From Tridacna crocea (Eukaryota; Mollusca; Bivalvia; Cardiida; Cardiidae): a DNA stretch of 64,000 nt. Positions 1-64,000 of the stretch are shown here, one piece after another (the stretch's first letter is position 1; each line of letters begins with the position of its first letter). Below the pieces are notes generated by a model. That model saw only the letters and a list, made by a program, of their open reading frames with translations, was not told the origin of the DNA and did not search any database. The position numbers and the translations under genes were made by a program. The stretch lies in NCBI GenBank assembly GCA_943736015.1, contig OX031064.1:37003361-37067360 (forward strand), given 5' to 3'.

Positions 1-332
1 ATGACCAGAATTGTACGAAATGGCCTAGATAAGACATGACCTTGTTATGAAATGACTCGAAGCCGAATATACAATAATTATGGCTACTTCCATAGGTACT
101 TTTTTCCCACCGAATGAAAATACAGTGCCGCCGCTCACGCGGCGCCACAATCAAACATGTCTGTATGGTGTCACACTACGGCTTTGTGCTATCGCAAAGA
201 TTCCGGTTTCAGTTAGAGAGAGAAAATATTGTAAGAAAAAATAAAGCTGTAGAATGGCACAGCTATGTATCCATGAAAAAGTAACTAGTATAAATTGTGA
301 AAGGAATAGACATACATTAGACATTTGTCCTC

Positions 333-550
333 ATTTTACCAAACAACTAAATTTTAGGTTTGTCGAAACCGAAAGCATTTTGAGACGACAAAATAAAAGT
401 GACAGAAAATAATTTACCATTTGTTTTGTGTATGGTAGAAAACATTGTGGGGAAAGGAGAAAATGCTGGTAACCAGCATTTTCTCCTTTTCCCACAATCT
501 TTTCTAATGGCATCTTTCTCAGGGTCGTCAAAAGTAGAGATTGTGTGGTA
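333..550 (-). mobile_element. MITE-A copy, worn ends
   Basis: Palindrome nearly perfect (GGGGAAAGGAG on the left arm); terminal TTAA lost on both sides. Confidence 0.7.
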
Positions 551-608
551 GGCATCAAGGGGCGGTGGGGGCATTTGGTACGAAGATACAGGAATGATTA
601 ATGCCTCC

Positions 609-713
609 ACAAAACTGCCTTACAACAAGTATAAAAAATTCTTGAAAAATAGACTGAAACCTCAAAACTGCCTCACAACGAATATTAAATTTCTCGAAAA
701 ATAGACTGAGACA
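609..713 (+). repeat. 53-bp tandem duplication
   Basis: AAAACTGCC(T)(T/C)ACAAC ... GAAAAATAGACTGA starts at 611 and again at 664. Confidence 0.75.
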
Positions 714-1189
714 AGAAATATCCTTAAGATAGAATAGACGGCTTAAATTTGCAAGCAAATAGGCGGGAAACCTCAAACTAAACATGTCTACATTTTTAAC
801 AGATCACAAATTTCTATCTATTCATTTCTTATCAATACCAAAGGAATAGGTCAAATTCCATCACGTTCAACTACGCTGGAAAAAAATTCTAGAGCCTCTG
901 CTGGACGTTATTTCGCAAACTCAGGGCTTTACTGTTATGTAAGAGATCTTAAGTCACCTTCATTAAAAAATCCACAGGTCCATCAATTTCTCTGATGACG
1001 TTGTACAGCACAAATGTTTGGTGTCATTTTTGTTTGTGTATGAGTTATATACATCATAATTCACAGGCCTATTTCAGCCCTTTTGGTCTATTACAGAACA
1101 CCACAATTATCCTTGGTCGATCATCGAACATTCATAGCACATTGGTGCATACACTGTGTATCACTGAATATATTACAAACTTTCATTAA

Positions 1190-1290
1190 CACTATTACTA
1201 TAAATAGTTTATTCGGGGATTTCCTCCGTACTGCATTCAATTATATACAAAAGAGAGGGAATCCCCAGTGAGCTATTTATAGTAACGGTG
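1190..1290. repeat. short foldback
   Basis: TTACTATAAATAG at 1193 pairs with CTATTTATAGTAA near 1273. An inner GGGGATT/AATCCCC also pairs. Confidence 0.55.
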
Positions 1291-1623
1291 CCCAATAATG
1301 ATTTTTTTAATCCCTTTATAGACCGATGGAGTTTCAGAGGCCTGTGGTCTAATCTGTGTAATACTTATACCAAGTAAGTCGTTACATGACAAGGATCCAT
1401 TTTTTGTCTAGAACCGTTTAAATCATGAAGCTGATTGGTCCTTTATCAAGCAAAATATTTAGCAATAGCAAACTGTTACGACCCAGGTCAGCCTTTATGA
1501 ACTGCTGTCGATACTCTTTGCAGCTGCATTAAACCATATTTTTACAGAGAATGCATTATATGCAGATATATTAAAAAATGTTACCTGTCACGCAAAAAGG
1601 GACCTTCTGGGAACTGCGAAAAA

Positions 1624-1674
1624 TGTCAACCCTGGTCAGACTGCGCAAATAGCGCAGTCTGACCAGGGTTGACA
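1624..1674. repeat. perfect 23-bp inverted repeat, 5-nt loop
   Basis: TGTCAACCCTGGTCAGACTG CGC, loop AAATA, then the exact complement. It belongs to a family of GCGCAG-centred hairpins. Confidence 0.85.
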
Positions 1675-2127
1675 CTCTTTGGCGTGTATGATATTTTCTG
1701 TGTGAAAAGTGGTCATTGAACCTTGCTATGCAATCATTTTTGAATTATCAACTTAAACTGACGTGCACTGTCGTTGATCTGTTTTCATCTGATTGATGTA
1801 CAGAATTCTCAGATGGGCCCTCTCTGCGTGATGGGTCACATTTAACAAATATGGGTAACCTTCTTTCAGAAACATTTTTTTCCTCCCAAATATACTTCAG
1901 TCTCGTTCAAAAATATTCCGCAGACTCTTAAATTCTTAAACACAAGAGGTTAATCATTGTACTGGTATTTGTTACCTCACGAAACGTTATTTATTGCCTT
2001 CTTGGAAGAGGATTATTTCATTTTTATGAAGCTCTTCAGTTTCTAGCGTTACGAAACCGGGGTATAATAAAGTGTTGCTTTAAGTACTAGGCTAAGTATT
2101 TTAGGTCACTCTAAGAGTAAATTTGTC

Positions 2128-2425
2128 ACGGACGGACGGACGGGTAGACAGACAGATAGACGACGGACGGACGGATGCACGGTCTTACGAGACGGACCTT
2201 GTGGGATCGAATTCCTCTTTATTCAATGTAACCCAATGCAACCCCACAAGAGCATTTTTTTAACCCAACTAGCCCTAACCCCATACCTACCAGATGGACG
2301 GAATGAACCCCATAGAGACTAAATGTACAGTTACCCCTAACCTCACAATGTAATGCTCGTAGGGACACGGACGGACGGACGGACGGACGGACGAACGGAC
2401 GGGCAAGCAAGCAAACAGACAGACG
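2128..2425. repeat. ACGG microsatellite tracts
   Basis: (ACGG)n at about 2129-2175 and 2366-2402, separated by 190 bp of ordinary sequence. Confidence 0.85.
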
Positions 2426-2467
2426 GGTGGCTGAAAAAAACAAATCAAACTACATCTCCGCAATACT

Positions 2468-2650
2468 AAGTTCTAAGAAGGCTTTTGAAAAAACAGTGTG
2501 GGAAAAAGAAAAGATACTGGTAACTGACATATTCTCCCTTTTCTCTAAATATTTTCTATCCTTTCAAAGGCAAATACCAAGATATGACCAACATCTACTA
2601 ATGCTTTCAATATGGATTAATCTAACCTTTCGCTCTCTGGTACAGGATTA
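2468..2650 (+). mobile_element. MITE-A, degenerate
   Basis: Only the palindrome and the right arm (ATGCTTTCAATATGGA, CTGGTACAGGATTA) are recognisable. Confidence 0.5.
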
Positions 2651-2679
2651 AAAAATACCTGCAATAAAATGTAACATGC

Positions 2680-3140
2680 CGTGTGAAAAGGGGTCTTACT
2701 GCATCTGCAAAAAGTATTTATCCAGGACAGCCTGCGCTATCCGTGCAGGCTAACCTCAGCCGAAACTAATTACTATCGGTCGATTTTCTGGCATGTCAGA
2801 AGACTATTCTTCCCTAAGATGCAGACAAATAAAAAAAAATGATAAAAAAAATCAAATAAGGATCGATAATTATGTGATACCTACTTGATAATTTGGCCTG
2901 CAATACGCGAAATGGGCATTCGAACACATGCATGAAGTGTCGTCTCGGATAAGCCCTGCGCAGTCTGTGAAGGCCAATCGGCAACACTGCTTTTTCCTTT
3001 TTTATATGGTTTTCTGTTTTACGCAAGTATACAGTAGCACAAATCCATTGTAGTCGTAAAGTGCCATCTCGGATTAGCCTGCGCGAACTGCGCAGGCTGA
3101 TCCGAGATGACACTTTACGCACAGGTCCGAATGTTCTTTT
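2680..3140. repeat. GCGCAG-hairpin family, two or three copies
   Basis: AGCCTGCGC...GCGCAGGCTGATCCGAGAT around 3054-3120 is a near-perfect hairpin ending in CGTAAAGTG/CACTTTACG. A related CCTGCGCTATCCGTGCAGGC is at 2729, and another at 2945. Confidence 0.7.
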
Positions 3141-3312
3141 TCACGTGTTGCAAGCGATATGATGCATCAATGATGTGTTTAGGCCCATGTATCACAGAGC
3201 ATGGCTCAAATGTATGAACCAGTAGCTTTGATAGAGTTAAATGTACTTCTCTTTGCCAATGTGGGCAGGTGGAAACAGCTGATCACTTCTTAATTCACTG
3301 GGATTCATTCGC

Positions 3313-3720
3313 AGGCCAAGGAAACGATCACTACGTGGATCTTACCTTGCCTGATTGAGCCCGATTTCGTGATTCCTGCGATACGCACTCTATTGGATGC
3401 TGGTTATTAACCCCCCCCCCCTTTTACATCATATGTCTAAAAGCCAATGAAATATCGTTTTACAAACCGCTTACGAATACACATGAAGCGAAAAGCAGAC
3501 ATCCATGTGGGTTTCCATGTTTACCCTCTATTCGAAAGGTAGCGACATTATTCTATTTTTATCAAAGATGAAATGCTACGAGCGATTTCATTCGTTGCAC
3601 TTAGAGCTGGCTGCATCCAATGAAAAAGCGTATCGGGGGATTGTAAAAATCAAGCTCGATCCGCCAAGGGTAGAGAAGCGTGGTGAATCGTCAGCCTTGG
3701 CTTGCGAAGACGCTGTCGTC
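3313..3720 (+). repeat. dispersed repeat, copy 1
   Basis: Shares ATCACTACGTGGATCTT, AAACCGCTTACGAATAC and TTTTTATCAAAGATGAAATG with 23040-23560. Both copies open a similar short frame (FLSKMKCY), but neither looks like a gene. Confidence 0.6.
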
Positions 3721-3779
3721 GTTACAACACATTCGTGTCAATATTTTTTTTCAACATCCCTTGTCCATTAACTACAAAT

Positions 3780-6240
3780 AATCTACTCTTTGGGCACAAT
3801 CGTCTAACAATAGATGAAAACGAACAAATATTTGCTGAGGTCCATCGTTTCATCTTAGCAACCAAATGGTTTTCTACCTAAGGAAAAGCTTCCCTTTTTT
3901 CTGAGGATTGAATAGCCAGCACTGCGACTGTAATGGTGAACCACAGTGGTACCTTACAAAAAAACTAAATGTTCATTCATGGGTAAAACAAAAAGATATC
4001 CCTACCTACAACACCTTATACAACGGTTAAAAAACTTTTCTTTTGTAAATATCATCGGGAAAGGAATTAATATAACCCACAAGCTTGTTTTCCAATCCCA
4101 TCTTATTTGTTCATGTTAAATGGTACTGTGTATGATTTTTTTTCTTAAATAAAAACTAAATGTACTTTCACAGTTTCTGCTCGTCGTCTTACAAGAATTC
4201 GACGAATTCGAGTCGAAGGAGCATGTAAGGCAGAGGAATCAAAGAAACTCAATGTCCTGAATATTGGATTTGTGGAGCAATGTCTAGTATTGGTGCAGAG
4301 GTCTTAGAAATAGGCTTTAAGTCTATGTCTTATTTTGATTATTACAAATTGCTTAATAAGATAACCAAGTTCTGGAAAATCGGAGTCGGTCAGCCCGGCA
4401 AGTGAAACCGTCCTTATTGCACACTGAATATTACCAATGTACACTTAAGCTGTACCAGGGGAAGGTAAATGTATTTCTAGCGGGTAAACTGGTCCCCGTT
4501 ATGCATAATATAGATAAGTGCAAAAAAAAAAATGATCAACTAAGCAGGTGGACTGGCCCCCGTTGCTCAAATGCATACTTGCTTATACGCGATTTGCGCA
4601 TCAGGGGAGATAATCAATCTATTTAGCAAGCAAGCTTTGATGTTAATCATTATTTATGTCGGACGGTGTGGGGTCAAAAAGTTTTACATTTCGACTTTTC
4701 ACCCAAGCTAGAAAAGTGGAAAATAGAACGCTCTCTTTTGATTAATATTTAGACGAATTTTTTGTCATTTTTTTTACAAGTGTCAAGACAGGAATTATCT
4801 TTGAACCATTTTTTTAGGTTATTGCTGTTAAGAAAATACTTCTTGGATACACTGAAACTAGCTACGTTAACGATTTTTCCTCATTCTATTCAAAAAGTAC
4901 ATTTTTTTTATGTATAACTAGAAAACAAACACCTACATCGTCAGGACTTCACATTATTCAAGTTCACAATTCTAAGGAAAACAGCCATGGCAAACAAAAA
5001 TATATGATGCTTTATTAAAGATTAAGAAAACTTGCATTTTTTAAATGGTTCGCGTGATTAACATACTTTTTTTGTGTAAACCTAAGAAGATTGGTCTTTC
5101 ATTTACACATTTTTCTTCTAATTCTATGTGTAGGGTTTGATCTATAAACTGCCAGTAAAATTGTAAAATCAAAGATAAAAGTTAGACCTTACACCCACAC
5201 GTATTGTGTACATTTAAATTAAAATTATATACTTAACTGTTTACTGTAAGTTCTTAAGGACTGTATACGGGTTTCTTTGAAATGTATCGATGAGATGTTT
5301 TAGGCTGATGCTAAAGCCAATCTCTATAGCATTGATGCAAGCTCCTTCAAACATTTTCTAACACTGAACATGGTTGAGATGTAAAGCATTAAATCTCACA
5401 CAAACCATTGAGGAATCATCTGTTGATATCAAAGCATTATTGTAAAGGTTTCACTATTTAAAATAATCTGGAAGAGTGTAAACCAAAGATAAGACTGTTC
5501 GTCAGTGCAGTCTGATCTTATCATACTTTTCACAGACACCATCATTGGCTACGATAGGCAAAATCCAGAGTAGAATGTTAAGACGGTACTAAAACGGGGA
5601 AAACAATTTACTCTAGACATTTAATGGCTGATCTATGTTTCATTATGAAACTCTTAATGCTATGAAAAGAATATAAATGTTGATAATAGAAGCCTTGAAT
5701 TGAGTTACTTTCTAAATGAGAAGGCAGATTTGAAATAATTGCCTTTAAAGATAGTATTAGTTTAAAGAATAATGTGATCATATATTTCTAGTGTAAGCAA
5801 TTAAACTTTAAAGAAAAACACGGCCTTGAACTTTGGTTACGACCCCTAAAGAAATAATTTTTCAGATGAGACAACAATTTGTTTTGATTGTTTTTTATAA
5901 AGTGCAGCCGACTAAAAAGAAATTCAGAAAAACCTTCTCAAGGCAGCACCATTGCTTGACTGGACGATACATGTAGATATATTGGCGCAATTATTCACAC
6001 GGTCATAAATATTTAAAATTCTGTTGTCGGTCCAAGAATTAAATCTTTTCGTGTCGACAAAATTTTAGAGTCATCCAATTTCAAAGCATTTGCATACATC
6101 AGTTTAGATATAGAGCAAATGATGTAATCTTTCAGAAGCCAAAACCGCGTGATAAGTTCGTCTGCTGACATTTCATAAGTTCGGTATTTCACATTTTTAT
6201 CTCTCGTTTTGTAAACTTTCTAGACTATAGCGTTTTCCTC
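3780..6240. other. 2.4-kb intergenic stretch, nothing recognised
   Basis: AT-rich, stop codons in all frames, no palindromic element found except one ATCAAAGATCA-type relic near 5490. Confidence 0.6.
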
Positions 6241-6247
6241 ATGAAAA

Positions 6248-6400
6248 GTGACTTCTTGCTTCTTTCTTTATTTCCTACAATGTTTTCTATCCCTTCAAAG
6301 ATACTTCACGTTAGCTGAACTAAACAATAGTTGTCGTCTGGACATACTTTCAATATGGAACATTTCGAAATTTTGTAGTCTTATACATAATCTTAGAAAT
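6248..6400 (+). mobile_element. MITE-A, right half only
   Basis: Starts in the distal palindrome arm (CTACAATGTTTTCTATCC) and continues through GTCGTCTGGACATACTTTC. Confidence 0.4.
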
Positions 6401-6430
6401 ATATACATAGAGGATATTTGTCTTTTTCCC

Positions 6431-6551
6431 TGAAAGTTCGAAAATTATTTCATCGAGTGGACACCATCGGTAATATTTTCACGAGTGGCGCGGCCACGAG
6501 TGAAAATATTACCGATGGTGTTCACGAGATGAAATAAATTTCGATCTTTCA
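6431..6551. repeat. 121-bp inverted repeat, arms ~58 bp
   Basis: TGAAAGTTCGAAAATTATTT pairs with AAATAAATTTCGATCTTTCA. The middle meets at CACGAGTGGC|GC|GGCCACGAGTG. Foldback element or cruciform-prone site. Confidence 0.75.
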
Positions 6552-6882
6552 CCGAAAAAAACAAATATTCTATTTATTTCATGCTTTTAACCCTTTCTGG
6601 GAGGAGCTTTATCAAAATACAGTACAGTTCTTTTCCGTTATTTCCCGTGGTGTACCCCTCCCGCATAGCAACGCATTACAATATTACGTCAAGCGCGAGA
6701 AATGTAAGGTATATGACGTCATATTTCCCATCTGGTTGTTAGGCATGCGCAATTAACCTAGGCAACAAGAACGTGAAAATCGGTATTTTCACTGGTGGTA
6801 CTGGTCAGTGTAAGATCAAAAAATATTTTTCACTGCTATTTCTCGATATGCTACCGGAAAGCATGAAATAATCGACCCTAAA

Positions 6883-7098
6883 CCACACAATCCCGAGTTT
6901 AAACTTTCCGAAGAGAGGCTGGTTTCGAAAACCTTTTGGGAAAATGAGAAGATGTGGGACCTCAACAGTTCTTCCTTTTCCTACAAATGTTCTGTACCCT
7001 TTCAAAGAACTTGGGTTTATTTGTATTAATTTCGAAATATTCGTCTGCATATGCTTTCAGTTTGGGAGAGCCTAGAAATTGTCGTCAGGTAAGAGTTT
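6883..7098 (+). mobile_element. MITE-A, degenerate
   Basis: CCACACAATCCCGAG left end and GTCGTCAGGTAAGAGTTT right end flank a heavily mutated palindrome. Confidence 0.55.
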
Positions 7099-7779
7099 GT
7101 AATTAAAAGAAAACTTAAAAATGGTCTCTATACGTGTTTACTTCTACAAATTAGGGGGTCCTACGGGGACTATAGCTACAGTATTCGATTTGTATCCCCC
7201 TTTTTGTTTGGGAGGGGGGGCGAGGGGGGATAACATACGAGTGTCCTCAGGCAATGGCAGTGTGCAAAAACCTAGCTTCCTACTTGCACAAAACCCAAGG
7301 AAAGTATAAATGAGTGAGCTGTCGCAATGATATGGCAAGAAATTATTAAAAATTGTGAAAATGCCATTATTCTCGTAAATTTACTGTTTCGGCGCCAAAC
7401 GCGAAAACGAAGGCATTTGTAGGCGGCATAGATCAAGATCACAATATATGGACTGATCTTAGACCGCCTGCTAGTGTAATCAAGGCTGAAAAAATCTTTA
7501 TGTGTTTCACTGAAGTGTCTTTTTAGTTAAGGAGGTCGAACTGATATATTATTTGGCGCTGAAGTAGTTAAGGAAAAAAAAGCTGGAGTGCATCGTATGA
7601 TATAAATTGACAAAAATAAAAACTCTGCTTACATGTTTTTGTACTCGCAGCTTATATCGTAACAAGACGATGTTCATTCCTCTGTTAGAGTTTTAGTCTC
7701 CCTCCCGAAAAATCGTTACATCACTGAAGCTGTAGATTTTTCATAAAACCCATCATTTTAAGAAATAATCCTCTTATCT

Positions 7780-8005
7780 CTGTATCACATAGTGTTGACC
7801 TTTAACAAACCTAAAAGATAAAGCCTTTGAAATCATTGTGGAAAAAGGAGAAAATGCTGATAACCAGCCTGTCTTTTTTTTTCCTTTTGCCACTGTTCTT
7901 TCTACACTACCGAAGACAGAAATCAGTATTATAGCAACTTTTAATTTGTCGTCTGCTATTGCTCTAAAATTGGGATAGTCTAGAGGTTTGTCATCTGGTA
8001 AAGGA
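7780..8005 (+). mobile_element. MITE-A, degenerate
   Basis: Left palindrome arm well kept, distal arm expanded by a T run; right end GTCATCTGGTAAAGGA. Confidence 0.55.
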
Positions 8006-8275
8006 CGAATTAGGATCTAAGGAGACCAAAATGAAATCCCGTACATCATCTGCAATACGATCCATAAAATAATATATCTCAGTCTTTTGTTTTTCCTTGC
8101 GGTCACTTTTAGCTCGTCCTTTCCGGTCGATTACATTTCTGAATGTCATTTACATGGTTAGATTTTGTACCTCAAACTGGGGTAGATCCAATGAAGTATT
8201 TTTTTTTGTGTGTGTTATTTAGTGGGTCTCTAAGTATCTGCAAAGAACATTTTCGATAATTTCTCAAAATGATAT

Positions 8276-8502
8276 AACTCATTACCAGACGACAAAAATT
8301 TAGGCCTGACCAAATTCAAAACATTTGCAGACGACAATTTCCATGTGGCTCAAATGGTGCAATTGTATATTGATAGGGTAGAAAACATTGTGGTAAAAGG
8401 AGAAAATGCTGGTTACCAGCATTTTCTCCTTTTCCCGCAATGTTTTCAAAAGGCTTCTTTCTCAGGGTCAAAAGTCGTTATTGTGTGGTAAAGAGTTTTA
8501 AT
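8276..8502 (-). mobile_element. MITE-A copy
   Basis: Belongs to a subtype with CTCAAATGGTGCAATTG and TTGATAGGGTAG, shared with the copy at 21946-22167. Confidence 0.75.
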
Positions 8503-8539
8503 TGAATGGTGTTAAATGTTCCCAGTCCATCACCACCAC

Positions 8540-8852
8540 TGACTTTTGTTTCGACGGTGGTTATATGGGAAAGCAGCCAGTGGTTTGGAAAATATATTGT
8601 GCGAAGCTCTGGTAAAAGAGAATCCAGGGTCCGTATTCATCAACCATTCTTCAAGATTTGCTGACTGAATGGTTTAGCCAATCAGAAGTTCTGTTACTTT
8701 CACAGTCAGGAAATCTTGAAGAATAACACCGATAACGTTCTTAAGAATGCTGAATCACCGCTGACAATTGTTTCGACGATTGTTGTATGGGAAAGCAGCC
8801 AGTGGTTTCGAAAGGATATTGTGCAGAGCTCTGGCAAAAGAAAATCCAGGAA
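8540..8852 (+). repeat. local direct duplication of ~85 bp
   Basis: TGTTTCGACG ... GGGAAAGCAGCCAGTGGTTT ... AGCTCTGG recurs about 222 bp apart, on either side of a segment reading GTCCGTATTCATCAACCATT. Confidence 0.65.
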
Positions 8853-9065
8853 AAAGACGTGCACATGCCGCCCCGGTATAACTGATATGATGTTGACAAT
8901 GGCCTTCAACTGTTTCAACATGGAGAAGGCTCGGTTGTTTGTGTCGGATCTCGACTAGACTAGACAGTTTCTTACCTTAGGACATTCCCAACTTTTGTTT
9001 GAGCGAGAGCAAACTGATTAACCCGGTGGTGACCTCACTATTTCTAGATAAACCACAATTAACAT

Positions 9066-9246
9066 AATCAACTCTTTACAAAAGGGCACAATTTTAGACT
9101 GGTCCATATTTAAAGCATTTGCGGACGACAAAATATATGTGACTCAGAAATTGAAATTCGGAGCAGTGGGAACAGTAGAAAACATTGTGGGAAGTGACTT
9201 CTTCTTCAGGGTCGTTAAAAGTTGGCATAGTGTGATAAAGGGTTTA
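9066..9246 (-). mobile_element. MITE-A lacking the palindrome centre
   Basis: Runs from CAACTCTTTAC to GATAAAGGGTTTAA. The sequence jumps from AACATTGTGGGAAG to CTTCTTCAGGGTCG, so most of the hairpin is gone. Confidence 0.65.
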
Positions 9247-10479
9247 ATCAAAAGAGAATATTGAATGGTTTTTGTGGTATTTGTCGAAAACACTACCACT
9301 ATGAGTTCAATATTGAATTTTGAAGACCATGTATCGTATTTTGTGCAAAACCGAAGGAAATAAACCCAATTAAATTCATTTTTTCGCTGGCATATTATTT
9401 TGTCGGTAGCACTCAGATATGTAATTGGAAATGGCATGTTAAAATACTCTGGGTGAGACCATCGCTCGGGGAAATTTTTTTTATTGAGAATAATTTCACT
9501 CGCTCATAGCCTTCTATTGGCGCAATGATACAAAGTTTTTCTCACGGTTGCTTGGTCCTGGGTTTTTTCGTTCCAAAACCAGTTCGTCCCATGGCTTGTT
9601 CATCCCATAATTACGCGCTACACTATTTGGTTGGGCATGAATATTTACAGATCGAAATAAATTATTGTATTATTGGGAATTTTTTTAAGTGTTAATGGCT
9701 CAAGATTTCTCAAAATAATAGTTTTCAGGTACAAACTTAGTTTTGTTCAATCATTCACGTGCTTTTTCTCCCTATTCATCATGCATCGTACTGTCAAGGG
9801 ACATTATTCCTGCCTCCTCCTAATGATCAAGGGAGACCATCAATACACAAATGATCCTATCTTTGTCTTTAGTATACTCCCTTCAACCAAAGAAGTATTA
9901 ATTTGCATAGTTGGTTGATTTTCCAGCAAATATTTGGATGATATTTCTCTTCCTGTTTCAAATTATTAATTCCACACAACGGCTTCCTTGACAAATACCA
10001 CTTCGGCGTTCTCAACGCTTTGATTAGACTAGCGAAGCTAGTCTATAAATATCCAGGTTTAGCCAGACTCCATGTAAACAAAAAAACCCACCGTTGCCAA
10101 ATATTGCCTTGCAGAAAAATAATTATTTCTATCAGTTATCTTAAATCTATTATACATGACGACTTTACAAAAACTACAAAATCTCTACCATCACCATTTG
10201 AACATGTCGACTTCAAAAAGTAATAGAATGAACAATATGGCATTGACAAGGCACAAGATGTTTCCTGATGATTATGTAAATTAAGTGACCTATGCAAATC
10301 AGACACAAACACATACAAGTATTCCCACAACGCAGTAGCATTACCAATGAATGTAAAAATAGATACACCAAGGTAACTTGAAGCAAATCCCAGCAACATT
10401 AACGTTCACTGACCAGGGAACCCTTGTCATATCTTCAGTCATTTATTATTCAGATCATTGCGTAGTTGAACCTGGTGCA

Positions 10480-10708
10480 TTAACCCATTACCACACAATC
10501 CCTACTTTTGACGCCCCTGAAAAAGAAGCCTTTAGAAAACATCGTGGGAAAAGGAGAAAATGCTGGTGACCAGCATTTTCTCCTTTTCCCACAATGTTTT
10601 ATACCCTTCACAAAACAAATTTCAAATTTTCAGTCACTTTCATTTTGTCGTGTGCAAGTGTTTTCAATTTGGACAAACCTAAAATTTTGTCGTTTGGTAA
10701 TGAGTTAA
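10480..10708 (+). mobile_element. MITE-A, intact reference copy (family description)
   Basis: TTAA at both ends, inverted ends reading TTAACCCATTACCACACAAT and its complement, a left arm with 'ACTTTTGACGCCCCTGA', a central palindrome whose arms run AAAACATTGTGGGAAAAGG onward to AATGCTGGT, then a right arm containing 'TCGTCTGCAAATGC'. Length is about 228 bp and there is no coding capacity. TTAA duplication plus CCC-type ends fit a non-autonomous piggyBac-like element; the assignment is inference. In entries below '+' means the ACTTTTGACG arm is on the left, '-' that the TTTGCAGACGACAA arm is on the left. Confidence 0.85.
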
Positions 10709-10739
10709 ACTATTATTTCACGTCTTGTAAATTCACACT

Positions 10740-10970
10740 CTACCAGGCAATCGCAAAATTTAACTAAACTGGACAAGATGCCCCGTAAAAACATAGCGAG
10801 AAAAGGAGAAAATGTTGGCAACCAGCACTTCCTGCTTTTCCAAAATTGCTTTCTGTCCTTTTTAGCATCAGTTTTCATCGATTAAGCCATAATTTATCTT
10901 CATAATCTGGTACAGCTTTGAGTTTGGACAAGTGATTTTTTTCGTTTTGTAAAGATTTTAACAGTTTACT
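10740..10970 (+). mobile_element. MITE-A, old and divergent
   Basis: Weak palindrome (AGGAGAAAATGTTGGCAACC) and a right arm with TTTGAGTTTGGACAAGT. Confidence 0.45.
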
Positions 10971-11723
10971 GCACAATTATATCTTGTGCTGTTGATTAAC
11001 TTCATAATCCATTATGCTTAACCATTAATCTGCAGTAAGAAGAAACTTTCAAGCTGATAGCAAAACCTGAATAATGCTTTATCAAAAAGTTATAATTTGG
11101 AGAAAAAAATACCCTTGTTGGACAGTGTGAATCCAAAATCAGACAACAGTCTGTGCAGTCTGATGTAAATATACACTGTCTATCTGTTCGTTTGTCCGTC
11201 CGAACATATATCTCATAAAATCCTTTTTGAAAATTAATGAAACTTTTGACATATGTTCCTTATCACATTACACTGATATAGTCACTTTTTTCATTTGATG
11301 TTGTATCATGGAAAAAGGGGGCTTGATTTATTTTTACTCTCTGATCCAATATCTCTTTAACTAGATCTAAAGGACAAAATTTCATGAACCTTCATATTTA
11401 TATTGTTTATCAAAAGCCATAAACAAGCATTATTTGTTTTCATTTTTTGAAATGCCATGTTATGAGAAAAAGGGTCTTAACATATTTCTTTATGGACCAA
11501 TAACAAAAAGGTCATGTGTACATGCAACACGCAGAACCTCTGGTATGTTTCTATTAAAAAGAAATCTTTAGTGATATATCATTTCAACGAAATAATTTGT
11601 TTTCAACTGAATGTTAACAAAGTATTTATAGTTTTTCTCATTTTGCCACATTCGTCGTAAAGAGAATTGGATAAAATCAATGGATTGGACTGAATCCGGA
11701 CAGAACTAAATAACCGGAATGAA

Positions 11724-11872
11724 CCGGTGTAATGCAGATAAACGACCCTCCCCTACAAAACGACCCAGGTCATTATTCCACGTAGAGAAATGACCCCAGA
11801 AGTCATTTCACGACGTAGAGGAATGACCCGGGTCATTTTGTAGGGGAGGGTCATTTCTCTGCATTACACCGG
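11724..11872. repeat. 149-bp inverted repeat
   Basis: CCGGTGTAATGCAGATAAAC at the left pairs with its complement ending in GCATTACACCGG. Inner GACCCTCCCCTACAAAA is matched. Arms are about 58 bp. Confidence 0.75.
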
Positions 11873-12185
11873 CGGATCTGCAAATGACTCAAACCTGAAT
11901 TTTACAAGTTTTCTTCAATCTTGTATGAACCAACCAAGTTTTATCTTTACTATAGCTACATTTTTTTTTCAAATTCGCTAGTCTGTCAGTACTTTCAGTA
12001 CTTTGATTAAAACAGTGGGTAAGAAATGTGCTTGTATCAGGTTACTAGCCTTTTTCCTACCATAGTTCAAAGACCTAGTACCAAAGTACGTGTTTGATAG
12101 CTTTCAGAACTTTGTTTTTCGTGGAAAAAGGGAAATACTGGTTATCAGCTACAATACATTCAGAAGTCTTTTTCCTGTGGGTTGT

Positions 12186-12414
12186 TTAACTCTTTGCCAA
12201 ACGAAAAAAATTTAGACTGGTTCAAATTGAAAGCATTTGCAGATAACAAAATAAAGGTGACCAAAAAATTGAAATTTGTTCTGGGAAGGGTTGAAAACAC
12301 TGAGGGAAAAGGAGAAAATGCTGGTTACCAGCATTTTCTTCTTGACCTACAGTGTTTTCAAAAGGCTTCTTTCTCAGGGGCGTCAAAAGTTGGGGTTGTG
12401 TGGTGATGGGTTAA
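12186..12414 (-). mobile_element. MITE-A copy, intact ends
   Basis: TTAA on both sides; distal arm slightly mutated (TTTCTTCTTGACCTACAG). Confidence 0.75.
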
Positions 12415-13387
12415 ACAAGTAATCCCAGTTTTCTAAAAGGATTTTTCAGGAACAATGACTTAGTTTAACAAACCGACAATATACATTCGGTATGCTCTCC
12501 GAAAAGCGATTTTAATGCATCTACAAAAAGTTTGGTCTTTTTTTTTGGGGGGGGGGGGTGTACTTATAAGTTTTCTGTATGTTCAAGGACTACTCTAACT
12601 CATTATTTATTTGGTTGTTTGACTAAATGGATTTTTAAGACCTGTAGTCCTATGATATTTTACTTCAGCACGGAGAGACATTAATTTTCTAATTTACCCA
12701 TAGCGCTCCTTTACTATATAGTAATAAGGATGAATGTAAATGAGATAGTGCTCCGATCTTACCCTATCAAAAACAGAAATAATCATTTAACCTATGAAGA
12801 ATTTGTCTTTTGCAGTGGCTTTCAATTTGGTTCAGACAAATATAACATTTTGTATCCCCCCCCCCCCCAAAAAAAAAAAAATTGAATACCCCTCACTCAT
12901 CACATCTTACTGCAGTTTGGTGATCAAGGGAGGTAAATAGTAAGACACTATCTCTAATAATAGTTGTTTCCCTTTATTATTTATGTCAAGTCACCATACA
13001 ACCTAATGACAAACTTGTGATTCCTGGGAGGGGGTCAACTTTGACCCCAAGGCTAATTTTAAGGCACTTGGTGGAGGTCTATTAGATAAAGCTGAATGCC
13101 AAATCTGGCAGCCCTGGGTCTTATGGTTTCAGACAAGACGATTTTCAATGATGTTTAGTATTTTTCAGATTTGTTGCCATGGCGACCAGAATTTCTGAAG
13201 GAATCAAATCCTTTCAAACCATGGCAGGATAATTTCTGTGAAGTTTTATAATAATTGGATGGGTAGTTTCAGAAATGCTTGAAATTTAAGTTAAAGTATG
13301 GACGGACACAAGGCCATGACATAAGCCTGCTGGCCTTCGACCGGTGGAGCTAAAAAATCTAAAATTTCACTCTCTGATCTAAAGAAG

Positions 13388-13614
13388 TTAACCCTTTCCC
13401 AAACAAGCCCTGGTTTTTACGTGTCTGCGGTAAAAGTCTGTTGAAAACAGTGTGGGAAAAGGAGAAATTGCTCGTAACGAGCAATTTCTCCTTTTCGCAC
13501 ACTGTTTTCTACCCTTTTTGAGAACTTTCTGCCATTTTCTCACAATCTAAAATTGTCATCTGCAAACTCTTTCGGTTTGGAAGAGTCCAAACTTTGTCGT
13601 TTGGGAAAGGGTTA
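13388..13614 (+). mobile_element. MITE-A with symmetric core variant
   Basis: The core reads CAGTGTGGG...AAATTGCTCGT, and both arms carry the same changes (ACGAGCAATTT...CACACTG), against ATTGTGGG...AAATGCTGGT in most copies. Confidence 0.8.
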
Positions 13615-13679
13615 CGCATCAAGTCTACTTCTCAACTTACTTCCTGACTGAGTGAAATACTGATAGAATCCAAATCCAA

Positions 13680-13825
13680 ATACTCTTTACCAGGCCACAA
13701 AATTCGAGACCTGTCAAAATGAAACTTGTGCAGGTAACATAGTGTGGTCTACATCAAAGAATTTGTCTTGAAAAAGTTTTAAAATATTGTGGAAAAAGAA
13801 GAAAATGCTTGCAAACAGTTTAACT
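13680..13825 (-). mobile_element. MITE-A, truncated
   Basis: Left arm CTCTTTACCAGGCCACAAA to one palindrome arm; the rest is absent. Confidence 0.4.
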
Positions 13826-14164
13826 TTCTGTGCTTTCAAATATGTAATTTCCATTTTTAATTCTTTGCTCAGCATTCTTTCCCAGGCGCTGGTTACTTGG
13901 CCACATAAGCATCTTCAACAGAATGTTCAGTGAAGGGGAGGTATGAATCCAGTCACACTGACAATCAACAATCCTGGAAAAGAATTTAGCTGAACTGGAA
14001 TTAGAGCCTGCGATCCTGTGGATTTTAAGCCCTCATCGTTACCAACTGAGCTTGTAAATTGATACATCAGGAATGAATCTTGTGACCAGACTGACGGTTA
14101 TCAAACCAAGGAATTTAGAAACAACCTGAGGTTTGAACTGAATTGACTTTGAGAAACTACTCTG

Positions 14165-14710
14165 CGATAAATTAAAATGGCCTGTGACATGCGAAAAGGG
14201 CCAATCGAACATTCGCGTAATGTATCGTTTCAGTTTAGCCTGTGCAGTCTGCACAGGCTAATCAGAAACGACACTTTACGATTTCGTTAGATTTTATCCT
14301 ACTGTGGACGTGTGTGAAACAGAAAATTTCATTAAAACGGAAAGTGTCACTTCCGATTAGCCTGCGCAGTCCCCTGCGTGGACTGCGCAGGCTAAACCGA
14401 AACGATACATTACGCAAATGTTCGAATGCCCCTTTTGCGTGTCGCAGGCCAAATATGGCTTGCAACACAGGAAAAGGGTCATTCAGACATTTACGTAAGT
14501 GTCAACTAAGGTCTGGCTGTGCAGTCTGTGCATTTTTATCCGAATGACACTTTCCATATTTATGTAAGTTTGTGTTTTGTGCAAGCCTACTGAAGGACAA
14601 AATGTAATACAGTGGAAAAGTGCTGTCTCGGATTAGCCTGTGCAGACTTCACAGACTGATCAGAGACGACACATTAGGCAAATGCCCCTTTTTTGTCACA
14701 AGATTATATA
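14165..14710. repeat. cluster of four GCGCAG-hairpin units
   Basis: AGCCTGTGCAGTCTGCACAG (14237), AGCCTGCGCAGTCCCCTGCG (14358), CTGTGCAGTCTGTGCA (14516) and AGCCTGTGCAGACTTCACAG (14635), each within CGAAAAGGGCCAT... ACACTTTACG-like flanks. Confidence 0.7.
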
Positions 14711-14881
14711 ACACACAGTGAAACACTCTCTCTCTGTCTTTTTTTTATTATTTGGGCCAACCGGATGTACCAAGGAAGCAAACCGTACTTACTTTACATT
14801 TTTCTCTCTTGGCCCTTTGTTAAAATATTGAGAAAAATGCAAATGCTTTGAATTTAGTCTTGTCCCCACAATGTGTTTGGT

Positions 14882-15140
14882 CATCCTCGGATACCCCGGG
14901 GTCTCCCTATTTGCTACGCTACATCGACCCCTGGGACAATTAATTGAATTTCTCACGCTTTACCGCTGGCCGAATGCTGGCTTTTCATTGGTTCCATCAT
15001 CATTTTGTGATGGGCGAGTGGACTGTACGCTATGACGTTTCGTATCGATTTTCGGCGGCTGATTCAAAGTTTTATTAGTCAATTGTCCCAGGGGTCGATG
15101 TAGCATAGCAAATAGGGAGACCCCGGGGTATCCAAGGATG
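14882..15140. mobile_element. 259-bp MITE with 60-bp inverted ends and 9-bp target duplication
   Basis: Ends CATCCTCGGATACCCCGGGG and its near-perfect complement extend for about 60 bp on each side. It is flanked by GTGTTTGGT at 14873-14881 and 15141-15149. The host is a MITE-A remnant, recognisable as GTGTTTGGTAAAGAGTTGA on the right. Nine-base duplications and long inverted ends fit the Mutator-like class. Confidence 0.75.
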
Positions 15141-15599
15141 GTGTTTGGTAAAGAGTTGAACAAATATTAACAATATAACAATATGGGATTTGTGCAAAGG
15201 AAATACTAATTTTATTTCCACAACAATTTCACATGGTCAAACAGAAAATTATCCACACGTATAATTTCACATTTTTTAGATAGTGATCACCAATTCAACA
15301 ACCGAAGAGAAGACGGCTTATAAAATTTTTGGGCAATTACCAGCATCTTCCCCTTTTACAGCAATACTTTCTATCCTTTCAAAGACAAAATCTATCATAC
15401 GAGGTATCTTTCATGAGTTGTATGCAAGTGTCTTTGATGTGAATGGGTCTAATATTTTGTTGTCTGTTTTTTTCTTTTTTCAAAAGTGAAGTTTTTAATA
15501 GATCAGTTAACTACTTATTAACTAAGCTATGGTCTTTAGCAAACTAAAATATTTCAGAATGATTCGTGTTGGAACTATTGCAGTAAACTGATAAGATGT

Positions 15600-15735
15600 G
15601 ACTAAATTTATTTCATTTTGCTTTGAAAAGATAGAAAACCTTATGGGAAATGTAGAAAATGCTGGTTAAATGCTGATTATAAGCATTTTCTCCTTTTCCA
15701 ACAATGTTTTCAAAAGATCCTTTCTTAAGAAAATA
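15600..15735 (-). mobile_element. MITE-A fragment with expanded loop
   Basis: Palindrome with loop TTAAATGCTGATTATAA in place of the usual two bases; no terminal repeats. Confidence 0.4.
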
Positions 15736-15789
15736 TTTGCTTGAGGGTAAAATAGAAGTACAGGTAATAGCAGTTTTGACAGAGTATCT

Positions 15790-16018
15790 TTAACTCATTA
15801 CCACACGAGAAAATTTTGGACTGGTCCAAATTGAAAGCATTTGCAGACGACAAAATAAAGGTGACTGAAAAATAGAAATTTGTTCTGGAAAGGGTAGAAA
15901 ACACTGTGGGAAAAGGAGAAAATGCTGGTTACCAGCATTTTCTCCTTTTCCCACAGTGTTTTCAAAAGGCTTCTTTCTCAGGGGCGTCAAAAGTAGGGAT
16001 TGAGTGGTAATGGGTTAA
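15790..16018 (-). mobile_element. MITE-A copy, intact
   Basis: TTAA ends and a perfect palindrome of the ACACTGTGGG/CCCACAGTGT subtype, changed on both arms. Confidence 0.85.
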
Positions 16019-16155
16019 AGTCCAATACAAAAGAATTCCACACATTCTTTCTTTTCTCAGTATTTCAGCCGGCGTAACGCAAATTTAAAGTTTCTTGATA
16101 TATGTACAAGCTGTTGGCTAAAATATTGAAAAGAAATAGTATTTAATTTTGTATG

Positions 16156-16754
16156 TTAACTTTTTACCACACAATCCCCGTTGTCTGCGCATGTCATATT
16201 CTTCGAAGATTCGACTGTCTTATATGACGCATCACTACTAGCCCCGAAAGCGTGCTGACTGTAATATTACGCTCTATAAAGTAGCAATGTTGAAAATAGC
16301 TTTTACGTATCAATATGTTTGAGGAGAAATGAGACCTGCTTTAGCAACAGATTTTTCTAAACTGGTGATCATAGTTGAGTAAATTGCACGAGGTAGCGTT
16401 TTATTGGGTAAACCTTTTTTTTTTTGTTTTAAATTCAAAGTAACGGTTGTCGCGTAGGAAAGTGGTTCGGCTCTGTACCCAGGATGCCCATATCAGATAG
16501 ATGAGTATTTATAGAATGCCATCTAGCGGGAGATAATGCACAATCCCAAGTTCTAATGTTTATGGTATAAAGGACATTTGACAACATTGTGTAAATAGGA
16601 CAAAATGCTGGTACCAAACATTTTCTACTTTTCTCACAGTGTTTTCCCACCCTTTCTGGTAAAAATCCCATCATCTGATCATCATCTTATTTGCTGTCAG
16701 CAATTGCTTTCAATCTTGACCTATCTAAAGTTTTGTCCATTGGTAAAGCATTAA
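16156..16754 (+). mobile_element. MITE-A split by a 361-bp insertion
   Basis: TTAACTTTTTACCACACAAT begins the copy. It is interrupted at 16179-16539 and resumes as CAATCCCAAGTTCTAATG, ending in TTAA shared with the next copy. Confidence 0.7.
16179..16539 (+). mobile_element. 361-bp element, copy 1
   Basis: Starts CGTTGTCTGCGCATGTCAT and ends GCGGGAGATAATGC, with no clear inverted ends. Flanked by ACAATCCC on both sides. A second copy is at 55372-55719. No coding capacity seen. Target duplications of 8-10 bp would fit a Mutator-like or hAT derivative. Confidence 0.7.
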
Positions 16755-16979
16755 CTCATTACCAAACGACAATATTTTAGGCTTGTCCAAATCGAAAGCA
16801 TTTGCGGACGACAGAATAAAAGTGATGGAAAATTTGAAATTTGCTTTGTAAAGGGTAGAAAACATTGTGGGAAAAGGAGAAAATGCTGGTTACCAGCATT
16901 TTCTCCTTTTCCCACAATGTTTTCTAAAGACTTCTTTTTCAGGGGCGTCTAAAGTAGGGATTGTGTGGTAATGGGTTAA
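16751..16979 (-). mobile_element. MITE-A copy, intact
   Basis: Perfect 32-bp arms; shares its left TTAA with the preceding copy. Confidence 0.85.
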
Positions 16980-17254
16980 ATGAAATATTCTTCAGACCTC
17001 CCTCAGTTGGAAAAGCCCTCCCATGTACCTGTAACTCTGATATATATATAGTCCCATTTATTTTGTCATCTGCTAATGTTTTCAATTAAGACAACACCAA
17101 ACGTTGCCATTTTATAAAGGTTTTATCATCTCATTATAAACAGTATCTATACAAACAAATGATTCTTTTCCTAAAATGTTTTTATAGCTTTCTTTCCACA
17201 ACTTTCGAGGAATAAGTAATTTTTGTATTGTTTGTAACTAGCTACTGCTTCCAT

Positions 17255-17483
17255 TTAACCCATTACCACACAATCCCTACTTTTGACAACCCTGAGGAAA
17301 AAGCCTTTAGAAAACATTGTGGGAAAAGGAGAAAATGCTGGTAACCAGCATTTTCTCCTTTTACCACAATGTTTTCTACCCTTCACAAAACAAATTTCAA
17401 ATTTTCAGTCGCTTTTATTTTCTAGTCTGCAAATGCTTTTAATTTGGACAAGCCTAAAATATTGTTGTTTGGTAATGAATTAA
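17255..17483 (+). mobile_element. MITE-A copy in duplication unit 1
   Basis: Intact; palindrome has one mismatch (TTTTACCAC on the right arm). Confidence 0.85.
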
Positions 17484-17693
17484 GACAACACCAAATGTTG
17501 CCATTTTACAAAGGTTTAATCATTTCATTCTAAACAGTATCAATACAAACAAATGATTCTTTTCCTAAAATGTTTTTCATAGCTTTCTTTCCACAACTTT
17601 TGAGGAACAATTAATTTTTGTATTGTTTTCTCAACTCTATGAAAGCCATCATGGAAAAAAGAGTAACTCTTTGTAACTAGCTACAGCTTCCAT

Positions 17694-17922
17694 TTCACCC
17701 ATTACCAAACGACAATAATTTAGGCTTGTCCAACTCGACAGCATTTGCAGACGACAAAATAAAAGTGACTGAAAATTTGAAAATTGTTTTATGATGAGTA
17801 GAAAACATAGTGGGAAAAGGAGAAAATGCTGGTTACCAGCATTTTCTCCTTTTTCCACAATGTTTTCTATAGACTTCTTTCTCAGGATCATCAAAAGTAG
17901 GGATTGTGTGGTAATGGGTTAA
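17694..17922 (-). mobile_element. MITE-A copy in duplication unit 2
   Basis: Left TTAA changed to TTCA; otherwise intact, inverted relative to unit 1. Confidence 0.8.
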
Positions 17923-17924
17923 AC

Positions 17925-18645
17925 AATGTTCCCACTATGTTTTTCAAAGGTATCAACTACGGAGACATAAAAAAAGTCTAGCTATAGCATACAAAGTAAT
18001 GAGTAAGTTAATGGTCGTAATAAAAATCAAGATATACATAAAATCTTGTCAAACAGTTAACAATTAACAACTATCTCAAAAACTTTCCCACAGCACTAGG
18101 ATAATAGTGGATTCACAATGTAAGGTTATCATGGTATTTTATGGATTAATTCGGGTATAAATCTGAAAAAACTTTTCAAAAAATTGTGAACATAATATTA
18201 CATAATGAATAAATGTCTGATTTTTGTTTTGGTGTCCGATCAAAATATAATTTCAGTATTTTCATTCAAGGTTTCTCCCCCCAGAGAAATTTTTGTTCGG
18301 TGTTCATTCAGCATTATAATTTGATCTTACCCCAAACAACAAAGACCATTTAATAAAAGATACATGTTTAGGACATAAGAAGTTTTGGAATATAAAAATT
18401 GAAACTCTTTTGGAATTCAATATGAGTAGAAGAATTTCCTACTTCACTAAACTGCCCCAGGTCAATGTTATTTACATAAAACAAAATTCTGTTTTCTGTT
18501 TTTAGCATTACATTGTGCTGCCTCTAGTACACGTCTTGAATGGTCACAGACATATTGGTACTATACACAAATTAAATTGCCTCCATGTAACTTCCAGAGT
18601 ATATCTAACCTCCTGAATAATGGTGGGAGTTCTATTTATTTTGCT
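17925..18645. other. 720-bp stretch, nothing recognised
   Basis: Ordinary AT-rich intergenic sequence between two MITE-A copies. Confidence 0.6.
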
Positions 18646-18647
18646 AT

Positions 18648-18870
18648 TTAACCCTTTACCAAACAATCCCAGGTTTTTTACGACCCTGAGATAAGAGCCT
18701 TTTGAAAACATTGTGGGAAACCGAGAAAATGCTGGTAACCAGCATATTCTCCTTTTCCCACGTTTTCTTCCCTGCGGAAAACAAATTTCAATTTTTGAGT
18801 TGCATTTATTTTGTCATCAGCAAGTGCTTTCAAATTGGACCAGTCTAAAATGTTGTCGTTTGGGAAAAGC
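18648..18870 (+). mobile_element. MITE-A copy, shortened distal arm
   Basis: Distal arm reads CCCACGTTTTCTTCC, lacking the AATG before TTTT; right TTAA lost. Confidence 0.7.
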
Positions 18871-19098
18871 CCAGGATCAGATTAAATGAAGTGGTATTTA
18901 TGAGAAGTAACCGAGCCAGTGTTTGCCAACAAGTAAGTCAGTTTATATAGCTAACAAAAAAAAACAACAAAAAAACCAGAATATCCTCCTTAGATCATCG
19001 TCAGAAATCTGGCCAAAGTTGCCATCAAATCACATTGCCTTGGTGTTTTTTGACTGAATGTACTCCTTTCAGTGGATGCATAAACTGAAGTCAAAAAA

Positions 19099-19450
19099 GT
19101 TAACTCTAACAAACAAAAGTACTTTTAGACAAATGGAAATTGAAAGCATTTGCAGACGGCAAAATAAATGTAACTCAAACATTGCACCTTGTTCTGGTTA
19201 ATGAAAACATGGATTGTTTGAAAGAAAATTAAAAATTATAATTAGGGTTCCTTTGAAATTTCATTTTTCATCTCCATGGTAATTGTGCATATTAAAATAA
19301 TGGTAAGATTGACTCCACAAAGCTACATAAGAGCAGGTTACAAAGGTGAAACAGAGAACATGCTACTTGCAAAGATTGTCTTCATTCCTCACAATGTGTT
19401 TTCAAAAGCCTATTCATAAATTGAGTAAAATTTGGGGCTTGTCTTGCAAT
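19099..19450 (-). mobile_element. MITE-A, two remnants split by ~140 bp
   Basis: GCATTTGCAGACGGCAAAAT on the left and CACAATGTGTTTTCAAAAGC to TAGTTAATAA on the right. Confidence 0.4.
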
Positions 19451-19777
19451 AGTTAATAACAGACAACAAATATCAATAAACCAAAACTATTTCAGTTTAA
19501 TGACTGGGCCAAAATTGGAAAGATATTTTGAGTTAATAACCATATTCCTATTCCAGATACATGTCGGAAGTCTGTATGTAGATATAATCTGGTAAGCATT
19601 TTGGTATAAGGAGAATATACATCCTTTTCCATCTTTCATTCCATTCAAACAAAGTTTAAAAAAGGAGGGTCTTCTTTTGAAAGTCATCTGCTCAATTAAA
19701 AATCTCGTTTTAAAGTTTGAAACATATGACGCTGTAAAACAGCTTTGTATAGCAGAGATGATAAGTATGGAATCAAG

Positions 19778-19783
19778 TTTATT
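19778..19783 (-). terminator. candidate poly(A) signal of ZRANB1
   Basis: AATAAA on the minus strand, about 130 nt past the ZRANB1 stop. It is the first canonical hexamer downstream. Cleavage site not determined. Confidence 0.4.
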
Positions 19784-19914
19784 TCACTTATATCTATCAA
19801 AACCATGAAGAAATACAGAAATTGCTTGGTTCAAGCAATTTCTCCATTTGCAAAAACATTTCTAGAAGCCATCTACTGTAAGATGAAAGAACTCTTTTAG
19901 TCAGATGTTTCGTA

Positions 19915-20148
19915 TCAATCTTCATCATCGCTGTCTCCGTCAAGGTAACAAGTCTGTGTGTGGGACGAGATTCTTTGATCCATGTCGTCTGCAAAGTTAG
20001 CCTGATGTCGATAGTAATCTAACCAGACCTCGACCATCTGCCTGACAGCCAGTGAGCGTTTCCCCATTTTTTGTATGGCAACAAATAGTCCATCTTGTGT
20101 CACAAAGCAATCCATCCATTTACGAAGTAATGTCTCTTCCTGACAGGT
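19915..20148 (-). CDS. ZRANB1: ZRANB1 last coding exon
   Basis: Encodes residues 757-833 and the TGA at 19917-19915. LLRKWMDCFVTQDGLFVAIQ aligns with the vertebrate C-terminal helix region. Two acceptors are possible: TTTACCAG (exon from 20148, used here because CQEE aligns better) or the in-frame CTGTCAG (exon from 20139), which would remove three residues. The pyrimidine tract is poor. A MITE-A copy begins 23 bp upstream. Confidence 0.93.
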   Translation of the reverse strand, partial: TCQEETLLRKWMDCFVTQDGLFVAIQKMGKRSLAVRQMVEVWLDYYRHQANFADDMDQRISSHTQTCYLDGDSDDED

Positions 20149-23100
20149 CTGGTAAATATAATGAAATGATTTAACACTTTACCACACAATCATGACTTTT
20201 AGCAACCCTGGGGTGGGAGGCTTTTGAAATCATTTTGGGAAAAGGAGAAAATGATGGTAACCAGAATTTCCTCCTTTTCCAAAAAAGTCTTCTTCCCTTC
20301 CAAAAACAAATCTTAATTTTTGAGTCATTTTCAATTTGCCGTCTTCCATGCTTTCAATTTGAAAGTCTAAAATTCTGTTGTTTGGTCAAGAGTTAAGTAA
20401 AGGCATAAATTGGTACCTTAAAAAAAATCATAAGACCAACTGATTTTATGAGATACTGCCATTATCATACCAGGATCAGGCTTCATTGATCTTTAAATTT
20501 ATATGTTTGATTATCACCTGTAATCATTCCATTGTAGGTAATACATACCTATATTTTACATTATTATATAAATCCGAAAATTTTCTGGCTCAAATACATG
20601 TATCACATGCAAATAAAGTATCACACACCATAGAAGGAAAATCTCTATTTAAATACATGTATTGTGAAATATAGTTCCAAATATGGTATCATGCAGAATC
20701 TCAAACCCAGAGTATGTATGCATCTATTTGTAATTTGACTGATCAAAATTTTATGCTGTAATATTCATCCGCCATTCATAAAAAACAAGTTGATGGTTAC
20801 CTCCCTATAACTTGTTTTATTCTGTTTATTATTTTTTAATAAAATATCAATAATTTGCAATATTTTGCCATTTAAAGGTTTATGTATATAATAAAACAAA
20901 TATCAGCATTTCTTTTCCCTGTTTTGGGAATAAGTTTAAAACCTTGCAGATTGGGAAACAAGAGGGCCATGATGGCCTGTGTTGCTCCTCTGGTTTACAA
21001 ACTGTACATACTACACATTACAATGCTTTGAAACAAAAAGCTTAAAGTTTTCTCTACAGACCCATGTGAAAGTTATGATCCATGGTGAAGCTCAAAAAGC
21101 TATCATCAACAGAGATGTAAAACTGTAACATGGAAATGTGCATACTTGACAAATGCTCCAGCTTTTTCAAGTTTAACTCTTAACCAAACAATTCCTATCT
21201 CAATGACCATTAGAATAAAGGCTTTTAAAAATGTGAGAAAGGAGAATAATTATGCTGGTTACCACTGTTTTGTCTTTATCGAACGATGTTTTCAAATGTT
21301 ATCAATTCTTCACCTAATCTTAGATTTGTCCAAATTAAAAGCTTTTGCAGAGGACAAAACAAATTTGACTAAAAAAATGAAATTATATTTAAAGGTTTAC
21401 AAAATATTGTGGGAAAAGGAGAATATGCTTGTCACCAGCATTTTCTCCTTTTCCACACAGTGTTTTCCAAAAGTTTCATCCTCAGGATCTGGCCTAAAAA
21501 AAATCTGTGTTCAGGTTTTCAGTCTGAGACACTGTAGGTAGGGTAGTTAGGGTTTTGTTTTTTTCTTTATTCTAAAAACTTTCTAGATGGAACATATACA
21601 GAAATCACATTCTATGGATAACTTTTTTTTTTTCAAACATAGTGAAAAAAATTTAGGGTCAGCAGATTTCTAGGTAGGGTAGGGAAACCCTAAACACAGT
21701 CCACGTTAAAAGTTGGTATTGTGTGGTAAAGGGTTAATAACAATTTAACCCTTTACGAAAAAATCCCTGCCTGAGATAGAAGCCTTTTGAAAACATTGTG
21801 GGAAAAGGAGAAAATGCTGGTAACCAGTGTTTTCTCCTTTTCCCACAATATTTTCTACCCTGTTGGGGACAAATTTCAAGTTCAGAGTTACGTTTATTTA
21901 GTTGTCTGCATGTGCTTTCAATTCGGACCAATCTAAAATTTTTTATTAAACCTTTACCACATGGAAAACTTTCAGACCAACTGAAAGCATTTGCAGATGA
22001 CAATTTCAATGAGGCTCAAATGGTGCAATTGTTAATTGATAGGGCAGAAAACATTGGGGGAAAAGGAGAAAATGCTGGCTACCAGCATTTTCTCCTTTTC
22101 CCACAATGTTTTAAAAAGGCTTCTTTCCTAGGGTCGTCAAAGTTGTCATTGTGTGGGAAAGGGTTTAGATCAATTGAGCTACACCAAATTTGTCTACAAA
22201 TGCGATCAAATTGGTCAGTCTAACATTTTCTTGCTTACTAAAGATTTAACTAAGTTTGAATGAACCTGAAAGTGGTAAATCTTAATACTAAAAGCAACTC
22301 TTACCTCTGTCACAAAATGTATGGGTAGAAAATGTTCCTCATTATCCACCAATGGCAAGTAGGCGATCTGTTCATCCATTGCATTGTCTATATGGGCCCC
22401 AGCCCCCATGGGCATATCAGTCTCACCCTCCATAGGTACCAGAGCAGAGAAGTGCCCTCTTGTATACCCTAGGGCAATGGGAGTTTTATAACAGAAGTTT
22501 CTCTCCCACAATAAAGGTAAATAAACCCCTGAAAATTAAGGAAATAAAATAATCTGTTTGTTTGCTTAGTGTTTAACCCATTACTACACAATCCCTACTT
22601 TTGACAAGCCTAAGAAAGAAACCTTTAGAAAAACATTGTGGGAAAAAGGAGAAAATGCTGGTTACCAGCATTTTCTCCTTTTTCCCCAAAATGTTTTCTA
22701 ACCTTTACTAAATGAATTTCAAATATTCAGTCACTTTTATTCTGTTGTCTGCAAATACTTTTAATTTGGACAAGCCAATGCTGTCGTGTGGTAATGACTT
22801 AACACAATTTTTAATATTATTTCAGTTGTATCATGGCAACTTGTGCACCTATCCACGAGCAGCTTTCTCAAATAAGCATACTAATTCCAACATAACTCAA
22901 TGAAAGAGGAATGATAATGTCATAATGACTTTATCATTAATCCTTAGAGATTTTGGCTGAACAGAGGAACCACATTAGCAACCCTAAGATAGTCAGTGAA
23001 CCACAGGTGGTGTCCATGGTTGTGCATCTTCATGAGCCAAGGTTACAATCACTACGTGGATCTTGCATGGCGGATCGAGCCCGATTTCGGTATTCCCGCA

Positions 23101-26100
23101 ACGCGCCCCCTATTGAATGCTGGTTATTATCCCCCTTTACATCACATTTCTTATAGCCAATGGAATATCATATTACAAACCGCTTACGAATACAATAATT
23201 CAACATGAAGCAATGACCACAACATACTTCGACATTCCATGGTCAGGTGCTGGGATACAGCCTTAAACCTCTGATAATTGATTGGTCATACTGAAACTTT
23301 CTGTAAATATTGTTCGTCTATGTTTTTTTACAGATCCTGCACACATCCACGGAGGTATCTGTGCTTACCTCCTATTTTTATCCAAAAGGTTGCGACCTTG
23401 TTCTATATTTTTATCAAAGATGAAATGCTACAAGCGATTTGATACGATGCAGTCAGAGCTCGCTGCAGACAATGAAAATGCGTATGGGGGAATGTCCAAA
23501 TCAAGCTTGATCTGCCAAGGGTAGAGTAGTGTAGTGGATTGTCACCCTTGGCTTGCAAAAATTATGGTTGTGAGGTAGAGCTTCAGACTCATATACATAA
23601 GTCCTGAGTTTAATTCCTGGTAGCAAGTGTCAACTTTGGGGCTTTTCATAGGCCCACACACTCAATGTGGTGTATTTTACAGAGAGCATAATCAAGAGAG
23701 ATTAATATCATTTGCAATAACTTGTTTCAACTTGTTTCTCAATAGATGTAAAAAAACCCATATATTTTAACCCTTTACCCCTTACGGCATTTCTATGGTA
23801 TCTCTAATTGATCCTTACTAACAGCAAGGATGAAGCCGTTTCTTATGTGTATATGACACGTTTTGATAGCATAGAAAACATTGTGACAAAAGGTGAAATT
23901 GCTCGTCATGAGCAATTTCACCTTTTGCCACAATGTTTTTCAAAGGCTCCTACAAGCAATGCGTAGAAATGAGCATCTGTGGAGAAAAGGTTTAACAGTT
24001 GGCCCTTGGAACAATGTAAGGCAGAACCTAAGTTTTTGGAGCACTGATAAAAAAAGAATTTGTAAGCTTTTTTTTTCCATTGGAATGGTCATTTTCTTAG
24101 ATATATCAATATATAAGGTGAAGCAGCTTGTCATGAGCGATTTCTTTATAAATAAAGGTCAAAATGTTTCTCTTCTTGTTTTCATGTATTCACACCAATT
24201 TCACTATTTTAGCACTCTCCAACCAATTATCTTTTTGTGAGCAGCCATAAGTGTGATAGAAATACTTAAAACTCTCAAACTGTGACGCTCAAAACTATAC
24301 TCACCTTCAAATCTAGCATAGTCAATATTTTCTCCCTTGTAACTCTTCACCACTTTAACTCCGTATACAATGATAGGTCTTCGTAAGATATGTGCCAACA
24401 CAAATATATGCATCTGCTCTAGACTAGCACCTGTCAATGTAACAATCATTGAATTGTATTCTGTGAAAAGATAGTTTAACCCTTTACCAAATCCCTAATT
24501 TTGAAAAAGTGCACTTTTGAAAACATCGTAGGAAAAGGAGAAATACTGGTAACCAGCAGTTTCTCCTTTTCCCATGGTGTTTTCTACCCTATCAAAGACA
24601 GAAATAATTCTAGCTAACCAACATTTGTCCCCTGCAAATGCTTTCAATCTGACCCTGTCCAAAATTTTGTTGATTGGTTGAGAGTTTATGCATTTACAAA
24701 AAACATCAGATTGGGAAAACTGACGGCAGTTAAAATCTTTTATTTTTGCTTTTTTACTTTTCCCACAATGTTTGCAACAGCCTGCTTCCACCAGGTTGTT
24801 AAAATGAGTCTGGGTACTAAAGGGTTAAAGTGAGAAATGTGTAAATATCTTCATGTTTGTGGTTCATAAAACTTTGAACAAAGTTTCAGAGCAGTGACAG
24901 CAAAACTGAGGTAGGAGTTTGCAATAGGAACATACATACCTGGCATGTTCATGTCAAAAAATGGACACACAGATGATCAACCCATTCAAGTATAGGGATC
25001 AGTGTTTTTTTTTTAGAATATTCATTACAAATACATCCATGAACTCAAACAGTAATTGTAGAGGACATGCCAAGCTCAACACTGTAGCAACTGGGCCATG
25101 CCTTTGACAGAAATAGTAGCAGTGGTTTTGATATGTCACATCACAGTTTGTAACATTGGAATTGGAAAACTGAATCAAGCCCTGGCAAAATTCTTTAACC
25201 CTTTATCACACAATCCCGACTTTTAATGACCCTGAGAGATAATCCTTCTGAAAAAAATGTTGGAAAAGGAGAAAATGCTGATAACCAGCATTTTATCCTA
25301 TTCCCACAATGTTTTCTACCCTTTCCATAACAAATTTTCATTTTTCAGTCACATTGATTTTGTCATCTTCAATTGCTTTCAATTTGGTCTAGTCCATTAT
25401 TTCGTCATTTGGTAAAAAGTTAAGCAGTTTTAATTTTGTGATTGCAATACTGTTAGCTCCACTCCCATTTTGGAACATTGTATTTATTCTGTTTATGTGG
25501 AGAGGGAGCAGCCAGTGACTTGCAAGGAATATTTCAAATAAAACTGGTAACAAATATTAGAACCCGAGGTTAGGTGAGTGTCTACCATGGAAATAACAAA
25601 GATATTGTTGAAAGTGAAAATAAAAATCTAAAACAATTTTGCCCTTGATAAAGAGGAGACATATTACATGTACCTGGCTGGTTGGCTAACGACAGAAGCA
25701 CCGCCCAATCTCTTTCTAGTTGCTCTTCCTCCAAAGAATACCTGAATGGATAATGCATTGTGTGGGCCTGCATGGACTCGTATTCTTTCCATTTCGGATA
25801 AAATCTGAAACAATTAACAGTACATACTCCTTAACTCTTTACCAAACGATAATATTTGGGGCTTCTCCAAATCCAAAGCATTTGAAGATGACAAAATAAA
25901 TGTAAAAGAAAATCTGAAATTTGTTTTGTGAAGAGTATAAAACATTGTGAGAAAAGGAGAAAATGCTGGTTACCAGCATTTTCTCCTTTACTCACAATGT
26001 TTTCTAGAGGCTTCTTTCTCAGGCTTGTCAAAAGTAGGGATTGTGTGGTAATGGGTTAACATGAAAAAACTACAACTTTAAGCATGCTAATATATACATG

Positions 26101-29100
26101 GACTGATCACTGATCCGCCCTGTCCAGCATTTTTGAGAGATAGTTGTGAATGCAGGCAACCAATCAAATGTAGCTAAAATGATGGCATGTACTATCATTT
26201 TTATCAATTGAGTTGACATAAATTGCATGCATTTTAGTCCACGAGTTTGATTAAAATGATAATAAATAAACACAAATGTGAGATTCTATTTATCACTTTT
26301 AAAACAAATGCAAGACAGACAAATATCCTATCATCACCTTATCCTCAAATCTGTTAACAGGTCCAAGTTTACAGAAGTAGTTTGGTTTCAAATATGCATA
26401 TACAAAAGTAAATAGTTTTTTGATGTCTATGCAGAAAGAATAAATGAAATACTTCATAGGAGTTAAATTCACATTTTCCCACTATGATATTGGTTTTAAG
26501 AGACTTTTGCTACATTACTTTGTTTTTATCGAACATAAAAATAAAACATTTCTATGTGTATATGCCTTAGCATCAGTGACATCATTTTTCCATTTTCCTA
26601 TATCATTGTTTGATAAAGTGTTAACTATTTTCACATAAAACAATAGGTTATTATCAATTTTCAGTCATGAACGTGTGAAGCCACACATAGTTTTTTTTTT
26701 GTCGAATGTCATTTTTCCATGAAAAAGCATCGCAGTACAAATTCCCAAAAATGCTGTGTTTGGTTTTCGCTGGCTTCACACGCTCATGACTGGAAGTTGA
26801 TCAGAACTGGGACCAATAAACAATAATACATTGGTGTATTATTAAAAACAAGAGCGGCAAATTGTTGCAAGATACGCCCGTCTTACCCCAAGTTGTAAAG
26901 CTGGGGCATGCACCAGACTAAATTCGAGTATGAAAAAAGACAAAGGGCAGTAACTCATAAATTAAGCCAGCAAGAGTTATGATTCCTGTGCACTGCACTC
27001 CCCCTTGATGAGATCTATCCACCCATGAAATTTCATAACCCTAGCTAGTATAGTTTTGGAGATTTTCACCGGACAAAAATCAAGTACGAAAAATGACAAA
27101 GGGCAATAACCCAAAAATTAAGCAAGCAAGAGTTATGATTCTTGTGCACTGCACTACCCCTTGATGAGGTCTATCCACCCATGAAATTTCATAACTCTAG
27201 CTAGTATAGTTTTGGAGATATGCTCCGGACAAAATTCAAGTATGAAAAACAACAAAGGGCAGTAACTCAAAAATTAAGCCAGCAAGAGTTATGATTCCTG
27301 TTCACTGCACTCCCCCTTGGTGTGATCTATCCACCCATGAAATTTCATAACCCCACCTACTATAGTTTGGGAGATATGCTCTGGACAAAATTTAAGTATG
27401 AAAAACGACAAAGGGCAATAACTCAAAAATTAAGCAAGCAAGAGTTATGTTTCCTGTGCACTGCACTCCCCCTTGGTAAGATCTATCCACCCATGAAATT
27501 TCATAACCCTAGCTAGTATAATTTTGGAGATATTCACCGGACAAAATTCGAGTATGAAAAACGACAAAGGGCAATAACTCAAAAATTAAGCAAGCAAGAG
27601 TTATGGTTCCTGTGCACTGCACTCCCCCTTGATGAGATCTATCCACCCATGAAATTTCATAACCCTAGCTAGTATAGTTTTGGAGATATGCTCCGGACAA
27701 AATTCGAGTATGAAAAACGACAAAGGGCAATAACTGAAAAATTAAGCAAGCAAGAGTTATGGTTCCTGTGCACTGCACTCCCCCTTGATGAGATCTATCC
27801 ACCCATGAAATTTCATAACCCTAGCTAGTATAGTTTTGGAGATATGCTCCGGACAAAATTCAAGTATGAAAAACGACAAAGTTTAATAACTCAGAAATTA
27901 AGCAAGCAAGAGTTATGGTTCCTGTGCACTGCACTCCCCCTTGATGAGATCTATCCACCCATGAAATTTCATAACCCTAGTTAGTATAGTTTAGGAGATA
28001 TGCTCTGGACAAAATTCAAGTATAAAAAATGACAAAGGGCAATAACTCAAAAATTAAGTGAGCAAGAGTTATGGTTCTTGTGCACTGCACTCCCCCTTGA
28101 TGAGATCTATCCACCCATGAAATTTCATAACCCTAGCTAGAATAGTTTTGGAGATATGCTCCGGACAAAGAACTGGACGCCGCCCGCCCGCCCGCCCGCC
28201 CGCCCGCCCGGACGCCAGCCCGCCCGGACGCCCGCCCGGACGCCCGCCCGCCACGGGTGATCCCATAATACGTCCCGTCTTCGACGGGCGTATAATAAGT
28301 CATGGCTTTTATACACTGCCAGAGGAGGTTTTATGTGAAAATAGTTAACACTTTACCAAACAATTTCGAAAAGTTGAAATTTGATTTGAGAAGGGTAGAA
28401 AACATTGTTGGTTAAGGAGGAAATGCTGGTAACCAGCATTTTCTCCTTTTTCCACAATGTTTTCTACCCTATCAAAGACTCATCCAAACATTTGAGTAAC
28501 ATTTAATTTGTCATCTCTATTTGCTTTCAGTTTGGTTGAATCAATAACTTTGTCTTTTGGTAAGGAGTTAATCCTTTACCGCGCAATGACAACTTTTGAT
28601 GACCCTGTGGTAGAAGCCTTTTGAAAGCATTGTAGGAAAAGGAGAAAATGCTGGTTATCAGCATTTTCTCCTTAACCCACAATGTTTTCTACTCTTCCCA
28701 AATCAAATTTCAACTTTTCAGTCACACTTATTTTGTTGTCTGCAAATGTTTTCAATTTGGACCACTCTATTATAAATTTGTTGCTATGTAAAGAGTTAAA
28801 GGTGGCCCTTAAGATTTTGGGACTAAAATTTTACAAAAATGCAAAAAAAATCATCCTTATACTCCCATAGCCTTTTAATTTGCCTTCATAAAACCCCAGC
28901 AGTCAAAAACCATCCGATAACACGAAAAATTAGAGATTTATTACGGTCCAGGTTGACACCAATGGGACACACGTTCTATTTTTAGTCTATCAATTCTCTC
29001 ATTTAAATACAGGAAAACACAGACAAAGCTTCAAACATCCGTCCGAAGAAGACATTATGGAAAATAATTATTACATGTTTGTTATGTAATAAAATTTAAG

Positions 29101-32100
29101 CGTTATTAGTCATGTGCAAGTCACTTGACATTCCCACAAAGCTTTATTCATTTTTGGCGCCAATTCTAAAAATAGCTTAAAAGGCTACTTAGCCTTTTAA
29201 GGGTATACAATCAACAAAATTTTTTTTGTAATTTTATGATTCTTAGTTAATGATGATTTGTATTGTTTTTTAGTATAAATTTCAATAATATATATATCTT
29301 TTAATTTGGTGTGATGTGAAAATTCTAAATACCCACCTTTAAAGCCGTCTTCAAGATAAATACCATACTTACTTGTTTGCAGCTTCAGACAGACTGTCAG
29401 ATAAAGCTTGTCTCAGTGTATTATCTATGTCCAGTACTCCCCATGTTGCTTGCAATACAGAATCAAGGAGACAGTCTCCTGCTGTCCTGTTCCACAGAGC
29501 ATACAGACGACTCCCAAGTTTCTCTGTCAGTTCTAAACTCCAGTTCACGATGAACTCCTCTGCCAGTTCTGAAACGAGGAACAAATCTTAGAAAGTATGA
29601 AAAAATCAAATAATATTTCATAAATATAAAAATTGAAGAGTTTTAAATTCAACTTTTCCTATACTTATTTATTTGTGAAGTCTCCGAGTAAGCAGATATA
29701 TACAGATTTTATTTGTAAACAGGCTCCTAACATCATAATATTAATTTTATATGGCAGAAATAAAAAAGAATACACTTTGTCCTTGCAACTTATGATTGAT
29801 TGTTTGCATGGTGTTGAACGCTTTTTCCAACATAATTTAGGTTATACTGCTGTGGCCAGTGCACTTATCCATGCTTCCCTGTAGTTTCTTAACCCATTAC
29901 CACACAATCCCTACTTTTGACGCCCCTGAGAAAGAAGCCTTTTGAAAACACTGTGGCAAAAGGAGAAATGCTGGTAACCAGCATTTTCTCCTTTTTCCAT
30001 AGTATTTTCAACCCTTCCCAGAACAAATTTCAATTTTTCAGTCACCCTTATTTTGTCGTCTGCAAATGCTTCCAATTTGAACCAGTCTAAAATTTTGTTG
30101 TGTGGTAAAGAGTTAAACCATGACTCTGCTCAATATTTTTTCCAAGCTACTAGCTTCTTTCCCACATAACCATTATCAAACCAATGGTCAACAATTAGAG
30201 AGGAATGATTCCTGTTGCAATGAGTATCATCAATCCTCAGAAAGCAATTGGCCTCGCCAGAGATCAAACCAGTGACTCCCCGTTCTCAAGGCCTTTTCAC
30301 TTTACAGTTTACTACAGAAACAAGAGAGCTATGATGGCCCTGAAATCGCTCACCTGAGTCTATTGACCAAACATGAACCATTTTCAATCTAGTTTCCCAG
30401 TGACCTAGTTTTTTACCAGACATTACCCATTATCAAACACTTTTGAGATATCAATAAGACAAACATTCTAAAAACATTCTAACCAACTTTCAGTATTGGA
30501 CTGAAAATGTGGCCTCTATAGCATACCAAATGTTTTCCTAAGATTTGACCAAGTGACCTGGTTTTGGACCCGACAATTACCCATTATCAAACTCTTTTGA
30601 GACATCACCAAAACAAACATTCTGACCAAGTTTGAAGAGTATCAGGCAGAAAATGTGGCTTCTAGAGTGTACACAAGGTTTTTCTAATATTTGACCTAGT
30701 TTTTGACCCAACATGACCCATTTTCAAACTCATCCAAGATATTATTAAGGCAAACATTCTGACAAATTTTCCAGAGTGTTGGAATGAAAATGTGGCATCT
30801 AGAGCGTATACAAGGTTTTTCTAAGATTTGACCTGGTAACCTAGTTTTTGACCCAACATGACCCATTTTAAAACTCGTGTGGGATATCATCAAGACAAAC
30901 ATTCTGACCAACTTTCAAGAGTTTTGGACTGAAAATGTGGCCTCTAGAACGTACACCTAACCCATTTTCAAACTCATCCAAGATATCATCAAGACAAACA
31001 TTCTGACCAAATTTCACGAGTATTGGACTGAAAATGTGGCCTCCAGAGCGTACACAAGGTTTTTCTAAGATCTGACCTAGTGACCTAGTTTTTGATCTGA
31101 CATGACCCAATTTCCAACTCGTCCGAGATATCATCAAGGCAAACATTCTGACCAAGTTTCATAAGTATCGGACGAAAAAGGTGGTCTCTAGAGTATACAC
31201 AAGGTAAAAAGTGTAAAAAGGTAAAAAGTGGACGACAGACACAGCACTATCACAATAGCTCACTCCTAGAACTTTGTGCTCAGGTGAGCTAAAAATATGA
31301 AATGAAAAACAGAACTCGATAAATTTAATCTCCATAGCTTAACCAAGTATGGTACATTCTTTTCAAGAAAGTGGAAAGCATAGATCTATTTGCACTTTGC
31401 AAAGCAAGAAAAAGTTGAAGTTTGCACATCAGAGTGTCTGTGCAAGTTATGACCTTCTGCTCAATTAAAATCTAATTTTCCGTCAAAATGCTGAAACTGT
31501 CTGTTTCATTGTTTAACAAAGGATAATTATGTGTGTATGAATTAATCTTTCATTCCTGATTACACATGCAAGTAATTGAAATACTTAATATAGTTCATAC
31601 TTAGGTAAAAACTTAAGTATAGATGGTTGAGGTCATTTATTGTTACTTGCTTTTGTAAAAACTGCTAACCTTAGAGTCTGTGATCATAAATCATTGGGCA
31701 AACAAAAAAAATCCAAGTCATAATTCAATTTTACCTTTATCTACATCACTGTCCAGATTTTCATCAAACAACTGTGTCTGAACATGTCGTGGTAAATCTT
31801 CTATCTCTGCAAACAGGTCAAGATATAATTTGAATAGTTTATACAGTAGAAGAACACAAAAATCTATTAACCCTTTACTTCGTAGATACTCATTTCTACG
31901 CATTGTTTGTAGGAGCCTTTGGAAAACATTGTGGCAAAAGGTGAAATTGCTCATGATGAGCAATTTCACCTTTTGTCACAATGTTTTCTACAGTATCAAA
32001 AGTGTCAAATACACATAAGAAATGGGTTCATCCTTGCTGTTATATAGGGTCAGTCAGAGATACCATAGAAATGCTTTATGGGGTAAAAAGTTAAATTACT

Positions 32101-35100
32101 CATAATGATCAAAAAAGTGAATTAAACTTCCTGCTGAAAAGACAGCTACGGAATCACAAGAAAAAAATCAATTTTCTCTTTCTGCAACAATTATTCTATT
32201 AGACATCAAAAAAAAATATCACCTGGCCATTATGTTACAATTAAGTTTTTACTACACAACAAAATTTTAAAATAGTCCATATTCAAAGCATTTGCAGATG
32301 GCAAAATAAACATTACTCAAAAGTTGAAATTTATTTTGGGAACGGTAGAAAACATTGTGGGAAAGGAGAAAATGTTGGTTAGCAGCATTTTCTTCTTTCT
32401 CCAAAATGCTTTCAAAAGGATTTTTTCTCAAGGTCATTAAAAATCTTAGCTGTATGGTAAAGGATTAAGACTATTAACCCTTTCCCACACAATGATGACT
32501 TTTAACGACCCTGTGGAAGAAGCCTTTTGAAAACATTGTGGGAAAAGGAGAAAATGCTGGTAACCAGCATTTTCTCCTTTTCCCACAAAGTTTTCTACCC
32601 TATCAAAGAAAAAGTGTGTCATTTGAGCCACTATAAAATTGTCGTCTGCAAAATTAATGCTTTCAATTTGGGTATGTCTAAAATTTTCCTGTGAAGTACA
32701 GAGTTAACCTTCAATGTCAAATAAATGTACCTTTTCTTCAGCTGTTCTGAATGCAAGAATTAACTATGAAAAACATTTTGCACCAAAGGAAAATATGTTG
32801 TTTTGGTATGAAATTCAGTGTACATAGGAAAAGGGCAACTTCAAAAAATATGAAGCAAAAGTGTGACATTGGGGGTCAAATTTCAAACCTGTTTTATCAT
32901 GGCGCTTTTTCTATTTTTTGGACTAGGAGACATCCAAGTTCAAGGAACAAGCACTTCTACACGCAAAAAAAATGTAGAACTTGACCAAAATTAATGTTTT
33001 AATATTTTTTTCATCAATTTTTTTCAATTTGTTAGTTGACAAAAGAATTGATACTACACACAGGCATTAAGAAAAATGTCAATCTTTTTAATTTAGCTTT
33101 AGGGGGAAGTGTTTAGGGCACCATTTTAACACAATTTTTCTCACACATATCTATTTATTTTTTTCTTATAGGATTTTTTTTAGTATTTGAGCCGTATATT
33201 TTCATTCGACACATCCCAAAGTTTTTTTCACTGGTAAAATGGGCAAGCTAAAGTGAAAAAACATATATGTTAATATCAATGAAGGTATTGCCAAAGCATA
33301 TGTAAAATTTTAATTGGTTATGATGAATATCAGAGTTGTTAGGTCTGTGTCAAAAACATGACATTATTTAGAAAAAAAATGTTACACTTGTGACACTTTC
33401 AAAACTAAGGGTTTTTGTTTAAAATTTGCATTCTAATACCAAATTCTTTTCACATTTAGAATCTTTTGGTAATCACAAATGATTAAAGAGCAATTTGCAA
33501 GTAACCTTTCAACTTTAGGAGGAACAATGAAGAAAAATGATAAGGGAAGCTATTCTTATCTAAATTGGCAATACTGTTTTACTTTTTTCACAAATGACTC
33601 ATGAAAGTGGTAGAATCTCTCATTCTGCAAACAGTTATAAACTATCAAATCATAATAAAACAATTTGTTATAAGTTTAAAGCCCCTGCCATAATCTGTAG
33701 GCTAGTTTTAAAGGTACCTTATATGCTACACTTGTGACAAAAGTAGTAATAATGACAAAAATAATTATTTTACTTCAGTACCTGGTTTTTATTTTCAAGT
33801 TCTTTACCATGCAACAAAATTATTGGCCTGCTCCAATAGAAACTGCTTACAACACATTTAAGGTGTGTAAAATTGTAGAATTGAGCATTGATAGGGTAGA
33901 AAACATTGGGTGGAAAAGGATAAAATGCGGTGTACCACCATTTTCTCTCTTTTTAGAGGAGTGAAAGAGATTTAACCCTTTACCAAAATATAACATTTTA
34001 GACTTGTCAAAATTGAAAGCCTTTGCAGACAATATTTTTAATAAATGTGACCAGCATTTTCTCCTTTTCCCACAATGTTTTTCAAAGGCTTCGTTCTCAG
34101 GGTCCTCGAAAGTAGGTATTATGTGGTAATGGGTTAAATGGAATCTGTAACAAACCAACTACTTTTTCTCTCAACACACAATATGAAAGGGGAAATCATC
34201 AAATGAGCATACAATCATGTTTGATGAGTTTCTTGAATTAGTTTTCAGTTTTCTGGCATGTTCTTAGTCTGAACAAACTTGTTGAGGGCTCCTAATTTTT
34301 GTTCAAGATTTTTGTTAACACCCTTCTGAAAGTGAGATATAAGCTTTTACATTTCTTTGGGATCAATTTCAATAAAGTGATAAATTTTCTGTGAAAGTTA
34401 GGATTGGCCTTTATGAATTACTTGTACAGTTTAAGCTTTGAATAAAGTAGATGCCATTTAACAATGGAATGCCTCCAATCAACACAGTGTCTCTTTTGTT
34501 TGGCAATTTTTTGGAGTTTTCTTCTAGGAAAAGACTTTTGTCATTGCTTTCTTTTTGAAATAACCTCTATATCAAATGATGAATCCTTTTTTCTCTGCTG
34601 TTTTACTTTCTGTACAAAGTTCTTGCTTCTATTACAGCCTTCTTAATTTTTTACTTCTGTGTTAGTCCTAGGTCAGTTTTTAAGTCTCTCTCGTCACTTT
34701 CTTACACATGCTTTGAAGCTTGAAAATTTCTTTTCACATGTATTGGCAAAGGATTTACCTTTATATTGTAACTTAACAACAAGTCTGAAGTTCATTTTTC
34801 AGTTTCTTTAACTAGCTGTGGAATTAAGAAATTTATAATGATTAATTCTTGAAATGTATGATTTTTGTCACAAGTGTAACATTTTAGGGCATCTTACTGA
34901 TTTTGGCAAAAACCACCAGATTTCCTTTGAAATTAATTGTAATCTTTTGACTTTTAGGTAGATAAATAATTTAACATTATATCTGACTGAAAAAACTGAA
35001 ATGAATCTGTATAATAAAACAGATATCTGATGCCATTTTCCTGCTATATCTTAGTTTTATAGATCTATTAAAATTTCTTTCACAGAATTGCTAAAATCTC

Positions 35101-37691
35101 TATAAATATGCATGATGAAAGAACTGTGATGCTTCATAAGTATTACATTGACTATTAGAGCAATGTAGGTATTTAAATGAGCTCTGTACATGTGTATGTT
35201 ATACATGCTCAAAATGTGTTACACTTGTGACATCAGTTGAGACCTGCTGGCGAGGTCCACTGCTCACTCATTTAAATAAAATTGACATCACTGGCATCTT
35301 TTGACTTCCCGGATCAGGAAAATAGCAAATAGTGATATGTTATTCGAAGATTAAAGAAATACTGATGTCTGAAACATCAAATGTTACACTTGTGACATTT
35401 TTAGGTCATGTTGATCAAGCCAGGCTATACAACAGGTGTTGTATTTGTCTGTTGAAAAGACATTTTTTTATTGTTTCTAATACATTGCTGTTTATAAAAA
35501 AAACTTACCCAGAATGTTAAATTTCATCTATTCTCACTGGTAGCTTTAGAAAATCAGAGCACATGAAAAATTGTGCTCCCTTAAGCTCAAGGGGTAGGTG
35601 TATATAAATATTAGGATATTTGTTCCAACAATTCCAAAGTGGGTGGAAATGACGTCAGCTTGAAAATAATATACCTTAGTACACATACTGTAAACCTTGA
35701 TAATATATACTCACAACTGTAAGCAAGATTAACAAATGAAGAACAGGGTATTTTAAAAATGTCACACTAAAAGTGTTACACTTGTTACTTTTTTTGATAC
35801 ATTTTGGTCCATAACTCTAGAACGCGTAATGTTAGAATAATGAAACTTGGCAGGATTATGGAAAACCACAATCTACACATGATAAGATTAAAAAAATAAG
35901 AATTTTATATTTTGAATTAACAAAATCCTATGTTAGAGAAAAAGCTTCATTTTTTTTGAAGTTGCCCAAAAGCATATTGTTTGTTACAATGTTGTTCCTG
36001 TTTTCCACGATACTAGAAAAAAAGCTGTGAAAAAAGAAATAGTGTAGATCAAAGATCAAGCTGCATGTTTTGTGCAGCCTGATCTTGATCTAAACTTGCT
36101 GCAGAGGCTATTATAGTTGTGAGACTTCAAGGGTTAAGAGGTAATTTGTAAGGGGTTTCCTTTACCACTCACCTGCAGGTAAAGAAAAAGTTGCTATATC
36201 ACTAATAAAGTAACACGGAAAGTGTCCTTTGCGCTGCCTCAAGTTCATCGAGATCTCCCGTCTTATTTCTGCCGCCAAGTCTGGACTTGTATACGACGGT
36301 AATCGCTTAAAACCTTTTGATGCAATATCAGTGGCTGTGAGGAGGATAGCCACCATATCATCCCTGCGAAATCGCAGAGCTAAATGTACTAAAGTGTGTC
36401 CAATTTCAAATGCACTAGGTCTGTTTAAAATTAATACTTCATCTTTTGTAAGTTGTCTTGCTGGATCCCCACCCGATGTTAGAAACTGTTCAATCCCACC
36501 TGGATCACCACTAACTACTGCTTCACATGCCCCTAACCAGATTATATCTTCATTTCTTAATTTTTTTCTAAGCTTTTGAATACGTCTCTCTCTAGTCTCC
36601 TCCTCAACATTACCACCTATTGCACCTGCCCCATTGTCATGTAAAACAGATTCATTTCTACCTCTACCATGTTGTTTTTTCTCACGAGATGCCCGCGCTG
36701 TAAGAGGTGAACTTTGACCTGCTCCAGTTCCTACCGGTGAACTCTGCCCTGATGAGATCTCTTGTGGTGAAATATGCCCAGATCTGTTGTTGTTCTTTGG
36801 AGAATTTTGACCTGACTGATTATTTGGGGAGTTTTGACCTGAACTTGAATACGGTATAATTTGATCATCATTTGAAAGTTTGTGGATACTATTGTTAGAA
36901 GGTGACCTGACAGTCCTGTTGTTATTATTTGGTGAAGTCTGACCAGACAGAGATGAAGGTGAAGTCTGACCAGATTTGTTCCTATTGGCAGTATTCAAAT
37001 CATGTGATGATACTGAATATTTGGCACTTACAGGTGAGTTCTGCCCTGAACGGATATTTTCCTGATTTTTTGTGTCGACCTGTAGGGACACTTCTATTTC
37101 GCTTAAAGTTGGATCAATGGAACCATATTTATGTCCCTTTGGTGTATTACATATTGTACATTTCTTTGCTTGCGGATAATTCTCGTAAGTGCATGCCTTG
37201 CAAGCCCATTTTATGGTATTTCTAACATATGCTGCCACAGATTTGTTCAGTTCGGAACCTTTACCCTGCGATGAACCTGGAGATGTTGGAGATATTTTAC
37301 TGATTGGGGTTATCCTTCCTGATGATGGCAGTGCACCACTTGACGTTGGCTGTCTCCTCACCGTTGATGACTTTGTGATGTCAGGCACAGAATTTGATGG
37401 TGACATAAGCTTTTGGTTCCTTGGCATCAAACATGACACACACTTTGGAGCATTTGTCCAGTTAACACCAGTACAAGATGCACAGGACCACTTGTTGTCA
37501 GATTCTCTATTAGAAGCATTTCCGGTGTTTAAAGCATCTAGTTCAGCTACTTTGTAGATATCTTGCTCAGAGTTTTCTAGATCGGTAATTACTTGTAGAG
37601 GTCGTGGAGAGTTGCACATTACACACTTCTTTGAGGCTTGAAAATTTTTGTACGTACATGTTTCACAGTCCCATTTCAGCTCATCACTCAT
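19915..37691 (-). CDS. ZRANB1: ZRANB1 (TRABID) OTU deubiquitinase, complete coding region, 7 exons, 833 aa
   Basis: Joined minus-strand exons 37691-36173, 31806-31735, 29568-29373, 25804-25674, 24430-24305, 22528-22305 and 20148-19915 give 2502 nt with consistent phase and GT-AG introns. Three NZF fingers are visible: Cys 9/12/23/26, 70/73/84/87 and 164/167/178/181. The ankyrin ubiquitin-binding region spans about 365-505, and the OTU domain runs from about 535 to 760 with catalytic Cys563 (in TAGDCLLD) and His707 (in YTRGHFSALV). The tail is acidic (DGDSDDED). Known role of the family: hydrolysis of K29-, K33- and K63-linked ubiquitin chains, with links to Wnt/APC signalling, in cytoplasm and nucleus. 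The human protein is 708 aa; most of the extra length is a Ser/Asn/Gln-rich linker at 186-360. The start is the ATG whose MSDELKW aligns with the vertebrate N-terminus. A minus-strand AATAAA at 19783-19778 is a candidate poly(A) signal. Confidence 0.97.
20171..20396 (+). mobile_element. MITE-A in the last ZRANB1 intron
   Basis: TTAA ends. Begins 23 bp upstream of the last coding exon, on the side of its acceptor. Palindrome partly decayed. Confidence 0.75.
20400..21170. other. ZRANB1 last-intron sequence, nothing recognised
   Basis: Only AAACAAGAGGGCCATGATGG near 20958, a common edge of molluscan repeats, stands out. Confidence 0.5.
21173..21738. mobile_element. two degenerate MITE-A parts with a nested insert
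   Basis: A forward left half at 21173-21300 abuts a reverse copy from about 21305 that ends GTGGTAAAGGGTTAA. The reverse copy is interrupted at 21505-21699. Confidence 0.5.
21505..21699. mobile_element. ~195-bp insert with short inverted ends
   Basis: Begins CTGTGTTCAGGTTTTC and ends GAAACCCTAAACACAG, imperfect inverted ends of about 16 bp. Contains TAGGTAGGGTAG twice. No target duplication resolved. Confidence 0.45.
21745..21949 (+). mobile_element. MITE-A copy, chained
   Basis: Shares its right TTAA with the next copy; a short deletion in the left arm (CCCTGCCTGAGATAG). Confidence 0.7.
21946..22167 (-). mobile_element. MITE-A copy, chained
   Basis: Near-perfect palindrome; subtype with GGTGCAATTGTTAATTGATAG. 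Right TTAA changed to TTTA. Confidence 0.75.
22305..22528 (-). CDS. ZRANB1: ZRANB1 coding exon 6 (catalytic histidine)
   Basis: Encodes residues 682-756. It includes VYLPLLWERNFCYKTPIALG followed by the catalytic His707 motif. A Met/Gly/Ala-rich stretch at 714-732 replaces the vertebrate NDGYGNRG-type loop. Acceptor ATTTTCAG, donor GAG|GTAAGA, phase 0. Confidence 0.97.
22573..22802 (+). mobile_element. MITE-A in ZRANB1 intron 5
   Basis: Intact TTAA ends; begins 45 bp upstream of coding exon 6 on its acceptor side. Confidence 0.8.
23040..23560 (+). repeat. dispersed repeat, copy 2, with ~170 bp extra
   Basis: Same blocks as 3313-3720, interrupted between about 23205 and 23370 and joined on the right by a SINE. 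Confidence 0.6.
23560..23757 (+). mobile_element. older copy of the same SINE
   Basis: GGTTGTGAGGTAGAGCTTCA, CTGAGTTTAATTCCTGG and the tail CTTGTTTCTCAATAGATGTA match the 51.3-kb copy; the body is diverged. Confidence 0.6.
23767..23995 (+). mobile_element. MITE-B copy (family description)
   Basis: TTAA ends, TTAACCCTTTACCCCTTACG type terminus, a left arm with CAGCAAGGATGAAGCCGTTT, then a palindrome whose arms read ACATTGTGACAAAAGGTGAAA and continue to TTGCTCGT. Same overall length and layout as MITE-A and shared ends (TTAACCCTTTACC), but different arms. Seven copies in the window. Confidence 0.8.
24305..24430 (-). CDS. ZRANB1: ZRANB1 coding exon 5 (OTU domain)
   Basis: Encodes residues 640-681 plus one base. 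It holds the very conserved stretch LAHILRRPIIVYGVK of the OTU fold. Acceptor TTGACAG, donor GAAG|GTGAGT; phase 1 on both sides (126 nt). Confidence 0.96.
24476..24688 (+). mobile_element. MITE-A in ZRANB1 intron 4
   Basis: Begins 46 bp upstream of coding exon 5. Core shortened (AGGAGAAATACTGG). A reverse half-copy follows at 24700-24826. Confidence 0.65.
25195..25423 (+). mobile_element. MITE-A copy
   Basis: TTAA ends; a few unpaired bases in the palindrome arms. Confidence 0.75.
25674..25804 (-). CDS. ZRANB1: ZRANB1 coding exon 4 (OTU domain)
   Basis: Encodes residues 596-640. It opens FYPKWKEYES, aligning with FYTRWKDWES in vertebrates, and ends LLSLANQPG. The acceptor is TTGTTTCAG. The donor GTACAT is weaker than the others but is supported by phase. 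A MITE-A copy starts only 27 bp upstream of the acceptor end. Confidence 0.95.
25831..26059 (-). mobile_element. MITE-A in ZRANB1 intron 3
   Basis: Starts 27 bp upstream of coding exon 4; intact TTAA ends. Confidence 0.8.
26661..26792. repeat. 132-bp inverted-repeat element
   Basis: CAGTCATGAACGTGTGAAGC pairs with GGCTTCACACGCTCATGACT about 90 bp away. Small foldback element in a ZRANB1 intron. Confidence 0.55.
26848..28300. repeat. element with eight-step 156-bp tandem array
   Basis: The landmark AGATCTATCCACCCATG (or a one-base variant) recurs at 27011, 27167, 27323, 27479, 27635, 27791, 27947 and 28103, exactly 156 bp apart. The array ends in a CCCG-rich tract at 28183-28255. It is flanked by ATACGCCCGTC at 26874 and its complement GACGGGCGTAT near 28283, suggesting inverted ends of a transposon with internal tandem repeats. 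Confidence 0.85.
28345..28571 (+). mobile_element. MITE-A, left arm replaced
   Basis: After TTAACACTTTACCAAACAAT it carries TTGAAATTTGATTTGAGAAG, normally found on the other arm; a chimeric copy sharing TTAA with the next. Confidence 0.65.
28568..28799 (+). mobile_element. MITE-A copy, chained
   Basis: Intact ends; distal palindrome arm with CTTAACCCAC. Confidence 0.8.
29373..29568 (-). CDS. ZRANB1: ZRANB1 coding exon 3 (catalytic cysteine)
   Basis: Encodes residues 531-596. It contains the catalytic block RLYALWNRTAGDCLLDSV, nearly unchanged from vertebrates, with Cys563. Acceptor CGTTTCAG, donor ACAA|GTAAGT, exit phase 2. Confidence 0.97.
29889..30116 (+). mobile_element. MITE-A copy
   Basis: TTAA ends; core lost one A (GGAGAAATGCTGG) on one arm only. 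Confidence 0.8.
30320..31295 (+). repeat. degenerate tandem array, orientation 1
   Basis: Begins AGAGCTATGATGGCCCTGAA and ends CTCAGGTGAGCTAAAAA. Units of about 130-150 bp contain ACCTAGTTTTTGACCC, ATGACCCATTTTC and AAACATTCTGACCAA. The same family lies reversed at 50805-52070. Confidence 0.7.
31735..31806 (-). CDS. ZRANB1: ZRANB1 coding exon 2 (72 nt)
   Basis: A small exon for residues 507-530, EIEDLPRHVQTQLFDENLDS and the next four residues, matching the vertebrate segment between ankyrin region and OTU core. Acceptor TTTGCAG and donor AAAG|GTAAAA; phase 1 at both ends, so skipping it would keep frame. Confidence 0.95.
31867..32094 (-). mobile_element. MITE-B in ZRANB1 intron 1
   Basis: Reverse copy starting 61 bp upstream of coding exon 2; TTAA ends; palindrome TGCTCATGATGAGCA at its centre. 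Confidence 0.8.
32241..32468 (-). mobile_element. MITE-A copy
   Basis: TTAA ends; distal arm diverged (TTCTTCTTTCTCCAAAATGC). Confidence 0.7.
32474..32707 (+). mobile_element. MITE-A copy
   Basis: TTAA ends; palindrome nearly perfect (CACAAAGTTTT on the right). Confidence 0.8.
32829..35977. mobile_element. possible 3.1-kb element with repeated TTACACTTGTGAC motif
   Basis: GGGCAACTTCAAAAAATATG at 32833 is matched in reverse by CATTTTTTTTGAAGTTGCCC ending near 35968. Inside, TTACACTTGTGAC or a close form occurs at 33382, 33727 (CTACACTTGTGAC), 34866 (reverse), 35219, 35384 and 35776 (TTACACTTGTTAC). No intact reading frame. MITE-A pieces at 33803-34137 lie within it. Boundaries and unity are inferred. 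Confidence 0.4.
33803..34137 (-). mobile_element. two MITE-A remnants, second with one palindrome arm deleted
   Basis: 33803-33975 is a worn copy. 33972-34137 has TTAA ends but passes from TTTTTAATAAATGTG straight to ACCAGCATTTTCTCC, so only the distal arm remains. Confidence 0.65.
36045..36125. repeat. ATCAAAGATCA hairpin family
   Basis: AGATCAAAGATCAAGCTGCA pairs loosely with TGCAGCCTGATCTTGATCT. Relatives at 5488-5535, 11120-11175, 45590-45660 and 59112-59170. Confidence 0.55.
36173..37691 (-). CDS. ZRANB1: ZRANB1 coding exon 1 (NZF1-3, linker, ankyrin-type region)
   Basis: Encodes residues 1-506 plus one base of codon 507. It ends CCTGCAG|GTGAGT. An acceptor TTTTCAG lies just upstream at 37712, leaving 20 nt of 5'UTR before the ATG, so at least one more upstream exon exists. 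Finger 2 has Thr-Gly where fingers 1 and 3 have the ubiquitin-contacting Thr-Tyr. Eight S/A-G-Q/H-x-S-P units lie between residues 215 and 329. Confidence 0.97.
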
Positions 37692-37767
37692 TGTTTCCTT
37701 ACTAGGCGAGGCTGAAAATATAATAAAATAAGCATAACATTATACAATACATTTGCGACATTATGAT

Positions 37768-37849
37768 GATCAGCATTTTCTCCTTTTCCCACACTGTTTA
37801 AGGCTGTTGTTCTAAAATTCAATAAAAGCATTGTGTGGTAAAGGATTAG
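37768..37849. mobile_element. MITE-A right-end fragment
   Basis: CAGCATTTTCTCCTTTTCCC followed by TGTGTGGTAAAGGATTA, about 55 bp upstream of the ZRANB1 acceptor at 37712. Confidence 0.5.
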
Positions 37850-37994
37850 TCCAGAAATTATTAGTTTCTGACCACTATACCACATGTTCACTAGTGTTTT
37901 AGTCTTGAATCACAGAGAAATCATTGTTTCAAAAATACAAAATTATTTATAATGTGCAAGTTCTTTTTTTGCCACATATTTTTTTTCAAATGCT

Positions 37995-38448
37995 TTAACT
38001 CATTACCAAACAACAATATATAAATTGGTCCAAGTAGATTTGGTTGTATTGGGGTTTAACGCCACTTTAACAGCTAAGGTCATATCATGGCGGTCGGTGA
38101 CGCACACGTGTTTCCTGGCTTTCTCACCACTTACATTACTTTCTTTCCAAAGCCACCGACTACTTTTCTCACATGCTTCAGCAGAGGTGAGAGGCTAAAA
38201 TACGCCGGAAAGAAAGTTCGCTTCAACCGGGTATCGAACTCACAACCACCAGAAAGCATTTGCAGACGACAAAATAAAAGTGACTGAAAATTTGAAATTT
38301 GTTTTGTGAAGGGTAGAAAACATTGTGGGAAAAAGAAAAAATGCTGGTTACCAGCATGTAACCAGCATTTTGTCCTTTTCCTACAATGTTCTCTAAAGGC
38401 TTCTTTTTCAGGGGCGTCAAAAGTAGGGATTGTTTGGTAATGGGTTAA
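37995..38448 (-). mobile_element. MITE-A interrupted by a SINE
   Basis: TTAA ends. The arm breaks at TTGGTCCAAG (38032) and resumes at AAAGCATTTGCAGACGAC (38255). The palindrome loop has a duplicated GTAACCAGCAT. Confidence 0.75.
38030..38252 (-). mobile_element. tRNA-derived SINE inside MITE-A
   Basis: On the minus strand GAGTTCGATACCCGG (a B-box-like block) lies near the 5' end, and the 3' end carries GGCGTTAAACCCC. The latter block is familiar from dispersed bivalve SINEs; family naming is not attempted. Confidence 0.6.
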
Positions 38449-38456
38449 TGCACTTG

Positions 38457-38645
38457 ACCCCTTATTACACAGTATCAAGCTTAAATGACCCTATAGAAGA
38501 AGAAAAAGCCTTTTGAAAATATTATGGGAAAAGGAGAGAATGCCAGAACCAGCATTTTCTCCTTTTACAATCAATGTTTTCTACCCTATCACAGATACAG
38601 TCCATCACTAGAGTCACCCAAAATTTGTCACCTGCAAAGTCTATT
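38457..38645 (+). mobile_element. MITE-A, truncated on the right
   Basis: Left end CCCCTTATTACACAGTATC; the right arm stops at CACCTGCAAAGTC against the next copy. Confidence 0.55.
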
Positions 38646-38875
38646 AACTCATTATCAAATGACAAAATTTCAGAATGAAAGTGACTGAAAATTTGAAATT
38701 TCAAAATCAAAGTGACTGAAAATTTGAAATTTGCTTTGTGAAGGATAGAAAACATTGTGGGAAAAGGAGAAAATGCTGGTTACCAGCATTTTCTCCTTTT
38801 CCCACAATGTTTTCTATGGGTAGTTCTTTCTCAGGGACATCGATCAAAAGTAGGGATTATGTGGAAATGGATTAA
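38644..38875 (-). mobile_element. MITE-A with internal duplication
   Basis: AAAGTGACTGAAAATTTGAA occurs twice in a row at 38675-38735. Palindrome perfect; TTAA ends. Confidence 0.75.
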
Positions 38876-39030
38876 CCCAACTTTTAATGACCCTGAGCAG
38901 AAAACCTTTTGAAAACACTCTGGGAAAAGAAGAAAATGCTGTTACCAGTATTTTCACCTTTACCCACACTGATTTCTACTCTTACCATAATTAATCTCAT
39001 TCTTTCAGTCATTTATTTCAGTAAGTGCTA
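38872..39030 (+). mobile_element. MITE-A, truncated
   Basis: Shares TTAA with the previous copy and lacks the terminal ACCACACAATCC block and the right end. Confidence 0.5.
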
Positions 39031-39306
39031 ACATGTAAGAAGCACCTTTAAATACGTTATTGATTACATGCACTCCCTAACAGTATTTGTTTATGTAAAG
39101 GTATCCTTGGCAAATAAATTATACAACACAAAGCCTGAACAATTTGTCCATGTAAATACTGTATATCTCCGAATAAATGCGCCCTCCCTATAGTAGCCCC
39201 CCTGCGTTGAAAAACCCTTAAAATCATGATAACCTAATTTAGTTAATTAAAATGACTATATTTTAAAGAATTTGATGAATATTTCATTTCATTTGATTAT
39301 TTCCTC

Positions 39307-39534
39307 TTAACCCATTACCACACAATCCCTACTTTTGACGCCCCTGAGAAAGAAGCCTTTTGAAAACACTGTAGGAAAAGGAGAGAATGCTGGTAACCAG
39401 CATTTTCTCCTTTTCCCACAGTGTTTTCTACCCTTCCCAGATCAAATTTTAATTTTTTAGTCACCTTCATTTTGTCGTCTGCAAATGCTTTCAATTTGAA
39501 CCAGTCTAAAATTAGACGTGTGGTAAAGAGTTAA
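39307..39534 (+). mobile_element. MITE-A copy, chained
   Basis: Intact; shares TTAA with the reverse copy that follows. Confidence 0.8.
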
Positions 39535-39768
39535 CTCATTTTAAAACCAAACAACAAAATTTTAGGTTTACATGTCCAAATCGGAAGCAATTGCAGAAGA
39601 CAAAATAAAAGTGACAGAAAATTTGAAATTTGTCTTGTGAAGGGTAGAAAACATTGTGGGAAAAGGAGAAAATGCTGGTTACCAGCATTTTCTCCTTTTC
39701 CCACAATGTTTTTTAAAGGCTTCTTTCTCTGGGGCATCAAAAGTAGGGATTGTTTGGTAACGGGTTAA
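39531..39768 (-). mobile_element. MITE-A copy, chained
   Basis: Perfect palindrome; small insertion in the left terminus (TTTTAAAACC). Confidence 0.8.
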
Positions 39769-39972
39769 TAACGACAGCATTTTACCCCATGACCTGTCAC
39801 AATGAACAACTACTTTTTTTCTGAAATATTTTTATCAAAATTATGACATTTACCAATATCTCTGAATATTTCTCAATAACTATTGTTACGATTTCAAGCA
39901 ATTTCCAAAAGAGAACCCATGCCAAGAAACTCATTAGGCATTGTAATGGGCTTGAAACCAAAGGATGGCTGG

Positions 39973-40205
39973 TTTAGCCCATTATCACACAATTCCTACT
40001 TTTGACGCCCCTGAGAAACAAGCCTTTAGAAAACATTGTGGGAAAAGGAGAAAATGATGGTTACCAACATTTTCTCCTTTTCCCACAATGATTTCTACCC
40101 TTCACAAAACAAATTTTAAAGTTTTAGTCACTTTCATTTCCTCGTCTGCAAATGCTTTTGATTTGGGCAAGCCTTATTTAATATTGTCATTTGGTAATGA
40201 GTTAA
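39973..40205 (+). mobile_element. MITE-A copy
   Basis: Left TTAA changed to TTTA; right TTAA shared with a broken neighbour. Confidence 0.75.
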
Positions 40206-40692
40206 TTCTTTAGCAGACAGCAAATTTATAGACCAGTCTAAATTGAATGCATTTGCAGATGACAAAATAAATGTGACTGAAAATTTTAATTGGGAAGGGT
40301 AGAAAACATTGTGGGAAAAAGGAAAAGGAAAAGGGGGGTGTCAGATGAATCCCCCTAAATTTCCAAATTTTTTTTGATGGACTTCCAACTCATTGGTGAC
40401 TGATTCTGATTTGTGCTTTGGATCCGTGTCTGCATATCTAAGATTGACCGAGTTGAACCCCGCTCCCCCTCCTTCATTTTAGCAACAAAGAATTTGTTGA
40501 AAGGGCTTATTGGTCTGACCTAACTAATTGGAGTGATCTAACTGAAACAGTGTTGAAAGCAACACTGATAACTAACAAATCAAAATAATGTCTAATAAAG
40601 CTGTGTCTTGCAATTGGATCAAAGAGTGTTTTCATGGGCCTTTTTTTCTCAAAGTTGTTACACTCAAGATTGTGTGGCAAAGACTTTAATAT
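40202..40692 (-). mobile_element. MITE-A broken by ~280 bp of other sequence
   Basis: Left half to CATTGTGGGAAAAAGG, then unrelated sequence from about 40335 (GGGGGGTGTCAGATGAATCC), right end from GTGTTTTCATGGGCC to GACTTTAA. Confidence 0.5.
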
Positions 40693-41902
40693 TTACCGCA
40701 TTATCATGTTATAAGATTTCAGACTTATCCAAATTGTGACTGAAATGACGAATTTGTCATCAAAATGAAAGGAAACACTGTTGATCAAGGACAAATCACA
40801 GGTGAACACCATTTCTTTTCCTGTTCCCACAATATTAAAGTATTTTTCCCTCAGGATGCTTAAGTAAAGCTATGGTCACACCTTATGTAGTTGACCGTAG
40901 TGGGGAATAACCGTAGATGGCCATAAATTAAACATAGCTAACATAGTTGAACATGGTAACATGTAATTAACTGTAGTTCAACATGGTAATAAACATAGTT
41001 TGAACCTACGGTTTGCCCATACTAAGCACAAAATTTTCGAACATATTCAAATATTTGTTACAGTTTACCAAGTTGTTGTAACTGTACTGTGGCTGTAGTA
41101 TGAACATAGTTCACGTTTTTACACATACTTCAACATAATTAGACTTTATATATCGCCAAGTTTCAACCTTCTTTGAATGTTTATTCAATGTAGTTGACCG
41201 TAGAAGCAGTATGGCAGACTACGTTTGAAATTAAAGCTATGGTCACACCTTACATAGTTGACCGTAGTGGGGAATGACTGTAGATGGCCGTAGTTAAACG
41301 TTTCTGTCGTAGTTGAACATAGTTACATGTAGTTAACAGTAGTAATGAACATAGTTTGAATATGTTCAAAATTTGTTACAGTTATCTAGGTTGTTGTGAC
41401 TGTACTGTGACCGTAGTTTGAACCTAGTTAACTGTAATATGTTTAATATGTTCAACTACGGTAATTTCCTAATATGGTCATAATGGTAATATGTGACAGT
41501 AGTTTAAAGTACAATGACTGCAGCTTGCCCTTACTGACCAACACAAACACAACATTTTACCATAGCTTTACACAGTTGACATTACTTTACCATAGTTGCA
41601 TGTACTTAGGATGTAGTTGATGCGTAGTTTAGGGTAGTGTAGTTAATCATAGTTAGACGTAGTAATACTCTCAGTTAGCCCCAGCCATGTTGCACGTAGT
41701 TCAATGTAGTTAACCATACTTATACCTAGTTCAACTTACTTAGACTAAATCTGTATCGCCAAGTTCAAACCTACTTTGAAAGTATTTCAACGTAGTTAAC
41801 CGTAGTAGCAATATGGCAGACTAAGTTTGAATTAACTACGGACAACTACATGCATTGACCGTAAATGTGACCATAGCTTTAGGAATTGTTTGGTAAATTG
41901 TA
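40687..41902 (-). mobile_element. old MITE-A hosting the 1-kb element
   Basis: Left part up to CAGGATGCTTAAG and right part GGAATTGTTTGGTAAATTG are the two sides of one copy. Confidence 0.6.
40867..41879. mobile_element. ~1-kb TA-flanked element built of GTAGTT-like repeats
   Basis: Ends AAGCTATGGTCACA in inverted orientation, TA on each side. The end sequence appears again internally at about 41234 after TTTGAAATTA, so two units (about 367 and 646 bp) sit head to tail. The body is a degenerate mosaic of GTAGTTGACCGTAG, ACATAGTT and GTAGTTAA. No frame of note. Confidence 0.7.
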
Positions 41903-41945
41903 AACCCCGAGTCATAATAACCAAAAGAAAACAGCCAAACTGCTG

Positions 41946-42174
41946 TTAAATTCTTTACCAAACAATCCAGAATTTGAGTAACCCTGACTGAGAAGCATTT
42001 GAAAATATTGTGTGAATAGGAGCGAATGCTGGTTTTCTGCTTTTTCTCCCTTTCCTGTTTTCTGTCTAGTCAGAACTAATCTTGCATTCATTTTTATTAG
42101 TTTTGAATTAGTTGTCGAGACATGCTTTCAATTTTCGTAGAGTCTAAAATATGTCATTACGGAAAGGGCTAAAT
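41946..42174 (+). mobile_element. MITE-A, divergent
   Basis: TTAA at left; palindrome decayed (GGAGCGAATGCTGGTTTTCT). Confidence 0.55.
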
Positions 42175-42279
42175 GAAGTTACAACCTTGAAGGCATTACA
42201 TAGCCTGAAAAGGAGCCGATAAATTGGGGTGAAACGACATAGAACTTTCTGAGAATGACGGTAACATTATCACCCTGGT

Positions 42280-42508
42280 TTAACTCTTTACCAAACGACA
42301 AAATGTTAGACTGGTCCAAATTGAAAGCATTTGCAGACGACAAAATAAACTTAGCTCAAAAATTGAAATTTGTTTCCAGCAGGGTAGAAAACATTGTGGG
42401 AAAAGGAGAAAATGCTGGTTACCAGCATTTTCTCCTTTTCCCATAATGTTTTCAAAAGGCTTCTTTCCCAGGGGTGTTAAAAGTCGGGATTGTGTGGTAA
42501 AGAGTTAA
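42280..42508 (-). mobile_element. MITE-A copy, intact
   Basis: TTAA on both sides; a single palindrome mismatch. Confidence 0.85.
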
Positions 42509-42616
42509 GTCAAAGACTTCTTTGAGGTGACTGCCATTTGTCAAATCCACTTTATCAGCACAGAATATGTTTCAAGGCTGATGATGATTCATTTGGACAT
42601 TAAACAGCATTCAGGA

Positions 42617-42852
42617 TTAACTCATTACCAAACGACAATATCTTGGGATTTGTCCGAATCGAAAACATTAATTTGCAGAGGACAAGATAAAAGTCACTGA
42701 AAATTTGAAATTTGTTATGTGAAGAGTAGAAAACATTGTGGGAAAAGGAGAGAATGCTGGTTTACCAGCATTTTCTCCTTTACCCACAATGTTTTCTAAA
42801 GGCTTCTTTCTAAGGGTCGTAAAAAGCAGGGATTGTGTGGTAATGGGTTTAA
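42617..42852 (-). mobile_element. MITE-A copy
   Basis: TTAA ends; duplicated bases in the left arm (ACATTAATTTGCAGAGG). Confidence 0.8.
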
Positions 42853-43052
42853 TATGGGACACTTTCAATACTTTCACTACCTTTAAGTTTTTCCAAGTTA
42901 GCTGATAACTTTTGTGTGACAGGAAGTTTATAATGTGGTTGGAAGTGTACAGATTGTTGAGTGTTTTTGACATTGATTAGTGAAGTATACTCTAATAAGA
43001 TTCACATTCATGCTGTGAACTATTCCTCCTTTAATGATGGGTTGACTGTCTT

Positions 43053-43281
43053 TTAACGCATTACCACACAATCCCTACTTTTGACTCCCCTGAGAAAGAA
43101 GCCTTTTGAAAACACAATGGGAAAAGGAGAAAATGCTGGTAACCAGCATTTTCTCCTTTTTCCCATAGTGTTTTCTATCCTTCCCAGAACAAATTTCTAT
43201 TTTTCAGTCACCTTAATTTTGTCGTCTGCAAATGCTTTCAATTTGGACCAGTCTAAAATTTTCTCGTGTGGTAAAGAGTTA
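43053..43281 (+). mobile_element. MITE-A copy, chained
   Basis: Core subtype with ACACAATGGG; runs into the next copy through TTACCC. Confidence 0.8.
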
Positions 43282-43500
43282 CCCATTACCAAACGACAAT
43301 ATTTCAGACTGGTCCAAATTGAAAAGGCAAAATAAAAGTGACTGAAAATTTGAAATTTGTTTTGTGATGAGTAGAAAACATTGTGGAAAAAGGAGAAAAT
43401 GCTGGTTACCAGCATTAATTTTTCTCCTTTTCCCACAATGTTTTCTAAAGGCTTCTTTCTAAGGGGTGTCAAAAGTAGGGATTGTGTGGTAATGTGTTAA
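43279..43500 (-). mobile_element. MITE-A copy, chained
   Basis: Left arm lacks GCATTTGCAGACG; distal palindrome arm carries an extra AATTT. Confidence 0.75.
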
Positions 43501-43664
43501 GCCCCTTTCTGATTAGATAAAAGCTGGGGGAGTGCTAAGTAGAGGGGAAGCCATGTTATTAACCAGCATTTTTTTCTTCCTTTTCCATTTCATACTTTTT
43601 TCTACTAATTCTACACTTTCAATGTCACATGATATTACTTGAATCACTTTTAGTATGGCATGTA

Positions 43665-43893
43665 TTAACTCTTTACCACACAATCCCGACTTTTAACAAC
43701 TCTGGGAAAGAGGCCTTTTGAAAACATTGTGGGAAAAGGAGAAAATGCTGGTAACCAGCATTTTCTCCTCTTTCCACAATGTTTTCTACTCTTTCCAGCA
43801 AAAATTTCAATTTTTGAGTCAAATTTATTTTGTCATCTGGAAATGTTTTCAATTTGGAAAAACCGACAATTTTGTTGTTAGGTAATGAGTTAA
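43665..43893 (+). mobile_element. MITE-A copy, first of a chain of four
   Basis: Intact TTAA ends; right TTAA shared. Confidence 0.85.
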
Positions 43894-44118
43894 AGCTTTA
43901 CCACACAATCTCGACTTTTAACAACTCTGGGAGAGAGGCCTTTTGAAAACATTGTGGGAAAAGGAGAAAATGCTGGTAACCAGCATTTTCTACTTTTCCC
44001 ACAATGTTTTCTTCCCTTCCTAAAACAAATTTCAATTTTTGATTAACATTAATTTTGTTGTCTGCAGTTGCTTCCAATTTAGACAAGTCTAAAATTATGT
44101 TGTTTGGTAAAGAGTTAC
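43890..44118 (+). mobile_element. MITE-A copy, second of chain
   Basis: Same orientation as, and very similar to, the previous copy (ACAACTCTGGGAGAGAGGCC); right TTAA reads TTAC. Confidence 0.8.
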
Positions 44119-44346
44119 CTCTTTATCCGAACATCAAAATTTTAGACTGGTCCAAATTAAAAGCAGTTGCAGACAACAAAATAAATTTAATTAAAAGAAT
44201 GAAATTTGTTTCCAGCAGGGTAAAAAACATTGTGAAAAAAGAAGAAAACGCTGGTTACAAGCATTTTCTCCTTTTCCCACAATGTTTTCAAAAGGCTTCT
44301 ATCTCAGGGTCGTAAAAACCAGGGATTGTTGGAGAAAGGGTTTTAA
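44115..44346 (-). mobile_element. MITE-A copy, third of chain
   Basis: Several unpaired bases in the palindrome (GAAAAAAGAAGAAAACGC). Confidence 0.75.
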
Positions 44347-44569
44347 CTCTTTCCCATACGACAAAAACTTAGACTGGTCCAAATTGAAAGGCTTTGCAGA
44401 CAACAAATTAAATGTAACTGGATTGATGATTTTTGTTTTGGATCAGGTAGAAAACATTGTGAGAAAAGGAAAATGCTGGTTGACAGCATTTTCTCCTTTT
44501 CCCTCACAGTTTTCAAAAGCCTTCTTTTACAGAGACATTGAAACTCAATATTGTGTGGTAATGAGTTAA
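44343..44569 (-). mobile_element. MITE-A copy, fourth of chain
   Basis: One arm one base shorter (GAAAAGGAAAATGC). A further worn half-copy follows at 44570-44740. Confidence 0.75.
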
Positions 44570-44758
44570 TACTGGTAGACAGCTTTTTCTCAGTTTTCCA
44601 CAATGATAGCCACTCTATAAAAAGCAAATTTCGTCATTTGAGCAGGAAATGTATATACACATCTATATGTATCCCTAATTTGAGCCAAATTCAATGCATT
44701 CAATTTACACAGGGATAAATTTTTGAAATCAAATCAAGATAGAATTTGCTTTATTGCC

Positions 44759-44972
44759 TTAACTCTTTACCACAAAATCCCCACTTTTAACGACCCTTGA
44801 AAAGAAGCCTTTTGAAAACATTGAGGGAAAAGGAGAAAATTTTCTCCTTTTCCCACAATGTTTTCTACCTTTCAAAAATCAAAATTCAATGTTTGATTCA
44901 CATTTATTTTGTCGTCTGCAAATGGTTTCAATTTTGACTAGTCCAACATTTTTTCGTTTGGTAAAGAGTTAA
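44759..44972 (+). mobile_element. MITE-A with loop and inner arms deleted
   Basis: The centre reads AGGAGAAAATTTTCTCCTTT: TGCTGGT and ACCAGCA are both missing, leaving a shorter perfect palindrome with no loop. Confidence 0.8.
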
Positions 44973-45213
44973 CTCTTTACCACATGGCAGTACTATAGAC
45001 TGGTCTAAACTGAAAGCATGTGCAGACGCAACATCAAATGAAGCTCACATATTTGCTTCGTTTCTCTGGAAGGCTAGAAAAACATTGCGGAAAAGGAAGA
45101 AAATGCTGGTTACCAGCATTTTCTTATCATCATTTTCTACTCTTTCTACAATGTTTTCAAAAGTCTTATCTCTGAGAGTTGTTAAAACTGTAGATTGTGT
45201 GGTAATGGGTTAA
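44969..45213 (-). mobile_element. MITE-A copy, chained
   Basis: Shares TTAA with the loopless copy; about 15 extra bases in the distal arm (CTTATCATCATTTTCTACTC). Confidence 0.7.
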
Positions 45214-45333
45214 TGAATGTGTCATTGTATGAAGCCAGAATTCTCAACAGCATCTGTAGCTGAAGAATCAATTAGCTTGAAAATGAAGTCTTTGCTCCTA
45301 GTTTGCTACTATTAAGTCTTATGACTTAGGCTG

Positions 45334-45562
45334 TTACTCATAACCAGACAACATTATTTTAGACTTGTCAAAATCAAAAAGTATTTGCAGACGACAAAAT
45401 AAAAGAGACTGATAATTTGAAATATGTTTTGTGAAGGACAGAAAACATTGTGGGAAAAGGAGAAAATGCTGGTTACCAACATTTTCTCCTTTTCCCACAA
45501 CGTTTTCAAAAGGCTTCTTTTCCAGGAGCATCAAAAGTAGGGATTGTGTGGTAATGGGTTAA
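45334..45562 (-). mobile_element. MITE-A copy
   Basis: Right TTAA intact, left reads TTAC; one mismatch in the core (TTACCAACATT). Confidence 0.8.
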
Positions 45563-45967
45563 GCATGACTCCCTGACCTTTTGCAGACAGTGTGAATCAA
45601 GATTAGACTGCACAGTAAACATAGAAATGTAGTCTGATCTTTGACTACACTGTTGGAAAAGATAACTTTTAATATATCCAACAAAGAAATACTTTTGACA
45701 TGGGAAAATTCATGTTTAATACTCATTCATTTAGCCAGGATAAGACTTAACCAGTTATAACATGTCTTTTCCCCGATCAAAGTCTCGTGAATAAAAAAAA
45801 CACTTCCCAAACAGACACAATTCCTGTAAGAAACGTAAATAAGCAAGGTGGTCGAGTATGAGTCACTTGCATTACAAGTAAACAGATACACAAAAATGTA
45901 TGCAAGGTAGATGTCAAAGGTCAACAAATTTATCGTCATGGGGAAGGTTAAAAAGAAAGCACCTTAC

Positions 45968-46203
45968 CGACCTCCGAATATCGCAGTAAGCCAGTGCACA
46001 ATCGTTTATTACTACTCTCTCGTTTTGGGAGCACTTCCAGGATCCGTTTATGCCTTAATGTATGACATCCATTGACCATATTCAGTGTATCCAGACTTTC
46101 AGCTCCACCACTTCCTCCATTTTTGTTGACAGTGATGACGTCACGGTATGCAAGGTTATATCCCTTGAACGAATGGAAAGTTGTAAGGCCAAAGAATGAC
46201 GGC
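45968..46203 (-). other. candidate upstream exon of ZRANB1 (5'UTR or N-terminal extension)
   Basis: On the minus strand an acceptor-like CTTTTTTCAG ends at 46204 and a donor-like GTCG|GTAAGG lies at 45968/45967. The stretch is free of the local transposons and richer in CpG than its surroundings. Spliced to the acceptor at 37712 it would be in frame with the ZRANB1 ATG and open back through an upstream ATG (MVNGCHTLRHKRILEVLPKR). The peptide resembles nothing I know, so an untranslated exon is the safer reading. Splicing is inferred, not shown. Confidence 0.4.
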
Positions 46204-46460
46204 CTGAAAAAAGAGTATTGTTCATCTAGAATATCATCCAAAGGTAAATTTCAATGTTTATATCTGAACAAAAACTGAACACAATAAGGAATACTACTGT
46301 AGTTGTTAGAAAATTATACGGTATTGGTTAAATTCCCGTGTATCATTGGTTTTCGCGACAGCGTAACCTATGTAAACAAATGAGAAAGTGAGATTTTTTT
46401 CAGATACCACGCATCTTATCCCGTTCTCACAGTACGGTATACACTTCTATAGACAAATAT
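46130..46460. promoter_or_regulatory. candidate bidirectional promoter, ZRANB1/PACRGL
   Basis: It lies between the divergent genes. It contains a perfect CRE palindrome TGACGTCA at 46136-46143, an inverted CCAAT (ATTGG) near 46344 followed by a CpG-containing TTTTCGCGACAGCG, and no recognisable transposon. The transcription start cannot be placed from sequence. Confidence 0.3.
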
Positions 46461-46671
46461 TTTTTTTTTTTTTGTCAGCCGCATATAATGTGTCATTTGC
46501 AGATGAAAAATTTGGACATGTCATTATAATTATTGTCAGATCAGAGACAAGAGTAAATGGAAATGGGTTTCCTTAGCTAGATAATATCAGCTTGTGAGGC
46601 ATGCTTTAGAAGTGATAAGCTGCAAGTTAAAAAAGAAATCGCATTCAGCCACAAAAGGTCATCAAATCACA

Positions 46672-46905
46672 TTAACCCATTACCACACAATCCCTACTTT
46701 TTGCAACCCTGAGAAAAAGAAGCCTTTATAAAACATTGTGGGATAAGGAGAAAATGCTGGTAACCAGCATTTTCTCCTTTTCCCGTGATGTTTTCTTCTC
46801 CTCTTCAAAAAACAAATTTCAAATTTTCAATCACTTTTATTTTCTCATCTGCAAATGCTTTTCATTTGGACAAGCCTAAAATATTGTTCTTTGGTAATGA
46901 GTCAA
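46672..46905 (+). mobile_element. MITE-A between ZRANB1 and PACRGL
   Basis: Left TTAA; right reads TCAA. A 60-bp right-end fragment of another copy follows (46908-46968). Confidence 0.75.
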
Positions 46906-47084
46906 GCACTCTAATGTTTTTTTCTGTCAGGGTCATCAAAATATGTGATTGTTCGGTAAAAGGTCAAGACAGGTATTCTTTTTCAGGTTACATGTTAACA
47001 TCTTGACCTTTTATGAGATCTCATTATAAGCTTGTTTTATTCTTATACAACAAGAAGTCATCAGACTTGCAGTTGGACATTGAT

Positions 47085-56314
<9,230 letters not shown>

Positions 56315-56954
56315 CATGCTTTCTACTCAACTTCTGTGATATCAACATTTTTGTTGTTAAATGCACATGTGAGGAAGGAATTCAAGACGGGGTTCTTCAG
56401 CTGGTTTCTTATCTTTACTAGTTTTGCGTTTTAACCTCGCTGCAGAATCTGCTAAAAGACTTTAAGAGAACTGTGGCTCGAATTATTGAATTTGACTTGA
56501 ATAGGCAACAAAATATAAGAAAAAAAACTACCGCTTTTTCTACAAGTTTTCAGAAGTCTCTCTCCCAGGGCTTAACATGGGATAACTTGAAGGGTAAAAC
56601 ATCTTTAATCCACTTTACCAATGAGAGTCTGCAATACAATATTTATGGGTTACACATGGTACTAGCCCATCACATCATAATGGATCAATAGGAGCCACTA
56701 TTTTAAATAACTGACTTAATCATGAGGTAGTAAGGTACAGTAGACTGGTCCTTTGACAAACAAAAAATTGACCAATAGGAAAAAGTTTCAGCCCAGGCCA
56801 GCATGCATGGACTGCACAGGCTGACCTGAATCAATACTTGTCGCAGATGCATAAGCCTCCTTTTAGCAGAGCACAGCTCATATGTAATTTGTTGCATGTA
56901 GAAAAAATATGAGAAGAAAAGTATTGTTTTGATCCATTCTATCATGAACAGAAT

Positions 56955-57300
56955 TATTTTTATACACCCGCAAAATGAATGTTTTCTGGGGTAAACTGGA
57001 ATCAGCCTGTCTGTCCACGTGTCAATCCATGTGTCCGTCTGTGTACAAAATACTAGTAGTTTTGTGTCGTGAACTTTCCTACAGTTTTCCTACAATTGTA
57101 TTGAAACTTTACACATATATTGATCATACATGTATTTCGAAGATTTGCAAAAAAGCAGTTTTCAATTGTCAGCTCCACCTGGTTGAGGAATTATCTCCCC
57201 TTGAACTTGACACTTTTTTCTGTCAAAGCGTTGGTGAGGGTATTAAGTCACATTTAGTGACAGCTCTAGTTTCATTTATAAATTTGTCACTTGTACTAAA
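56955..57300 (+). repeat. dispersed repeat with CACATTTAGTGACAGCTCTAG end
   Basis: Begins TATACACCCGCAAAATGAA, continues with CTGTCTGTCCACGTG-like text and ends TTTAGTGACAGCTCTAGTTT. I recall this as a common molluscan repeat end; the long frame across it is not accepted as a gene. Confidence 0.45.
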
Positions 57301-57394
57301 AACATAATATTATAGAACAGAAAGTTATATTACTTTAAGCAGTCTTGTAAGCCACATGTACCAAGAACATATATCTCTGAACATTTATCATTGA

Positions 57395-57534
57395 GAATTG
57401 TCTTTGAGGTGGTAGAATACATTGTGGAAAGGGGAGAAAGTGCTAGTTGAGGGCAATCTACTATTCCCACAAACTTTTCAAACACCTTTTTCCACAGGCT
57501 TACTAAAACTCTGTATTGTTTGGTGAAGGGTTAC
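57395..57534 (-). mobile_element. MITE-A, right part
   Basis: Worn palindrome to TTGTTTGGTGAAGGGTTA. A separate right-arm fragment lies at 58007-58081. Confidence 0.5.
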
Positions 57535-58257
57535 ACACATGCTGTATCTGTTTGTTTGTATGAGGATTTTGTGCGCTTCAAAACATTATTTCAGCTGTAT
57601 CTCAGGGGCTAGAGTACATAACTATGCAACCATGATTTCCCTGATTTTCTTTACTAGCTTCCTTACCAAGCCACTGGCTGCTATATTCTAATAAGTCCAT
57701 GAAACGATGTTGACCAGTGTGAAAGAATCGTACCATAATTCATTAATCCGTGCAAAAAAATTACCAAAACTGAGAAATCGAACCAGGAACAACCCTTATT
57801 TGAGCCCACAAAACACATGCATACTTGAGGAAAATTAAATATTCAGTCATGTACAGTATTAGTAGATATGTTTTTAATTATTTATTGTGTAATATGTGAC
57901 TTATTTTTTAAATAAAATGTCTTAACACAAATAACGACTTACAAGGTTATGTTGAACTGTGATATAAAATATGATCATTATCACTTCATAATCACTGCTA
58001 GTCAGCTATCTTTATTTTGTCATCTGCAAATGCTTCGAACTTGGACAAGTCTACAATTTTATCATTTGGTAAAGATTTAAATCGTGATTTATGTAGGGAG
58101 TCACAGAGAGGCTAATTGTACTTTTTTCATATGACCTGCTGAAGCATTTTCTTAAATGTTAGTAAGAGATTCAGATTTTTATACAGATTAAACTGGCAAG
58201 TAAAGTACAAGAGTCTTAGATGGTGTGTATTTTGATTGGCTATACATGTCTAGTCGG

Positions 58258-58485
58258 TTAACTTTTACCAAATGACAAAATTTTAGACTGGTCCAGATTG
58301 AAAGCACTTGCAGACCACAAAGTAAACATAACTCAAAAATCGAAATTTGTTTCAAGCAGGGTAGAAAGTATTGTTGGAAAAGGAGAAAATGCTGGTTACC
58401 AGCATTTTCTCCTTTTCCCACAATGTTTTCATAAGGCTTCTGTCTCAGGGTGGTAAGAACCAGGGATTGTTTGGTAAAGGATTAA
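58258..58485 (-). mobile_element. MITE-A copy, intact
   Basis: TTAA ends; distal arm matches the proximal one except GTATTGTTGGAAA. Confidence 0.8.
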
Positions 58486-58781
58486 GAAAGACAGTTCAGT
58501 TGTTGTCTCTGTGAATTCCTTTATATATCACAACTAAGAGACTTTGAAAGACTACAGGAAACAAATGGACAGGTGGTAATATACAGGATGGCACACCATC
58601 TTGAATTGTCTGTAAACTCATATTCATTATACCTGTTTGTATACAGGTATTGTAGAAAGTTGAAAGACTAAATATGCCTTTGATTTCAATACGTTCATTG
58701 GATTAAAATAGGAACTATTTGTGAGAACGAGGACACTCTAACTGGTAAGTGACTTGTCCGCTTGACTTGTGTGTTAATGGC

Positions 58782-58992
58782 TTAACCCTTTACCCCATAA
58801 GGCATTTCTATGGTATCTCTGATTGACCCCAAATAACATCAAGGATGAAGCCGTTTCTTAGGTATATGATAGCATAGAAAACATTGTGGCAAAAGGTGAA
58901 ATTGCTTGTGACAAGAATTTCTCCTTTTGCCACAAAGTTTTCCAAAGACTCCTACAAGCAATGCATAGAGTATCTATGGAGTAAAGGGTTAA
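58782..58992 (+). mobile_element. MITE-B copy
   Basis: TTAA ends; arm loop region decayed (TTGCTTGTGACAAGAA). Confidence 0.8.
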
Positions 58993-59207
58993 CCCTTTCC
59001 ACAGCAAATATATAAATTCACCCCCCCACCCCCTTTTTGACAACTGAAAATAAAATCTGCTGCAGCTCAAAAAGATTTTTCATCGTAGAGGCTTGACAAG
59101 AAAAGGGGACGGTGAAGATCAAAGATCAGACTGAACATTCTGTCTAATCTGATCTTGACTCATGTTCTCTGCAAAAAGCCCTGTTTATGCATAGGATGCT
59201 GAATACT

Positions 59208-59434
59208 TTACCTCTTTACCAAATGACAAATTTATAGACTAATCCAAATTGAAAGCATTTGCAGACAACAAAATAAATGTGACTGAAAAAAATCGAAATT
59301 TAATTTGGGAAGGGTAGAAAACATTGTGGGAAAAGGAGAAAATGCTGGTAACCAGCATTTTCTCCTTTTCCCACGATGTTTTAAGCAGGCTTCTACCTCA
59401 GGGTCAAAAGTCGTCATTGTGTGTTGAAGATGTA
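59208..59434 (-). mobile_element. MITE-A at the 3' end of BNIP1
   Basis: Begins 18 bp beyond the BNIP1 stop in transcript direction. Both arms read essentially in full. Confidence 0.8.
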
Positions 59435-59451
59435 AATAAATACAAGAAATA

Positions 59452-59642
59452 TCAGCTCCACAATCTCCTTTTTAAGATATATAACACAGTTGCAAAGAAA
59501 AATACTAGGGCAATGAAAATGAGTAGTTTATCAGTCAATTCCCGCTGGCCATATTTGGTCAAAAGTTTTTTAGAAGTCTGTATCTGACTGCCCATTGACT
59601 TGAATTCCTCATGGGTGTCTCCAATTGTCTTTGAAGAGGATT
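59452..59642 (-). CDS. BNIP1: BNIP1 last exon, SNARE end and tail anchor
   Basis: Sixty-two full codons after a split Glu, then TGA at 59454-59452. HEEFKSMGSQIQTSKKLLTK, YGQRELTDKLLIF and an 18-residue hydrophobic segment match the family. Acceptor AATTTCAG. A MITE-A hairpin begins 18 bp past the stop, so it is probably in the 3'UTR. Confidence 0.97.
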
Positions 59643-62600
59643 CTGAAATTTGAAAAATAAATATCTGTGTACCAGGAAAAGGGAAAAAGAAAGTTGAAAT
59701 CTTCGGGATTTTTCATTGGCCCACTCATCTGCGCGAGTACTGGTGTAGTTCCCAGGAAGCAGAATCGAGAGAGATTGGTATAGGTTGTAGGAACTTGTTT
59801 CTCAATCGATGTAAAATAAATATGTTTAACCCTTTACCCCACAATCCCGACTTTTAATGACCCTGATAAAGAAGCCTATTAAAAACATTGAGGGAAAAGG
59901 TCTTTGAAAAGGTATAAAACATTGTGCAAAAACGAGAAAATACAGTTGCCAGCATTTTCTCCTCCCCTCCCATCCCCGCCTATGTTTTCAAAGGCCCTTT
60001 TCCTTGGGAGCCATTAAACTCTGGATCGTAACTGTGGTAAATTATCAAAAACCTTTAAACATAAAAAAAAAAAAATTAATAATGTATGCGACAACAAAAC
60101 TGTACCTAGAGTTGTCAATGTAAGATTTCCCTTCCGCACTTGCGCATCCATTGTCTGATTAAGCTCCATCAATGTTTCTGTTATATCATTGGCTGCTTTG
60201 GCTAAGGTTTCTTTATTGTTAATGTTCCTGTTGTAAAACAAAATTAACCCTTTACCAAACAACGAAATATTAGACTAATACATGCACATAGCAACAGCAT
60301 TTCCATGCATCATATTCCATGTGGCCCAACTAATGAGACAGTCTCAGGAAAGTTTAACCCCTACTTTTGACGCCCCTGAGAAAGAAGCCTTTAGAAAACA
60401 CTATGGGAAAAGGAGAAAATGCTGGTAACCAGCATTTTCTCCTTTCCCCACAGTGTTTTCTACCCTTCCCAGAACAAATTTCTATTTTTCAGTCACCTTT
60501 ATTTTGTCGTCTGCAAATGCTTTCAATTTGGACAAGTCTGAAACTTTCTTGTGTGGTAAAGAGTTAAAAAAAACTGTATGGCTTGGAGAAAATGTTGATT
60601 GTCAGCATTTTCTCCTTTTCTCACAACTTTTGAAAAAGTTTTTTCATCTGGCTGGTTAAAATACATGGATTGTTTGGTAACAAGCTACAGGTTTAGTGTT
60701 CAGTCTTTTAAAATGAAGAGTTTGTAGTACCTCATCATGGTTTTTGAGAATGGTGTGTTGCAAAGATGAATAGCTAGCTCAAAAGATGATTGTTGTCTTT
60801 GAAAGGGTTGCAAAAGTTGTTGGGAAAAGGGAGAAAATACTGGGTCACCAGCAATTTATTCTTTTCTCTCGGTTTTTCCCCTAAGTCCCTTTTCTGAGGT
60901 AATTTAACCCATTACTAAATGACAATATTTTTTACTGGTCTAAATTGAAAGCATTTGCAGACGACAAAACAAAAGTGACTGAAAATTTGAAATTTGTTTT
61001 GTGAAAAGTAGAAAACATTGTGGGAAAAGGAGAAAATGCTGGATACCAGCATTTTCTCCTTTTCCCGCAATGTTTTCTGAAGGCTTCTTTCTTAGGGTCA
61101 TTGTGTGGTAATGGGTTAAAATAGGATTGTTTGGTACAGGGATAATAGTGCTTTTAAATGAACAACACTGCCCTGTTTCATTTCATTACAATCTGAAGAT
61201 ACAATTTATTATTAAAATTCAAATCTTGTCAAAACTGTTTTGAAAGAGTAAAGGTGCCATCAAGCAGAATTTAGGGTTTTTTTATGGTCATGTCATTCTG
61301 CAGTATAAAGGTTAGTGAAAGTAACAATTAAATTTACCTTTTCCTTGTTCCTCCAGAGAGTAGTTCCTCTTTTTCATTTTTGTCTATGGCCATTTTCACA
61401 GATAAATTAGTCTTGCGTAGTGACGTCAAGTTGCTAAAAAGTTTGAAACATGCAAAAATTAGAACTTTAGTTAAAAAGGTCTGTCAACATGTTTCTAATC
61501 TTAGCCAATCACAAGTATGTCTACTTTTGGGCTAATATGGATTGCACAGGCTAATATAGATTGTAAATCACACAGCATGCAGTTAGATCTTGCAGGAAAA
61601 ACGTCTGCTATTCCAGGTTCTTGTTGTTATCAGACTGAAAATACATGTATCTATTTTGATTGACGACACTTTATCAAACGACCTTACCTTTACATGTTTT
61701 ATATGGTAACAGCTCTTTTCCCCTTTTCTCACAGCGTTTTCTACCCTACCAAAGACAAAGTCTATCATTTTGGACAAATTTAATACAACAGCCGTCAAGG
61801 CTGAGCAAGTCTAGTATGTAAGATTTAATAACATTATCAAATCAAAAGTTCAGAAGTACAGATATGCAGCCGTCTTACCTTGTCAACCTTTGTCGGTGGT
61901 TTTCTACATTTTTCAAAATCACTTCTCTGTCCTCAGTCTTGTCCTGCTCCTTTCCAAGTCTTTCCAATTCCTACAAGTAATTAATACATGTACATATGTT
62001 TTTACCAGCATTTTCTCCTTTTCCTGCAATGTCTTCATAAATCATCTCCATAAGGGTCATTCACACAATGACAACTTGTAACACCCCTGAAAGAGATGGC
62101 TTTTGAAAACATTGTGGGAAAAGGAGAAAATGCTGGTTATCAGCATTTTCTCCTTTTCCCACAGTGTTTCCTACCCATCAAAGAAAACTCATGCCATATG
62201 AGCCACATTGAAACTGTCATCGGCAAATGCTTTCAATTCAGATAAGTCAAAATCTTGTCGTGTGGGAAACGGGTAAAACAAGGGCCTATGTGGTTAAGGA
62301 TTAAGGTTAGAAAACTTTGAGAGACAAAGAAAAAATGTTGCTCATCTGTATTATCTACTAACTTCCTCAACATTTTTTTTAAAAGCTGTCTTCCAAGGGG
62401 TACATGTAGGTATAAGTGTTACCCTACAATTCTGACTTTTAACAACCTTGACAAAGAAGAACTTTGAAAACATACAAAGACTTATGCAAGCATATATATA
62501 TATATTGGATCTAAAAAGAAAACACATATATATGTGGGGAAAAAGAGGAAATACTGTCAACTAGCATTTTCTCCTTGCCATAGTATGTTTTCTACCCTAT

Positions 62601-63968
62601 CGAGTTAAATCCCACAATTTTACCCAAATTTAACTTGTGCTAAATGGGTTAAACAAATTTGGAAGGGAAAATCCCCCACCACCATTTACATGGTGATGAG
62701 ACTTATTTTCCAGTAGGAAGTGTCAATGTCCTAAAATTCCCTCATTTAATCCTTTATACCAAACAATCTCTTGTTTTCATAACCCTGAGAAAGAAGCCTT
62801 TTGCAATTTAATAGTGGGAAAAGAAGAAAATGCTGGTAACCAGTTATTTTCTCGTCCCATATTATTTTCTAGCCTTATCAGAGAGCTCAAGTTCATTTGT
62901 ACAATTTTCAATCTATTGCCTGCAGGTGTTTTGAAGTTGGAGCCCCAAATTCAGTGTTTGGGAAAGAGTTTACCCTTTACCTCACAATGACGACTTTTAA
63001 CGACCCCGAGGTAGCAGCCTTTTGAAAACATAGTGGGAAAAGGAGAAAATGCTGGTAACCAGCATTTTCTCCTTTTCCCACTATGTTTTCAAACCTTCCC
63101 AAATCAAATTTGGATATTTCAGTCACATTTATTTTGTTGTCTGCAAATGCTTTCAAGTTGGACCAGTCTACAAATTTGCTGTTTGGTAAAGAGTTAACCC
63201 TTTACTCCATAGATGCTCATTTCTACGCATTGCTTGTAGGAGCATTTGGAAATAGGTGAAATTGCTTGTGATGAGCAATTTCACCTTTTGCCACAATGTT
63301 TTCTATGCTGTCAAAAGGTAAGAAACAGCTTCATCCTTGCTGCTATTTAGGGTCAAGAAGAGATACCATAGAAATGCCTTATGGGGTAAAGAGTTAAAAG
63401 AACACTGCAGAGGTGTTATTTATAAGGGTATCTGTTCCAGAGAAAGGGCTCACACTTAAATTCTTTACCACACAAGCAAATAATAGACTAGTCTAAAGTG
63501 AAAGCATTTTTTTCAGACAACAATTTAAACATAGCATAAAAGATGGAAAATACCTCTGATAGAGTAGAAAACATTGTGGGCAAAGGAGAAAATGCTGGGT
63601 TTCCAGCATTTTCTCCTTTTCCCACATGGTTTTCAAAGGGCTTCTTTCTAGGGGCCGTTAAAAGTCAGGCTTGTGTGGTAATAAGTTAACTCTTTACCAC
63701 ATGAGAAAATTTTAGTAAAGGTGTTCTGGGAAGGGTACGAAACACTGTGGGAAAAGGAGAAAATGCTGGTTACCAGCATTTTCTCCTTTTCCCGCATGGT
63801 TTTCAAAGGGCTTCTTTCTAGGGGTTGTTAAAAGTCAGGCTTGTGTGGTAATGAGTTAAATACTAGATCATGTTTTACCTCTATTTTTATCCTCAACAGT
63901 CTAATCTTTTCTTGGGCTTTAATGTTGATTTCTTCCAGTTCCACTGTATCTGTGGAAGCTCTGATATC
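59452..63968 (-). CDS. BNIP1: BNIP1 (SEC20) SNARE, 5 exons, N-terminus beyond the right edge
   Basis: Joined exons 63968-63879, 61970-61879, 61433-61338, 60227-60106 and 59642-59452 give 196 residues and a stop, in consistent phase. The human protein is 228 aa, so roughly 30 N-terminal residues lie outside. Order: N-terminal coiled region (DIRASTDTVELEE...), linker helix (LTSLRKTNLSVKMAIDKNEK), SNARE helix (KETLAKAANDITETLMELNQ through HEEFKSMGSQIQ), and a tail-anchor membrane segment LLIFIALVFFFATVLYIL with KRRLWS at the end. The family is the Qb-type ER SNARE that works with syntaxin-18, USE1 and SEC22B in Golgi-to-ER retrograde fusion, and is also linked to mitochondrial dynamics. The conserved RELTDKLLIF before the anchor settles identity. 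Confidence 0.95.
59711..59825 (+). mobile_element. 5'-truncated copy of the same SINE
   Basis: Only the body and tail are present (GCGCGAGTACTGGTGTAGTT to GATGTAAAATAAATATG), next to BNIP1's last exon. 5' truncation is typical of retroposition. Confidence 0.7.
59826..60043. mobile_element. chimeric MITE-A in the last BNIP1 intron
   Basis: Left end is the forward arm (CCGACTTTTAATGACCCTGA), right end the same arm in reverse (CCATTAAACTCTGGATCG). Normal copies carry two different arms. Two imperfect palindrome arms lie between. Confidence 0.55.
60106..60227 (-). CDS. BNIP1: BNIP1 exon, SNARE helix
   Basis: NINNKETLAKAANDITETLM then ELNQTMDAQVRKGNLTLTTL. The pattern KE[ST]LA....ITE[ST]LM...M..QV is shared with vertebrate BNIP1. 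Acceptor TTTTACAACAG, donor CTAG|GTACAG, exit phase 1. Confidence 0.95.
60354..60567 (+). mobile_element. MITE-A with short left deletion
   Basis: TTAACCCCTACTTTTGACGC lacks the ATTACCACACAAT block. A left-end fragment of another copy is at 60243-60282. A worn piece follows at 60575-60685. Confidence 0.75.
60755..61146 (-). mobile_element. older MITE-A hosting a younger one
   Basis: Outer copy runs to CTGAGGTAATTTAA and resumes at TTAAAATAGGATTGTTTGG after the nested copy. Confidence 0.65.
60904..61119 (-). mobile_element. MITE-A nested in MITE-A, BNIP1 intron
   Basis: TTAA ends; palindrome nearly perfect. The GCATCAAAAGTAGGGAT block near the right end is deleted. Confidence 0.85.
61338..61433 (-). 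CDS. BNIP1: BNIP1 exon, linker helix
   Basis: NLTSLRKTNLSVKMAIDKNE then KEELLSGGTRK, as in the vertebrate SWRKANLTCKIAIDNLEKAELLQGG region. Acceptor TTTTTAG, donor AAAAG|GTAAAT, phase 2 both ends (96 nt). Confidence 0.95.
61879..61970 (-). CDS. BNIP1: BNIP1 exon, coiled region
   Basis: ELERLGKEQDKTEDREVILK then NVENHRQRLT and a split Ser codon. It aligns with the vertebrate LEQLAKEQDKESEKQLLLQEV-type region. Acceptor CTTGTAG, donor ACAAG|GTAAGA, exit phase 2. Confidence 0.94.
62060..62275 (+). mobile_element. MITE-A copy without left TTAA
   Basis: Begins TTCACACAATGACAACTTG behind a fragment of another copy (62000-62058); palindrome well kept. Confidence 0.75.
62419..62653 (+). mobile_element. 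MITE-A with AT-rich interruption
   Basis: Left arm to CTTTGAAAACATAC, then ~60 bp with (TA)n repeats, then the rest of the palindrome and a right end at TGGGTTAA. Confidence 0.55.
62746..62972 (+). mobile_element. MITE-A, worn core, chained
   Basis: TTAA at left; distal arm eroded (TTATTTTCTCGTCCCATATT). Confidence 0.65.
62969..63197 (+). mobile_element. MITE-A with symmetric ATAGTGGG core
   Basis: Arms read ACATAGTGGGAAAAGG and CCTTTTCCCACTATGT: the same unusual change on both sides. Right TTAA is shared with MITE-B. Confidence 0.85.
63194..63397 (-). mobile_element. MITE-B copy, chained to MITE-A
   Basis: TTAA ends; most of the left palindrome stem base (ACATTGTGGCAAA) is missing. Confidence 0.8.
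63456..63689 (-). mobile_element. MITE-A copy, chained
   Basis: TTAA ends; distal arm CCCACATGGTTTTC. Confidence 0.8.
63686..63859 (-). mobile_element. MITE-A with arm deletion, next to a BNIP1 exon
   Basis: About 55 bp of the left arm are missing after GAAAATTTTAG. Ends 20 bp from the exon donor at 63879. Shares its distal-arm changes (CATGGTTTTCAAAGGGC) with the neighbour. Confidence 0.8.
63879..63968 (-). CDS. BNIP1: BNIP1 exon (first one inside the window)
   Basis: Thirty codons DIRASTDTVELEEINIKAQE then KIRLLRIKIE. Acceptor TTTTGCAG, donor GAG|GTAAAA, phase 0 both ends. A MITE-A copy begins 20 bp downstream of the exon on the minus strand. Upstream exon(s) are beyond 64000. Confidence 0.92.
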
Positions 63969-64000
63969 CTGCAAAATAGAAATAATTGTGATACAATAGG

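Follow-up and report, generated by a model that had tools for sequence, protein, structure and literature searches.

The stretch of DNA analysed here, hereafter the window, comprises 64,000 nucleotides of contig OX031064.1 from Tridacna crocea. Its G+C content is ~36%, with 2-kb means of 0.31-0.42, and a small mobile DNA element is abundant in it. The reverse strand also carries the exons of a deubiquitinase, since Pfam AnkUBD, RanBP zinc fingers and OTU were found in three of the seven open reading frames (ORFs) scanned, a set that we take to represent a ZRANB1/Trabid-like gene. MITE copies lie between these Pfam matches.

The element is a TTAA-flanked MITE of 229 bp in which a palindromic core of 67 bp, consisting of two 33-bp arms and a centre base (33 + 1 + 33), is embedded. 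The consensus sequences of its two subfamilies, A and B, are each exactly 229 bp long (107 bp on the left, 67 bp of core and 55 bp on the right), with the core at a fixed position, off-centre and apart from the element ends. These ends are inverted repeats starting at TTAA. The B consensus starts with CCCTTTAC from both ends, which fits the terminal CC[C/T]T motif, and the A consensus starts with CTCTTTACC when read from its left end and with CCCATTACC when read from its right end, in both cases a single base away from this motif, with fitting variants among the copies. The TTAA target duplication is found at both ends, as in piggyBac-type MITEs, and by its structure the element is a non-autonomous, TTAA-inserting member of that type. 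An autonomous partner of the piggyBac type would be expected to have ends of the CCCTTTACC or CCCTTTCCC type; no transposase was found in the scanned ORFs (7 of the 46 in the window with at least 90 codons). End-like motifs (34 sites of the left and 32 of the right type, at up to one mismatch) did not enclose an unrelated hairpin in any further element either.

Copies were collected with a palindrome profile (nhmmer), which gave 113 merged matches in the window at any score, 77 cores at a score of at least 25 and 65 well-preserved cores at a score of at least 40. The last set is the base for our counts and includes 58 cores labelled A, the one at 13443 among them, and 7 labelled B; where we speak of 57 A copies, the mosaic at 13443 has been left out. 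As cores were identified via core similarity, this census leaves out copies whose cores are lost or decayed, and in flank-only searches no scored core adjoined 23 of the 84 left-flank matches and 13 of the 73 right-flank matches. The left end is recognisable in 58 of the 77 copies (exact TTAA in 36), the right end in 54 (exact TTAA in 43) and both ends in 51, with TTAA at both in 28. Three nested copies, at 49414, 54806 and 61011, lend support to these ends and to the TTAA duplication, since their flanks, when joined with a single TTAA, align to uninterrupted relatives at 69-73% identity with small gaps. The features to which we refer are as follows.

438-63804, both strands: total span of the 77 core copies (nhmmer profile)
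13388-13615, reverse strand: element C, mosaic or intermediate; core 13443-13509; ends of the CCCTTTCCCAAAC type
15790-16018, forward strand: element of clade A2; core 15897-15963; pair 8 is C-G; TTAA at both ends
16751-16979, forward strand: element A with a perfect consensus core, 16858-16924; TTAA at both ends
22215-37739, reverse strand: deubiquitinase exons (zinc fingers, AnkUBD, OTU; Pfam)
28345-28571, forward strand: rearranged copy, L-core-L; core 28398-28464; left-type flank on each side
38316-38393, forward strand: core interrupted at the hairpin tip by 11 inserted bp, which look by eye like a fold-back copy
44759-44972, reverse strand: element with a shortened core, 44814-44865, 15 bp gone at the tip
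47486-47716 (outer bounds approximate), forward strand: element B; core 47595-47661; B pairs 14, 21, 26 and 31; perfect arms
49307-49535, forward strand: element A with a perfect core, 49414-49480, and diverged flanks; nested at TTAA within an older family member
62969-63197, reverse strand: element A; core 63024-63090; pair 9 changed from T-A to A-T, unique to this copy
63194-63397 (far end approximate), reverse strand: element B; core 63245-63303, outer arm shortened

Several of these copies are rearranged. The one at 28345-28571 is the sole L-core-L hybrid flagged by a scan of the 77 cores and looks like the product of recombination through the palindrome; judged by eye, its two left-type pieces come from different subfamilies. 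In the core at 13443, pairs 26 and 31 are B-like, pairs 14 and 21 are A-like, pair 8 is a private G-C and pair 13 is mismatched. Both of its B-like pairs could stem from one conversion tract across the tip. The remnant at 44814-44865 is a 52-bp palindrome with no loop and one mismatch, and at 9178-9194 a core is reduced to 17 bp between recognisable left and right flanks. The elements at 62969 and 63194 have a common TTAA at 63194-63197. Dense MITE clusters, with nested and abutting copies, occupy 42700-45510 and 62800-63860. A TIR-like motif in the core arm, ATTGTG-GGAAAAGG, gave shuffle P values of 0.006 and 0.0095 against one right-end variant and of ~0.05-0.06, 0.03, 0.5, 0.6-0.7 and 0.2-0.3 against five others, and we make no claim for it.

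Arm changes within and between subfamilies

An earlier note on this DNA held that the two arms of the palindrome covary between copies, kept alike either by hairpin-templated repair or by selection on the hairpin itself, as DNA or RNA. The element starts that it gave (13388, 15790 and 62969), its named variants and MITE-B are all present as described, and the paired variants of the 13388 copy are real, together with one unpaired change at pair 13 in that copy. The covariation itself is found between subfamilies (pair 8 and pairs 14, 21, 26 and 31) but not otherwise within A. Scored against the A consensus, 186 changes are one-sided, and most of the 65 copies have at least one of them; complementary two-sided changes number 39 and non-complementary ones 12 (33 pairs per core, 14 gapped cells set aside). 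Most of the complementary doubles belong to seven B copies (pairs 14, 21, 26 and 31) and six A copies (pair 8). The 57 A copies show 171 one-sided, 11 complementary and 9 non-complementary two-sided changes, the 11 comparing with 6.5 by a shuffle in which right-arm letters were permuted within divergence classes (P=0.04). Once pair 8 is left out, 162 one-sided changes stand beside 5 complementary ones, against 3.9 by shuffle (P=0.34). As far as the data tell, the arms drift independently within family A, where not all one-sided changes are proven private.

With complementary changes at chance level, hairpin-templated repair as the main force finds no footing in these counts. Two further double changes among the B copies, at pair 31 (58877) and pair 32 (31922), are of the C>T/G>A kind at CpG sites, and independent decay may account for them.

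Between the subfamilies, the cores are identical at 58 of 67 sites, and the nine differing sites correspond to four complementary pairs (14, 21, 26 and 31) and the centre base. The flanks without the ends are identical, ungapped, at 35 of 89 and 17 of 37 sites (39-46%; shuffles give 24.4 and 9.5), so that by sequence they are near saturation, though probably homologous. The probability that eight arm changes at random would yield four complementary pairs is ~9e-8. The fifth paired change, at pair 8, defines one clade of six A copies (A2). Paired and unpaired changes thus stand at 5:0 for the subfamilies, by consensus, and at 5:162 within A (Fisher P=2e-7). Five copies outside A2 have C at site 8 with no G opposite (four C.A and one C.T). 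These are possibly unpaired source states, so one unpaired subfamily change may have to be allowed, and the same test then gives P=1.2e-6. The source events are few: five pairs, from a single genome and a single 64-kb window. Covariation above the chance level is confined to the subfamily-diagnostic pairs and one mosaic copy. It is therefore largely accounted for by a few source subfamilies, an outcome that the earlier note had named as telling against its reading, and it is the paired nature of the changes that still needs explaining.

On the A flank tree, 24 core states occur in at least three copies and two of them, both sides of pair 8, are clade-structured; one-sided core states at sites 6, 15 and 53 come near (P=0.05-0.07) and may likewise be unpaired source states. 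Since a tree built from the flanks is circular for the flanks, trees were made from half of the flank columns and the other half was tested, in 12 splits. On these held-out trees, a flank column has on average 0.203 clade-structured states and a core column 0.029 (the sides of pair 8 only), and in none of the 12 splits was the core as high as the flanks. The contrast is weaker by two other measures, namely the clade-structured share of the states recurring in at least three copies (2/24 in the core vs 40/230 in the flanks, P=0.39) and the steps saved per copy (0.102 vs 0.135), and the per-column contrast hence rests on few recurrent core states.

Rates of change in the core and its flanks

The 58 A-labelled copies have a mean divergence from the consensus of 0.199 in the flanks and 0.060 in the core, which bears out the earlier statement that flanks drift more. 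On a fixed topology, the branch sums for flank and core are 9.6 vs 3.2 on terminal branches and 1.12 vs 0.14 on internal ones. When young copies were picked on one half of the flanks and measured on the other, the core:flank ratio was 0.54, 0.42, 0.43 and 0.28 from youngest to oldest. As the youngest ratio lies below 1, neutrality after insertion is only approximate. A value of 0.87 for the youngest bin was set aside as inflated, the copies having been picked on the same flank data. A spectrum of singleton versus shared columns was likewise rejected as a test of selection, since the flanks are near saturation and their singleton count is lowered.

Young groups allow a finer view. In the young A2 group, 16/401 core changes compare with 49/923 flank changes (P=0.34), and in a larger young group 39/1072 compare with 234/2430 (P=1e-10). 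With states unique within each group counted (6 and 16 copies), the outer 15 pairs change at the flank rate (27/660 vs 140/3353, P=1.0), and the inner 18 pairs and the centre, at 14/813, fall below it (P=0.0006). We read this inner-arm deficit as source constraint leaking into the terminal branches, because the sample of copies is limited to 64 kb; unequal mutability of the inner sequence may be another cause. Arm-to-arm repair as the cause should have left many matched inner changes in A, and the 57 copies have none. Over the 57 A cores, inner pairs 16-33 have about half the changes of pairs 1-15, in both the G-C and the A-T classes.

Explanations for the paired arms

Independent drift in A, paired differences between subfamilies and a conserved core beside diverged flanks are what we observe; selection as their cause, and a role in transposition, is what we infer from them. 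The observations suggest that multiplication of the element depends on the palindrome. We propose, at somewhat better than an even chance, that it is a cis-acting element for MITE amplification, its symmetry being kept by selection at the level of the source copies. An inserted copy would decay, with its arms mutating independently, and the founders of subfamilies would be copies with a symmetric core. Along source lineages, the core sequence would be conserved and would change only as complementary pairs, which would arise in two steps or occasionally in one, via template switching. The palindrome might be recognised, through its two-fold symmetry, by a protein dimer, which would be a host factor or the transposase encoded by an autonomous partner; alternatively, the hairpin extruded from the DNA might itself be what acts. 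On sequence grounds, a symmetric protein-binding site would fit the paired subfamily changes as well as a hairpin does. Since the A and B cores differ at only 4 of their 33 pairs when the flanks have changed at more than half of their sites, sequence as well as symmetry appears to be preserved, and a constraint on structure only would permit many more compensated changes, which favours a recognition site. Our analysis therefore suggests that a two-fold symmetric dimer site is the most likely fit, with a hairpin of fixed sequence also possible. Selection on the hairpin, the other half of the earlier reading, has support for subfamily-founding lineages; this support does not extend to individual copies, nor to the hairpin as RNA.

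The RNA version, in which the hairpin would be selected as a miRNA or siRNA precursor or as a structured transcript, strikes us as very improbable. Its 33-bp stem is like those of MITE-derived miRNA precursors, for example hsa-mir-548 from Made1 as it has been described (PMC1784062), but the changes that wobble pairing would tolerate show no strand preference. Among the one-sided transitions in the 65 copies, G-T (51) and A-C (45) are equally common (P=0.61), hence there is no RNA-level signal, and Rfam gave no match in the window at the gathering score. Hairpin template switching alone, by which one arm is copied onto the other and the arms match without selection, is unlikely but has more in its favour. 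Homogenised arms and inverted spacers are known products of such switching, according to accounts of other systems (PMC8604942; PMC8794818), and here, of 11 changes to the centre base, oriented by the flanks, nine turned it into its complement (P=0.0014 vs one third, with no correction for shared descent). These flips are T>A in 7 of 58 A copies and C>G in 2 of 7 B copies, with T>A elsewhere in the core at 1.7% per site. The tip insertion at 38316 resembles a fold-back copy, and at 22630 an A-run is longer by one in both arms, one of which has another base besides. On the other side, the excess of centre T>A over the arm spectrum (A only) is modest (P=0.03), and the seven A flips amount to six steps on the tree, so some may share descent. 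Complementary doubles within A are at chance, which makes conversion rare, and a core changed at 13% of its sites beside flanks changed at 54-61% would not result from homogenisation alone. The window is thus like the template-switch systems, as these are described, in the inversion of its centre base in several copies, and differs from them in that arm homogenisation within family A is not above chance (PMC8604942; PMC8794818). The centre flips probably point to template switching that is rare and not absent, and such events could supply ready-made paired changes for selection among sources.

Pure subfamily history and gene conversion between copies are two further explanations, both of which we consider improbable, to about the same degree. 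If the founders of the subfamilies had carried paired differences by chance and nothing were selected, covariation beyond chance would be confined to subfamily-diagnostic pairs and one mosaic copy, just as we see. What speaks against pure subfamily history is the low probability, given above, of four complementary pairs from eight neutral changes, and the conservation of the core beside near-saturated flanks. Gene conversion between copies could keep the core uniform, palindromes being recombination-prone, and the perfect cores amid diverged flanks at 38748 and 49414, the L-core-L hybrid at 28398 and the mosaic at 13443 would be in keeping with it. It is opposed by the young copies, which gain core changes, in the outer arms at the flank rate, and by the one-sided changes in most of the 65 copies.

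Source-level selection may have a wider bearing. We put forward tentatively, and at rather less than an even chance, that the large internal palindrome of a TTAA MITE is under selection as a transposition element and that each amplifying subfamily must re-establish its two-fold symmetry. If so, a transposon population would be a natural selection experiment on the function of a DNA hairpin or dimer site, with dead copies as a built-in neutral control. Because decaying copies approximate the neutral rate and subfamilies show the changes passed through sources, the need for the MITE interior and the role of its symmetry would become testable. The approach may also offer a means of telling template switching from selection as the cause of a compensatory change.

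Known systems and other hairpins in the window

The Made1 palindrome derives from its terminal repeats, whereas the present one is internal, separate from the ends and has no RNA signal. The two are alike in being palindromic MITEs in which a long hairpin is possible, as far as Made1 and hsa-mir-548 are described (PMC1784062). A closer parallel is offered by the CMITEs of Acropora corals, TTAA MITEs reported to have an internal region more conserved between families than the ends, a conservation that the Discussion of the coral paper calls unexplained (PMC2872659). The element studied here shares with them, on that account, the TTAA duplication, apparently piggyBac-like ends of the CCCTTTCCC type, a small size and the lack of coding capacity, and it likewise has an internal region conserved between families (core 58/67, flanks 35/89 and 17/37) (PMC2872659). 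CMITEs are given as ~100 bp with a 75-bp internal region, and at 229 bp the present element lies outside that length; it is also set apart from the CMITE description by its off-centre 67-bp palindrome and its paired changes (PMC2872659). The letter string "palindrom" has 0 occurrences in the CMITE paper (PMC2872659). In piggyBac, the C-terminal domain is reported to bind, as a dimer, an internal repeat of 19 bp that is palindromic, and activity is reported to be stimulated by further transposase sites (PMC7351741). The likeness lies in a symmetric site within a TTAA transposon; the piggyBac repeat, as described, is 19 bp and near the ends, and the putative site here is 67 bp and internal (PMC7351741).

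Among the top matches in the open-access literature for a palindromic TTAA MITE or for source-copy covariation, nothing was closer than the CMITEs, and among the matches listed no paper was recognised as describing the present element. Three core words searched in open-access text led to one zebrafish paper, with the shortest word once, and exact matching of the A and B core words to viral contigs gave 0 and 0.

The window contains hairpins of other sequence as well. Long inverted repeats, perhaps other fold-back elements, are found at 6411-6571 and 11724-11872, with arms of 79 and 71 nt that are 86-87% complementary and spaced by 3 and 7 nt. Further hairpins, at 1624-1674, 3055-3119 and 14216-14280, have CTGCGC or CCTG(C/T)GC words, which presumably recall repeats of bivalve genomes.
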